Shown here: one piece after another, positions 1-49,151 of the stretch
How the letters are laid out: each line of letters opens with the position of its first letter
Numbering within the stretch: the first letter of the stretch is position 1
From: a virus
Reading direction: 5' to 3' (one strand)
Virus record (IMG/VR): IMGVR_UViG_3300021368_001595
Coordinates: 1-49,151 of that record
DNA length: 49,151 nucleotides
Notes under the pieces: model-generated
What the model saw: the letters and a program-made list of their open reading frames with translations, nothing else
The model's database searches: none
What the model was told of the DNA's origin: nothing
Position numbers and translations under genes: made by a program

Positions 1-1
1 G

Positions 2-1321
2 AGTACTAAAGAAACTGCAAGTAAACTTAAGAATTGGTCTCCGGACCCAAATATTACTCCCGAACAACTTGAAGAAATGCGAGTAGAAGTACTCGATAGA
101 ATCATTGTAGCAAGAGTAGGTTTGTTGCTACGACATCCATTCTTTGGTAACATGGCAACACGTTTAAGAATTGTTGCGGCTGACGATTGGCTTCCTACTG
201 CGGCTGTGGATGGTCGTAATTTATATTTTAACACACAATTCTTTAATGCAATGTCAAACAAAGAAATTGAGTTTGTAATTGCACATGAAATCCTACATTG
301 TGTATTTGATCATTTAGGTAGACGTTTAGATCGTAATCCTATGATTTACAATATTGCCGCTGATTATATTGTAAACAATCTACTTGTAAGAGATAGAATC
401 GGCGAAAAGCCAAAGATTGTTGACTGCTTCCAAGACTTCAAATACGACGGTTGGACTTCAGAAGAAGTATATGATGATATCTATGAAACTGCTAAAAAGA
501 ACGGTGAAGAATACCTCAAACAGTTAGGCGAAATGCTCGACGAACATCTTGAAGGCTTAGGAGATGAAGAAGGTGACGGCGATGGTGATGCAGGTGAAGA
601 ACAGGATACAAACGGCAATAATGTAAGCAAAAAGAAGCCTAAGTATTCAAAAGAAGAAATGCGTAAGATCAAAGACGAAATCAAAGAAGGCATGCTTAGT
701 GCGGCTCAGGCAGCTGGTGCAGGAAACACTCCTGCAGAAATTCAACGTATGATCAAAGAGCTTACAGAACCTAAAATGAATTGGCGTGAAATACTTCGTC
801 AACAAATCCAATCAACAATCAAATCAGATTACACTTACATGCGTCCTAACAGAAAAGGCTGGCACACTGGTGCAATACTGCCTGGCATGAACTTTGACGA
901 AACAATTGATATTTGTATTGGTTTAGATATGTCAGGTTCAATTGGTGATTCGCAAGCACAAGACTTCTTAAGCGAAGTCAAAGGCATTATGGACGAATAC
1001 AAAGATTACAATATTAAAATATGGTGTTTCGATACAAAAGTTTACAACGAACAAGACTTTAGTGCAGACGGTGGTAATGATCTTACTGACTACGAAATAC
1101 TGGGAGGTGGCGGCACCGACTTTGATGTAAATTGGACCTACATGAAAGACAACGACATTCAACCTAAGAAATTTATTATGTTTACAGACGGATATCCGTG
1201 GAATAGTTGGGGTGACGAAGACTATTGCGAAACTGTATTTGTAATACATTCCAACAGAGACAAAGATTTACAAGCACCTTTTGGTATTACTACACACTAT
1301 GAAGAACATGTTGCGGCATAA
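2..1321 (+). CDS. Metallopeptidase-like / VWA-domain protein, 5' end outside window
   Basis: The reading frame is open from base 2, so the true start lies left of the window; ATG at 77 is only the first internal ATG, preceded by 25 in-frame codons. Counting from that ATG, an HExxH zinc motif (HEILH) lies at residues 70-74. An acidic low-complexity linker follows (about 160-185). The C-terminal VWA-like domain carries a DxSxS MIDAS signature (D284, S286, S288) and a later TDG. This is the order of the DUF2201-type putative metallopeptidase/VWA family found in bacteria and in marine T4-like phages. Its role in phages is not established; metal-dependent proteolysis or chaperone-like handling of a complex is plausible. 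It is first in a plus-strand run of small phage genes. Confidence 0.85.
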   Translation, partial: STKETASKLKNWSPDPNITPEQLEEMRVEVLDRIIVARVGLLLRHPFFGNMATRLRIVAADDWLPTAAVDGRNLYFNTQFFNAMSNKEIEFVIAHEILHCVFDHLGRRLDRNPMIYNIAADYIVNNLLVRDRIGEKPKIVDCFQDFKYDGWTSEEVYDDIYETAKKNGEEYLKQLGEMLDEHLEGLGDEEGDGDGDAGEEQDTNGNNVSKKKPKYSKEEMRKIKDEIKEGMLSAAQAAGAGNTPAEIQRMIKELTEPKMNWREILRQQIQSTIKSDYTYMRPNRKGWHTGAILPGMNFDETIDICIGLDMSGSIGDSQAQDFLSEVKGIMDEYKDYNIKIWCFDTKVYNEQDFSADGGNDLTDYEILGGGGTDFDVNWTYMKDNDIQPKKFIMFTDGYPWNSWGDEDYCETVFVIHSNRDKDLQAPFGITTHYEEHVAA

Positions 1322-1586
1322 AGAGCCGAATGCTTATAATTTATTTGAGATTAGGCGCCTAAAAGTGCCTAGTCCCCATTGCGAATACATAAATTTACCA
1401 TTGAAATATAACTTGGAACAGAGCCTTGTAAACTGGATTACAAGTAATCTAAAAGGTAGATTTTATGTTGGAAAGTCTGTTGCACTAAGAGAGCAAGGGA
1501 CAGAAACAGTATGTAAAGTAGGATTTGAAGACGCAAAAGAACTTTCTTATTTCACTTTGGCATGCCCACTTTTAAAATACAAGTAA
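1299..1586 (+). CDS. Conserved phage hypothetical protein
   Basis: A 95-residue protein from ATG 1299; a TTG at 1281 and an ATG at 1308 are alternative starts. It overlaps the end of the metallopeptidase gene in another frame, the compact arrangement seen throughout the window. It is basic at the N terminus and has a PHCEYI segment (about residue 26) followed by a VNWI...LKGRFYVG segment, which looks like a small globular domain. No catalytic motif is visible. The pattern resembles a short conserved protein of marine T4-like phages, but no function can be given. There is no clear ribosome-binding site, so translational coupling to the upstream gene is likely. Confidence 0.7.
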   Translation: MKNMLRHKEPNAYNLFEIRRLKVPSPHCEYINLPLKYNLEQSLVNWITSNLKGRFYVGKSVALREQGTETVCKVGFEDAKELSYFTLACPLLKYK

Positions 1587-1589
1587 ATA
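1583..1589 (+). promoter_or_regulatory. Candidate late promoter (GTAAATA)
   Basis: GTAAATA overlaps the stop codon of the preceding gene and lies 35 bases before the ATG at 1624. The T4 late -10 element is TATAAATA, and marine T4-like phages use CTAAATA-like variants. The spacing resembles that of the better-matching element at 2824-2832. A single 7-mer in AT-rich DNA is weak evidence alone. Confidence 0.4.
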
Positions 1590-1623
1590 AGTACGTAGTT
1601 TATAAATTACACAGGAGATACGA

Positions 1624-1902
1624 ATGACTGAAAAAACTAACACTGCTGTATCAAAGGATACTTCTACAGCCGCTCCTTCAGATGCGACTGCTCCACAAGC
1701 ACCTAATACAGCAAATGAAGCACCTACAGAGCTTACAATTAGTGACCTAAGTGCATTGAAACAAATTATCGATGTAGCAAGTCAACGAGGTGCATTTAGA
1801 CCAAACGAAATGATGACTGTTGGGTCTACTTATAACAAACTAGAAACATTCCTAAACGCTGTTGCGGCACAAAGCAACAACGCCCAGGATAAAGGAGAAT
1901 AA
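1624..1902 (+). CDS. Small conserved phage protein, disordered N terminus
   Basis: A 92-residue protein with a good ribosome-binding site (AGGAGA about 6 bases before ATG). The first 35 residues are Ala/Thr/Pro/Ser-rich and probably disordered. The remainder is a short helical domain with the pattern LTISDLSALKQIID followed by ASQRGAF and FLNAV. This layout is typical of a small conserved protein of marine T4-like phages with no assigned function. It is followed one base later by the next start, so the two are probably co-translated. A minor virion or assembly role would fit the neighbours but is not shown by the sequence. Confidence 0.75.
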   Translation: MTEKTNTAVSKDTSTAAPSDATAPQAPNTANEAPTELTISDLSALKQIIDVASQRGAFRPNEMMTVGSTYNKLETFLNAVAAQSNNAQDKGE

Positions 1903-1903
1903 C

Positions 1904-2515
1904 ATGGCATTTAAACATGTTGGACGTGTGATCAAAACTAAGAAAAAGTGTGCAGTTGCATACAGAGTTGTTCCAGGTGATCCAAACAACTGCTTAGTAG
2001 TGATGACTGAAAGTCTAGATGCTGGTGAGCATGATACACTTATGAATCTTATCGAGTCGCAGACTGGACAAGATGCATATGAGCTCGGCGAAGCAATGGC
2101 CAGAACTCAACTTTCAGATGGCAGGAATATGTTAGCTGGATTTCATACAACTGGAAAGTTCCAAAAGGTTGCATCAAATCTAATTGAAATGACACCTAAT
2201 AATGTAACTTCTATTCCATTAGATGAACTTAATAAAAACATCGCGGAACAAAAAGGTGTTACTATTGCTGATCTTGCATTAAAAGGTGAAGACGGTAAAA
2301 CAGTGCAACCTAATGCAGAAACTACAGATACACCAGTTGATCCTACAGCTACCTATACAACAGGAAATACAGACGATGTGTTGACTGACGAAGCACTTGC
2401 GGCACAATATAGATCGCAAGCAGACGCTATGTTTAAAGAAGCAAAGCGTCTAAGAGAACAAGCAGAAGAACTTGTTCCGACTAAGCGCAAGTCAAAGTCA
2501 ACAGTAGATGGCTAA
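1904..2515 (+). CDS. Conserved phage hypothetical protein
   Basis: A 203-residue protein. ATG 1904 is chosen over the longer frame from 1862 because AAAGGAG sits 7 bases upstream and the extra 14 residues lie inside the previous gene. The N-terminal half (about 1-110) looks like a compact alpha/beta domain. The middle (about 140-170) is Thr/Asp/Pro-rich, and the end (about 175-200) is a charged helix with Lys/Arg runs. No catalytic motif is visible. A similar gene follows the preceding small gene in marine T4-like phages as I recall them, so this is a conserved but uncharacterised family. The stop overlaps the next start by 8 bases. Confidence 0.75.
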   Translation: MAFKHVGRVIKTKKKCAVAYRVVPGDPNNCLVVMTESLDAGEHDTLMNLIESQTGQDAYELGEAMARTQLSDGRNMLAGFHTTGKFQKVASNLIEMTPNNVTSIPLDELNKNIAEQKGVTIADLALKGEDGKTVQPNAETTDTPVDPTATYTTGNTDDVLTDEALAAQYRSQADAMFKEAKRLREQAEELVPTKRKSKSTVDG

Positions 2516-2819
2516 AAAAGGTCGTCTACCTCCAGATATTGTAAAGGCTTGGCCAGATGTATTTAAGGACATACAAATTGATGTAGTTCCTATTGAGTAT
2601 TTGCATAGTGTAAAGGTGTACTTTACAGACGGAAAAATCTGGGATATTGATGTAAAGAAATCTTTATCTAAACCCAATTTAGATATTGAAACTGCCCTGA
2701 CTGATTTATTTGATTCTTACGAAGACAGTATTGCCAATATTGATTTCCGTTTAGATACACAAAAAGTAAAGCGAGACATCAAAAAACGTACAGAAATATT
2801 TATGAAGAAAAGAAAGTAA
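2508..2819 (+). CDS. Conserved phage hypothetical protein
   Basis: A 103-residue basic protein whose ATG lies 8 bases before the stop of the preceding gene. It has a central segment in which a short beta-strand pattern (VKVYFTDGKIWDIDV) is followed by an acidic helix and a Lys/Arg-rich C-terminal tail ending KKRK. The basic tail could bind nucleic acid or an acidic partner, but nothing diagnostic is visible. Similar short proteins are conserved in marine T4-like phages. It closes a four-gene run of small proteins before a candidate late promoter and the fibre-like gene. Confidence 0.7.
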   Translation: MAKKGRLPPDIVKAWPDVFKDIQIDVVPIEYLHSVKVYFTDGKIWDIDVKKSLSKPNLDIETALTDLFDSYEDSIANIDFRLDTQKVKRDIKKRTEIFMKKRK

Positions 2820-2823
2820 AAGG

Positions 2824-2832
2824 CATAAATAC
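2824..2832 (+). promoter_or_regulatory. T4-type late promoter (CATAAATAC)
   Basis: CATAAATAC matches seven of eight bases of the T4 late element TATAAATA. It lies in the 42-base gap before the fibre-like gene (ATG 2862), about 30 bases upstream of it, with a TAGGAG ribosome-binding site between. Position, gap placement and recurrence of the same core before other virion genes in this window support the call. Confidence 0.6.
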
Positions 2833-2861
2833 ATATAACAATTACTATTAGGAGTTAGTAG

Positions 2862-4130
2862 ATGGCTTTACAAGTTAGACGTGGCACAAATGCAGAAAGA
2901 TTAACAATAACGCCCGCAGAAGGCGAACTTATATATGTAACTGATACAAAGCAGTTATATGTTGGAGACGGAACCACACAGGGCGGCACAGCATCTATTG
3001 CTAACACAATTGATTCACTTCTTTCTGACACTACTCCTCAATTAGGCGGAAATCTTGATCTTAACAATTATGATATTACCGGTACGGGTAATATCAATAT
3101 TACAGGAACAATCAATGCTACCGGTAACATCAATTTAGGTGATGGTGCAGGTGGCGATGTAATTACCATCGGCGGTACTATTTCTGGCAATTTAGAGCCA
3201 GACACTACACTTACAAGAAATTTAGGTAGTAATATTCTTCAATGGAAAGAAGCATGGATATCTCAGCTAAATGTAGATAGCCAAATTACAGCTGAGAGAA
3301 TACAAGCAGATCTTATTGCAGATGATAGTACAGTGGTTTTCAATGCGAGTACTGGACAAATAGCCGCGGAACAAGTTAGTGGTGTGTTCACAGGTAATGT
3401 TGTAGGTAATTTAACTGGAACTGTTGCAGGTACTCTAGATGGTGAAGTAACTGGTTCTGTATTTGCTGATGATTCTACTTTGATGGTAGATGGAGTAGGT
3501 AATGCTGTTACCGTGACTACAGTTACAGCATCCGAACGAATGACCAGCGGCACATTAACAGTAGAAGATTTTACACCTATAGGACAAGGAACAATACAAT
3601 TTTATAGAAAAGTTTCTGGCACTATTAACCAAAATGACAAAAGACCACATGGTTTAATTTACTTCGGTAAAGATGATGACGCAGGACGATCAGAAAAACC
3701 AAGTGCAATAGTTGGCGGACAAGAATACTTGAGATTTCATGTTGATCCTGCAAATGAAGATCTCAGTGGTCTTGGTGATACTACAACACAAATGACATGG
3801 CAAAGTGATAACGGTTACAATAAATTAGGAATTGGATATCGTAACCCTCCGGGCACTGAAAGATTACAAGTAAAAGGCGATCTTAGAACTGAAGGCTATA
3901 TTGCTACAGATCAAATTAAGATTCAGGGTAATCAAATTGCTACAACAGATAGTAATGCTAACTTAGAATTAAATGCAAATGGTAGTGGAACTATAGAATT
4001 AACTGTGCCTGTACAAGCTACAGTCGGTGCTGCCGGTGCTGCCGCGGCTCTACCTGCACAACCATCTACATACTTCAAAATTAATGTAGCAGGAACAGAA
4101 TATGTAGTGCCTGCATATGCAGTCAGCTAA
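2862..4130 (+). CDS. Tail-fibre-like virion protein
   Basis: A 422-residue protein with a clear ribosome-binding site and late promoter. The N terminus (about 1-45) has the pattern RRGTxAER...EGEL.Y.TDT..LYVGDG, which is common at the N terminus of phage fibre and tropism-determinant proteins. The body is low in charge and rich in Gly, Thr, Asn and Ile, with short repeats such as ITGTGNINITG and ATGNINLG, as expected for a beta-helical or trimeric fibre shaft. The C terminus (about 390-422) is Ala-rich and then globular. It probably contributes to host contact or baseplate decoration. It is separate from the other virion genes at the right end of the window. Confidence 0.75.
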   Translation: MALQVRRGTNAERLTITPAEGELIYVTDTKQLYVGDGTTQGGTASIANTIDSLLSDTTPQLGGNLDLNNYDITGTGNINITGTINATGNINLGDGAGGDVITIGGTISGNLEPDTTLTRNLGSNILQWKEAWISQLNVDSQITAERIQADLIADDSTVVFNASTGQIAAEQVSGVFTGNVVGNLTGTVAGTLDGEVTGSVFADDSTLMVDGVGNAVTVTTVTASERMTSGTLTVEDFTPIGQGTIQFYRKVSGTINQNDKRPHGLIYFGKDDDAGRSEKPSAIVGGQEYLRFHVDPANEDLSGLGDTTTQMTWQSDNGYNKLGIGYRNPPGTERLQVKGDLRTEGYIATDQIKIQGNQIATTDSNANLELNANGSGTIELTVPVQATVGAAGAAAALPAQPSTYFKINVAGTEYVVPAYAVS

Positions 4131-4172
4131 TTTATAATTTTCAATATCATTCATAGTGTAACATTTGCCTAG

Positions 4173-4179
4173 GTAAATA
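4173..4179 (+). promoter_or_regulatory. Weak late-promoter-like element (GTAAATA)
   Basis: GTAAATA lies in the 54-base gap before the SGNH-like gene but ends only 5 bases before ATG 4185, which would give a nearly leaderless message. It could be a real late promoter with an unusual start, or chance in AT-rich DNA. Confidence 0.25.
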
Positions 4180-4184
4180 TTTCC

Positions 4185-4964
4185 ATGGAAGTTAATTTAA
4201 CGAAATTAAAAAAGCCAAAACGTCTGTTCAAAGAACCAAACTCATCTAATAAATTTTACGAAAAAGACAAAGAAGGTTCATTTATTAAAGATGACCCAGG
4301 ATCCGATATTTTCACAATAGATGTTAAACAAACTACAGATTGGAATACAATTGAGTTTGAGTACAAATGGAACAGCTTAGGTTTACGTGGGCCTGAGCCT
4401 GATTATACAAAATCTAATAGAATATTATTTGCAGGAGGAAGCCTATGTGTTGGCACTGGTGTTCCTGTAGAAAATAGTTTTCCTTTTTTAGTCTCAAAAA
4501 TGCTAGATGCATCATATATAAATGTTGCTGATGTTGATACCATGTCAGATCTTATACAACCATTGAAAAAATTTGTTGACTTTGATCCTCAATATGTGAT
4601 TATTAACGATACAAGATTTATACAGATGTATGGCTGGGCTCTTGTAGATATCTATAAAGTAAAGAATTTTGAAAGTAAGGAATTCTATAAAAACGTATTC
4701 GTAGAATGCGATAAGAACTTTCTATTAATGTTCGAAGCATACCTAAAAGATCTATTTCCAAATGCTACATTAATACTAGCGCATTGTGTGAGAAGAGCAT
4801 TCAAAATAGAAATGCCCTCATTTAAATATTTTAAAATAGTTCAGTTAGAAAAGAAACAAGTAGTTGATCTTGCAAGAGATAATGCCCACCCGGGAATGTT
4901 ATCTCATGAATTATTTGCAAAAAAAATAGTTAACGCTATTAATGTTCAAACATCTATCACATAA
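4185..4964 (+). CDS. SGNH/GDSL-type hydrolase-like protein
   Basis: A 259-residue protein. A block NSLGLRG followed by ILFAGGSLCVGTG (about 63-92) matches block I of SGNH hydrolases, where the serine (S86) is the nucleophile. Near the C terminus DNAH (D232, H235) fits the catalytic Asp-x-x-His. Family members remove acetyl or other acyl groups from glycans or lipids; the substrate here is unknown. The start is ATG 4185. The 3' end overlaps that of the convergent oxygenase gene by 19 bases, leaving no room for a terminator. Two other proteins with this type of motif occur at 31010-31765 and 33895-34602. Confidence 0.65.
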   Translation: MEVNLTKLKKPKRLFKEPNSSNKFYEKDKEGSFIKDDPGSDIFTIDVKQTTDWNTIEFEYKWNSLGLRGPEPDYTKSNRILFAGGSLCVGTGVPVENSFPFLVSKMLDASYINVADVDTMSDLIQPLKKFVDFDPQYVIINDTRFIQMYGWALVDIYKVKNFESKEFYKNVFVECDKNFLLMFEAYLKDLFPNATLILAHCVRRAFKIEMPSFKYFKIVQLEKKQVVDLARDNAHPGMLSHELFAKKIVNAINVQTSIT

Positions 4965-5953
4965 TCTTTTGAACCGTTTTCTAACAACCATTCAAATCGT
5001 TCGTCCATAAATCCTGTAGCTTGCAAGGTAATTCGTGGAGTGTATCCCATGTTTGAAGCCGCATGTGGCATATTAGTCCAGTCATAGACAACACATTCTC
5101 CGGCATCATATCCTTGATAATAAGTATTACCAAACTGCCAAACATGTCCATAATCCCACGGAGTCAATGAAATTAGCACTCTTCTAAGTTTCAATGGATT
5201 TTTGTCAGCACCTGCATCTAACCATCTTTTCCTCCAATGACTTCGAGCATATCTCATTTGTTGATCGATATGGAATGGAGTTACTTGACCTAATCGTTGT
5301 ATGTGTACCCGTGACATATGTACATCGTACATGCCTATTTCTTTAAACATATTAAAGAATGGTTTGTATGCAGGATGATCATCAATTTTCCAATCTTCAT
5401 TACCATCTTTGTCAAATCCTTTTAGATTACAAATGGTGTCATAGTACATGCAAGATACATCATCTCGACCTGACGCTCGTTGAATATCTAATAATTCTCC
5501 GTCGTGTAAACTTTTATCTTGCAGAGATTGTGTTCTTTTTCTGTAATTCCCTATAGTATGCTCTTTAGATCTTGATAATGCTCTCTTTATACCTTCATCC
5601 CAATCTCCTTTAAACTTACAAATTACATTAAATGTTTGTTCTTGACTGTCTCCTTTAGGATCAAAATGCCAGGTTGATCTAAGTTTATTGTGATACCAAC
5701 GACTAGGTATACCATCAACTGTAAACGGATTCATTTCAGCATCGGCATGCCTTTTTAATTGATCATCTGAATACATATCATCTTGATAATTAGTATCGTT
5801 AATGTTAACTCCTTGTGCATATTCTGGAATCTCTTTTGGGATTAGGTCGCTAACAAGTTCTCCAGAATCATAATTTTTATTATTAGATTGACTTTCGATA
5901 ATATTGTCTAACTTTGCCATTTCATCTGCATAATGTTTTGCATCTTTATTCAT
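4946..5953 (-). CDS. 2OG-Fe(II) oxygenase-like protein
   Basis: A 335-residue protein with an AAAGGA ribosome-binding site. The C-terminal half has the double-stranded beta-helix signature: HxD at H228/D230 (TPFHIDQQ), distal His H297 in NMPHAASN, and R307 as the likely 2-oxoglutarate-binding residue. The first 90 residues are acidic and probably flexible. It is a paralogue of the protein at 7544-8209, sharing the segment Q.G..F..GY.AGE...(Y/F)DW.N(M/V)PH. The expected reaction is hydroxylation of a protein side chain or small molecule with 2-oxoglutarate and O2. It is last in the tctA-tctC operon, and a larger member than its neighbours. Confidence 0.75.
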   Translation of the reverse strand: MNKDAKHYADEMAKLDNIIESQSNNKNYDSGELVSDLIPKEIPEYAQGVNINDTNYQDDMYSDDQLKRHADAEMNPFTVDGIPSRWYHNKLRSTWHFDPKGDSQEQTFNVICKFKGDWDEGIKRALSRSKEHTIGNYRKRTQSLQDKSLHDGELLDIQRASGRDDVSCMYYDTICNLKGFDKDGNEDWKIDDHPAYKPFFNMFKEIGMYDVHMSRVHIQRLGQVTPFHIDQQMRYARSHWRKRWLDAGADKNPLKLRRVLISLTPWDYGHVWQFGNTYYQGYDAGECVVYDWTNMPHAASNMGYTPRITLQATGFMDERFEWLLENGSKDYVIDV

Positions 5954-5969
5954 GATAAATCCTTTAAAT

Positions 5970-6491
5970 TCATTTATAACCTTCTACGCCAATAGGTCGT
6001 TGGCAGTGTTCTATTGTGCTTAAAAACCAGTCAAGAGTAGTTTGGTCGCCTATATCAATGTCAACGATATAGTGAACAGTATTGTCTTTGAAACAAAAAC
6101 TGTAATGCACTACACTTGTATTAACACATACCCATTGCCCCGGACGAAAGTTTTGTATTTGTCCATCTATTACATATGTACATTCTTCTGGATGACTATT
6201 ATTAGCAAAACAATTTAGTCTAAGCCATTTTGGCTCCATGTTATTGAAAAAATCTCTGTGAGGTGCGAAAAAACTACCAGCGTTTAAGTTAACATGTACA
6301 GCTTTTTGATGCGTACCTTTGATACCCCAACTATCTGGAGCTCTAAAGTAACGATATACAGTTTTGTTACCTAGCATTCCTGTATATCTTTCAGACTCAA
6401 CTAAATCTTTATGTAATGGTTCTAAAGGAGCATATAGATCTAATGCAATTACATTACCAAATTTAGCATGAATGTCTGTAGCACTAGTCAT
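5970..6491 (-). CDS. 2OG-Fe(II) oxygenase-like protein
   Basis: A 173-residue single-domain protein. The iron-binding HxD is H78/D80 in FFAPHRDFF, and a distal His lies in TSVVHYSF (H129). The spacing and the GxFFAPHRD pattern resemble aspartyl/asparaginyl-hydroxylase-like and prolyl-hydroxylase-like phage proteins. The basic residue for 2-oxoglutarate is less obvious than in other copies. It starts on a TAATG overlap with the upstream gene and is closely related in layout to it, suggesting a local duplication. The substrate is unknown. Confidence 0.7.
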   Translation of the reverse strand: MTSATDIHAKFGNVIALDLYAPLEPLHKDLVESERYTGMLGNKTVYRYFRAPDSWGIKGTHQKAVHVNLNAGSFFAPHRDFFNNMEPKWLRLNCFANNSHPEECTYVIDGQIQNFRPGQWVCVNTSVVHYSFCFKDNTVHYIVDIDIGDQTTLDWFLSTIEHCQRPIGVEGYK

Positions 6492-7075
6492 TAATTTTCC
6501 TCACAATCTGGTAACATCTTAGCAATTTGTCTTAGATTTTGTTCATTTAAATATACACTCATCAAAACATGATAGATGTCGTCGGCCATAGCAAAACTTC
6601 CATGTGTTTTCCTAGTGTTAAGTATGTACGGAACGCCTGCTTCAAATCTTTCAATTTTGCCATCATAGAAAAACATCCAATCGCTATCTTTAGTTTTATT
6701 AAGAGGTATAAAAATTCTAAATTGGTCGTTAAGTCTATATGCATCTCTGTGAGGCCTAAAAAAACTTCCTTTCTGCATAGTCACTGCTCTGCATCTTGCA
6801 AGTTCAGTCCATTTATCAAAAAATAATTTTATACTAGGACACATTTCTAAGTTTGTATTATAAGGTTGATTTCTTGCATGTTTAATCTCAGGAGGCGCAT
6901 CTAATCCTAAATCCTCTATAGGTCCGGTTAGATTAATAGCAGTTTTTTTATTAGGTCCGGGTAGCCAGTTATCAACAGTCTTTAGTTCGTCTATAGTCTG
7001 TTGTCCAAATTTATAATCTAATTTGATTATATCCCCGTATGATGAAAGAATACTGTGCAAACTCATGGCTTCCAT
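6491..7075 (-). CDS. 2OG-Fe(II) oxygenase-like protein
   Basis: A 194-residue protein starting on a TAATG overlap with the upstream membrane-protein gene; ATG at codon 4 is an alternative start. HxD is H109/D111 in FFRPHRDAY and the distal His is H158 in TRKTHGSF. The TRKTH motif also occurs in the oxygenase at 17029-17790, so the two late operons share a subfamily. The segment between the metal ligands is short, as in small phage 2OG oxygenases that act on peptides. The substrate cannot be deduced. Confidence 0.75.
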   Translation of the reverse strand: MEAMSLHSILSSYGDIIKLDYKFGQQTIDELKTVDNWLPGPNKKTAINLTGPIEDLGLDAPPEIKHARNQPYNTNLEMCPSIKLFFDKWTELARCRAVTMQKGSFFRPHRDAYRLNDQFRIFIPLNKTKDSDWMFFYDGKIERFEAGVPYILNTRKTHGSFAMADDIYHVLMSVYLNEQNLRQIAKMLPDCEEN

Positions 7076-7320
7076 TATACGTCACCTCTATCCTTCATAT
7101 CTTTATTCATCTTCCAAATATGATGTATTTTCATAATTTGGTGATACATTTTGATAATAGTAACAGGACCATCCGATTTGTACCAAGCTGGTACTATACC
7201 ATGTATGTAACTCTTTAATGCGACAGAAATTAGTTTATTGCTTTGTTTAAAACTATGGTGCAGGTGTTTCCAATACGACCATTCGGTTTCTTCGAGATGT
7301 TCTTTAGATTTTTTTATCAT
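7075..7320 (-). CDS. Small DUF6356-like protein
   Basis: An 81-residue basic protein. The pattern HLxET..SYW.H...S.......A..S.IHGI.P.W resembles the DUF6356 family, small proteins known mainly from alphaproteobacteria and their phages. The hydrophobic segment (about 28-46) is weak, so the protein may be peripheral rather than membrane-spanning. A second, more clearly membrane-inserted member lies at 14347-14604, also inside a 2OG-oxygenase operon. It overlaps the upstream gene by ATGA. The family assignment is from memory of its pattern; no function is known to me. Confidence 0.6.
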   Translation of the reverse strand: MIKKSKEHLEETEWSYWKHLHHSFKQSNKLISVALKSYIHGIVPAWYKSDGPVTIIKMYHQIMKIHHIWKMNKDMKDRGDV

Positions 7321-7547
7321 ACTGTATTTAAGTACAGATACACTAAACCTGGAATAATAATGAATAGTTGAGGTAAAAAGTTCAGTATAATGGCTTTTTC
7401 ATTCATTTTGAATCCTACATAAATCCAGCCACACGCTCCTATGATTTGTAGGAAACTATTCCAAGGTGTAATACCTTGTACATGCAGGACCATCGCTAAT
7501 AGGATGGTCACTGCACTAGAATATTTTATTATTATAATATGGTTCAT
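7317..7547 (-). CDS. Small membrane protein, DUF6552-like
   Basis: A 76-residue hydrophobic protein with three likely membrane segments (about 8-22, 30-46 and 53-73). The pattern GITPWNSFLQ.IGA.GW.YVG resembles DUF6552, a small family found in marine alphaproteobacteria and phages. It is coupled by ATGA overlaps on both sides. TctB, the usual small third subunit of tripartite tricarboxylate transporters, has four membrane segments and about 150 residues. This protein is too short to be an ordinary TctB, but it is the only integral membrane protein besides TctA in this operon, so a partner role is possible though unproven. Confidence 0.6.
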   Translation of the reverse strand: MNHIIIIKYSSAVTILLAMVLHVQGITPWNSFLQIIGACGWIYVGFKMNEKAIILNFLPQLFIIIPGLVYLYLNTV

Positions 7548-8209
7548 ACTTCTATAACATTGTTATAAGTGCTAAACAAGCGTAATGTATCTTCACTAGC
7601 AACACCTGTAACTAACAATGTACATCGTGGGCCGTGTCCAGCATTGGCTGTACAATGTGGTACATTAAACCAGTCAAAGCTATAAATTTCTCCTGCACGA
7701 TAACCTGTGTGTACAAAGTTGCCATACTGTATAAAATGTCCTGGTTCCCAGTCATTAAGCATTACCATAAAACGATATACACTATGCGGATCTTTTTTAT
7801 TCCATTTTTCTAGTTTGTCTATGTGCAAATTCCATACTTGACCTGGTAATTGTACATGCACACGACTTTGTATTGGTTTTTGAGAATCAGACTTTAAATA
7901 TAAAGCATCAGTCATTCTCTGAAATATTGGTAGTAAATCATATTCTAAATTAGTTAAAATTAAATTAGGATCAGATCCACTACGAATTAAATCGTATTCT
8001 TCGAGATCTATTTCAGGACTTGTCCCATCATTAGGGTTACGATTGCGCCAGGTAATTGCATGGCTATTTGAAATAGTTTCTGCAAGTTCCTGGCTCCAAT
8101 CACCTTCAAAACGCCCAGCATAGCGCATTGCGTCATATGCTGGGTCATTCTTAAAAGGATCAAAATGATAACTGGTTCTTGGTTTTAATTTATCCCAGTT
8201 ACTTTCCAT
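7544..8209 (-). CDS. 2OG-Fe(II) oxygenase-like protein
   Basis: A 221-residue protein, shorter paralogue of the one at 4946-5953. HxD is H129/D131 (WNLHIDK), the distal His is H185 (NVPHCTAN), and R195 ten residues later is the likely 2-oxoglutarate anchor. The N-terminal SYHFDPF segment matches TWHFDP in the paralogue. The ATG directly follows the tctC stop codon, so it is probably translated from the transporter message. This direct linkage of a transporter pair to oxygenases is unusual. The substrate is unknown. Confidence 0.75.
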   Translation of the reverse strand: MESNWDKLKPRTSYHFDPFKNDPAYDAMRYAGRFEGDWSQELAETISNSHAITWRNRNPNDGTSPEIDLEEYDLIRSGSDPNLILTNLEYDLLPIFQRMTDALYLKSDSQKPIQSRVHVQLPGQVWNLHIDKLEKWNKKDPHSVYRFMVMLNDWEPGHFIQYGNFVHTGYRAGEIYSFDWFNVPHCTANAGHGPRCTLLVTGVASEDTLRLFSTYNNVIEV

Positions 8210-9253
8210 TTACTTGACCAAGTCTTCTTTGTATATGCTCTTTAGTCCAAGTGCTTCACTGTTGAACTTGACAAGGTCCTGTAATGCATCTTGTGTAACA
8301 AAGGTTAAAAGTTTGTCACGCTGAGCATCACCTGCTTTTCCAATGTACCAATCGTACTTACCATTCTTCTTAATAAGTGCCGCGGTTGCTTTAGGATCTT
8401 TGCTCATTGCTGTCAATGCCGCCGCTAATTTATCACGATTTGGATTTCCTTTGTTTACCCACAAAGCCTTTTGTAATCCATCACGGAAACTTTTAACTAG
8501 TTTGTATGCATTGTAAAACTCTCCACTAGGTGCTTTACCCCAACGCTCTTCAAATAGGATTTCTAATTGCAAGCCTGGAAAATTAGGGTCATCTGCATGT
8601 GATCCATCTGGCTGTAACAGTCCATGGTGGAACCAAAGTTCTGCGTTAGTATCTGGCTCAACGTGCTTTTTGTATGTTGCAGGATTTTCTCTTGTACCTG
8701 AAAGTTCTCCACGCTTGAATGCAAGTCTACGTTCTGCTGTACTCATACCTTTCACCCAAGTCACATGCTTGTCAAAACATGAAATGTATTCGTCTACACT
8801 CTTGTCTGGGCCACAGATAAGAAGTGCGATAGCAAATGCTTCTGGCACCATTCCTGAACCTGCAGGAAATCTTGGATTATCCATGTCTTCGCCTTTGCGC
8901 TTGCCAGCAATAATGTTTAGGTTCATCATGCCTACACTGTCATATTCACGATAGTCATAGTCGACTGCTTCTTGTAGGAAACTTACACCATTTCCACCGT
9001 GTGATACCATAACAGTCTTATCATCAAAACGTAAATTATTATGATATTCATTAAAGCCAGGAATATCTCTTGCGCCTGGCAACATTTTAATTTTAATTTT
9101 TTCACCTAGAAATGGTTCTAGTTCTTTAGCAACAATTTCTGCCCACACTGTAGTTCCTTGTCCTGCTTTTTGGGGAACGACAAAAGTATAATCAGCAAGT
9201 GCTGGCGTAGCAATACCTAGTGCTACAATTAATGATGTTAATAAGCGTTTCAT
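8210..9253 (-). CDS. tctC: TctC-like periplasmic substrate-binding protein
   Basis: A 347-residue protein. ATG 9253 is chosen over the longer open frame because it has AAAGGAG 6 bases upstream and begins a textbook Sec signal peptide (MKRLL, hydrophobic core, cleavage near ALA-D at about residue 21). The mature start YTFVVPQKAGQGT resembles the opening strand and ligand loop of TctC/Bug binding proteins, though divergent. The family captures carboxylates such as citrate in the periplasm and delivers them to TctA/TctB. The length is slightly above the usual 320 residues or so. It directly follows tctA, which supports the assignment. No lysis or virion function is suggested. Confidence 0.75.
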   Translation of the reverse strand: MKRLLTSLIVALGIATPALADYTFVVPQKAGQGTTVWAEIVAKELEPFLGEKIKIKMLPGARDIPGFNEYHNNLRFDDKTVMVSHGGNGVSFLQEAVDYDYREYDSVGMMNLNIIAGKRKGEDMDNPRFPAGSGMVPEAFAIALLICGPDKSVDEYISCFDKHVTWVKGMSTAERRLAFKRGELSGTRENPATYKKHVEPDTNAELWFHHGLLQPDGSHADDPNFPGLQLEILFEERWGKAPSGEFYNAYKLVKSFRDGLQKALWVNKGNPNRDKLAAALTAMSKDPKATAALIKKNGKYDWYIGKAGDAQRDKLLTFVTQDALQDLVKFNSEALGLKSIYKEDLVK

Positions 9254-9267
9254 AATTTTCTCCTTTA

Positions 9268-10704
9268 TTACGCATATTCTAATTTGTTGCGTTTGGTTAA
9301 CCCCCATAGCAACACTATAACAGTGGTAACAACCAATGTCCAAAATATAGGTCGTGTCAACAACCTATCAATATCATACAGAGTAAACATCTGTATGCTT
9401 AAGGCTTCAATACGGTCTGCTAGAATAAATCCAAACAGCAGAGCTGGTCTTGAAAATTTAAATTCTTTTGCAAATAAGCCAACAACAGATGCTATGGCTA
9501 ATATAGCATAATCTTCCCATCCGCCTGTGTATTGCACACATGCAAGCGTTATAAAGCCCAACAGCAGGGGGAAATAGTATTTGTAGGGTATATGAGCAAT
9601 CTTTGCTATATACCGCGTTAAAAGCAAGCACAGGGCGCCTACAAGCACTGTAGCGAGCATGAATCCGTATAACAAACTGTCAAAGAAACGTTGGTCCATT
9701 GCTAAATCAACAGTACCTAATTCAAAATCTAAATAAGCAAAAAGTCCTATAATAATAGCCGCAAATGGTGCTCCTGGTATTCCAAACAATACTGTAGGAA
9801 TCATTGATGTTGCCTTTTGTGCATTATTAGCACCTTCAGGACCTATCACGCCTCTAATGTTTCCTTTGCCCATTTTAGGATTGGCCTTTGGCGTAGTTGC
9901 AACTGCTTGTCCGTATGCAATCCAATCTGCCATAGCGCCGCCCAATCCTGGTAAAACTCCAATAAACGCACCAATGAATCCTCCTCTTAATGCTAACCAT
10001 TTATTTTGCCAAACTGCAAGAATACCTTCTTTTGTTTGCTTGCCATTTGCTACAGGCTGTGCTGTATTTTTTCTTGTTCTTAAGCCCTCTACTAGTTCTG
10101 GTATTGCAAATAAGCCGGCAATCATAGGAAGTATTTGTATTCCTGCACCTAAATATTCCCAGCCTCCTGTCCATCTATCAGCATTAGTATTAGGATCAAC
10201 ACCTATCATTCCTAAAAATATACCAACAGCAAGTGCTATTAAAGCTCTAAACCACCATTTACTGCTTACAAATGTAACTGTCGCTAGTGCTAACATTGTA
10301 AATGCCCATAGCTCAGGTACACCAAATACCAATATTAAGTTGGTATACCACGGTAATAAAAAGAATACTAAAGCACCCCATATCAAACCATTTATTGTTG
10401 ATGTAGTTACAGCGGCACTGATAGCATATGTTGCACGACCTTGTAGTGCTAGAGGAAATCCATCTACCATTGTTGCCGCGGCACTATTAGCACCAGGTAT
10501 GCCTAACAAAACACCTGTGTAAGTATCTCCTGTAGTGCTTGCGGCCACTACTGCCATTACAAAAATAACTGCTAGATACGGGTCTGGAAAAGTTGTCATC
10601 AGCGGAAACAAGAATATAAGAGCCGTTGTAGCACCAGCCCCAGGTATGATACCCATAAGTAATCCATAAAAAGTTCCTGTCATCAATGCTATAATTTCAG
10701 CCAT
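9268..10704 (-). CDS. tctA: TctA-family tripartite tricarboxylate transporter large subunit
   Basis: A 478-residue, very hydrophobic inner-membrane protein with about ten to twelve membrane segments. The two family half-repeats are visible: GIIPGAGA with GIPGAN in the first half (about 18-75), and GVLPGLGG with GIPGAP in the second (about 250-315). Length is close to the family norm of about 500. It would be the transport channel for carboxylates bound by TctC, driven by an ion gradient. AAAGGAAG is the ribosome-binding site. It is first gene of a minus-strand unit behind a TATAAATA late promoter. The 4-TM TctB is absent from the window, so the phage may rely on host TctB or a divergent small partner. 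Confidence 0.9.
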   Translation of the reverse strand: MAEIIALMTGTFYGLLMGIIPGAGATTALIFLFPLMTTFPDPYLAVIFVMAVVAASTTGDTYTGVLLGIPGANSAAATMVDGFPLALQGRATYAISAAVTTSTINGLIWGALVFFLLPWYTNLILVFGVPELWAFTMLALATVTFVSSKWWFRALIALAVGIFLGMIGVDPNTNADRWTGGWEYLGAGIQILPMIAGLFAIPELVEGLRTRKNTAQPVANGKQTKEGILAVWQNKWLALRGGFIGAFIGVLPGLGGAMADWIAYGQAVATTPKANPKMGKGNIRGVIGPEGANNAQKATSMIPTVLFGIPGAPFAAIIIGLFAYLDFELGTVDLAMDQRFFDSLLYGFMLATVLVGALCLLLTRYIAKIAHIPYKYYFPLLLGFITLACVQYTGGWEDYAILAIASVVGLFAKEFKFSRPALLFGFILADRIEALSIQMFTLYDIDRLLTRPIFWTLVVTTVIVLLWGLTKRNKLEYA

Positions 10705-10730
10705 ATTATTAATGCTTCCTTTTTGTTTAG

Positions 10731-10744
10731 TATAAATATTTATA
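10731..10744. promoter_or_regulatory. Palindromic bidirectional late promoter
   Basis: TATAAATATTTATA is an exact 14-base palindrome in the 79-base divergent gap. Each strand reads the full T4 late element TATAAATA (plus 10731-10738, minus 10744-10737). One would fire toward tctA (ATG at 10704) and the other toward the methyltransferase (ATG at 10784). Both distances suit a short leader. Confidence 0.7.
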
Positions 10745-10783
10745 AGAAAACAAAAAATTTTTTAGAAAAGTGGATAAAAAATT

Positions 10784-11524
10784 ATGAATACAAGAATTTT
10801 TAATTTAATAGAAGAAAATTTACAAAATTCCTTTCATTTAGACAAATATGCAAAAATTAGAGAGGAAATAGGAAAAAATACTATTATATATGATTTGCCA
10901 TGGACGCCTGCAAGATTGAGAAAATTCGAAGAATCAATCGGTGATGCTTTACAATTTGAAGAAGTAGACATGGGTGGAACTATTGAACAAGCGACTAAGA
11001 GATTAGATGAAAGATATATGAGCAGATTCTTTGGAGAAATATGGCAACCTACTACAGACAAGTATCAATACAGTGGATGGGCTCTTGTTGATTTAATCAA
11101 CAACGAAAATCCTACTGCGGTACTAGACTTTGGTTGCGGATACAATCCTTTCAAAGATAGAATCCAAAATCTAATCGGCATAGATCCATATAACAATCAA
11201 GCGGACTACATGGTAGACATCTTAGAATTTGCAGTTGAGCCGGAAACATATGATCATATCATAGTATTTGGCAGTTTAAATTTTGGAGATCGTAATGATA
11301 TTGAAACACGTTTTGCAAAGCTAAACGAATTATTAATGCCAGGTGGAAGAATGTACTTCAGAGCTAATCCGGGATACTTATGGCCTAAAGGCCCGTATGT
11401 AGATATATTTCCTTGGTCTTTTGAAGTAGCATATGACCTTGCAAAAACACACGGACTTACATTAGAGAAGTTCAAAAAGGACAACGGTGATCGTTTATAC
11501 TTTGAGGTGTACAAAAATGGATGA
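10784..11524 (+). CDS. Class I SAM-dependent methyltransferase
   Basis: A 246-residue protein. The SAM-binding motif I is VLDFGCG (about 113-119) and the second-strand acidic position is GIDPY (about 132-136). A later segment with LMPGGR..F matches the usual post-IV strand of Rossmann methyltransferases. About 90 residues precede the core and may be a substrate-specificity region. The substrate is unknown; small-molecule or sugar methylation fits the neighbourhood. It opens a two-gene plus-strand unit from the divergent late promoter and overlaps the next gene by 8 bases. No strong ribosome-binding site is visible. Confidence 0.8.
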   Translation: MNTRIFNLIEENLQNSFHLDKYAKIREEIGKNTIIYDLPWTPARLRKFEESIGDALQFEEVDMGGTIEQATKRLDERYMSRFFGEIWQPTTDKYQYSGWALVDLINNENPTAVLDFGCGYNPFKDRIQNLIGIDPYNNQADYMVDILEFAVEPETYDHIIVFGSLNFGDRNDIETRFAKLNELLMPGGRMYFRANPGYLWPKGPYVDIFPWSFEVAYDLAKTHGLTLEKFKKDNGDRLYFEVYKNG

Positions 11525-12194
11525 ATCAAAACTAATTTTCTTTACAGGTGCTCCTGGTTCTAAATGGAGTGCTACTGCACATACATTGTCGCATAATAAA
11601 ATTATGCCTATCAACACAAGTGACTATGCAGAAGATAGAATATATACACACCCTAACCCACAAGTAAGTCACCTGGGTGCATACTGGGGACCAGGGTTCA
11701 ACTGGGGAGAGAACTTTCATAAGATTAATGAAATGTCCAAAGAAGATATTCTTGCTGAAATTGAAAAACCTTATGCAGATAAAAACTGGGACGAATATAG
11801 AATTATCAAATGTCATCAGTTTGCACTTAACTTAGATTGGATTAAGGAAAACTTTCCTACCTCCAAGATTATGATTGTGTTGCGTCCTAACAGAGTTTGT
11901 TCAGAAGGCTGGCTAACCGCTGGGGGTTGGGACATTTCATATCCTAACTATCGTCCGTACTATAAAGACGATGCTACATTTAAAAAACTAGCACTACAAG
12001 AATTGCAAGCGGCTAAAACATTCATCGACAAGCATGATCTAGAGATGCAAGTAGTCACACACCATTACTGGCGTAAACGCTGGGGTATTGATCGAAACAC
12101 TGAAGAACTTGAACGTTATATGAACAGTTTAGAAAAAACACACGACGGTAGATGGCATTTTGATGTTACTGTCGCTGAATACAACTTTAATTAG
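11517..12194 (+). CDS. Sulfotransferase-like P-loop protein
   Basis: A 225-residue protein from ATG 11517, with GAGGT about 10 bases upstream; it overlaps the methyltransferase stop. The N-terminal FFTGAPGSKWSATAHTL (about 7-23) fits the phosphosulfate-binding loop of PAPS-dependent sulfotransferases. A later KIMIVLRPN..CSEGW segment (about 117-132) fits the 3'-phosphate-binding strand with Arg and Ser. The family transfers sulfate to hydroxyls or amines. The catalytic base is uncertain; H101 in IIKCHQF is a candidate. It meets the convergent gene at 12187 with an 8-base overlap. It might instead be a P-loop protein with another activity. Confidence 0.55.
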   Translation: MDESKLIFFTGAPGSKWSATAHTLSHNKIMPINTSDYAEDRIYTHPNPQVSHLGAYWGPGFNWGENFHKINEMSKEDILAEIEKPYADKNWDEYRIIKCHQFALNLDWIKENFPTSKIMIVLRPNRVCSEGWLTAGGWDISYPNYRPYYKDDATFKKLALQELQAAKTFIDKHDLEMQVVTHHYWRKRWGIDRNTEELERYMNSLEKTHDGRWHFDVTVAEYNFN

Positions 12195-12879
12195 TAACAA
12201 ACTGTTTGACTTTTTCGAAATTGTTATAATTTACTTGTAGATCTAACCTTTTACATATATCTTCAAAAAAAGTAAAATCAAGTAATTCATCTACACTACT
12301 AATTACAACATCAGTTTCTAAAATATTATCTTTGAAATTTTGTATTTTATTTTCTAGCGATATTTTTACATTATCAGCATTGCCGTAATGATCTAAAAAC
12401 GTGTATGTTTTATCTTTAGCATTTACAAAATAATTTGCACTTGTTTGCATAAATCTATCTACTAATGCATCAATATCTGTTGGTAACACAACTAAAAATT
12501 TTGAATTTATAAAAAACTCATGTGCTAAGTTTAAATCAGCATGTAAGGGATAAATTAAATTATTTGGAAATAGTTTTTGTTTCCAATCTACAATATCTCG
12601 ATAACTCTGATGTTTGTAACTATTCTTTTCTGCCATGTCAAGCACAGGCGGAACTGTCTTTTCGCAAACTCCTTTACCTACTGCACCTGCAAATCTTCTG
12701 TTAAAATGATATAATGTAAAATTAGGCCTATCATCATTGTAAGGCTCCCAAGGATAATTGCCATTGTTTTTGTAATCATACCAAGCAACATTATCACAAC
12801 TGGCTAATAATCTGCCAGCAATGTGTCCTTTTGCCCCCATAGGAAAACAAATAGCAATAGAGTTACTTGCGTCTGTCAT
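12187..12879 (-). CDS. Hypothetical protein, possibly sulfotransferase-like fold
   Basis: A 230-residue protein I do not firmly recognise. The N terminus IAICFPMGAKGHIAGRLL (about 8-25) has the shape of a strand-loop-helix nucleotide-binding opening and resembles the first motif of some divergent sulfotransferase-like phage proteins. The middle has a FLVVLPTDIDALVDRF segment that could be the second phosphate-binding strand. No catalytic residue can be named. It is the last gene of the minus-strand unit, overlapping the AMP-binding gene by 17 bases, and is convergent with the sulfotransferase-like gene. Confidence 0.6.
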   Translation of the reverse strand: MTDASNSIAICFPMGAKGHIAGRLLASCDNVAWYDYKNNGNYPWEPYNDDRPNFTLYHFNRRFAGAVGKGVCEKTVPPVLDMAEKNSYKHQSYRDIVDWKQKLFPNNLIYPLHADLNLAHEFFINSKFLVVLPTDIDALVDRFMQTSANYFVNAKDKTYTFLDHYGNADNVKISLENKIQNFKDNILETDVVISSVDELLDFTFFEDICKRLDLQVNYNNFEKVKQFVTN

Positions 12880-13534
12880 ATAATAAAATATCCTTTTTAT
12901 AGCGAACTAAATCTCCTGTAGCAAACCAATCATTGTATACACACATTGGGCCTTTTACATATAATTCGTTATGTTTTACTTTATAATCAGTCCAAAATGT
13001 ATTTCCTATAATATTGTTATCAACACTATCTCCTGGCATGTATAATTTGTTAATTACACACGGTCCAATTTCGCTCATCCCCCAATTTGCTAATACTGTT
13101 GCGCCTCTATCAATAAATGCTTGAATATGATGTGCAGGTATAGGATCACTACCCATTGATACAAATTTATCATTTAACTTTGCTGTTTTAAAGTCCTTTG
13201 TTTTAATAACTGCTTCACACATAGCAGGAGCAATAAACGTGTGTGTATGACTCTTCAAACGTTTTAAAAAGGTATATGCGTTAAACTTTTCAATAGTTAT
13301 ATCGCATCCTAACGTATACGCTGGTAGGCTTTGCAACAACAATCCTCCGGCATGCGTCATTCGGGTACAAGTATAGATACTGCTATCTTTTGTAATTTTT
13401 TGTGCTTCAATGGCGACTTCATTACAGGCTTTTAGATTATCAGGATCTCTAAAAATTTTCTTAGGTGTACCTGTAGTACCGCTAGAAGTTATGATACAAC
13501 CTTCTTTTAATATTACATTAAAGTTCGGTTCCAT
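12863..13534 (-). CDS. Minimal AMP-binding (ANL-type) adenylate-forming enzyme
   Basis: A 223-residue protein, under half the usual length of acyl-CoA ligases and related enzymes. It retains the P-loop TSSGTTGTPKK (about 16-26), the NWGMSE motif (about 149-154, equivalent to YGxTE) and FATGDL plus YDRR near the end, equivalent to the TGD and hinge motifs. The usual N-terminal region of about 100 or more residues is missing. So is the whole C-terminal lid domain with its catalytic Lys. It could still bind ATP and an acid, act with a separate lid protein, or be a decayed gene. It overlaps the aminotransferase reading frame by 17 bases, as part of one operon. Confidence 0.7.
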   Translation of the reverse strand: MEPNFNVILKEGCIITSSGTTGTPKKIFRDPDNLKACNEVAIEAQKITKDSSIYTCTRMTHAGGLLLQSLPAYTLGCDITIEKFNAYTFLKRLKSHTHTFIAPAMCEAVIKTKDFKTAKLNDKFVSMGSDPIPAHHIQAFIDRGATVLANWGMSEIGPCVINKLYMPGDSVDNNIIGNTFWTDYKVKHNELYVKGPMCVYNDWFATGDLVRYKKDILLYDRRK

Positions 13535-13847
13535 AAGTTACCTTTTTATCTTTATATTTAGATATTAATATGTTTGTGATTTCTCCAGTAATAGTAGTAG
13601 GTGTCACTCCACCGCTCGAACTTGTAATAAAAACCTCATCAGCAGATGCAAACATAGACTGTGTTATAGGCATTCTTTTAAATGTAATATTATTCTCATT
13701 AGCAATATCTTCAACTACAGTCATAGTAATACCTTTTAGAACATTCTTATCTGCTGTTTTGATTACGCCGTCTTTAACAATTCCAACATTAAAACCCGGA
13801 CCTTCTGTTACAAATCCTTCTACGTCAACTAGCACTGTCGTATCAAA
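13518..13847 (-). CDS. Class-IV aminotransferase, C-terminal half (after in-frame TGA)
   Basis: This segment is in the same frame as the N-terminal half at 13848-14354, separated only by a TGA at 13850-13848. The codons right after the stop already read as conserved enzyme (FDTTVLVD). It then carries the family signature VTEGPGFNV, a VLKGIT segment and a SSSGGVTP motif. The first possible independent start is GTG 13835, with no obvious ribosome-binding site. The end is short: the loop normally following the VTP motif is shortened by about ten residues. It may be made by readthrough, as a separate polypeptide, or not at all. Confidence 0.7.
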   Translation of the reverse strand, partial: FDTTVLVDVEGFVTEGPGFNVGIVKDGVIKTADKNVLKGITMTVVEDIANENNITFKRMPITQSMFASADEVFITSSSGGVTPTTITGEITNILISKYKDKKVTYGTEL

Positions 13848-14354
13848 TCAAGCAGGTGTATTACGCTGACTAAGTGTCAGATCTATCCAAGCCATGTTCT
13901 TGTATTCTTGTCCGTAGTAATCATCATTGACCCTGTTTGTATTTTTATCTAAGTATAATTTTACCATTGGTGTTTTTGCTATAGGGTAACTTGGCTTAAT
14001 ATACATAGCAAAATTTACAGGACAATTTTCTAAGTCTCTTGGATTACCGCTAGGCGGAAATCCTCTCCAGATTATAAACCATACAAATGCATTATCAATT
14101 GGATTACGCTTTGCTAGTTCTTTAATAATCTCTAGAGGATCGACGTCTGGAATAGTAAGTCCATATCGTCCTGCACTATTCTTAAATCTTTGCAAGTGTC
14201 TTTCATAACAAAATGCTTTGCCGTCATATACTGGCATAACATCATATGTAGCATCACAATGTATGAAGCCAAAGTCAAGTATACTTGGCCCAATCTCTCC
14301 TAACGGTTTGTACTCACCGTTTTTATATGCTACTAATTCTAATACGTTAGTCAT
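13848..14354 (-). CDS. Class-IV (PLP) aminotransferase, N-terminal half, ends at in-frame TGA
   Basis: A 168-residue segment from ATG 14354, overlapping the upstream stop by 8 bases. It carries the class-IV pattern FCYERHLQRFKNSAGRYGL (about 49-67) and EYKNMAWIDLT (about 152-162), whose Lys is the likely PLP-binding residue. The family covers branched-chain, D-amino-acid and 4-amino-4-deoxychorismate enzymes; the specificity here is unclear. The frame stops at TGA 13850-13848 where homologues usually have Gly (GADTAL-like), which fits a single GGA-to-TGA change. With the downstream part the enzyme would be about 278 residues, the normal length. Confidence 0.75.
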   Translation of the reverse strand: MTNVLELVAYKNGEYKPLGEIGPSILDFGFIHCDATYDVMPVYDGKAFCYERHLQRFKNSAGRYGLTIPDVDPLEIIKELAKRNPIDNAFVWFIIWRGFPPSGNPRDLENCPVNFAMYIKPSYPIAKTPMVKLYLDKNTNRVNDDYYGQEYKNMAWIDLTLSQRNTPA

Positions 14355-14604
14355 CAAAATGTACCTTCTTTAACTGTGGATCATCGGGTAATTTTTGCTT
14401 CAGTGTTTTTAATCGATTTATTCTCCATTCAAGGAGTTTAAAATCTAACACCCAAGGAAAAATTGCGTGGATTAGACTGCCGATAGTTACACCCAATAAA
14501 AAGAAAAATTCACCTATTGCAAGTCTAAAATGCCACCAATATCCCGCATTAGGCTTGCCAGCTTTTTGCTTTGCTTCTTGTAAATGTTTAAAATTATACC
14601 ACAT
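14347..14604 (-). CDS. Small DUF6356-like membrane protein
   Basis: An 85-residue protein with an AAAGGA ribosome-binding site. It has a strongly hydrophobic stretch (about 27-52, FFFLLGVTIGSLIHAIFPWVL) flanked by basic segments. YWWHFRLA followed by IHAIFPW matches the pattern also seen in the protein at 7075-7320 and in DUF6356 as I remember it. Occurrence of one member in each of the two 2OG-oxygenase operons suggests a shared role, perhaps anchoring or supporting a membrane-associated step. That role is inference; the function is unknown. Confidence 0.6.
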   Translation of the reverse strand: MWYNFKHLQEAKQKAGKPNAGYWWHFRLAIGEFFFLLGVTIGSLIHAIFPWVLDFKLLEWRINRLKTLKQKLPDDPQLKKVHFDD

Positions 14605-15145
14605 AGCGTCCTTTCAATTTGTTTCTTCGACTTGTATATTCTTGAATATTTAATTTCCAGACAGTCTGCTCTGTATAGTATAACATCATTTCACTATACT
14701 TGTCAAGTATTCCTTGTCTGGCAAGCAGACCCATTAGTTTGTGATTACGAGCGGCTTTGCCATTTGAATGCTCATGGTAGGTGTTTGTGGTAATATATAG
14801 TTCATCTGTAGGACAGTATTCTATAAACTTTGGTATTATTTCACGTTGTGTAATACTGTTCCAATCTCCTTTTCCTAATCCTCTAAATGTATCTTGCATA
14901 GGTAATTCACAACCTCTAAACATAATACGCCAAGCATTAGGATTTACTTCTGGTAAAGGATGACAACCTGCTACTGCTACAATTTCATTATCTTTGATAG
15001 CACAGAAATATTCACCATGTTCTTTGCACCAGTCAAACTTCATTGCTTTCAAACTACTGTTGTTTTCATATTTCAATTGTTTTGCCTTTTTGCAAAACAG
15101 TTCTAAAGCAGGAACAAGCTCGTCTGTTATAATTTTTATTTGCAT
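14594..15145 (-). CDS. GNAT-like acyltransferase
   Basis: A 183-residue protein. The order of elements fits the GNAT fold: an N-terminal helix rich in Lys, then the strand pair YFCAIKDNEIVAVAGCHPLPE (about 46-66) typical of GNAT strands 2-3, then WRIMFRG. The usual acetyl-CoA pyrophosphate loop (Q/RxxGxG/A) is not clean; RGLGKG (about 88-93) is the nearest match. Substrate unknown. It overlaps both neighbours in an operon with an SDR, an aminotransferase and an AMP-binding protein, a set suggestive of small-molecule or sugar biosynthesis. Confidence 0.6.
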   Translation of the reverse strand: MQIKIITDELVPALELFCKKAKQLKYENNSSLKAMKFDWCKEHGEYFCAIKDNEIVAVAGCHPLPEVNPNAWRIMFRGCELPMQDTFRGLGKGDWNSITQREIIPKFIEYCPTDELYITTNTYHEHSNGKAARNHKLMGLLARQGILDKYSEMMLYYTEQTVWKLNIQEYTSRRNKLKGRYVV

Positions 15146-15720
15146 TTTCCATTTACACCTGTATGTGTATCCTGCATAATTGTTGTAGACGTTATTCTCA
15201 TTTCATTGCTCATTTCTACAATTTTTAAAATATTTTCTGCTAATTTGTAAATATCAATAAGCGGTTTTGTCAATCCTATATTGTGATTGGAATTTGTCGG
15301 TCCTGGACGAATAAGTATAATTTGACAAGGATCATTTAGGTAATTTAATCTGTCAGCAAGATGATCTAAAGCAATTTTACTTGAATCATATAGGTGTTTG
15401 TTTAATCTTTTTTCATTTTTGTTCCTACTTTCAGGACTATTTCCTCCTATAATAACTATTTTTTTATATTGATATTGATACTCGTGAAACAGTTCGGCTA
15501 ACATATCGCACTGACTAAATCTATTTTCTTTTCCATATGCTACAACAAATATTATATCACAATGTTTAGATGCTAACACAACTTGTTTACGCTGTTCTTG
15601 GTTGTTAATATCTACTCCGTCTTCTCGACCTATTCCGACAACGTCAAATTTGTTTTCCTTACAAGTGTCATAAATTGCCTTGCCGATTCCTGAAGAATAT
15701 CCGAATACTAGAGCTTTCAT
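15136..15720 (-). CDS. Short-chain dehydrogenase/reductase (SDR)
   Basis: A 194-residue Rossmann protein, somewhat short for the usual 250. The cofactor loop is GYSSGIG (G7, G11, G13). The catalytic pair is Y111 and K115 in LYDSSKIALDHL, and S95 in IGGNSPES is a possible catalytic Ser. The expected activity is NAD(P)-dependent oxidoreduction of an alcohol or carbonyl. It overlaps the upstream oxygenase gene by 4 bases. The missing length is at the C terminus, where substrate specificity usually lies, so the substrate cannot be suggested. Confidence 0.85.
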   Translation of the reverse strand: MKALVFGYSSGIGKAIYDTCKENKFDVVGIGREDGVDINNQEQRKQVVLASKHCDIIFVVAYGKENRFSQCDMLAELFHEYQYQYKKIVIIGGNSPESRNKNEKRLNKHLYDSSKIALDHLADRLNYLNDPCQIILIRPGPTNSNHNIGLTKPLIDIYKLAENILKIVEMSNEMRITSTTIMQDTHTGVNGKCK

Positions 15721-16337
15721 ATGTTCAAAAATTCTCCTGCTTTGTACCTCTTTACCATATCTGCATAACTTTCGTGCGTAATTTTTATTCTAAGCACAGC
15801 ACGTTCAGCACTAATAGGATTCACACTATGTAATACTTTGCCATTAAAAATAGTAGGATGCTTGAAACTATACTCTAATTCATACAGTTTTTTATTTGTA
15901 GTATGCCTTTCTGCATCTGTGCCTTCCCAAAAGATAAGGTTGTTAAATTTTTCTCTCGGCAACAATGGACACATCATAGTGTAATCTAAATTTCTATCAG
16001 TATGTTTTCTAAATTCGTATCCAGGTTCATTAATTTGAAAGCTAATATCTGCATTACCTAGAGGTTTTAGGAAATTAAACTGTTTGACAAAATCATGAAT
16101 TACAGGATAATCTATCATTTGCTTGCCTTCATACATAGGACTATATATTGCTAGTAATCTACCATCAAATCCATCTACAAGTTTTTGTCTTTTATGAGTT
16201 AAATTTTTTTCGGCGGCTATTGCGGTTTTCCATTCGTTCCATTCTAAAGCACAATGTCGCATTTTCATATACAGTTCAGTCAATGCTTCAATATCGTAAT
16301 AGATTTCTTCAAATATTATATGGTGGTCATATATCAT
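15717..16337 (-). CDS. 2OG-Fe(II) oxygenase-like protein
   Basis: A 206-residue protein. HxD is H112/D114 in FRKHTDRN, the distal His is H170 in GKVLHSVNP, and R179 or R183 in AERAVLRIKI would bind 2-oxoglutarate. The pattern of a distal His followed about ten residues later by a basic residue within a strand is typical of prolyl-hydroxylase-type folds. It abuts the next oxygenase gene, whose stop lies one base before this start. Three oxygenases in a row open this operon; their layouts differ, so they are not recent copies. Confidence 0.8.
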   Translation of the reverse strand: MIYDHHIIFEEIYYDIEALTELYMKMRHCALEWNEWKTAIAAEKNLTHKRQKLVDGFDGRLLAIYSPMYEGKQMIDYPVIHDFVKQFNFLKPLGNADISFQINEPGYEFRKHTDRNLDYTMMCPLLPREKFNNLIFWEGTDAERHTTNKKLYELEYSFKHPTIFNGKVLHSVNPISAERAVLRIKITHESYADMVKRYKAGEFLNI

Positions 16338-17027
16338 TTAATCTCTCATTGTAAATATACTTAATCCAATTTTTCGTTTTACACCTTGGTCAAGAAAATT
16401 ACTAGCACAGTGTATTTGAAGGCTATCAAAAATTATTCCACTTCCTATAGTCCAAGGAAAATAACTTTGGATAGACAATCCTTTAAGCCATTCATCTTTG
16501 AGATGACTAAGCAATTCTGATTTTAGATTTTGTGGAATATCAGTTTCACTAAGGTTATCAACATTTGTGTATTCGGTCAATGGTTTGTTGTAATAAACTC
16601 TGGGGTCTTTTCTTCTGCCATTAAATAATTTTACTGGACCGTGATAATAATACTGATCAAAGAATACCAGCTTTGGTATTCCGTTTCCTTCAATATGCAA
16701 AGGTATTGTTATTGCTTTATATGTGTCAGGATAATCTGAATCATCGTCATTATGAAGAACGTGCGGCGTAGTAACATCAAAAATCTGTGCGGATCTTACT
16801 TGAAAGTCGCCAATTATATTTTTTAAACTTTCAACTATATCATCTATAACGCCTTGGCCGTGTTTGACATTTAATGTTTTAGGTCCTGTATTTTTTTCTA
16901 TAACTTCATCACTGTTATAGTAATGTGACAGCAAAAATTTTACTTTGTCATCACTTATTAAGTTCCAGGCTTGTACTGGACGTGAATGTGTTTCACGTAG
17001 TTTTGCTATTTGCTCCTTGGTTCTCAT
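16338..17027 (-). CDS. 2OG-Fe(II) oxygenase-like protein
   Basis: A 229-residue protein. The likely metal triad is H92, D94 (HVLHNDDDS) and H206 (LQIHCASN), with K217 or R218 in VKRKIGLSIF as the 2-oxoglutarate-binding residue. The wide insertion between the HxD and the distal His (about 110 residues) resembles phytanoyl-CoA-dioxygenase-like proteins more than the shorter neighbours, but this is uncertain. It is the second gene of the unit and is one base from the first. Its substrate is unknown. Confidence 0.75.
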   Translation of the reverse strand: MRTKEQIAKLRETHSRPVQAWNLISDDKVKFLLSHYYNSDEVIEKNTGPKTLNVKHGQGVIDDIVESLKNIIGDFQVRSAQIFDVTTPHVLHNDDDSDYPDTYKAITIPLHIEGNGIPKLVFFDQYYYHGPVKLFNGRRKDPRVYYNKPLTEYTNVDNLSETDIPQNLKSELLSHLKDEWLKGLSIQSYFPWTIGSGIIFDSLQIHCASNFLDQGVKRKIGLSIFTMRD

Positions 17028-17028
17028 T

Positions 17029-17790
17029 TTAATAATACTGTGTACAGCTCATTAATTTCATGACGTTTTCCCAAGTCTTAGGAACGTTTATAACCAAATG
17101 CACACTGTTATCTACCCATGCATGTGTCCTATGTGTTTTCCTAGTGTCAACATAATATGCACGACCTGGCACTATTGGCCATGTTTTTCCACCCATTTCC
17201 CATTCATAAGAATCCGGACCTGTTGCATTTGAAAGAAAAGCAACTATTCTAAATGTTTCTCTAGTCAATTGTGGGTCATCTTTGTGAGGTGGAAACCAAC
17301 CTCCTGCATTTACTTTTACCAGCATAGTACGACCTAAAGGCATAAAATATTCTAGCATAGGGTGCAATACAGGTAAGTCTTTGTACAGTTGGTTAGGCGT
17401 ATTAAAATCAGTTTCTCTCAATCTCCGGCCATGTCTTTTCCTTGCCTCAGGCATACTTAGTCCGTCATTATAATCATCGCCAGCAATACCAATTAAAGAT
17501 AATCCTTCCCTGTTATTAACAACTCCTTCTCGCCTTAGATAAGGAACCCATTTGTCGTTATAGGGTTCAATCTGTTTTTTAAAATTATATAAGTCAAAGG
17601 TAAAATTTAATGGTTCCCAAATATCTAGTGCTTGCAGTTGTAATTCACATTTTATATCTTCTTCGGTAGGTTCAAAGTTTTTTTTGTTAGAATTTAACCA
17701 TTTTTGGTAGTAGTTTCCTTGAATCCTTTGATTTGCTTTTGGTTGTAGTTGTATAGGGTTTCCGTTTTTATCTACTAAATTTTCTTCCAT
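17029..17790 (-). CDS. 2OG-Fe(II) oxygenase-like protein
   Basis: A 253-residue protein, first in its transcription unit. AAGGA lies 7 bases before the ATG and a GTAAATA late-type element about 30 bases upstream. HxD is H169/D171 (FPPHKDD); the distal His is H220 or H223 in TRKTHRTH. The PHKDD...F motif and TRKTH are shared in pattern with the oxygenase at 6491-7075. About 60 N-terminal residues are polar and probably an extension. The enzyme type is close to aspartyl/asparaginyl or prolyl hydroxylases by motif. The target could be a phage structural protein or a host factor, but neither is shown. Confidence 0.8.
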   Translation of the reverse strand: MEENLVDKNGNPIQLQPKANQRIQGNYYQKWLNSNKKNFEPTEEDIKCELQLQALDIWEPLNFTFDLYNFKKQIEPYNDKWVPYLRREGVVNNREGLSLIGIAGDDYNDGLSMPEARKRHGRRLRETDFNTPNQLYKDLPVLHPMLEYFMPLGRTMLVKVNAGGWFPPHKDDPQLTRETFRIVAFLSNATGPDSYEWEMGGKTWPIVPGRAYYVDTRKTHRTHAWVDNSVHLVINVPKTWENVMKLMSCTQYY

Positions 17791-17819
17791 GTTTTTTCCT
17801 TAGTCATAAAGCGTGTGTA

Positions 17820-17826
17820 TATTTAC
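17820..17826 (-). promoter_or_regulatory. Candidate late promoter (GTAAATA)
   Basis: On the minus strand AAAGTAAATATAC lies about 30 bases before the ATG at 17790 and just downstream of the candidate terminator hairpin. The core GTAAATA is one base from the CTAAATA-type late element of marine T4-like phages. The position in one of the few gaps of the window supports it. Confidence 0.45.
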
Positions 17827-17849
17827 TTTTGATATACAGCCCTGCAAAA

Positions 17850-17871
17850 TAATTTGACGTGTGTCAAATTA
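17850..17871 (-). terminator. Candidate hairpin terminator after the radical SAM block
   Basis: A 9-base-pair perfect stem (TAATTTGAC / GTCAAATTA) with a 4-base loop. On the minus strand it begins at the TAA stop of the radical SAM gene and is followed by ATTTTG. The stem is AT-rich and the U tract short, so it may be a weak or factor-assisted terminator. Confidence 0.45.
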
Positions 17872-19005
17872 AGTGTTAATTATATCAACAATACAATTGT
17901 CTAATATATTGTAATTTTGATTTCTTTTCTTATCATAAAGTTTTGTCTTTCTTGCAAACTCTTTAAGCAAAAAACTATCTTTATATTCTTGTTTACATTT
18001 AGTAAGGTATTGTAATATGTGTTTATTGCTGTTTCTTTCTATTGCTAGATTAATAATGTCATTTGGTAGATTTTTTACATTTAATTCACTTTTTGCATAT
18101 GGTTTTATATAACAATCAACATGCAATTCTTTTTCATATCCTATTCTTTTCAAGTATTTTTCAATATTGGGTATATCAAATATGTTGTAAATATTAAGCA
18201 ATGTAGAAATATTCAATGTAAACGTAGGACTAGTATGTTTTATTAAATTACGTAAATTAATATCCAGGTCTTCCCATTTGCCAGGATATCTTATATATTC
18301 ATAAACTTTGTCAAACCCATCAATACTAACATTTATTGTACATTGGTCAAAACTAAGTAACTTATCTAACACATTTTGATTTATTTGCAATCCATTAGTA
18401 GTAATTTTTATACCAAGTCCTTTGTTGTAATTGTTTTCAATACACCAGTCTAACAATTTAATAAAATGTTTTTGATAAAAAGGTTCACCTCCAGTTGTTT
18501 TTAATTCTTTAAGTCCGTTTTTAATTAGTTCTTTACAATATTCTAATTTTTCATCTTCTTTATATTTTTGATTTTTAATAGGAACATTGTGTATACGATC
18601 TTGTTGCGGAATGTTTTTTAGTAAGGAATTTATTAAACTACTACTCAAAGGACTACACATTCTACATGCAAGGTTGCATGTATTATTAAATTTTATATCA
18701 GCTGTTAACACTGTTGTGGGTTCTAAATTATAGTTGACCTCAGTATATTTTTTAACAAACTTCTGTCTACTACTTTCAATGCCTACATCTTCTTGTCTAT
18801 AACAAACTTCGCATACTTTTGGTCTTATGTTGTCACGCATATATTTACGAGTTAGAATATGATCTTTAGAAAAAATTCCGTTTTTTATATCGTTTCCAGA
18901 CCAATTGCCTATATCACTTCTAAGATCAGTTCTACAACAAGGTACAGCTTTAGAACTTACTTTTACACAAAAATGATTCCACAACAACGGACATGCTGTT
19001 TCCAT
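17869..19005 (-). CDS. Radical SAM protein, N-terminal twitch type (1 of 13)
   Basis: A 378-residue protein from ATG 19005, which overlaps the preceding TGA; GTG 19008 is an unneeded longer start. N-terminal cysteines in CPLLWNHFC, PCC and CEVC (about 5-70) form the N-terminal half-SPASM (twitch) region that would hold an auxiliary FeS cluster. The radical SAM motif is CNLACRMC (110-117), followed by TGGEPF, the SAM amino-group motif. The family opens SAM reductively to a 5'-deoxyadenosyl radical, often to modify peptides. The substrate is unknown. The last gene of the radical SAM array; its stop lies within a hairpin. Confidence 0.88.
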   Translation of the reverse strand: METACPLLWNHFCVKVSSKAVPCCRTDLRSDIGNWSGNDIKNGIFSKDHILTRKYMRDNIRPKVCEVCYRQEDVGIESSRQKFVKKYTEVNYNLEPTTVLTADIKFNNTCNLACRMCSPLSSSLINSLLKNIPQQDRIHNVPIKNQKYKEDEKLEYCKELIKNGLKELKTTGGEPFYQKHFIKLLDWCIENNYNKGLGIKITTNGLQINQNVLDKLLSFDQCTINVSIDGFDKVYEYIRYPGKWEDLDINLRNLIKHTSPTFTLNISTLLNIYNIFDIPNIEKYLKRIGYEKELHVDCYIKPYAKSELNVKNLPNDIINLAIERNSNKHILQYLTKCKQEYKDSFLLKEFARKTKLYDKKRNQNYNILDNCIVDIINT

Positions 19006-20117
19006 CACACTTTCCTTTTTGGAATTTTGCTATCTGCTGAACTTACGCAACTTTTTGTAATACACGTTTTTGGCTCTTTAAATAGGTTAAAGCCCGTCTC
19101 GATGTTACCAAGGGGTGCATCATGGCAAGAATAGCTTCTTTTTACCGAACCGTCAGGCTCCCGTATTATTATTCCGCTAAAACCGGCGTTACATGCCCAT
19201 CCTTCAAAATTGTTGAAATTAAAGGCATTAAAGCGTTCTGCTTGGTCCATATACCATTTTTTACCTTTAGAGTCTTGTAATTCTACTTGCATGTGCCAAG
19301 GAACACTAGCATCATTTGTGCCGTTTATTCCTTTAGGTATTTCGAATGACGGTTTAGGTCTTTCCTGCCATTTACGTTTGTTTTCTGTGTAGGCTCGTTG
19401 TGGCATACCGTTCCACAGTCGTTCAAGCTGATCCTTAGTGTATCCATCAACCACCCTTGACGCAGTCGGATCCGATTGAGGCTTGAGCGTGACATTGATT
19501 CCTTGTTCGTGGAAGAACAGAGCATTTTCCCAATCTCTTTCAAACCATTCTGGAACCATAACTTGATTGATTGTAATTTGTACATCGTGTTCTTGACACA
19601 GGATTAATTTGTCTGCGAACTCCTGCATCTTCTCCTTTGTGTTTACATGTTCTGTGTGCAGACTTGCTGTAATACTTGCTCTATGGAAGGCCTTTGCATA
19701 CTCTACATAAGTTTTAAACCATTTCATATTCCTTGAACAGTTTGATGTCATGTGTATGCTTGTGTAATTTGTGTTTTCTACATCATCTGCTAGATGTTTT
19801 AGTATGTCCAAGTATCCAGGATGGAAAGTAGGCTCTCCTCCCGACAAGGAGAAGTGGAAAGAGTTGAAGCCGTTGAGTCTGGCTTGACGTTTAATTTCAT
19901 CCACTGTAAGCAAGCAGAGCTCGGTAGGACGGTGGTCTTTACGATCGCTTCTTGCGTAAGGCCAACAGTAGGAACATCTGTAGTTGCAGAATCTACCAAG
20001 TAACCATGATACTGTAAAAAGATCACGATAAAGCAGAGTCCGTTGACCAACACTGACAATATCATCAAATGGGATCTTAGTGAAATCATAATTGCTCCAT
20101 TTTAAATCTTCACTCAT
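19005..20117 (-). CDS. Radical SAM protein with SPASM-like C terminus (2 of 13)
   Basis: A 370-residue protein. The cluster motif is CNYRCSYC (44-51), with a GGEPT motif at 93-97. The C terminus has WACNAG, a DGSVKRSYSC segment and LGNI, an arrangement like SPASM proteins that use a formatted peptide or protein substrate. It lies directly behind an exact sigma70 promoter whose -10 ends 5 bases before this ATG, so the transcript would be nearly leaderless unless a downstream start is used. An AAGGTG 13 bases upstream overlaps the promoter spacer. Its codon and base use look slightly more GC-rich than its neighbours by eye. Confidence 0.88.
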   Translation of the reverse strand: MSEDLKWSNYDFTKIPFDDIVSVGQRTLLYRDLFTVSWLLGRFCNYRCSYCWPYARSDRKDHRPTELCLLTVDEIKRQARLNGFNSFHFSLSGGEPTFHPGYLDILKHLADDVENTNYTSIHMTSNCSRNMKWFKTYVEYAKAFHRASITASLHTEHVNTKEKMQEFADKLILCQEHDVQITINQVMVPEWFERDWENALFFHEQGINVTLKPQSDPTASRVVDGYTKDQLERLWNGMPQRAYTENKRKWQERPKPSFEIPKGINGTNDASVPWHMQVELQDSKGKKWYMDQAERFNAFNFNNFEGWACNAGFSGIIIREPDGSVKRSYSCHDAPLGNIETGFNLFKEPKTCITKSCVSSADSKIPKRKV

Positions 20118-20122
20118 GATAT

Positions 20123-20151
20123 ATTATAGCACCTTTATATAAACTTGTCAA
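20123..20151 (-). promoter_or_regulatory. Exact sigma70 consensus promoter
   Basis: On the minus strand TTGACA (20151-20146), a 17-base spacer and TATAAT (20128-20123) match the consensus at all 12 positions with ideal spacing. The -35 begins at the base right after the TAG stop of the upstream radical SAM gene. It would drive the genes at 20117-17869. The predicted start falls at about the A of the ATG. Confidence 0.75.
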
Positions 20152-21093
20152 CTATAGTTTATCTTTGATAAACGTATCTCTTTTATTTTGTTTACATACT
20201 TTTTCGCAACGTGGAATTCTATTATCAGATGTCCAACTATTTTGTATATCTGTCCAAACTTTTCCGTTTATTGCTTGTTCTAAACTTACATTTTTTAAAT
20301 TTATGTCAGACATATAATCGTTATCACGTAATATTTCTTCAAACCTATCTTTTGTTTTTCCGCTTACTGGGTATTCTAACATTTTTGCATTGAGATGACA
20401 ACAGGGTATGACATTACCCATATGGTTTACAAATATACGTTTTTGATTTGCATACTTACAACTTATGCAAGTAGATTCTTCTACTTCTATTTTTTTATGT
20501 TTTACGCCGCCTGTGTCTTTCCTATGGCTGATTATAGTTTTGAATGCTTTGAATCCTTCATCTTTGGCCATCTGCCTTGCTATTTCAAGCTGATGTTCGT
20601 TATGCTCAAAACTTATGAACTGCCAGTTTGCTTTTCCGCCAGCGGCAATAAATGCTCTATAGTTTTGCTGTACTTTTTTAAATTTAGAACCTTCTCTGTA
20701 TACTTCAGATAATTCGTCGCTTCCGTCTATTCCCCAAGTCACTCTATGACTGTTAGGTAATATTCCTGCAAGTTCAGTCCACCATTTTGTAGTACGCAAA
20801 CTACCATTTGTTGCTACATTTATATGTACGTCCCAATCAGCAAAATGTTTTACAATATCAAAAAATTGAGGATGGCTACAAGGTTCGTCAACACTACCGC
20901 AAAAATTAATAATTTTCATATTAGGAAACATCTGCTTTTGAAACTTTTCTTTAATAGTTTCAAAATCAAGATATGTTTTGTTCAATATTTGATCTGCGTA
21001 TTTAGATTCAACACGAAAACAGCCTTTACATTTTATATTGCAAAAACTTGTAAGTTCTATGTCGATCCATTCTAAGGTATCAGCTGTCCACAT
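20152..21093 (-). CDS. Radical SAM/SPASM protein, short N terminus (3 of 13)
   Basis: A 313-residue protein. The cluster motif CNIKCKGC begins at C18 and lies almost at the N terminus. In place of GGEP it has CGSVDEP (65-71). A SFEHNEHQ motif follows in the middle, shared with two other members. The C-terminal SPASM region has CISCKYAN, then GNVIPCC, then CEKVC near the end, enough cysteines for auxiliary clusters. SPASM enzymes often act on peptides. It is one of four members of this subtype here. Its TAG stop touches the sigma70 promoter. Confidence 0.88.
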   Translation of the reverse strand: MWTADTLEWIDIELTSFCNIKCKGCFRVESKYADQILNKTYLDFETIKEKFQKQMFPNMKIINFCGSVDEPCSHPQFFDIVKHFADWDVHINVATNGSLRTTKWWTELAGILPNSHRVTWGIDGSDELSEVYREGSKFKKVQQNYRAFIAAGGKANWQFISFEHNEHQLEIARQMAKDEGFKAFKTIISHRKDTGGVKHKKIEVEESTCISCKYANQKRIFVNHMGNVIPCCHLNAKMLEYPVSGKTKDRFEEILRDNDYMSDINLKNVSLEQAINGKVWTDIQNSWTSDNRIPRCEKVCKQNKRDTFIKDKL

Positions 21094-22492
21094 CTTTGAA
21101 AATATCTCTCATTTCTGGAAATGTATCTGCAAATTTTATTCCTCTTTGCTCGTCACAAAGTTCTAAAAATTCTTTCATTTCAGGCAGACGTACACTCCAA
21201 TCTTCACTATCCATAAAACTTAAAATTCCTTCTAAGCGTTTAATACCATATTCTGCATCTCTCCATGTATCGTAGTCAACTTTGCCTTTGTGCCAACTAG
21301 GAACACCTAGTTCCCAATTCTTTTCCCACCAAGGATACCATGATTCATATTTACGATGACATTCCTCTTTAAACCATTTAGGCAAAACTTTTACATTCAA
21401 ATGCCCAGGCCAATATACAAAGTGTTGGCTTATTCCACCTGCACCAAACGGCCACATATTAATTTTGCGGAAGCCTTGTTCTAGTTTCCATTGTATCAAA
21501 TCTGGAAGATAATATACATTAAGAGCTTGTACTGCACAAGCAATAGTAACTTCTACATTGTCAGTTGTTTCTTTATCCAGTCTATGAAATGTGTTTACCT
21601 GATTATCCCATTCGCTTGGATAACGTATGTAACTGTTCATTTCTTTGATGCTGTCAATGCTGTAATGGAACCTTACTAACTTGAAATGACTCCAAAGTTC
21701 AAATAAATCTTCACGCCATTCTACGCCATTTGAATTGTAGCGTAATTCTAGATCTTTGGCATATCCCATCTTGATAGCATGTTCAAGTATTTCGTAGTGT
21801 TCTTCAATAATAAGACTTTCGCCACCAGCAAAATAAATCTGTTGCATACTTGGCATCTGCTCATAGAACTGTTTCCAGAATGTTGGATTTTGTTTATGCC
21901 AGTTGTAACTACTACCGTTGGTACTACCTTTATCTTTCCATTGCATAATCTCTTTTAGTGATTCATTTTTTACCGCAGGAAAAATTGCTTTGTAATCTTT
22001 GATCCAACCCGAGCTGTCATGTGGACTACACATCACACATGCAAGTTGACATTTCGTTCCGAAACGTAAATCAATATAAGCTAAGTTTGGCGGCACACTA
22101 CCGTCTTCGTTTGTTTCTTCTAATATCTTGTTAAGATTAACACGCTTACTCCAATACCTAGTTTCCCATTGGCGTTTGCTACGATGTCCAGCCGCTTCCT
22201 CTTTGTAACACTTCAAACAACTAGGGGGCTGTTCGCCATTAAGCATTTGTAAGCGCACATTTTTCATGTAGTCACTGTTCCATGCTGTTTCAAAGTCACT
22301 CACGTTTAGATTGTTAGGTTTGCCGTCGTCGGTTTTGAGAATGCCTACTTGGCCGCCATGTTCTTTGTCATTTGTAGGACCAACCGAACTAGCATTTGCT
22401 GTACAGCATACACGCATACTGCCGTCTGGTCTTGTGCTGAGATGTACCCAGGGTAATAAGCAAAAAGTGTCTGAAGGATATTTATTGTTCAT
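21080..22492 (-). CDS. Radical SAM protein, N-terminal twitch type (4 of 13)
   Basis: A 470-residue protein, the longest of the array. The N terminus has FCLLPWVH, VCC and CLKC (about 10-95), the N-twitch cysteines. The radical SAM motif is CQLACVMC (C148, C152, C155), with AGGESL as the GGE motif. The extra length is in the C-terminal 150 residues, which are Trp- and charge-rich (WYPWWEKNW) without a cysteine cluster, and are likely the substrate-recognition part. It overlaps the gene at 20152-21093 by 14 bases. The function is not known. Confidence 0.88.
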   Translation of the reverse strand: MNNKYPSDTFCLLPWVHLSTRPDGSMRVCCTANASSVGPTNDKEHGGQVGILKTDDGKPNNLNVSDFETAWNSDYMKNVRLQMLNGEQPPSCLKCYKEEAAGHRSKRQWETRYWSKRVNLNKILEETNEDGSVPPNLAYIDLRFGTKCQLACVMCSPHDSSGWIKDYKAIFPAVKNESLKEIMQWKDKGSTNGSSYNWHKQNPTFWKQFYEQMPSMQQIYFAGGESLIIEEHYEILEHAIKMGYAKDLELRYNSNGVEWREDLFELWSHFKLVRFHYSIDSIKEMNSYIRYPSEWDNQVNTFHRLDKETTDNVEVTIACAVQALNVYYLPDLIQWKLEQGFRKINMWPFGAGGISQHFVYWPGHLNVKVLPKWFKEECHRKYESWYPWWEKNWELGVPSWHKGKVDYDTWRDAEYGIKRLEGILSFMDSEDWSVRLPEMKEFLELCDEQRGIKFADTFPEMRDIFKDVDS

Positions 22493-22505
22493 ACTGTACT
22501 TATTT

Positions 22506-23735
22506 TTAACATATGCCCTCTAATTGTTTATTGACTTGCATTAATTTTTCATCACGACTTCTTGTTTCTGATCCGCAATGCTTTCCACATCTTACTATCC
22601 GAGGAAATTTTTTATCAAAAGTTGTATTGTCAAAACTTTTGTTTAAATCATTTGTGAAAAATCTATGGTCCATAATTTCAGATAAAGTATGGAACTTTAC
22701 ATTGTTCCACTCAGCTTCATACTGATTCTCATAGTGAGACAACCGTTCATAGTCACGTCTATCGCTTATCCAGTCGTATTCTTTTGATTCATGAGGTTGT
22801 ATTGGATAATGATAAAATGTGCTGAAATAACAACACTGCCAAACCCTGCCTGTATAGTCTATACTAATTTGACGTTTATTAAACCATTCGCACTCGATCT
22901 CAGTATTGTTTATATTTTCTTTTACTGAACGTTTATACCAAGGTTTATTAGGATATTCGCCTCCTATTTTTTTATCTTCAGGTATTACTAGATCTGCATA
23001 CTGAGAAATTGTTTTGATATCTTCTTTGTTTATATTTTTCTTTTTTTGGCTCAAATTATCTATTTTTACTTTATTGGTATTATGGCGCAATCTAGATCTT
23101 CTAATTTTAAATTTATGAAATCCTAGCTGTTTAGCCATTGCTTTTGCTTTTTCTATTTGATGTTCGTTATGTTCAAATGCAATGAAACTCCAAACACATC
23201 TCACGCCACTTGCTATACATGTTTTAGCATTTTCTATAACTTTATCAAAATTAACTCCTCGTCTATACATTTGGTGTGTATCATCGTCAACACCATCTAA
23301 TGCAAAAACAATTACACTAGTTTTATCATATTTTTGTTTTATAATTTTGCACAAAGACGACCACCATTTTTCGTCATGTAATCCACCGTTTGTTTCACAC
23401 ATAAAACGTAATTTTTCTGTCAGTTTATTTTTTAATCTATGTTGGGAAAACTTGTTTACATTATCAGCAATTTTATCTACTATTGTAAGACAATCAGGAT
23501 GAAGTATAAAATCTCCGTATGTTCCTGTAAAGTTTATATAACGTGCATTTTGTGATACGTCTTTATCAAAAATATTGTCTACAAATACTTTATCTAATAA
23601 ACCTGCTGATCCAACTTCTATAAAAGGATTTATTTCATCTGTACCTTGAACAAATCTTTGGCAATCTAAACATCTGCTGTTGCAATTACTTGTTATTTCT
23701 AGATGTATTCCTTGGTCGTGCATATCAAATTGCAT
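22506..23735 (-). CDS. Radical SAM/SPASM protein (5 of 13)
   Basis: A 409-residue protein. ATG 23735 is chosen rather than 23753 because it places the cluster motif at C18, C22, C25 (CNSRCLDC), exactly as in the three other members of this subtype. The GGE motif is replaced by TGTYGDF, the most degenerate of the set. It retains SFIAFEHNEHQ. A Lys-rich insertion (about 205-260) precedes the SPASM region with CEWFN, TGRVWQCC and CGKHC. Overlap with the upstream gene is 11 bases. An enzyme with a weak SAM amino-group motif may bind SAM differently or have a changed role. Confidence 0.85.
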   Translation of the reverse strand: MQFDMHDQGIHLEITSNCNSRCLDCQRFVQGTDEINPFIEVGSAGLLDKVFVDNIFDKDVSQNARYINFTGTYGDFILHPDCLTIVDKIADNVNKFSQHRLKNKLTEKLRFMCETNGGLHDEKWWSSLCKIIKQKYDKTSVIVFALDGVDDDTHQMYRRGVNFDKVIENAKTCIASGVRCVWSFIAFEHNEHQIEKAKAMAKQLGFHKFKIRRSRLRHNTNKVKIDNLSQKKKNINKEDIKTISQYADLVIPEDKKIGGEYPNKPWYKRSVKENINNTEIECEWFNKRQISIDYTGRVWQCCYFSTFYHYPIQPHESKEYDWISDRRDYERLSHYENQYEAEWNNVKFHTLSEIMDHRFFTNDLNKSFDNTTFDKKFPRIVRCGKHCGSETRSRDEKLMQVNKQLEGIC

Positions 23736-24930
23736 AATTAACACCAGTAACATGATTAGACATTAATGATTTAAAAGTTTCTGCATCACTGCTTTTTGTT
23801 GCACATAATCCACACCTACAAATCGAATTAGGACAGATTATAGGTTCTAGTGTTCCTGATGCCAGTTGCTTTTCTACACTGTCTGTAAATTTTTTGTAAT
23901 CTGTTATAGATCCAACTGCTCCTCTTTGTTTTCCAATTTTAGCTTGACAGGTTTGATGGTGGAAAATTTGGTCAGTTTGACTTTCAAGATGTAAGAAAAA
24001 CCAATTGACTCCACAATACCAATCTAAAAATCTTGTATCTGAAACATATCTTTGTTGTTCTGTTGTGCCGCATTTTAATCCGCAACTAAGTTGATGATTA
24101 CTACAGCAATGCCTACCTTCTATAGTGTATGTTTTAGTTTTATCTGCCTGTAATTTTTTAAATGTTTCTCCTACATCTTTTTTCATTTTACGATGAAGTT
24201 TAACATCTTTGTCAACCTTTTCAACTTTTTTAGTTGTAGTTGTAGCAATTTTTGTTTTACTGCTTTTACTGTTTTTATTTTGCCAGTAGTTCTTGATCCA
24301 ACTGCTCTGCTCATAACTATAGGGTAAACCATTTATCACCCTTGGCATATATTTAACACCATGTTCTTCCATTACGTCTATAAAATCTAAACACTCTTTC
24401 CAATAATTATCATATGGATGCATCATCAAATTAACTTTAAAACTTTTTAATTCTTTCTTTAATAAAAGTGTATTTTCTCTAACTTTTTCTTTTATTTTTT
24501 CTTTGCTATCACAATGATAACTTAATGTTATACCTCTAAAGTTTTTTGCAAGTAACGGAATATGTTTTTGAGCGAAACTACCGTTGGTTGTGAGTATAGT
24601 ATATACATCATAATCAAAGTCTTGAAAACTTTCTTTGAGGTAAGAACTAAAGTCAACAAAACAAGGATTTGCTGTTGGTTCTCCGCCTGTAAGACTTAGG
24701 CTTGCTGTCTTTTCTGTTCTATATGGCATGATAATTTTTAAGTAATCTTTAACCAGGTCCACGCCTTTTATCAGTTCGTTAAAACTAGGAAAAGGACTTA
24801 CAAGATCGTGTCTATCATCGCCGCAGTAAGCACAATCAAAATTACAACGTTTTCCTGTATCCCAAGTTATGATAAATTGATTTGTTTTGACAGGATCAAT
24901 GCTATTATATGTTCCGTTTTCTCTATCCAT
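23725..24930 (-). CDS. Radical SAM protein with Cys-rich C-terminal region (6 of 13)
   Basis: A 401-residue protein. The cluster motif is CNFDCAYC (C29, C33, C36) and GGEPT lies at 82-86, a classical set. After the barrel comes a Lys/Thr-rich linker (about 215-260), then a Cys-rich C terminus (about 270-385): RHCC, SCGLKC, WYC, HQTC and a final CPNSICRCGLC. Ten cysteines there could hold one or two more FeS clusters or a zinc site. This layout differs from both the N-twitch and the short SPASM members. The nearest kin within the window is the gene at 19005-20117. The substrate is unknown. Confidence 0.87.
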   Translation of the reverse strand: MDRENGTYNSIDPVKTNQFIITWDTGKRCNFDCAYCGDDRHDLVSPFPSFNELIKGVDLVKDYLKIIMPYRTEKTASLSLTGGEPTANPCFVDFSSYLKESFQDFDYDVYTILTTNGSFAQKHIPLLAKNFRGITLSYHCDSKEKIKEKVRENTLLLKKELKSFKVNLMMHPYDNYWKECLDFIDVMEEHGVKYMPRVINGLPYSYEQSSWIKNYWQNKNSKSSKTKIATTTTKKVEKVDKDVKLHRKMKKDVGETFKKLQADKTKTYTIEGRHCCSNHQLSCGLKCGTTEQQRYVSDTRFLDWYCGVNWFFLHLESQTDQIFHHQTCQAKIGKQRGAVGSITDYKKFTDSVEKQLASGTLEPIICPNSICRCGLCATKSSDAETFKSLMSNHVTGVNYAI

Positions 24931-26164
24931 CTAAATATTTCCGATATCTCTTGTTTAATTTATTCAAGTCTGTATTACGTAGTTTGTCTTGAAGTTTTGT
25001 ATAACTTTTAAAATATTCAAATTCACCTTTGCGTAACTTTCTGTTTTTATCAAAACTTAAAATATTTTTAATCTCTTTGAGTACAAAAGGACTAGATGAT
25101 AGAGTTTTTTTGACATATTTTCTATCTTTGTCTGTCAAAAACGCTGTAGAAAGCCAGGATTGTTCTACCTGTGCATATAAAACTTTAATTCCCCCACATG
25201 ATCTAAACCATGCATCAAACTCTGCAATTTTTTTGACATTTAAAATATTATACATTTGCATTACAAAACTTGTTTGTATTTTAACATTTTCAAAACGTTC
25301 AGCTAAATGCAAAAACTTTTCAATGTTATTTTTTACAATATTCCAGTTGCCGTTAGATCTTACATATTCATAATCTTTTTCTGTACCATCTAAACTTATC
25401 ATAATAATGCATTTTTTAAATTTAGATACAATTTTATCAAAATCTTTAGGATAAATTGTTCCATTTGTTGTAAAAACTAGTTCGCACTCTTGTACATTCA
25501 CGCTATTAGAAAATTTATCTATAGCCAACCAAGATTCATCATGTAATAAAGGTTCTCCTCCTAATAACTTCATACGTTTAACATTTGCAAAAGGAACTTG
25601 TTCTACAAAATTATTTGTGTCTTTGTTTTTTTTGTAAAGATGTTGATTAGCATCTTTGACTATTCTATCGCTTATTTTATCAGGATCGGCATCAATATAT
25701 TCATTTTGATGTTTAACCATTTCTTTTGCAATTTGAGAACTACTTCCAGGTTTACACATTCTACATTGTAAGTTACATAGATTACTTGCTCTAATATCAA
25801 GACCTAAAGGTGCATTAAATTGATTACCTGTTTCAACTGATAATTTAAGCGGTTGTTCTTGTGATAAACGCCTAGCCATATGTTTGTAAATACGTCTTGC
25901 ATTATAGCCTAATTTTTTTTCAATGTTCAAACAACTCTTACAAAACTCTGGAACTATACCATCAAGCATTTGTTGCCGTACATTTTTCATATAATCACTT
26001 GTCCAATAATCTTTATAATCTTTAAAATCAAGATCTTTTGTATTTTTTGTATTACGAGTCTCGCAACAGGGACGCAGTAAGGATTTTTTTGCGTCTCCTT
26101 TGTAAAACAAATGCATAAAAGGAGCATAGCATAAAGGCTCAGACTGTTGGTTTTGGTTTTCCAT
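24923..26164 (-). CDS. Radical SAM protein, N-terminal twitch type (7 of 13)
   Basis: A 413-residue protein from ATG 26164; the in-frame TTG just upstream is not needed. N-twitch cysteines are LCYAPF, RPCC and FCKSC (about 11-78). The cluster motif is CNLQCRMC (C130, C134, C137), and LGGEPL follows. The C-terminal third is Lys/Arg-rich with no further cysteine cluster. It overlaps the previous gene by 26 bases and the next by 8, so the array is translated as a coupled chain. Its motif order places it with six other N-twitch members here. Confidence 0.88.
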   Translation of the reverse strand: MENQNQQSEPLCYAPFMHLFYKGDAKKSLLRPCCETRNTKNTKDLDFKDYKDYWTSDYMKNVRQQMLDGIVPEFCKSCLNIEKKLGYNARRIYKHMARRLSQEQPLKLSVETGNQFNAPLGLDIRASNLCNLQCRMCKPGSSSQIAKEMVKHQNEYIDADPDKISDRIVKDANQHLYKKNKDTNNFVEQVPFANVKRMKLLGGEPLLHDESWLAIDKFSNSVNVQECELVFTTNGTIYPKDFDKIVSKFKKCIIMISLDGTEKDYEYVRSNGNWNIVKNNIEKFLHLAERFENVKIQTSFVMQMYNILNVKKIAEFDAWFRSCGGIKVLYAQVEQSWLSTAFLTDKDRKYVKKTLSSSPFVLKEIKNILSFDKNRKLRKGEFEYFKSYTKLQDKLRNTDLNKLNKRYRKYLDG

Positions 26165-27533
26165 CAAAGTGGGCTCCTGGTCTAGATCCTTCAGTTACAT
26201 TTGTTGGATCATATCTATCAAAATATCTTTGTAGCATTGGTTCAATAGTTACTGTATCAGTTCCTCTGATTTTATTCAACGCTAGTTCTGCCCTCACAAA
26301 ATCATTTGCATATCTTACTTTGCGCTCATCTGTTTGTGTTTTATCAAGTTCACTGTGTAGCAAATCAAACCATTGTTGTTCGTCCTTGTTCATATCAAAC
26401 TCAACAATACACTCTTGCACTTGCTGTCTAATGTAATCCTTGTGGTCATTGTCTAACCAACTTACACTTAGGTACCAAGGATCAACAATAGGATTAAATG
26501 TTACACCATTATGTTTGTTCGGATACTTACGTGATCCTTCAAGGAACCATTCAACATTACGCTTTACTTGGAATGCACTTACAGGTTGGAATACATGCAT
26601 AATACCTGCCCACTTTAGGTTAGGTAATGTAAATATTTTGTCAAATACTTTTTGCTTTTTGTCCCATTTAGTACCGTCACGTAAAAATTCGTCTGTGGCT
26701 CCTACACCATCTACACTAATATTAAAACTTACTTCTTTGAACTGGGCTAATAAATCGTAAATCCTGCTAGGCAAACTTGTGCAATTTGTAATTTGGTGTA
26801 GCCTTACATTGCCAGCTTCTCCACTGTCTACAATTTTTTTCATAATATTGTAAACACGAGGATCAATGAGTGTTTCGCCGCCACTCATTTTCAAGCGAAA
26901 TACTTTACTAAAGTCTAAATTACTTACCACATCAAACTTAGGATCTTCATAATCTATTTGCTGTGCTTTACGCATTGCATTCTTACTTTGTGTAACCATA
27001 TCCCAATGACTCCAACCCTGTATTTCTGGGTTAGCAAGCACTTCTTGCTCAATTTGGTTACTCCAAAGGCTATTACAACTACGACATTTCAAGTTACACA
27101 GCTTACTAGGACGTAGATCAATATCCACAGGTTTTTCAAACTCAAGTGTACCCTTTTCAATATCCCAATGTATATCTGTAAAGCCTTCTTTAAGTTCTAG
27201 CTCGTAGCGTTTTATGTAATCTAATCTGTCGCTTTTATGATAGATACCTTCACTTTCCCAACGTCCGCACCACCATTCACAAGACTCTGGCATTTTACCA
27301 TCAAGAAAACTTTGACGAATTTCTTGCATTGTCTCGCCTTTCCAAAATTCTTCATGCTGATCTTTAAGACTAGATTCAGTATCCCATCGTCCAATCACAT
27401 GACTCATACAACAAAGTTTATATCCTCTGTTGTTTGCATTTATGTATGTGTGCATAAACGGTGCAGGACAGAATTTTTTGTTGGGAACGATGCTTTCTAA
27501 ACGTTCTGCTTCTTTTTTATCTATTTTAGCCAT
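26139..27533 (-). CDS. Radical SAM protein, N-terminal twitch type (8 of 13)
   Basis: A 464-residue protein. N-twitch cysteines are FCPAPF, LCC and SCEWWC (about 22-89); the last pair has an unusual Trp-rich spacer. The cluster motif is CNLKCRSC (C146, C150, C153) and SGGETL replaces the more usual GGEP. The C-terminal region is long and acidic, with a WFDLLHSELD segment, and lacks a SPASM cysteine set. It overlaps neighbours on both sides by 13 to 26 bases. The specific reaction cannot be inferred. Confidence 0.88.
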   Translation of the reverse strand: MAKIDKKEAERLESIVPNKKFCPAPFMHTYINANNRGYKLCCMSHVIGRWDTESSLKDQHEEFWKGETMQEIRQSFLDGKMPESCEWWCGRWESEGIYHKSDRLDYIKRYELELKEGFTDIHWDIEKGTLEFEKPVDIDLRPSKLCNLKCRSCNSLWSNQIEQEVLANPEIQGWSHWDMVTQSKNAMRKAQQIDYEDPKFDVVSNLDFSKVFRLKMSGGETLIDPRVYNIMKKIVDSGEAGNVRLHQITNCTSLPSRIYDLLAQFKEVSFNISVDGVGATDEFLRDGTKWDKKQKVFDKIFTLPNLKWAGIMHVFQPVSAFQVKRNVEWFLEGSRKYPNKHNGVTFNPIVDPWYLSVSWLDNDHKDYIRQQVQECIVEFDMNKDEQQWFDLLHSELDKTQTDERKVRYANDFVRAELALNKIRGTDTVTIEPMLQRYFDRYDPTNVTEGSRPGAHFDGKPKPTV

Positions 27534-28768
27534 TCAGTTAATTCCACACATGATAGATCATCGAAAGATTGACTTCGTTGTTCATCAAGTGTTGTTGACA
27601 TATATTTAAGCTGATCACGTTTTTTATATTTTACGTCTGGTTCAATCTTTTTTGCCATCTCAACATAACGTTCAAATTCTTTAACTTGCCTACAGTCAGT
27701 ATTGTGCCATTTTGTTAGAGTACATTCTAATAAACTATTAGGTAAAAACTTTGCGGCAAGTTCACTGTCTTTAGGACGTAGATTTAAATTAAAGTCAATA
27801 CGGGGTATGTAATTTTTCTTTAACAACCAAGGATACTTTTGTGTATAGGATTTTAATGTAGTATACAGTTCTGGATTATTGTGCCAATTATAGGCTGTTA
27901 CTACTGTACTTGTTCTAACTCTAAAATGAGGATTTTCATACATTCTATGTTCATCTGCAAAAGCAAGAAACTCCATAAATCTTTCTTGCCACTTACTCCA
28001 TGTAAACGGATACCGAATATAGTCGTAGGTTTCATTGCATCCGTCAACACTTACATTTAGGTCGACACCCTTAAAATGTTTTAAACGTTCTAACACTGCA
28101 CGAACAAACTTAGTTCCATTTGTAGTTATTAACAATCTAATATTTTTAGCAAAGTCATTGTCAATTGCATAATCAAGAACATCAAGAAATTCTTTGCTTA
28201 TAAAAGGCTCACCACCTGTGACTTTTAGTACTTCAATTGTGTCTAACAATTCAATCACATATTCTTTACGTTTTTGGCTTACAGTTGCAGTGTCTTTCTG
28301 CTTGTAGTTTATAAAAGATTTCCAATGCTCAGGCATAGGCTTTTCATTATCTCTGTACCAATCTATAGCTGAAACAAGTTGATTACTACTACTTGGGTCA
28401 CACATTCTACAAGCAAGATTACAAGTGTTATCAAAACGCAAATCTAAATATTTAATTTGTTCATCTGCGTCAGAATTAACAAACTCTTTAAATTTATCTA
28501 CAGTGTAGGTGTGTCTAAAACTTAGTCCGTCGTTGCGCTCTCTTGCATAACAAACTTCGCAAGCAGGATGTTCTTTTCCTTGTTGCATGTGTAACCTTAT
28601 CTCGTCCATGCTTGTGCTTTCAAATGCTTGTTTTATACTGTTAGCATCATCTTTAAAATTAAAGTAACTTTCGCTGTTACAACAAGGACGATAACCGCCG
28701 CCTACACTTCCGTTTACGTGTATCCAAGGAAGTATACAAAATGTTTTACTATTTGTTGGTTGCTTCAT
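27521..28768 (-). CDS. Radical SAM protein, N-terminal twitch type (9 of 13)
   Basis: A 415-residue protein, a clean example of the N-twitch subtype. It has FCILPWIH, RPCC and CEVC (about 10-73), the cluster motif CNLACRMC (C116, C120, C123), TGGEPF and then ITTNGT. The resemblance to the protein at 17869-19005 is close around the motifs (CNLACRMCxPxSS, TGGEPF, YIRYP), suggesting duplication. The FCxLPWxH opening is also shared with 21080-22492. It overlaps the upstream stop by ATGA. Substrate unknown. Confidence 0.9.
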   Translation of the reverse strand: MKQPTNSKTFCILPWIHVNGSVGGGYRPCCNSESYFNFKDDANSIKQAFESTSMDEIRLHMQQGKEHPACEVCYARERNDGLSFRHTYTVDKFKEFVNSDADEQIKYLDLRFDNTCNLACRMCDPSSSNQLVSAIDWYRDNEKPMPEHWKSFINYKQKDTATVSQKRKEYVIELLDTIEVLKVTGGEPFISKEFLDVLDYAIDNDFAKNIRLLITTNGTKFVRAVLERLKHFKGVDLNVSVDGCNETYDYIRYPFTWSKWQERFMEFLAFADEHRMYENPHFRVRTSTVVTAYNWHNNPELYTTLKSYTQKYPWLLKKNYIPRIDFNLNLRPKDSELAAKFLPNSLLECTLTKWHNTDCRQVKEFERYVEMAKKIEPDVKYKKRDQLKYMSTTLDEQRSQSFDDLSCVELTEWLK

Positions 28769-29805
28769 CTTATCTTCTCTAATGTTTTTTTGTATTTTTT
28801 TAACATTTTAAGAGCAGATAAGTCTTCATGCTCTAAGTGAAGTTGTAAATATCTTGTCACAAATTGATTTTTTATTTTCTTAATAAACTTTTCTTTCTTG
28901 TTTTTTGGCAATATTTGTATATCTAAATAATAAGGCTGTTGTAAAATATCAAAACGTGTGGGAAAATACTTTCTACTAAATTCTAAATAATTATTAATAT
29001 TATGTATATTTAAATTATGAACTACAAAATGAAAAGATATTTCAATATTAGTGTGTTTTGCTTGAAAATCTTTCCACCATTTTATATTTTCGGTTACTTT
29101 TTTCCAATTAGTTCCATACCTTACAAATTCTGCGGTTTTGCCTTCTCCATCTAAACTTATATCTACATTTAATTTTTTGCATTTGACAAATATATTTTGC
29201 CATTCTTTATTAGGCTTTACACTACAATTTGTAACAATTTGTAAATTTATATTTTCTAATAATAAACTTTGTAAAAATTTGATATTCCTTGGCTCCATAA
29301 AAGGTTCTCCTCCAAGAATTTTTACCATCTCTACTTTCTTTAATTCTTGGGGAACAAAATCAAAGTCTGTATATACAACTTGCTTTTTTGGTTTGGCTTT
29401 ATTTGCTCCTATTGAATTTATAGCATCAATATCTTTCCACCAAGTGGTGCTGTATGCCGCATCACATGTAACACAGGCAAAATTGCAACTATTACTTAAC
29501 CCAACTTCTATATACCTTATTTCAGGATTATTTTTGTTTATGTTACTAAAGTCTTGGTTAGCTGTTTGTCTATAACTTTTCCTGCCTAACTTTTCATCTC
29601 TATAACATTTTTCACAACCTTTGATATATTCTCCTTTTAACATTTTATTCCTTAGCTCTGTCATCTTAGAACCATAAAAATAATCACGAGGAGATATCTT
29701 ATCTATATATTCTTTATCAGAAAACCTACAGCAAGGTTTGTTCCTGCCACCTACATTTGTACAACTGTGGATAAAAGGTAACGGACAATAAGTTTTGTTT
29801 ACCAT
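28765..29805 (-). CDS. Radical SAM protein, N-terminal twitch type (10 of 13)
   Basis: A 346-residue protein, the shortest N-twitch member. It has YCPLPFIH, KPCC and CEKC (about 6-67), the cluster motif CNFACVTC (C107, C111, C114) and LGGEPF. The C-terminal tail is short and Lys-rich. A FVRYGTNW segment matches the (Y/F)(I/V)R(Y/S)xxxW motif found in most N-twitch members here, so it is a family feature near the barrel end. It overlaps the upstream gene by 7 bases. Function unknown. Confidence 0.88.
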   Translation of the reverse strand: MVNKTYCPLPFIHSCTNVGGRNKPCCRFSDKEYIDKISPRDYFYGSKMTELRNKMLKGEYIKGCEKCYRDEKLGRKSYRQTANQDFSNINKNNPEIRYIEVGLSNSCNFACVTCDAAYSTTWWKDIDAINSIGANKAKPKKQVVYTDFDFVPQELKKVEMVKILGGEPFMEPRNIKFLQSLLLENINLQIVTNCSVKPNKEWQNIFVKCKKLNVDISLDGEGKTAEFVRYGTNWKKVTENIKWWKDFQAKHTNIEISFHFVVHNLNIHNINNYLEFSRKYFPTRFDILQQPYYLDIQILPKNKKEKFIKKIKNQFVTRYLQLHLEHEDLSALKMLKKYKKTLEKIR

Positions 29806-31013
29806 ACCATTTCCTCAACTGACTTTCCAAAGACTTTAGAAAAATTTTGATTTTTAATAGTGTCAATTCTATGTGTATAATATATAAATGCATCTACATC
29901 TTTTTTAGATTCTCTTGAATTTTGTAAAGCATGTATAATCATATCTGCCATTTTAATTGCACCTTGACGTTGTAAACTTTTCTCCTGCGAAAATAGTTTT
30001 TTCCTAATTTTTCCAACATGTTTTATAAGATTGTTTTTTTGATTGTATAAAACATCTATGCCTAAATATGTAGGATATTGAACAAAACTATGATGGAGTC
30101 TGTCTACCGGTAATAATAACATATCGTTAATAATATTTTCTAAATCTAAAATTTGATAAGGTGTTATTGTGTTAGTAGCTTCTAAAATTGTTTTTTTGTT
30201 TTTTTTCTTAAACGTTTGAATATTTGTGATTATATTCTCATATATCCCGTTCCTAAAATAATTATAAAGATTACTACCTCCATCTACACTAATTTTTATT
30301 TGTGATCTACCAAAGTTATTCATATATTCGCTTAGTTTTTCATAATCAACAGGAGTGTTAAAATTGCTAACAATATTCACCCGAATTTTATTTCTGTTTG
30401 GGTGTGCTTGTATGGCTTCTAAAAATTGCCAAAATTGTTTTTGATATAAAGGTTCGCCACCTCCGACATCTATTCTTTTAAGGTTAGGACAGTTTTGTAT
30501 CAAATCAGTTACAAGATCATTTACTTGTTCTTTAGTCCATGATTGATTAGGCCACTGCCTTACTAAATTCTTTATGTCATGTGTGTAATCATCTGGCACA
30601 CGTTCTACTCGTTTTAAAATACTGTTCCATTTACTTGAATAATCAGGAGCACAGTGTCTACAACTAAGGTTACATGCATTACTAAATCTTATTTCTATGT
30701 ATTCAATATTACGTTGTTTAATTTTATTTTTACTATTCAACTTCGTAACCATTTTTTGATTTTGATTACTTTTTTGTCTATAACTTTCTTGTCCCCTTGA
30801 TTCTTGATCTTGACAACTTTTACAATGCTCTGGCCAGACACCTTTTGCAAGTGATTGTCTTATTGATCTAAAATTATCATTATTGATAAATTTGCTAGGA
30901 GCTACACCTTCAGATATGTTTGCTAGAGAGCCTGTGCCTCTAGGACACATTGTAATTCTATCGTCAGGTTTAAAGTTTACGGCATGAAGTGCAAAATAAC
31001 AAGGCAATTTCAT
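29799..31013 (-). CDS. Radical SAM protein, N-terminal twitch type, divergent (11 of 13)
   Basis: A 404-residue protein. The N-twitch region is altered: PCYFALHAV then TMCPRG in place of the usual PCC, and CKSC (about 5-67). The cluster motif CNLSCRHC (C114, C118, C121) and GGGEPL are intact. Loss of one cysteine of the PCC pair suggests a changed auxiliary cluster. The rest follows the family, with ISVDGG and YFRNG. Its stop overlaps the start of the next radical SAM gene, and its start overlaps the SGNH-like gene by 4 bases. Confidence 0.86.
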   Translation of the reverse strand: MKLPCYFALHAVNFKPDDRITMCPRGTGSLANISEGVAPSKFINNDNFRSIRQSLAKGVWPEHCKSCQDQESRGQESYRQKSNQNQKMVTKLNSKNKIKQRNIEYIEIRFSNACNLSCRHCAPDYSSKWNSILKRVERVPDDYTHDIKNLVRQWPNQSWTKEQVNDLVTDLIQNCPNLKRIDVGGGEPLYQKQFWQFLEAIQAHPNRNKIRVNIVSNFNTPVDYEKLSEYMNNFGRSQIKISVDGGSNLYNYFRNGIYENIITNIQTFKKKNKKTILEATNTITPYQILDLENIINDMLLLPVDRLHHSFVQYPTYLGIDVLYNQKNNLIKHVGKIRKKLFSQEKSLQRQGAIKMADMIIHALQNSRESKKDVDAFIYYTHRIDTIKNQNFSKVFGKSVEEMVW

Positions 31014-31765
31014 TTTATATTCCCTATGTGATTATATAAAAATTTTGCTAATTCAGAGTGTCCTTCTTCTAACGGGTGGTTATCAGGGCCAATTGAGTGA
31101 TTCTTATCTTGACACCATTCTAAGATTCCTTGTTCTCCTAGTGGCCATATATTTTTATTCAGATCAATACATCCGTATGTGTCTATTATTTCTTTTGTAA
31201 TATGATTTGGATACCTTTTGTTTCTGCATTTTTCTATCGTGCAATTAATATCATCAAACGTATGACGATTCATTGTTAACATAACGTAAGGAATATTGTA
31301 ACTTTTCAATAACATTTGTGTATCTAATATATTGTTCATAGTATAAAATGCACTGCAATGTTGAGAGAAATAAATTTGATGTTTGGCAAGATGTTTGGTA
31401 GCATCATTAGGAAGTTCACTCATCCTTCTATCTACCCATTTCGCCATAGATTTTTCCTTCATAAACCTGGATGGCATAAGCGGAATATAGCCGGTATTAT
31501 ATTCGTTTGTTGGCCAATCTTTATTATATAATTCCCATCTACTAGTCGAACTCCATTGAATGACAGCTATCTTGACTTTGTCTTTATTTTTTATTATACT
31601 TCTAAGTGTAGTTCTTGCTATTCTTGCATTACTGGAACCTCCCATAGCATCGTTAAGATGACTAGGATATCCTAGAAGTTGTGTAAGGATATTACTATAT
31701 CTACTCTGTCTTTTTTGTTGTAATTCATGTCCATCAGTATAACTGCATCCGTTTGCATATAACAT
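31010..31765 (-). CDS. SGNH-hydrolase-like protein inside the radical SAM array
   Basis: A 251-residue protein. ATG 31765 is chosen because it overlaps the preceding TAA as TAATG, has AGGA 7 bases upstream, and puts the nucleophile motif at the very start (LYANGCSYTDG, S8), as in SGNH hydrolases. Near the end DNHP (D228, H230) fits the catalytic Asp/His block. A longer frame from 31843 would add 26 residues inside the radical SAM gene. The expected activity is ester hydrolysis or acyl transfer on a glycan or lipid. It is the only gene interrupting the thirteen radical SAM genes. Confidence 0.65.
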   Translation of the reverse strand: MLYANGCSYTDGHELQQKRQSRYSNILTQLLGYPSHLNDAMGGSSNARIARTTLRSIIKNKDKVKIAVIQWSSTSRWELYNKDWPTNEYNTGYIPLMPSRFMKEKSMAKWVDRRMSELPNDATKHLAKHQIYFSQHCSAFYTMNNILDTQMLLKSYNIPYVMLTMNRHTFDDINCTIEKCRNKRYPNHITKEIIDTYGCIDLNKNIWPLGEQGILEWCQDKNHSIGPDNHPLEEGHSELAKFLYNHIGNIK

Positions 31766-32823
31766 TATAATTCCTGCATTCCTATGTGCTTGCCTATAGG
31801 TATACTTTTCTTTGAGCATTGTTTTATACATGTAGACAAGCACCCATTCTCAAAAGAATATTTTTCACTCCAACTATTGACTAAGGCATCTGAATAATAT
31901 TCACCTGCTATTATATCATCTAAGTTGTATTTGTGAAGACTGTTAAAACCTGCTCCGTATTTTAAAAAAACTTTATTTTGCATCTCAGTATAATAGGTGT
32001 ATCCTCTTGTTAAAGGATTTGATACAAAGCAACACGGCCAAATTGCACCGTTATAATCTAAAAACATTTTCTTTTCTTGTCGGAAGTGACAATCTATATC
32101 AATTTCGTTACCGTAGCCTGCAACCAAATTATCAATACTAGATATATCTAATCTTTTACTAGCTCTATTTGGTACAGTTTTAATTCTGTTACGAAAAGCC
32201 ATTGCATTTACTATACCATTTTCACTGTATGTAGATCTATCTCTTCTAAGTACAAAACGTTTCATGCCTATTTTTTTTGCAATTTTTTTACAACGCTTAA
32301 CATCTTTTTTGTTCCAAGGAAATTCTAACATTTGCCATAGCGCAGATCCTCCTGCTTTTATAAAAATTTCTGCATGACGTATTATATCATTCCAATTTTC
32401 TATACCACGATACAAATAATGATTTTCTTGCATTCCGTCAATACTAAATCTAACCATATGTTGCGGATGCCTACGCAATTTCTCAGCAAGCTCAATGTAA
32501 AATTTATTACTACGCAAACTTCCGTTTGTGTGTATGCTTACAGTGCATTGAGGATTGTATGTATAGATGGTGTCTAGTATATCTAAAAAATATTTATGAG
32601 CTAAGGGTTCATCTACTGTGCCGCAAAATTCAATTTCTTTAATTTGTCTTCCTATATCTGTATCAAATATATTTTTGAAAACTTCTGTAGGTAAGAATTT
32701 AGTTCCTTCTTGTTTAAATAAAAATTTTGCATTAGGTGCAATCCTTACACATCCTTGACAATCTGCATTGCAAAAATTAGATATCTCTACCTGTAATACA
32801 TCAATCTGTGTCAAATACTTCAT
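31765..32823 (-). CDS. Radical SAM/SPASM protein (12 of 13)
   Basis: A 352-residue protein with CNADCQGC at C18, C22, C25. In place of GGEP it has CGTVDEP, like the gene at 20152-21093 (CGSVDEP). At the position where three relatives have HNEHQ it has EFPWNKKD, so it lost that motif while keeping the flanking helix. The SPASM region has CHFRQ, GAIWPCC and CLSTC with CSKK. It is the second gene in the order of transcription of the array, translated by overlap with its upstream partner. Confidence 0.87.
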   Translation of the reverse strand: MKYLTQIDVLQVEISNFCNADCQGCVRIAPNAKFLFKQEGTKFLPTEVFKNIFDTDIGRQIKEIEFCGTVDEPLAHKYFLDILDTIYTYNPQCTVSIHTNGSLRSNKFYIELAEKLRRHPQHMVRFSIDGMQENHYLYRGIENWNDIIRHAEIFIKAGGSALWQMLEFPWNKKDVKRCKKIAKKIGMKRFVLRRDRSTYSENGIVNAMAFRNRIKTVPNRASKRLDISSIDNLVAGYGNEIDIDCHFRQEKKMFLDYNGAIWPCCFVSNPLTRGYTYYTEMQNKVFLKYGAGFNSLHKYNLDDIIAGEYYSDALVNSWSEKYSFENGCLSTCIKQCSKKSIPIGKHIGMQEL

Positions 32824-33902
32824 TTGAATTGTTCTGCAAATGGATCAAATTCGCTTCCGCATTTTTGAGCGCAAACTCCTAATTTTCCTTTAGCAATGCT
32901 TTCTTTGTTCCAACTATCTGATATGCTGTTAATTAATTTTCCATTAACTACTGTTTTAATGTCGTTATCAATTATATTTATACCCTGTTTTCCTCCTGCA
33001 AAATCTATATGATCCCAAATTTGTTCAACACGAGGATCATTATGCCACCATTTATACATTCGTCCAGCTGTCCAACAACATGGCATCAAAAGTCCTTCGG
33101 CAGTGACAAAAATACTACCTTGTTTTGCTACCTTACAAGTTACACTACATTTGTCTAGATAATTGGCCATACTACCGTAAGATTTTTCAATCTCTTTTTG
33201 TTTAAGCAATGCAAGATTTTGATTTTGTTCTTGTGTTGGTTTTTGTAGTTTTTGTGTATCTGACCCTTTGCGATTTACAGCTTGATGTTCATTTTTTGGT
33301 TTAATATCAGTTGTAATAAATCTGCCTGATTTCTTCTTTATAAACTTTTCACATCCCCATTCATTTGCAAGTGCTTCTGCTTGTTCAACTTGATGTTCGT
33401 TGTGCTGAAATATTAAATAATCCCATCGAGCTCTACCTCCGGCATCAATAAATGCTCGCATGTTGCGTTCTACATTGTCCCATAGAACATTCTGCCTGTA
33501 CAAATGATTAGTGTCCCTAAGGCCGTCCACGCTGAAAATAACAGCACCCATCCTGCCAAAAACTTGGGCCAGTTCACGCCACCATGCCTCATCTTTTGCT
33601 CCTGCATTTGTATTCATACTAAGCCACATGTTAGGATTATGTTTTCTAAAATAACGAAAAACTTCAAGTGTATCTCGCGCTATTATAGGGTCTCCTAGGT
33701 TACCACACATATACATTGTTTTTAATTGTTTTATAAAAGAAGGTTTAAATATCTTAACGCAATCTTCGTGAGACAATTCTGCATTTGTAATATGAGGGTT
33801 GTCTGCACCTCCATTCATATTACGATCACACATAGGACATGCGGCTTGACAACGTTGGGTAATTTCTAAATGTACTTCTTTAATATCTTCGTATCTATAC
33901 AT
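32820..33902 (-). CDS. Radical SAM/SPASM protein (13 of 13, first transcribed)
   Basis: A 360-residue protein with CQAACPMC at C18, C22, C25. The GGE motif is replaced by CGNLGDP. HNEHQ is present (LIFQHNEHQ). A Gln/Lys-rich insertion (about 200-245) precedes the SPASM cysteines CSVTC, GLLMPCC and CAQKC. It is the first radical SAM gene transcribed from the minus-strand unit that begins at 39749. The CX3CX2C spacing is intact in all 13 members, so none looks dead at the cluster site. Confidence 0.87.
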   Translation of the reverse strand: MYRYEDIKEVHLEITQRCQAACPMCDRNMNGGADNPHITNAELSHEDCVKIFKPSFIKQLKTMYMCGNLGDPIIARDTLEVFRYFRKHNPNMWLSMNTNAGAKDEAWWRELAQVFGRMGAVIFSVDGLRDTNHLYRQNVLWDNVERNMRAFIDAGGRARWDYLIFQHNEHQVEQAEALANEWGCEKFIKKKSGRFITTDIKPKNEHQAVNRKGSDTQKLQKPTQEQNQNLALLKQKEIEKSYGSMANYLDKCSVTCKVAKQGSIFVTAEGLLMPCCWTAGRMYKWWHNDPRVEQIWDHIDFAGGKQGINIIDNDIKTVVNGKLINSISDSWNKESIAKGKLGVCAQKCGSEFDPFAEQFK

Positions 33903-34602
33903 ATTTCATATCTCTTAGAATTACTGGCCACAATTCCTTCCAAGTTTCTTTAGTAAAATGAGAGCCGTCTATTGTAAAAGTTTTATAATCTTTTTCATTA
34001 TGTTTATCACATACATAATTTCGTAAATCTACCTTTAAAACAAATGACATAGGTTTAGTTAACTTTTTGAAGTAAGGATAATCAAATACATCTTTAAAGC
34101 CGTTTACTGACACCCAATTCACTACATGCCCTTGATTTTTTAAATAACCGTCTATTATCGAGCACTTACATAGTATATCATCAATTTCTAATCTTTCATT
34201 TGAAAAAACTTTAACTTTGCTAAGTGTACGAATTGCATTAGCTCCTCCAATAACTTTCTTTTTTCCGCTCCGTAATTGATCATCTATTGCTAACCAGTTG
34301 CCCATATCCTGAGTTTTGCTATAATAAAAAGAATAATCTTTTACATTAAATTCTTTTTTGACAAAGTCTCCGTAATGATAATTGTCTTCATTTATCCATT
34401 CATGATACCTACCATTGCAAGGTAGTTCGATAAGCCAAGTGTATTTGGATTGTTTATGCCTACTTACAAATTTGGCTATTCTTAAAAAATATGTATCTAT
34501 GCCATATCCGCTCATTGAAATATTATGTTTAAAATATAAATGTGCTTGTGAATTAAATTTAGGGGTAAAATGACTTGTCCCTATAAGTACGTTAGTGTTC
34601 AT
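33895..34602 (-). CDS. Possible SGNH-like protein
   Basis: A 235-residue protein. The opening NVLIGTSHF (about 4-12) is in the place of an SGNH nucleophile block, with Ser in GTSH. The C-terminal DGSHF (D212, H215) fits the Asp-x-x-His block seen in the two other SGNH-like proteins of the window. The centre (about 55-90) has ELPCNGR and Tyr-rich segments. The family call is tentative, because the first block lacks the usual second Gly. The stop overlaps the first radical SAM start by 8 bases, and the start overlaps the upstream stop as ATGA. Confidence 0.5.
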   Translation of the reverse strand: MNTNVLIGTSHFTPKFNSQAHLYFKHNISMSGYGIDTYFLRIAKFVSRHKQSKYTWLIELPCNGRYHEWINEDNYHYGDFVKKEFNVKDYSFYYSKTQDMGNWLAIDDQLRSGKKKVIGGANAIRTLSKVKVFSNERLEIDDILCKCSIIDGYLKNQGHVVNWVSVNGFKDVFDYPYFKKLTKPMSFVLKVDLRNYVCDKHNEKDYKTFTIDGSHFTKETWKELWPVILRDMKYV

Positions 34603-34820
34603 GGTAAAATCAACCTTATATCTTTTCCTGGTCCAGTTTTACTAGGCAAGTCACCGTATTTTTCCACATACCAGTCTATAACAGCAACATACCAGTTTTG
34701 ACTGTTGTGATGTGCTTGTTTGTTAAACTGATATATGTTGTTATTAGTGGCTTGCATAGTGCTTAGAGCTCTAGCACTTTCTTGCTGTAACTGTCTTAGT
34801 GATAATTTACTTGAGTCCAA
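34599..34820 (-). CDS. Small hypothetical protein
   Basis: A 73-residue protein with a Gln/Ser-rich helical N terminus, an Asn/His/Gln-rich middle, and a WYVAVIDWYVEKYG segment (about 43-56). Its frame begins with TTG 34820, which overlaps the large upstream gene; ATG at 34757 would give a 52-residue protein retaining the Trp/Tyr segment. It lies between the fusion glycosyltransferase and an SGNH-like gene. No Cys and no leader-core pattern are present, so it does not look like a peptide substrate for the radical SAM enzymes. No function can be given. Confidence 0.5.
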   Translation of the reverse strand: MDSSKLSLRQLQQESARALSTMQATNNNIYQFNKQAHHNSQNWYVAVIDWYVEKYGDLPSKTGPGKDIRLILP

Positions 34821-37428
34821 TTCTCATATACCTCGTATATTTTTCTAAAGGCAATTCACCTGCAAATTTAACTTCGCTTAATGGTGCCATTTGTTCAAAA
34901 TGCGAACTATCTTTGACACAATTTACATGTTCTGGCAAATCAAAATAATCATTACTTTGCAAAATTACTAATTTACCTTGTGGAATTTTTGCATACCACT
35001 CTTCAAAGTTTTCTATATGTTCGCAACTTGTGTTTATAATAGTATCCGGAACATCCTTTAATTCTTCTATTTGCCCGTTATTTTTTACTGTTTCATACAC
35101 ATGACGTTTATAATCAATATCTAATATATCTTTTGTTTGTGCTTTAAATTTCCAATTATCAAGCACTAGATCTTTATTAAATATTTCTGCAATCTTCCAT
35201 ACATCAGGATCAATATCAAAACTTCTAATTTTATCAAACTGAATATTGCGTTCTTGGAATAGTTGCACAATGGTTGAATACCAACCTGCACAGATATATA
35301 CAGTGCCCAAATGCCAGCCTGTTATGTTATCTGCAAGCCATAATTTACTTTTTATCTGTCCTCTACTAAAACTATCCTTGTCGAAATCAATATTTTCTTG
35401 TGTAATAGTTTTCAACGCTTTAACATAAGGGCTTCCTGTGTATTCTTCTAATACTTTGTACAATGAATAGATATCATTTTCTAATATCTTGAATACATTT
35501 TCTATATTAGGACACAATCTTCTTAGACTGTACAAGTTTTTTTCTAAAACAGCTTTGCGTAAATCATCATCGCAGTTGACAAGTCTAAAAATGCTGTGTA
35601 TATTTTTTTCAACAACTGCTTTGCGTAGTTCTTCATTAGGATCTAACTTAAATACACTACTAGGATCTCTGTCATTATAAAATCTGCGAACATGTTCTAT
35701 CTTTCCTTGATATAGTAATTCGAATCTATCAAGTAAATCTACAATTTCGTTATCAAGTGTAACTTGTGTTTCTTCTATAGGAACTAGTTCAGATGGCTTT
35801 AATGTTTTATTTTCATTAAATTGTTCTTTCAACCAATCAAAGTCGTTAATTAGCCGAAGATCAGACCCCCTAGAAAGGCCAAACTCCATACCAGCCCTAG
35901 CACCTCTAATGGCATGTTCACCAAACTTTCTATCGTGTCCCACGGTTGTCCAAGTTTCGAGTCTTTCATTTGTTTCTCCTGTTTTTTGTCTATCAATTAC
36001 TTTACTACTTAATTTTGCACATTCTCTAAACGCACTTCTCCAAGTGCTGAATGGATCAGTATTAAATGCAGTAACATTACTTACAACCTTTATCGGTTTG
36101 AAATGCCTGCTAATACTTGTTGTCATGTCTGGCTTTGTAGTGTCCATATTTAAAGTTAGTGTCCGAGGGAACAATTTTACTCCGCCATATCCGTATTCTA
36201 AATCATTTACAGGATTTTTACTGCGCCAAACTTTTACATAATCCTTTTCATCATCTGGAGATATGTAATCAAAATTAAAATCATCTACAATTTTAGCGTC
36301 ACCGTCAACTATCCATATCATTTCTGTTGTACATAACTTAGCGGCTTCTATATGAGCTTGATGTATGCCCTTTACCCCATGAACACGTTTTGCTCTTGGA
36401 AATCTACTTTTTAGATCATTGTAATTTTGTTCAGCTTCTAATTCGTCATAGGTGATCATTACAATATCATACAATTCTTTTTCTTGAAAATTTTCTAACA
36501 AGAAATCTTGTCCGGTACGCACAGGCGGTGTATACATACTTTTAAAGAATTTGCTTTGTTCTTGCTCGTAAGGATCTATAGGAATATCAAGTTCTAGTTG
36601 TTCTTTGAGTGTGATTCCTAGTGCTTGAATTGCTTCTAGTAACATTTCTTTAGGATCCGTACCTGCAAGTAGATTCATTTTATTCTTCCAGAGCTCATTC
36701 AAATATTCAAAATCTCTTACATTTACAAAATCCCAATCTGTACAATTTGTCAGATAGCAACCTTCTCTTGCTCCATAAATTGCCCATAATCCGTTTTCAG
36801 TGTCAGCACCCACAGTTTGCCAGATTTTTAATCTTTCTAAATTTTTCTTATGCACAGTTTTTTCAAATTTAGCAGTTCCGGAAATTTTTTCACCTTCGTA
36901 TAAACTCATTTTTACACCTTCACGAAAACATGCTCTCCAGGACTGCCAAGGTGTGGCATTGTTATAGACGTAACTATAGACTTTGTTAATTTGCAAGTAT
37001 TCTAAGTCCCAGCAAAAGTCTACCTGTGCTTGAGGGTTGTCAGGATCGGCATTTTCATGTGTTTTCATATCTAAAACAACTTGTTTAGGCCAGCATTTGA
37101 TGCCTCCATTGCCATACGTCAATCCATTTACGATGTTATATCCACTCCAGCTGATCACACACTTATCTAGATCAACATCATCTTTGAAGACTAATTCTTC
37201 TTCTACAAACTTAGCGTCTATTATGTTATCTCCATCTATTGTAATAAAACGTTGAGTTTCACTTAGTTCAGCACAAGCCTTGTGTGCGGCATCTGATCCT
37301 TCAACGCCGTGTATGCGTTTTGCCCAAGGAACTTTTGTGAGGAGATCAGCATAATTTTTTTCAGCATTAGGTTCATCATATGACAAATATATGATATCAT
37401 AATCTCGTACTTTGATAATTTGGCCCAT
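34807..37428 (-). CDS. Tandem glycosyltransferase-like domains fused to a methyltransferase-like domain
   Basis: An 873-residue protein with AGGAG before the ATG. Two homologous domains are visible. Each has YDE..AE.NY.DL......AKR.HGV.G, then a DGD metal/nucleotide motif (about 65-67 in the first; IWIVDGDA near residue 380 in the second), then YG.GG.K..P. They look like retaining or inverting glycosyltransferase cores. The C-terminal part (about 690-870) has GTVYICAGWYST, FDIDPD and INTSCEH segments like a class I methyltransferase. The product is probably a glycan-modifying enzyme, acting on virion or host surface. Between domains lies a helical stretch with repeated RKAVxEKNxxSxxRL (about 600-660). 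Confidence 0.75.
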   Translation of the reverse strand: MGQIIKVRDYDIIYLSYDEPNAEKNYADLLTKVPWAKRIHGVEGSDAAHKACAELSETQRFITIDGDNIIDAKFVEEELVFKDDVDLDKCVISWSGYNIVNGLTYGNGGIKCWPKQVVLDMKTHENADPDNPQAQVDFCWDLEYLQINKVYSYVYNNATPWQSWRACFREGVKMSLYEGEKISGTAKFEKTVHKKNLERLKIWQTVGADTENGLWAIYGAREGCYLTNCTDWDFVNVRDFEYLNELWKNKMNLLAGTDPKEMLLEAIQALGITLKEQLELDIPIDPYEQEQSKFFKSMYTPPVRTGQDFLLENFQEKELYDIVMITYDELEAEQNYNDLKSRFPRAKRVHGVKGIHQAHIEAAKLCTTEMIWIVDGDAKIVDDFNFDYISPDDEKDYVKVWRSKNPVNDLEYGYGGVKLFPRTLTLNMDTTKPDMTTSISRHFKPIKVVSNVTAFNTDPFSTWRSAFRECAKLSSKVIDRQKTGETNERLETWTTVGHDRKFGEHAIRGARAGMEFGLSRGSDLRLINDFDWLKEQFNENKTLKPSELVPIEETQVTLDNEIVDLLDRFELLYQGKIEHVRRFYNDRDPSSVFKLDPNEELRKAVVEKNIHSIFRLVNCDDDLRKAVLEKNLYSLRRLCPNIENVFKILENDIYSLYKVLEEYTGSPYVKALKTITQENIDFDKDSFSRGQIKSKLWLADNITGWHLGTVYICAGWYSTIVQLFQERNIQFDKIRSFDIDPDVWKIAEIFNKDLVLDNWKFKAQTKDILDIDYKRHVYETVKNNGQIEELKDVPDTIINTSCEHIENFEEWYAKIPQGKLVILQSNDYFDLPEHVNCVKDSSHFEQMAPLSEVKFAGELPLEKYTRYMRIGLK

Positions 37429-37430
37429 AA

Positions 37431-37931
37431 CTACTCCTGTATATGTATGTATTCTTCTAAGCTAGATCTGCAAGTTAACCTGACAGGTGTGCTTTTTGTA
37501 TTTTTTGGGATAAACAGATCTTTATCTAAACAATCTTTTACTGGAATTGCAATTGTTTCGTGCAGTATATTATGGTTTCCTTTATCTACAACGTGTATCA
37601 ATTTTGTATAGTTTTCCATTGACTTCAGAGTTAGCTTTGTAGTCGCATCTAGATTATGACTAATTTTCCAGCAATGTTTTTGCTGTGTTATCTGTATAGA
37701 GTTGGGTTTTTTAGTGTTTGCTAAAAATATTTTGCTTGATTCTTCCTGATCAGGTTGAGCTTGTTTTTTTATTAGCTGGTTTTCTACAACAATAAAATCA
37801 TGAAAATTTAAATTGCCTTCATTTAGGTCAGTAAAAATTTCATAAGATATTTCTATGTAGTTACCAACGTCATCGTTGCTGTTACTTACAGTTAATATAG
37901 TGCCTACTTCATCATAATAAAGGTAATACAT
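37431..37931 (-). CDS. Conserved hypothetical phage protein
   Basis: A 166-residue protein with no motif I can name. The first 55 residues are Tyr/Asp/Glu-rich (MYYLYYDEVG), then a polar stretch with Gln/Lys runs, then beta-strand-like segments and a Thr/Arg-rich end. It overlaps the upstream glycosyltransferase gene by 20 bases and is followed after two bases by the large fusion gene. The location suggests a part in the same glycosylation step, but this is context only. Confidence 0.6.
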   Translation of the reverse strand: MYYLYYDEVGTILTVSNSNDDVGNYIEISYEIFTDLNEGNLNFHDFIVVENQLIKKQAQPDQEESSKIFLANTKKPNSIQITQQKHCWKISHNLDATTKLTLKSMENYTKLIHVVDKGNHNILHETIAIPVKDCLDKDLFIPKNTKSTPVRLTCRSSLEEYIHIQE

Positions 37932-38649
37932 CAGTAAATTCCTCCTCTACATAATGAAATAACCCTTTTTGCAGGAAATTGCCTATGTATAAATTTTTAT
38001 TATAACTAAAACTAAGTTTATTGGTCCATTTTTCTGGTATATATTGCCAATCTTGAATAGCGGGTTTCATATGAACAAACTCAAAATTGTTATCATTTGT
38101 TAAACCTAATATTTTGCAGGCGATTGCCGCCGCTACATCAATACTGAACCATTTTTGTTTTTTATTAGGAGTATACATATCCCAAAAATATTGCCAGTTT
38201 TTACAAATCGTTTCAAATAATTCAAAAAATTGTTTGGATTTGTCAGTTTTTGTAAAATAATAACAAGCAGAGTAAACATTGGGCAAATTATTTGCCTGAA
38301 ATGCTTTTCTATAATAATTATTTGTTACTAATGTGTTTCTATATGTTTTTACTTTAGTAGTGAAACTAATATCTTCTGCACAATTAAAAAATTTATCAAT
38401 GTTTGATACACATAACATATCAGCGTCTAAAACAATTGTTTGATCAAACGGAGATAATTCAAATGCTTTGTATCTATTTTCAATTTTCCATTGCGAATCT
38501 TTTGCCAAGTCTTGATCAAAATCGCTTAATATAACAACTTCTTTGTTTTGGCAATTTTTTTCTATTGATTTTTTCAACAGTTCTGCTTGTTTTACGTAAT
38601 CTGTTGTACTGTTGTTTTGAGCAAATATTACAAATCCTTTAGACATCAT
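37912..38649 (-). CDS. GT8-like glycosyltransferase
   Basis: A 245-residue protein. A DxD motif (D75, D77; TIVLDADML) follows FELSPFDQ, as in glycosyltransferases of the GT-A fold such as GT8. The N terminus FVIFAQNN matches LLFAYNN in the neighbour at 38639-39424, and the SPFDxTIVxDxD motif is shared, so the two are paralogues. ATG 38649 follows TTG 38652; ATG 38646 is an alternative. The expected donor is a nucleotide sugar. The acceptor is unknown; virion proteins, lipids or LPS are all possible. Overlaps the upstream stop by 11 bases. Confidence 0.75.
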   Translation of the reverse strand: MMSKGFVIFAQNNSTTDYVKQAELLKKSIEKNCQNKEVVILSDFDQDLAKDSQWKIENRYKAFELSPFDQTIVLDADMLCVSNIDKFFNCAEDISFTTKVKTYRNTLVTNNYYRKAFQANNLPNVYSACYYFTKTDKSKQFFELFETICKNWQYFWDMYTPNKKQKWFSIDVAAAIACKILGLTNDNNFEFVHMKPAIQDWQYIPEKWTNKLSFSYNKNLYIGNFLQKGLFHYVEEEFTDVLPLL

Positions 38650-39424
38650 CAATTATCCTATCTAAACTATATTTGTTCATTACATGTACATTACTATTTT
38701 GAAATTTACATAATGTGTTGTTTTCCAGTAAAAATTTTAATTTATTATCATTGTTTTCTAATAAAGTATCTCTATCTAATGTATAAAAAATTGTAGTAGG
38801 TAATTCGCTTACTACACTATCTGAAAAATTACACATAGTATGAATAGCTATACTAAAAGCAAAATCATTTCTATAATTCTTATCTACTATATCATAATTA
38901 AATCTATAAAACTGCCAATTTTCTTTTATGTGTTTTACTAAATCAAAAAAAATCTTTGTTAAATTTGTTTTCTTAAAATAAAATACAGTGGCCCAATACA
39001 TATCAAGGCTTGTGTCACTTATTTTATACATTGGTGTTCTTGTAGATAATGCGTCTACATGATTTTTACTAATTTGTAAATCTTGCAAATCAAAACTTTT
39101 TAACAAATCGTTGTTTCCTAGTATTACATCTGTATCCATTACAATAGTTTTGTCAAAAGGAGACAGATCATAACAATCTGATCTGCTTGCGTTATTCCAA
39201 TTCAAACGTTTTGTACGATAAGGTCCATCGTAAAATGTTTTGCTTTGTTGTATATTCTGATTATCTCGTATTACAATATCAATAAAATTATTGTCTACAT
39301 CTTGATTTGTAACCAATGCTACCGGCAGGTCAAGATGTTTTTTAATATGTTCAGCACAATAAATTGCTTGTTTTACATAATCTATTTCGTTGTTGTAGGC
39401 AAAAAGTAAAATACCTTTATCCAT
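38639..39424 (-). CDS. GT8-like glycosyltransferase
   Basis: A 261-residue protein from ATG 39424 (preceded by TTG 39427). DxD is D97/D99 in TIVMDTDVI after YDLSPFDK. It is a paralogue of the next gene, sharing N-terminal YNN/QNN, SPFDxTIV and a CxxFxKT-type region later (FYFKKTNLTK versus YYFTKTDKSK). Metal-dependent transfer from a nucleotide sugar is expected. It is the second gene of the sigma70-driven unit, coupled to the upstream gene by an 8-base overlap. Confidence 0.75.
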   Translation of the reverse strand: MDKGILLFAYNNEIDYVKQAIYCAEHIKKHLDLPVALVTNQDVDNNFIDIVIRDNQNIQQSKTFYDGPYRTKRLNWNNASRSDCYDLSPFDKTIVMDTDVILGNNDLLKSFDLQDLQISKNHVDALSTRTPMYKISDTSLDMYWATVFYFKKTNLTKIFFDLVKHIKENWQFYRFNYDIVDKNYRNDFAFSIAIHTMCNFSDSVVSELPTTIFYTLDRDTLLENNDNKLKFLLENNTLCKFQNSNVHVMNKYSLDRIIDDV

Positions 39425-39749
39425 CAATTAATCCTGATACATCTTTCTTAGATGACAATTCTTTCAATTGTTTGTGGTAGTTTACAACAGCATTATCGTA
39501 TTGAGATTGAATAGTCTGATAAAAAGATTTTGTATCTTCTATTTCAATAGGCACATTGTTATCATCTATAATTACATCTGAATTACCTATATATGCATAA
39601 ATGATCAAACTTCTATCTATAGTAAATTTGCCGCCGTTGAAATAGATTACACAAGCATCTAAGAATTGTGTTTTTAAGATTTGTTTTTGATTGTTGTATG
39701 TTTCTAGATATTTAGAAAATTCAAGTGCTTTTTCAAGTCTTTCATCCAT
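39417..39749 (-). CDS. Conserved small phage protein
   Basis: A 110-residue protein. The N-terminal MDERLEKALEFSKYLET...NQK.ILK..F and the YFNGGKFT core look like a small conserved family of marine T4-like phages as I recall it. The end is a helical region with KQLKELSSKK. No catalytic motif is seen. It is first gene of the minus-strand unit behind an exact sigma70 promoter, with a GAGG ribosome-binding site about 9 bases before the ATG. It is thus in the early/host-driven class by promoter, though it borders the late virion genes. Confidence 0.75.
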   Translation of the reverse strand: MDERLEKALEFSKYLETYNNQKQILKTQFLDACVIYFNGGKFTIDRSLIIYAYIGNSDVIIDDNNVPIEIEDTKSFYQTIQSQYDNAVVNYHKQLKELSSKKDVSGLIDG

Positions 39750-39773
39750 ATGAATACCTCATTTATAGAGTTA

Positions 39774-39802
39774 ATTATACTATAAAATCAACTAATTGTC
39801 AA
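39774..39802 (-). promoter_or_regulatory. Exact sigma70 consensus promoter
   Basis: On the minus strand TTGACA (39802-39797), 17 bases, then TATAAT (39779-39774) match the consensus at all 12 positions. It begins three bases after the TAA stop of the virion gene at 39806. The predicted start near 39767 leaves an 18-base leader containing GAGG before the ATG at 39749. It would drive the glycosyltransferase and radical SAM genes downstream. Confidence 0.85.
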
Positions 39803-39805
39803 GAA

Positions 39806-40738
39806 TTAAAAGGTATTTTCTGAACCTAATGCCACAGACGGTGCAGGAACTTGTACATTTGTACCTGTTGCTCTACGATAATACAGCGTGGTTGTTAGCG
39901 TACCTTTGACAGGTTCGTCTACTAACGGTCCAAATGGTGCTGGTGGTGACGGATCAGGTCTATCACCTTCATCGTCATCTCTAAAAACTATTCTTGTTCT
40001 GATACCATTTGCAATATAACGTATAAAAATTTGATAATCGTTTTCTGAGTAAGGAGTTGCTCCTCCTCTTTGATAAATTTTTACTTCAGTGCCGTTTGTG
40101 TTTAGATCATACATTCCTGTATTTGTTATAGTGCCTCCGGAACCGCCGCCATCAGCAAAAGCACTGGTATAGTTAACAACAACATTAGGTGCATTGTCTA
40201 TCATGTTTTTCCAATCAAGAGTTTTTGCTTCACTTCCAGTGTATGATAAAGACGTCACAACTTTTATAGATCCGCCTGCATTCCAAAACGACTTGAAATC
40301 ATTTGTGCTTGCCCATGTTAATTGTATATCGTGTATCTGTACTCCGTTCCAATTAGTTTTTGTTTTATTAGATGCAGTTGATAATGTACTTTGGTCAGTA
40401 GCCAAAAGAAATCTATTTGTTGTTACTGTGCTAAGTGCAGATTCATATTCATCATGAATTACTTTTGTTATTCCTGTATCAGCATCTGTTAATGTTAGAG
40501 CAACTGCATTACTACCACCAGCTTGGTGTGCTGATGCTTTTCTAATATCGGTTCTTAGAGCATTCCATTGGGTTGATGTAATAGTATCTCCAACCGAAAC
40601 ACTTGGTGCAGATATTGTTTGATTATAACCTGTTGAAGAATCTCCAGAACCTGCAGGTGTACCCATTATAGTGTTTATTCCACTACGTAGTGCAGTATAT
40701 TCGTTTTCCCCTATGGTTTGTCCTACATTGACTGGCAT
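39806..40738 (-). CDS. Virion structural protein, likely tail/fibre
   Basis: A 310-residue protein with AAAGGAG and an exact TATAAATA late promoter. Two similar N-terminal segments are visible, VGQTIGENEYTALRSGINTI and VGDTITSTQWNALRTDIRKA (about 4-65), an internal duplication. The remainder is Gly/Ser/Thr-rich with beta-strand patterns, a Gly-rich loop (GGGSGG) and a proline-rich stretch (DPSPPAPFGP, about 265-275). The pattern fits a tail-associated or baseplate-linked protein of marine T4-like phages. No enzymatic motif is seen. It has its own promoter and ends just before the sigma70 promoter. Confidence 0.7.
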   Translation of the reverse strand: MPVNVGQTIGENEYTALRSGINTIMGTPAGSGDSSTGYNQTISAPSVSVGDTITSTQWNALRTDIRKASAHQAGGSNAVALTLTDADTGITKVIHDEYESALSTVTTNRFLLATDQSTLSTASNKTKTNWNGVQIHDIQLTWASTNDFKSFWNAGGSIKVVTSLSYTGSEAKTLDWKNMIDNAPNVVVNYTSAFADGGGSGGTITNTGMYDLNTNGTEVKIYQRGGATPYSENDYQIFIRYIANGIRTRIVFRDDDEGDRPDPSPPAPFGPLVDEPVKGTLTTTLYYRRATGTNVQVPAPSVALGSENTF

Positions 40739-40762
40739 ACTATCTCCTTTTAACTACGCAGT

Positions 40763-40770
40763 TATTTATA
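40763..40770 (-). promoter_or_regulatory. T4-type late promoter (TATAAATA)
   Basis: On the minus strand TATAAATA is an exact match to the T4 late element. It lies 24 to 32 bases upstream of ATG 40738 and overlaps the end of the upstream tail gene. AAAGGAG is between it and the ATG. The best single-strand match to the late element in the window. Confidence 0.75.
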
Positions 40771-42274
40771 CCTTCAAAACACACTCTATTAATTTTTCGT
40801 CTTCTGAATCACTTGCTTCTAAAGCAATGCCTACCAGTCCGCTTGTTGCAACAGTTGAACACACACCATCAGCCCATGCATAAACCGGATCTCCTTTTTT
40901 GACCATTCCTTTTACTCTTACAGGAACACGCCCTTTTAGACCAATTGCCTGGCCTTCTGATCCACTGTTCATTAGATAAGCAGGTTCAGCTGATATCACA
41001 CCTATGCACATGCAACTAGAAGCACATGCTGTAGTTTCAGCATCTCCTCCAACACACATTGCTGTGCCTACTGGATATTCTTTATCGGTTGTATACTTTT
41101 CAGCTAAGTCAGCATATCTTGCACTTGTAGCTAAACCTTGGAAAAGAACAGCATTAAGGTTTCCTGCCGCATCTCTTACCGCTACTGTATTTCCGCCGGC
41201 GGCGCTGTCTGATCCTACATCTGGATTTCTTGCTGTACCGCTAACTATTAACTGTTCTGCCTTTTCGGAAATTCCGTAAAAATTACCTGCATAAACATCA
41301 TCAAATGGTGCGGCAGTGGATCCAATATCAATTGATTTATAAACTGTTGGTCCTGTGCTTTGGATGCCCGGTAAAATTGCTCCTGGACGTATATCTACGA
41401 CATTAACGCTTGCACCACCTGTTTCTTTAACACGGAATTTGATTTCATCACCTTGCGAGTTTTGAATTACACCTTCGTTATCATTTTCAATGAATAATTT
41501 AAGATCAAGTCCTGCACCAATAGCAATACCTGCATCAGTTTGGAAGTTTGTAATTTCTGTGAATACTGTAGGTGCACCTGGATTAGCAGTAACATAGTTA
41601 CTTGCATCAATTCCATTAAGTTTCAATGCATTGGATACAGTACCGTGGAATTGATGATCTGTGCTAGTAACACCAGCAGTAGCACTCTGAGTATTTTTAA
41701 GTGTAACACCTTGTCTTACAACGTCAAATCCTGAAATGGCGTTTTCAGCATCTGCACTATCAATCGTAAACTCTGTAGGGCTTATTACAAAAATTACTTC
41801 ATCATTTACTGTAGCGGCAATAACGCTTCTTGATATAGAACCAGTGTCTCTAACAGTTTTACTTTGCATTTGTGTAATGCCTGAACCAGCATCTTGGGGT
41901 CCTACTAATACAAAGTCTGTTCCGTTATATGCATATAATTGTTGGTTAGTTGTATCCCACCAAAAATCACCAGTCGATAAACCTGCAGGAGCAGTAGCAC
42001 TTATTTCTGCGCCTCCTGTTGTACGCCATTTACCGCCATCATAAAACTTTAATTTGCTGTTTGCACTATCAAACCATATTTGACCTCTTATAGCTCTTGG
42101 TGGTTGATTAGCACCTGCAAAATTTTCTAATAAAAATACAAAGTTTTCGTTTTGTATCTCACCATACCCTGCATAATTTTTACCAACAAGTTTTATGTCG
42201 GTAGTTTGGTCAATAGTACCGTCTTGAACTACTGTAAGCTGGGTAGTATCATATTTGTTAATTGTATACGCCAT
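40766..42274 (-). CDS. Tail protein, paralogue A (C-terminal G2/chaperone-like region)
   Basis: A 502-residue virion protein. The N-terminal module (about 1-130) is shared with the two proteins upstream: ..VQDGTI....I.L.GKNY.GYGE...ENF..LLENFA, then GQIWFD....L..Y.G..WR..GG, then GD.WW....QLY.Y.G.D.VLVGP. The central part is fibre-like. The C-terminal part (about 375-502) has ATSARYADLAEKY...YPVGT.., resembling C-terminal domains of phage fibres that fold or self-cleave, and a cluster of Cys residues (TACASSCMC). It is behind its own GATAAATAC promoter. It probably sits in the baseplate or short tail fibre. Confidence 0.75.
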   Translation of the reverse strand: MAYTINKYDTTQLTVVQDGTIDQTTDIKLVGKNYAGYGEIQNENFVFLLENFAGANQPPRAIRGQIWFDSANSKLKFYDGGKWRTTGGAEISATAPAGLSTGDFWWDTTNQQLYAYNGTDFVLVGPQDAGSGITQMQSKTVRDTGSISRSVIAATVNDEVIFVISPTEFTIDSADAENAISGFDVVRQGVTLKNTQSATAGVTSTDHQFHGTVSNALKLNGIDASNYVTANPGAPTVFTEITNFQTDAGIAIGAGLDLKLFIENDNEGVIQNSQGDEIKFRVKETGGASVNVVDIRPGAILPGIQSTGPTVYKSIDIGSTAAPFDDVYAGNFYGISEKAEQLIVSGTARNPDVGSDSAAGGNTVAVRDAAGNLNAVLFQGLATSARYADLAEKYTTDKEYPVGTAMCVGGDAETTACASSCMCIGVISAEPAYLMNSGSEGQAIGLKGRVPVRVKGMVKKGDPVYAWADGVCSTVATSGLVGIALEASDSEDEKLIECVLKV

Positions 42275-42295
42275 TTATAAACCCCTTGTTGCAAG

Positions 42296-42302
42296 TATTT
42301 AT
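42296..42302 (-). promoter_or_regulatory. T4-type late promoter (ATAAATA)
   Basis: On the minus strand GATAAATAC lies in the 35-base gap between two tail genes, about 22 bases before ATG 42274, with AAGGGG as ribosome-binding site. Core ATAAATA matches seven of the eight bases of TATAAATA. The same 9-mer precedes the gene at 46345-46959. Confidence 0.6.
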
Positions 42303-42309
42303 CATATCC

Positions 42310-44232
42310 TTACGGATATGCTACTGTGCTATTGTGCGTCCACACGCCCCCTGTTATTGTGAATGTCATTGTGTATCTTGCTGGTGTCAATGAAACATTT
42401 CCTGATGCAGTATTTGTAGCAGTGATATCTTGTATTACTGTTTGGTTTTGTGTTCCTGCACTATCCACTGCAATACTTGACTTTTGTAGTGTTTTTGTTG
42501 CATCTGGTGATGTTCCTACAGAAATATTTATTCCACTGACTGTAGCAGAAGCATATGATGTGCAGTGTATTTTTGCTTGTTTGCCGTTTGCAGTGCCGGA
42601 TGCAGGGTATATACTGTTCAACACATTTCTAACATCTGTAATTGGTCCACTTGCTGTGCCTGCTGGATCTGGTGTTGTAAAGCCTGTTATATCAAGGGCC
42701 AAAGCAATGGCATCTGTTAAAATAGTATTATCAACATAGCCTTTGTTTGCAACATCAACGGCAACAGTAGGATCAGATACACCTGTAATTTTTTGTGAAT
42801 TGATTGTAATATCACCACTTGAACTAATGTTCAATGCACCTGGAGAACTAATACTTCCCACCGCGGCATTTCCTGAAACAGACAAAGTGCCTAGTGTACC
42901 AACACTTGTAAGTGAACTGTTAACAACTCCGTTTCCTAGTGTTGTTGCTGTCAAAACATTATTGTTGTTGATTCTAAAAGACTTACCTAATTCAAGATCA
43001 ATATTCTGATTGCTTGTAAAGTTTCCTGTTGCATTACGCCATACAAAATCTTTACTACCGTTTAAACTATTGACAACAAAGCCACCGCCGTCAACTTGTG
43101 CGTCTGTTAGTTCTGTAGAATCTTCAGATACACCTAAATTAATTTGCGGATCTTGAATACGCATTTGTTCTGTATCAACAGCAAAAGTAGTACCTGTAAT
43201 AATTAAGTTTCCTGCAACTGTAAGATCACCTGTAAATCTACCACTGCCAGTAATGTCTAATTCAACTGTAGGTGTTGTTTGAAAAATTCCAAATCTACTA
43301 TTACTTGCATCAAAATGTAAGGCAGCAATTTGGTCGTTTCCGACTAATCTACGTAGTTGAAAGTCTTGGTTTTGTTCTAATAAATCAATTACTGTAGTTG
43401 TGTCATTATCAAGCACTTTGAAATTACCGTATTGTGTATCACCTACACCAACTTTAAGTCCGGTTATTCCTTTTACAAACAACCCACCTTCCATAGTTTG
43501 ATCAACAATTAAGTTTTGATCATCACGTTCGTTTGTTCTAACAAAGTCTGTAGAACTATAGTTGACTCCTCTTGAATCAACAAGATTTTCAGCAGTTGTT
43601 GCAATACCGTTCCAACGATATGCAACATTATCTCCGTTATCAACTTCATATAACGGATTGAATCCTACCTTAATCAATCTACCGCTTGCGTATGGTAACA
43701 ATGTATCATCTGCTCTAGGTGTGAATTGTACATGGCTGTGTATACCAACAAGATTGCCTTGTATATACTGTGCAAGCACTGCTCTTATTCTACCAGCAGT
43801 ATCAATCATGGTAATTGCTTCGAAAGAAGTTTTACCTTGAGAAGAGCTGTATGGAGGTCCTACAAGAACTAGATCTGTTCCGTCATAAAAATAAAGTTTG
43901 TTTTCGTCATTGTTTATCCACAAGTCACCTGCAATCATATTTGGTTGAGTTGCGCTTACAATTGGTCCACCTGCAATTCTAAAAGTATCTCCGTTGTAAA
44001 CTTTCAAACGTTCAGTACTTTTATCATACCATAGTTGTCCTTGTAACGGATTTGAAGGAGTTGATGTACTAGCAAAGTTTTCTAAAAGTTTTATATAATT
44101 TTCATTAAGAAATTCTCCAAAACCTTTGTAATTTCGTCCAACTAATGTTAAATCAGAGCTAGTATTATCTATTATACCATCTTGTAATTCAACAAGTAAG
44201 GTGCCGTCTGTTTTATTAAGTTTATAACTCAT
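42310..44232 (-). CDS. Tail protein, paralogue B (long fibre-like)
   Basis: A 640-residue virion protein with the N-terminal module shared with its neighbours (about 1-130: GQLWYD, FRIAGG, GDLWIN, LVGP). After it comes a second shared module (about 145-200, with V.FTP), then a long fibre-like middle with ITGTTFAVDTEQMRIQ and Gly/Ser-rich stretches. A short C-terminal domain (about 560-640) is Ala/Ser/Thr-rich. It has an ATGA overlap with the upstream gene, so two tail genes are co-translated. No tail-collar motif is present. Likely part of the tail tip or baseplate. Confidence 0.75.
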   Translation of the reverse strand: MSYKLNKTDGTLLVELQDGIIDNTSSDLTLVGRNYKGFGEFLNENYIKLLENFASTSTPSNPLQGQLWYDKSTERLKVYNGDTFRIAGGPIVSATQPNMIAGDLWINNDENKLYFYDGTDLVLVGPPYSSSQGKTSFEAITMIDTAGRIRAVLAQYIQGNLVGIHSHVQFTPRADDTLLPYASGRLIKVGFNPLYEVDNGDNVAYRWNGIATTAENLVDSRGVNYSSTDFVRTNERDDQNLIVDQTMEGGLFVKGITGLKVGVGDTQYGNFKVLDNDTTTVIDLLEQNQDFQLRRLVGNDQIAALHFDASNSRFGIFQTTPTVELDITGSGRFTGDLTVAGNLIITGTTFAVDTEQMRIQDPQINLGVSEDSTELTDAQVDGGGFVVNSLNGSKDFVWRNATGNFTSNQNIDLELGKSFRINNNNVLTATTLGNGVVNSSLTSVGTLGTLSVSGNAAVGSISSPGALNISSSGDITINSQKITGVSDPTVAVDVANKGYVDNTILTDAIALALDITGFTTPDPAGTASGPITDVRNVLNSIYPASGTANGKQAKIHCTSYASATVSGINISVGTSPDATKTLQKSSIAVDSAGTQNQTVIQDITATNTASGNVSLTPARYTMTFTITGGVWTHNSTVAYP

Positions 44233-46340
44233 GCTACTACTCCAGTATAAATCAAATAATTAATTGTTTGGTACGGATTCATAACATTCAAAGGATCACT
44301 CGCTGAGTTAGTCCTATCAACACCACCACTCTTTTCAATAGTTTGTGATGGAGTATCACTTGCAATCTCAGTAACTTCGATCCTGCTAAGGTCAGCATCT
44401 GGTGGCTTATCTCCGCCTGTACCGTCAATTGCTCTAACAAGATTGAATTGTGTTCCGTTCTCAGAAGTCAAATCATGTTCGTGTTCTGGTAAGTTATCTA
44501 TTTCAATTGAACGTGTAGGTAATCCATCTGTCGATCCTAGTGTTTGAGCGTTTAGTTCTCTATTTCTGTTATCAGGATCTGGAGCAGTTGGTACTGGTGG
44601 ATTAGTTCCTCCCATGTACACATTACCTAATGGAAATCTACCTCTCAAATCAGGTAATATAAAGTTTCCTGTTGTAGGTTCGGCACCGTAACTAAATCCA
44701 ATCAACTGGAAAAGACTATTGTATGTACCTTGACTTAATTCTTGTCCATTACAAAATTTCCAACCCGGTGGTTCAACATTTCCTGCATATGGCATAATAC
44801 TACCTACTGGTGCTAATCCAGCAATATTAGAAAACAAAGTTTGTCTTGATATTCTTCTTAAGCCTGTGCTTTGACCACTTATTCTATCTATTAAAAATTC
44901 ATCATTTGATAAACTATCGTTTACTTGGTCTTTACTTGAAATAATTGTATTTTTTATCGAAAGATCAAAAGTTTTAAGTGTGCCTCCAGTTGTGCCGTCA
45001 AACACTTGTTCTGTAGTTTCTACGTCTCCTGTAATTCTAAATGTAGTAGGAGTGTTAAGTTTTTCTGCACTTCCTGATGTTCCAGTAGCGTTACCTAATA
45101 ATTGTCCTTCAACAGTACCAAAGAATGTTGTTGCATGTATTTCACGCCATTTGTTAGAACTACTACCTATGTTACGAGCATTATTAATATCAGGCATTAT
45201 AAGTTCACTGTCCGCTGTATCAACAATCAAGTTGTTATTTCCTAAAGTAATACCTTTTTGTATAACAATATTTTCCCCAACATTCAAAGTTTTAGCAATA
45301 CCTGCTCCGCCCTTGACTACAAGGCTACCGGTGCTAATATTTGTACTTTCGGTTACATCGTTTAATTTTATTTTTCCGCTTGTTTGTAAATTTCCTGTAA
45401 TATCAAGTGCTTCGTCAGGAGCTTCATTATTAATACCTACTCGCAAACTACTGTCTACACGCAATACTGTATTACTAGATCCTGCATTACGAACACGCAT
45501 ATCGATATTAGATCCTTCAATATTATGTTGTATAACTCCTGCACTACCTTCAATACCTATACCCATTTCACCGTTTATACCGTATGTGATACCTGCGTTA
45601 TTTTGAATGTTTAATGGCACTGTTGCTGTAGATTCAACATCTCCTCGTAAAAAGTTTGAAGAAGGAACTGCAAGATCATTTACAATTAAGTTTTCAGCTC
45701 TTTCTGCAATACCATAAAATTTAACATTATTGATTCCATCACCATCTGTGTCTCTACTTGCTAGATTAATTCCAGGTTTAACCACTGTAAATCCAGGAAT
45801 AGTTGCTTTAGGTGTAAATTCATCAAATGCAATAAGTGCTACAATATTTGCATCTACTTCAACTTGTATAACTTTATGGTCAATATTATCTTGACCAACG
45901 ATTGTTGCTGGTGTTGTTCCAGTTGTTAATCCGTCACTAAATTCTGGACCTACAAGTACCCAACCTGATCCACTGAACAAATACAACTGCTGTGTTTCTG
46001 AATTTGCCCATAAATCGCCTGCTGTAGCTTCTGTACCATCCGGTTGGCTAGAACTTTTAATAAGTCCACCAGCTGGCTTGAAACGTGTACCATCATATAC
46101 CAACAATTCATTTTTTGTAACCGAATCATTAAACCATAATTGTCCTTTGGTTGGATTATCTGGTTCTGTTGCATTTGAAAAATTTTCAAGTAAGTGTAGC
46201 AAAGATTCTGCAATTACTTGTCCGTATCCTGAACTACCTTTGCCAGGAATACCTATACTTGTGCTTCGATTAATAGTGCCGTCTTCAACTATGATAGGGT
46301 CTTTGTCAGCACTATTTGTAAATTGTATTGTATATGCCAT
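44229..46340 (-). CDS. Tail protein, paralogue C, with phage tail-collar domain
   Basis: A 703-residue virion protein. The N-terminal module (about 1-130) is shared with A and B, and a second module follows (about 140-190). The C-terminal region (about 515-600) has the tail-collar pattern PVGSIMPYAG, GWKFCNGQ, then FILPDLRGRFPLG. The collar domain is found in short-tail-fibre and collar proteins of many phages and tends to bind a receptor or trimerise. The remaining C terminus is polar with EHEH motifs that could bind metal. GAGGGG is the ribosome-binding site, overlapping the upstream stop. Confidence 0.85.
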   Translation of the reverse strand: MAYTIQFTNSADKDPIIVEDGTINRSTSIGIPGKGSSGYGQVIAESLLHLLENFSNATEPDNPTKGQLWFNDSVTKNELLVYDGTRFKPAGGLIKSSSQPDGTEATAGDLWANSETQQLYLFSGSGWVLVGPEFSDGLTTGTTPATIVGQDNIDHKVIQVEVDANIVALIAFDEFTPKATIPGFTVVKPGINLASRDTDGDGINNVKFYGIAERAENLIVNDLAVPSSNFLRGDVESTATVPLNIQNNAGITYGINGEMGIGIEGSAGVIQHNIEGSNIDMRVRNAGSSNTVLRVDSSLRVGINNEAPDEALDITGNLQTSGKIKLNDVTESTNISTGSLVVKGGAGIAKTLNVGENIVIQKGITLGNNNLIVDTADSELIMPDINNARNIGSSSNKWREIHATTFFGTVEGQLLGNATGTSGSAEKLNTPTTFRITGDVETTEQVFDGTTGGTLKTFDLSIKNTIISSKDQVNDSLSNDEFLIDRISGQSTGLRRISRQTLFSNIAGLAPVGSIMPYAGNVEPPGWKFCNGQELSQGTYNSLFQLIGFSYGAEPTTGNFILPDLRGRFPLGNVYMGGTNPPVPTAPDPDNRNRELNAQTLGSTDGLPTRSIEIDNLPEHEHDLTSENGTQFNLVRAIDGTGGDKPPDADLSRIEVTEIASDTPSQTIEKSGGVDRTNSASDPLNVMNPYQTINYLIYTGVVA

Positions 46341-46344
46341 CTAC

Positions 46345-46959
46345 TTACCCCTCGTTGAATCCAGTTAAACTTTGTACTCTTACTGTATAATCTATTTGAA
46401 TTAATCTATTTAAAGATTTCTGTACAGGATGGAAAATAACATGTGTTAGCAACCTTCCAGTACCTGATGCGCTGTATGCTTTTAATCCTAATTCGTCAAA
46501 AACGTACAAACTATTATTATCTGTTGCGGTGTCAAATGCGTCTTGTCCTGAAGGCTCACCGTAGTCTAAAAGACAAGTTACAATTATATCCGTATAATTA
46601 GTTCCGCTTACATGACGTGTTTCAATTTTATTTCTAGCAGGATCTAAATTGTTCACACTTCTATCATCTACAACTTTTGTAAACGTTTCATTATACAAAC
46701 TTGCATTTGTACCAGTAGAGTTTGGTGTAAGGTATGTAATTATTCCTGTAGGGTCAACACTTGTTCCACCGTTTCCAAATCCCATTTCATAAATCCAGCC
46801 TGTTCCGCCGTTTCCTAAACTTTCTGCAAGGCTTATACTCATATTTTCATAGTGAATAGCATTGCGTTTGTCAACTAGAACTTCACCAGATTCTGGATTA
46901 TGTATCTTAATGTGTCCTTGTATCAACACACCATTTTTTTCGTTTATTTTATCTGTCAT
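46345..46959 (-). CDS. Virion structural protein
   Basis: A 204-residue protein. The N terminus has a short beta-rich pattern (GVLIQGHIKIHNPESGEVL) and a Gly-rich YEMGFGNGGTSVDP segment (about 57-71), followed by polar stretches and a C-terminal strand region ending IQIDYTVRVQSLTG. Such a pattern is common in small tail or baseplate proteins of marine T4-like phages. No enzyme motif is visible. It has its own GATAAATAC promoter just upstream and is followed by three tail paralogues. Confidence 0.7.
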   Translation of the reverse strand: MTDKINEKNGVLIQGHIKIHNPESGEVLVDKRNAIHYENMSISLAESLGNGGTGWIYEMGFGNGGTSVDPTGIITYLTPNSTGTNASLYNETFTKVVDDRSVNNLDPARNKIETRHVSGTNYTDIIVTCLLDYGEPSGQDAFDTATDNNSLYVFDELGLKAYSASGTGRLLTHVIFHPVQKSLNRLIQIDYTVRVQSLTGFNEG

Positions 46960-46981
46960 AGTTTATACCATCCTGCTGTTG

Positions 46982-46988
46982 TATTTAT
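46982..46988 (-). promoter_or_regulatory. T4-type late promoter (ATAAATA)
   Basis: On the minus strand GATAAATAC overlaps the TAA stop of the upstream structural gene and lies about 23 bases before ATG 46959. The same nonamer occurs at 42303-42295. Placement over a stop codon resembles the other promoters of this window. Confidence 0.6.
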
Positions 46989-49151
46989 CGCGGTAAGTCA
47001 ACTGTTGCGGCACGTAAGAATTTAGCGATATTAGAATCACTATCTCCTAACGATGTTCCGGGATCTGTCCATAATTTTCCTTGTCGTCTTACAATTATTA
47101 TTTTTGTGTTTAAAATAGGAGGAGTAGATAACACTAAATCACTACCGTTAACTGTAAACTCTGGCGCTAATGTTTCGTCTCCTTCTGGACTATCTTGTGC
47201 TATGGGATCTCCACCAAACACATAACTGCTTATACTATTTTTTCTTAAACGTTTTCCTGCAACAAACACTTCAAATTCGTTGATATTGTTAGGTGTAAAA
47301 TCTAATGGATACTGTGTAGAAGTACCATCGGCTGTAAGTATAGTAGTTAATGTTTCATCTTTGTATGGCATTACGGAGTCTGATCCTGAATCAAATACCT
47401 TAGTGCCTTTTGCATAAACATCTGCAACACCAGTGCCTGATGTTCCTCTTCTGAATTGACTAATGACATTTCCATTTCTTACAAAATATTCAATACGTTC
47501 TTTGTCAATAAAAATGACTGCTGGAACTCTTGCACCTGCCTCTGGTGCAGGCAAATTGTCCCCGTTTATAACAGTAATGCTCTGATCATATTGATGTAGA
47601 TCTAAAGCAAGTGTAACATTGTCTTCATCTGAAATACGCTTGTATGCAGTTTTATTCATCATATCTTTGAACTGTGACCACCCATATCTATTTCTTGTTA
47701 AAGGTGCCGCAAAATGTATAACTTGGACTACATCATTTTCATTTATTTCTGATTCTATTTTGACATATAATTTGTTATCTGTTACATAGTAATTCACACT
47801 TGGCGTAAGCAGTTCACCATTAATTGTAACCCATACATACTGAGCATCAACTGCTGGTTTGTTAAGTTTTATCAATCCGTTTTGTAGATGTAAATATTTC
47901 TGGTATGCATCTGTGCCCGAGGTTAATGTAATTCTATCAACAACATCGTATTCTATACGCTGAATGTCTTGGTAATCATGATTTGTAAATTGATATATTT
48001 TTATATCTGTGTTTTCTGCAAACGTTGTATCAAAATGTATTTGGCTAGGAGTTTCTATAAAATCATTGTTGTTTGGATCAAAATATCCAAATCTATATTC
48101 TCCGCTGTCCATGACAAATATATCTAAATTATCTCCGTCTTTTTGATCTACATCTGTTCTTAGGCGAAGTAATGTTTTGCTTCCAACAGTTAATCCGTAT
48201 TGGTCGCTGGTAAGTCTATTTCCGTTTAGATATACTTGCATCTTCTTGGCGCTAAGTGTACCTGGTGGGAACTGCCAAGTCTCCATTTCATATTCAATTT
48301 TTGTTTCTAGTGTAGAAATACGTAGCGAATAGCCCGCATTTAATATAGTATTGCCAGCCTTAACAATTGTTTTGTATGATCCTGGTTGTTGTGTGCCTGG
48401 TGTTTGTGCTAGATTGTAAATTGTTGTGCTTCCGTCAGCAACAATATTTTGTATATTAACTTCACTGTAATTTTTTACATCTTCATCTGCATCAAATATT
48501 GCAAAACGTATTACATCACCAACTACAGGAGGTTCAGCAAAACGTATAACAACATTTCCGTTTATACCATCTTTATCAACAGTACTTTCTTCAAACGCAT
48601 TATCTATTGTTTTCCCGTTAAGAGTTACTATATTTTGTAATTCGTCTTTATACCTTACATTGGTAATAAATCTAGCTGTACTACCGTCTGCAATTATAGT
48701 ATCTATATCTAATATTTTAACACCACTAACGTCTAGGGTAACAATATTTAAAATTTGATTTGCAGTAGGTGCGGTAGCAAACACTATTGCATTTGTAGAG
48801 TAGTCAACAGTGTAATTAGTTACTATAACATTGCCTATTTTTACAAATAGATTTATGTTTGCTATAGGTGTAGTGCCAATTGCAAAATTAGTTGTTGTAC
48901 CATCTGTCTCATAAACACAAGAAACGATATTACTTCCGCCTCCTCTAGGCTTTTCATAAACTTTTATATCTACTGTGTCAAGAACTTGTCCTGGTATTTG
49001 TTCTTCTGGTCCAGCACTTGTGGTAGGTGTAACAAAGCCGTCTCCGTCAATAGTAATATCCCCACTTGCTATACCTGTTGCTGTGGAATAATTTAAGTTT
49101 CCGCCTTGTAGAATACTATCATATGTTTGTTCGTTTGGTAGGAAAGTTCCA
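46985..49151 (-). CDS. Large virion structural protein with beta repeats, 5' end outside window
   Basis: The frame is open through the right edge, so the protein starts beyond the window; the GTG at 48784 is internal. At least 720 residues are present. Repeated units of about 70-110 residues share a pattern of a hydrophobic strand with a NG or G turn followed by L, then Y and a further strand: VKIGNVIV, VKAGNTIL, VYLNGNRL, VTINGELL and VFVAGKRL. This is expected of an extended tail-fibre or baseplate scaffold. A KVYEKPRGGG segment lies near the window edge. Position, size and repeats suggest a long tail-associated protein of the T4-like virion. Confidence 0.75.
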   Translation of the reverse strand, partial: GTFLPNEQTYDSILQGGNLNYSTATGIASGDITIDGDGFVTPTTSAGPEEQIPGQVLDTVDIKVYEKPRGGGSNIVSCVYETDGTTTNFAIGTTPIANINLFVKIGNVIVTNYTVDYSTNAIVFATAPTANQILNIVTLDVSGVKILDIDTIIADGSTARFITNVRYKDELQNIVTLNGKTIDNAFEESTVDKDGINGNVVIRFAEPPVVGDVIRFAIFDADEDVKNYSEVNIQNIVADGSTTIYNLAQTPGTQQPGSYKTIVKAGNTILNAGYSLRISTLETKIEYEMETWQFPPGTLSAKKMQVYLNGNRLTSDQYGLTVGSKTLLRLRTDVDQKDGDNLDIFVMDSGEYRFGYFDPNNNDFIETPSQIHFDTTFAENTDIKIYQFTNHDYQDIQRIEYDVVDRITLTSGTDAYQKYLHLQNGLIKLNKPAVDAQYVWVTINGELLTPSVNYYVTDNKLYVKIESEINENDVVQVIHFAAPLTRNRYGWSQFKDMMNKTAYKRISDEDNVTLALDLHQYDQSITVINGDNLPAPEAGARVPAVIFIDKERIEYFVRNGNVISQFRRGTSGTGVADVYAKGTKVFDSGSDSVMPYKDETLTTILTADGTSTQYPLDFTPNNINEFEVFVAGKRLRKNSISSYVFGGDPIAQDSPEGDETLAPEFTVNGSDLVLSTPPILNTKIIIVRRQGKLWTDPGTSLGDSDSNIAKFLRAATVDLPR

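Follow-up and report, generated by a model that had tools for sequence, protein, structure and literature searches.

The stretch of DNA analysed here, hereafter the window, is the whole of virus record IMGVR_UViG_3300021368_001595 (49,151 bases); since a near-identical viral record is longer (76,956 bases), the window is a genome fragment. The radical SAM (rSAM) motif CX3CX2C was found in 13 of its 54 translated open reading frames (ORFs); these lie on the minus strand, from 17869 to 33902, encode proteins of 313–470 aa each and occupy 15.3 kb combined. The frames overlap or nearly abut, the biggest gap inside the array being 34 nt (20118–20151). An earlier note on this DNA had read the region as thirteen intact rSAM genes on one strand, broken by a single SGNH-like gene, and this is borne out, with the motif present in 13/13. 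The features of the array and its flanks, from the highest coordinate downward, are:

39774..39802, minus: early-type sigma-70 promoter TTGACA-17-TATAAT (12/12) in the gap before p39417, at the start of the array-containing unit (11/19 groups at least 11/12)
39417..39749, minus: p39417, small protein, first in the unit (no PHROG match)
38639..39427, minus: gt38639, glycosyltransferase-like (clusters with gt37912; no Pfam match)
37912..38652, minus: gt37912, glycosyltransferase-like (weak Mannosyl_trans3 match, 17.7 bits, below the cut-off of 22)
37431..37931, minus: p37431, no assignment (ORF list)
34807..37428, minus: GT34807, with predicted GT-A-like domain 1 (1–310), GT-A-like domain 2 (319–540) and class I methyltransferase (about 680–873) (predicted structure)
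34599..34820, minus: p34599, conserved 73-aa protein (three predicted helices)
33895..34602, minus: p33895, no assignment (unmatched in the 156 viral loci; the near-identical contig L001 has it)
32820..33902, minus: rM, SPASM-like rSAM, conserved core (profile and locus comparison)
31765..32823, minus: rL, SPASM-like rSAM, variable cassette (NCBIfam/Pfam and locus comparison)
31010..31843, minus: SGNH/DUF6071-like hydrolase or acyltransferase, variable (Pfam, marginal)
29799..31013, minus: rK, N-twitch rSAM, variable cassette (NF033640, 238 bits)
28765..29805, minus: rJ, N-twitch rSAM, variable cassette (NF033640, 257 bits)
27521..28768, minus: rI, N-twitch rSAM, variable cassette (NF033640, 262 bits)
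26139..27533, minus: rH, N-twitch rSAM, variable cassette (NF033640, 242 bits)
24923..26167, minus: rG, N-twitch rSAM, variable cassette (NF033640, 242 bits)
23725..24930, minus: rF, classical GGEPT rSAM, variable cassette (NCBIfam, Pfam)
22506..23753, minus: rE, SPASM-like rSAM, variable cassette (NCBIfam, Pfam)
21080..22492, minus: rD, N-twitch rSAM, conserved core (NF033640, 426 bits)
20152..21093, minus: rC, SPASM rSAM, semi-conserved (24/156 viral loci)
20123..20151, minus: sigma-70 promoter TTGACA-17-TATAAT (12/12), probable leaderless rB transcript (-10 end 5 nt before the rB start codon)
19005..20117, minus: rB, classical rSAM with conserved C-terminal Cys, conserved core (locus comparison)
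17869..19008, minus: rA, N-twitch rSAM, variable cassette (NF033640, 240 bits)
17029..17790, minus: ox17029, putative oxygenase, after rB in some relatives (by eye, no Pfam match)
16338..17027, minus: ox16338, putative oxygenase (by eye, no Pfam match)

The three layouts proposed in the earlier note (seven N-terminal twitch, four short SPASM-type and two classical GGEPT proteins) held up, the SPASM four by alignment. Seven of the 13 proteins passed the curated cut-off (170 bits) of the NCBIfam model N_Twi_rSAM (NF033640) with 238–426 bits, and the remaining six were under it or unlisted. This model describes a protein family rather than a system, and its name gives no function. The gathering score of Pfam Radical_SAM (PF04055) was exceeded by all seven proteins scanned (rA, rB, rC, rD, rE, rF and rL), and by 11/13 in the near-identical longer record, where the counterparts of rD and rH fell below the threshold yet gave strong N_Twi_rSAM matches. 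Within the SPASM-like set (rC, rE, rL and rM), C256, C275, C276, C344 and C348 (rM numbering) are invariant in the alignment, and the altered GGE motif reads, by eye, GSVDEP, GTYGDF, GTVDEP and GNLGDP; of the three members scanned with the Pfam SPASM model (rC, rE and rL), it matches rC alone. The same model also matches the N-terminus of rD. The classical pair, rB and rF, carries the GGEPT motif, with an additional conserved Cys in the C-terminus of rB. Solved-structure searches with rD, rM and rB profiles returned weak matches to the rSAM core only, among them SkfB, NifB, an unnamed rSAM, a sulfatase maturase and viperin.

Comparison with the near-identical contig gave identical lengths and dN/dS values of 0.032–0.209 for all 13 rSAM genes, which by this measure are under purifying selection; equal lengths together with dN/dS of at most 0.21 rule out decay or misassembly of the array. 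Recent tandem duplication is likewise ruled out, as the nearest in-window paralogue of each is 25–30% identical over at least 150 residues.

The predicted structure of GT34807, for which no Pfam family matched, suggests a fusion of two GT-A glycosyltransferase (GT) folds with a methyltransferase (MT) fold. A separate structural alignment was dominated by the methyltransferase domain; the two GT domains were therefore assigned with Foldseek, in which the GT match is a whole-model alignment with low TM-scores (0.12–0.19 for K4CP). In many relatives these pieces are separate genes. The SGNH-like gene matches DUF6071 marginally in Pfam (27.6 bits against a cut-off of 27) and contains the blocks GCSYT and DNHP when read by eye. 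In the window, the array-containing unit directly follows fibre genes; among those scanned (42310 was left out), tail fibre PHROGs were matched at 40766 and 44229.

The choice of loci rested on similarity to rM-like proteins or to rD, with at most 80 taken per scan from at least 554 and at least 596 confirmed stretches, so that the frequencies of rM and rD among them are not population frequencies, whereas rB, p34599 and gene order were not selected for. The contig scan for twitch-type relatives was driven by rD orthologues, and locus genes were called with a simple ORF caller. The 156 viral loci, some of whose contigs are present twice, collapsed into 86 non-redundant groups at 95% core-protein identity, and each gene pair was counted once per group. 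The earlier note had considered many rSAM genes unusual for a phage; among the relatives this is not so, since 28/28 related viral records searched whole hold 4–20 each, and a T4-like genome with 12 is already published (PMC5332604).

Four of the 13 rSAM genes are conserved: a core trio of rM (32820), rD (21080) and rB (19005), which stands in fixed order behind the GT-GT-methyltransferase gene and p34599, and the semi-conserved rC. Always on the same strand, p34599 precedes rM in 51/51 groups, rM precedes rD in 57/58, rD precedes rB in 37/37 and rM precedes rB in 29/29. Zero to eight genes lie between rM and rD (none in 9/58 groups), and 104 of the 161 intervening genes encode CX3CX2C. The nine other rSAMs (rA and rE–rL) each recur at 50% identity or more in 0–2 of the 156 viral loci and look like rapidly replaced cassettes when these loci are compared, although one locus (L126) keeps the run rK-rJ-rI-rH-rG-rF-rE-rD at 35–88% identity. 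The block recurrence anticipated by the earlier note therefore stands for the GT/MT modules, the 73-aa protein and the trio, whose order is fixed across groups rather than scattered; it fails for the nine cassettes and for the SGNH-like neighbour, which recurs in 2/86 groups.

At the nucleotide level, Megablast matched the array to none of 50,697 phage records. Protein searches of the same set matched rI in three records, rD in two, and rM and GT34807 in one each, all below 30% identity, and rB and p34599 in none; the nearest match of rM, in Pelagibacter phage Mosig, is a single stretch of 24.5% identity. Among eight viral records tested for the capsid protein gp23, three scored above the cut-off (G004, G012 and G014) and one weakly (G017), and gp23 was absent from G001, G010, G016 and the window (G000), which is a fragment. 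Accessory genes vary among the islands: QueC-like genes occur in 40/86 groups, and some islands carry sugar-type genes (UDP-sugar dehydrogenase, SIS, epimerase, cytidylyltransferase, carbamoyltransferase), the sugar-nucleotide types each in just 4–7/86 groups. A PLP family of the relatives has a weak Pfam match (15.8 bits against a cut-off of 27), and the names amidinotransferase, SDR, GT-MT (cluster 23), sulfotransferase and oxygenase (ox17029 and ox16338) were given by eye, without Pfam support.

Host-type sigma-70 promoters with at least 11/12 matches precede p39417 in 11/19 groups (counted one per group; 0.03 expected in shuffles), rB in 16/39 and GT domain 2 in 22/56 (shuffles 0.03–0.10 across the three), and the rB transcript is probably leaderless, judging from its promoter spacing. 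The T4-type late motif ATAAATA precedes fib40766 in 4/4 groups (shuffles 0.24) and p39806 in 5/14 (shuffles 0.49), these fibre-side counts resting on the 4–14 groups that hold the genes; it is missing before fib42310 and fib44229 in the window. Variable rSAM genes, too, are preceded by the motif more often than expected (28/373 against 11.3), as are other genes (59/591 against 22.2). With sigma-70 promoters before the unit and rB, and late motifs at several neighbouring fibre genes, the array looks early-expressed, as predicted from promoter types.

A counterpart exists in Bdellovibrionota, many members of which prey on other bacteria. We found rD in 13/143 genomes of one Bdellovibrionia class, all 13 of which also encode rM and rB, with the trio on a single contig within 7 kb in 11/13. 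Such genomes carry chromosomal rSAM arrays too, with the same accessory families as the phages. Across ten bacterial loci (a count that leaves out L091 and L104–L109), GT/MT modules lie close to the trio in eight and are lacking in two. Unlike in phages, the three genes are not constant in order or strand in Bdellovibrionota. Descent of the bacterial trio from a prophage is rejected for the T4-like type only, as gp23 was found in none of 10 genomes (contigs of 19–937 kb).

rSAM-rich T4-like phages are not new. The 183-kb T4-like ocean phage genome TARA_ERS488813_N000010 holds 12 rSAM genes together with an A-type carrier, cas4, grx and paaD (Nishimura 2017, PMC5332604); the available portions of that text treat the rSAM genes as Fe-S related and are silent on the order of an array, a core trio, a GT/MT link, promoters and any counterpart in bacteria. 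The pelagimyophage host recognition cluster, a hypervariable island of fibres, glycosyltransferases and rSAM cassettes that come and go, located between VrlC and gp14 (Zaragoza-Solas 2020, PMC7029224), resembles our array in cassette turnover beside tail fibres; the portions available of that paper name rSAM as added cassettes only. In the open-access literature, none of the matches listed dealt with the core trio or with Bdellovibrionota rSAM arrays, and we found among them no earlier description of the core order, the promoters or the bacterial counterpart. SynChlorMet and other multi-rSAM cassettes also combine several rSAMs per operon; matches of the array proteins to the ScmE/ScmF models reach at most 41 bits, far below the cut-off of 400.

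A multi-enzyme modification pathway, as the earlier note proposed, remains the best inference. We tentatively favour, at somewhat less than even chances, a modular system of fixed core and cassettes that would use radical chemistry to tailor a glycan or glycoconjugate, acting early and on the host, at its surface or at some other target. Its chassis would comprise the double GT-A glycosyltransferase and methyltransferase (fused or neighbouring), rM, rD and rB, three rSAMs of different layouts in an order fixed in phages, joined there by p34599, and the nine further rSAMs of this phage would be interchangeable cassettes. The glycosyltransferases may build or extend the glycan or glycoconjugate, the core rSAMs may make a common modification, and each cassette could alter carbons that are otherwise unreactive in a way particular to its lineage (epimerisation, deoxygenation, a cross-link or the like), while QueC-like, carbamoyltransferase, PLP and amidinotransferase-like genes of relatives might attach further groups. 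The host-type promoters of the units, set against the late motifs at several adjoining fibre genes, make an early product on a host target most likely; probably placed on the host surface, it could serve receptor masking or superinfection exclusion, with phage–phage competition driving its diversity.

The same neighbourhood invites another interpretation, that the rSAMs act on tail-fibre or other virion proteins or their glycans, one site per cassette, and so tune adsorption. The adjacent fibre genes and the published host recognition clusters that combine fibres with rSAM cassettes (PMC7029224) speak for it, as do homologues of gt38639/gt37912, p39417 and p39806 in 25, 20 and 18, respectively, of 80 rM-anchored loci, and early enzymes could still act on late proteins. 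Action on virion proteins, also raised in the earlier note, is nevertheless weakened by early-type array promoters beside late-type fibre-side genes, by the trio in bacteria without gp23 and by several loci with no fibre gene beside the core inside the fetched stretch, and we consider it rather unlikely.

That p34599 is a RiPP precursor, matured by the rSAMs into a peptide acting on the host or on competitors, seems improbable. SPASM and twitch rSAMs often act on peptides (PMC11002830, in the portions available), and p34599 is small and consistently precedes rM; but it is conserved along most of its length, with neither a variable core nor a conserved Cys, is predicted to be folded (pLDDT 89), and never exceeds one copy per locus despite the many rSAMs. 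It was seen in phage or phage-like contigs only, being undetected in Bdellovibrionota loci and in 22/80 rM-anchored viral loci (some truncated), and the 58 small ORFs of the ten bacterial loci share no member near the trio except in a near-duplicate pair (L093/L095). Its matches to PDB sequences are short and chiefly to designed proteins, and its top PDB fold match has an E-value of 3.4. Still less probable is antiviral-like or nucleotide chemistry against competing phages, through viperin-type products or deazaguanine chemistry: the QueC-like genes and weak pVip matches of rB, rC, rF and rD (25–42 bits) point that way, yet the latter span the common rSAM core only, and the best viperin score (NF038283), 39 bits for rB, lies far under the curated cut-off of 180. 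An iron–sulphur metabolism set, in which phage Fe-S enzymes exploit or support host Fe-S use, an idea put forward for rSAM-rich T4-like genomes, we hold to be highly improbable here; the published T4-like genome with its A-type carrier fits it, whereas the carrier family was matched in 2/30 viral records (many of them fragments) and the idea leaves the fixed core and its GT/MT and QueC-like partners unexplained.

In a quick FastTree of N-twitch proteins, which has long branches, phage and bacterial sequences interleave with 32 label changes, at least 19 of them forced; the rD tree is midpoint-rooted, so the direction of transfer is not readable from it. A broader version of the glycan-tailoring reading, which we regard as speculative and on balance doubtful, is that a portable chassis of three rSAMs and a double-GT-methyltransferase, with plug-in rSAM cassettes, gives each lineage its own surface chemistry, phages using it early to remodel the infected cell's envelope and Bdellovibrionota sharing both chassis and cassette pool. 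If right, uncultivated phages would hold a dense collection of rSAM enzymes built from a core and exchangeable parts, the chemistry could be taken apart through comparisons of neighbours differing in a single cassette, phages and Bdellovibrionota would be linked through a common enzyme pool, and a vague 'auxiliary gene' remark would give way to a well-delimited system open to testing, whose core genes are named and whose time of expression is predicted. Some loci fetched from metagenome-assembled genomes (MAGs) appear viral: gp23 lies on two MAG contigs that also carry rD (G042:C3 and G043:C1), loci L103 and L104 sit on gp23-bearing contigs, and MAG loci L090, L101 and L103 are probable phage contigs because p34599 is present and they are placed among phage rows. 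L106 is a 7-kb Bdellovibrionales contig with rD only, and the rM-like genes of L096 are 31% identical.

Within the window, which spans an entire virus record (49,151 nt), a CX3CX2C motif was present in 13 of 54 translated ORFs, all on the minus strand between 17,869 and 33,902. The claim of the earlier note that thirteen such radical SAM (rSAM) genes lie on one strand in three layouts was borne out by motif, NCBIfam/Pfam matches and alignment: seven proteins passed the curated cut-off of NF033640 (N_Twi_rSAM, here N-twitch), and the remainder were four SPASM-like and two GGEPT-type proteins. We name the genes rA to rM by rising coordinate. Since the paralogues are at most 30% identical, recent tandem duplication was ruled out as the origin of the array. 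Scanning contigs with rI recovered a single near-identical contig, L001, which belongs to a record of 76,956 bases and likewise has 13 rSAM matches. All 13 array genes equal their L001 counterparts in length and are under purifying selection (dN/dS 0.032-0.209). Along the array (window 17869-37428), dS varied from 0.027 to 0.70, being lowest in rK (0.03) and highest in rD (0.70), an unevenness that suggests recombination or mosaic exchange within the array between close phages.

To survey relatives, viral contigs were scanned with a SPASM profile (at least 554 encoding stretches among at least 600 matched; 80 used) and an rD profile (at least 596 among at least 600 matched; 80 used, 76 new loci). 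Collapsing the resulting 156 viral loci at 95% identity of their core proteins left 86 groups, over which gene order was counted; all 28 records searched whole carried 4-20 Radical_SAM matches. The earlier note had predicted recurrence as a block, and this held for a core of p34599 (a 73-aa protein gene), rM, rD and rB, whose order was nearly invariant and always on the same strand: p34599 preceded rM in 51/51 groups, rM preceded rD in 57/58 and rB in 29/29, and rD preceded rB in 37/37. The semi-conserved rC lay ahead of rB in 10/10 groups and was variable relative to rD (before in 5, after in 7; n=12). Recurrence as a block did not hold for the nine other rSAM genes, the cassettes, which had orthologues (at least 50% identity over 70% of length) in only 0-2 of the 156 loci each. 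By this criterion rM was found in 147 loci, rD in 127, rB in 51 and rC in 24, counts biased by the choice of rM and rD as anchors and by many loci ending before rB. Between rM and rD lay 0-8 genes (none in 9/58 groups), 104/161 of them with CX3CX2C; between rD and rB the motif was present in 113/203 genes. One contig (L126) retained SGNH-rK-rJ-rI-rH-rG-rF-rE-rD in order at 31-88% identity; cassette trains are therefore passed on for some time before being replaced.

Upstream of the array, GT34807 is composed of three modules, each encoded by its own gene in many relatives. Its AlphaFold2 model (mean pLDDT 81.1, pTM 0.45) matched the chondroitin polymerase K4CP in Foldseek (E 9e-6), with low TM-scores, the chain being multi-domain, which suggests two GT-A domains in the K4CP manner; superposition on NodS (Z 14.7, rmsd 2.8, 165 residues) suggests a class I methyltransferase as third module. 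The product of p34599, the gene that follows GT34807, has 15 residues invariant over 32 relatives; it is predicted to form three helices (pLDDT 89.1), and a fold search with this model gave no convincing match. The commonest accessory family in relatives, a QueC-like ATP-pyrophosphatase (40/86 groups; 25.4 bits against Pfam QueC, cut-off 22; for example L069:11724-12437 and homologues), may yield amides or nitriles. It was followed by SDR-like (21/86, labeled by eye), carbamoyltransferase (18/86) and PLP decarboxylase-like (18/86, weak Pfam match) families.

Two sigma-70 promoters were located in the window:

Before rB (19005): 12/12 match with extended -10, occupying the largest gap in the array; 5 nt separate the end of the -10 from the ATG.
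Before p39417, at the start of its unit: 12/12 match.

From p39417 the unit extends across the glycosyltransferase-like genes gt38639 and gt37912, then across GT34807, and on into the array. With each group represented by one gene and at least 11/12 consensus positions required, we found promoters upstream of p39417 in 11/19, rB in 16/39 and GT domain 2 in 22/56, where shuffles expect 0.03-0.10. Corresponding counts were 4/74 for rM, 3/69 for rD and 0/55 for p34599, and 3/1,650 for stretches within rSAM genes. Among variable rSAM genes, 1/373 had such a match. In 17/20 rB copies with the promoter (some loci redundant) the -10 lies 5 nt from the start codon, a distance that predicts a leaderless rB mRNA. 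In T4-like phages, sigma-70 promoters mark early and ATAAATA late transcription. ATAAATA preceded the fibre-side genes fib40766 in 4/4 and p39806 in 5/14 groups (0.49 expected for the latter); in the window it stood before p39806, fib40766 and p46345, and none occurred upstream of fib42310 or fib44229. It was also enriched ahead of variable rSAM genes (28/373 vs 11.3 expected) and other genes (59/591 vs 22.2), which speaks against a clean early/late split and makes some late units likely.

What the data show directly are the components of the system, their order and turnover, the selection on them, the promoters and a bacterial counterpart. Domain types, accessory sugar-type genes and the location next to tail fibres lead us to propose, tentatively, that the GT-GT-methyltransferase protein would build a glycan or glycoconjugate, on which the core rSAM enzymes would act in common and which the cassettes would diversify. 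Modification of the virion is a rival that we consider less likely. In view of the early-type promoters of the array, a host target is preferred to virion proteins.

A counterpart exists in bacteria. Scanning genomes with rD gave 20 loci. Ten of these (L092-L100 and L102), on contigs of 19-937 kb, were taken as bacterial; nine bear titles of Bdellovibrionota groups and L096 only "bacterium". All ten carried rD and rB, nine also rM (37-47% identity), in varying order and strand, with GT/MT modules near the trio in 8/10; gp23 was found in none of ten genomes searched for it. Among 143 genomes belonging to the same class as the L097 genome, the thresholds used gave 13 with rD, 17 with rM and 15 with rB. 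All 13 rD genomes also had rM and rB, and in 11 of them the trio sits on a single contig within 7 kb; G118 had rM and rB without rD, G117 rB alone, and G176, G095 and G090 an rM-like gene alone (the last two weaker). Eleven such genomes encoded 6-20 N_Twi_rSAM genes each, some clustered as arrays (for example G032 C1 745,513-774,880). In the bacterial arrays examined, these genes are interspersed with families also present in the phages: PLP, carbamoyltransferase, QueC-like, amidinotransferase-like and GT-methyltransferase. In an N-twitch tree of 223 proteins, 32 phage/bacterial label changes, of which supported branches force at least 19, indicate a shared gene pool rather than a single transfer.

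T4-like ocean phages rich in rSAM genes are already known. A 183-kb genome is likewise rSAM-rich (12 genes vs 13 here), with its genes interpreted as Fe-S related (PMC5332604). Pelagimyophages carry rSAM cassettes inside their host recognition clusters (PMC7029224), and phages from the Tasman Sea are enriched in rSAM genes (PMC7150976). Among the matches listed from the open-access literature, none described the core order, the promoters of the core, the link to GT-MT and p34599, or the Bdellovibrionota counterpart.

Several further observations concern individual loci. A second rD copy, on a long branch of the rD tree (L100_mag12), lies about 6 kb from the first in G039:C25, and rD is also present in two copies in G149 and G150. 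In two Bdellovibrionia genomes (L099, 12853-14487; L102, 12727-14748), the trio is flanked by a gene for a large Cys-rich protein that resembles prepilins and by a lipoprotein-like gene common to both, as judged by eye; these proteins are possible substrates. In the window, 8210-10704 encodes components of a tripartite tricarboxylate transporter, one TctA-like (319 bits) and one TctC-like by eye; these genes recur near the core in the relatives L028, L037, L042, L053, L058 and L085. A class IV aminotransferase at 13518-14357, adjoining a short AMP-binding gene, is split into N-terminal (13848-14357) and C-terminal (13518-13835) ORFs by either a frameshift or a sequencing error.
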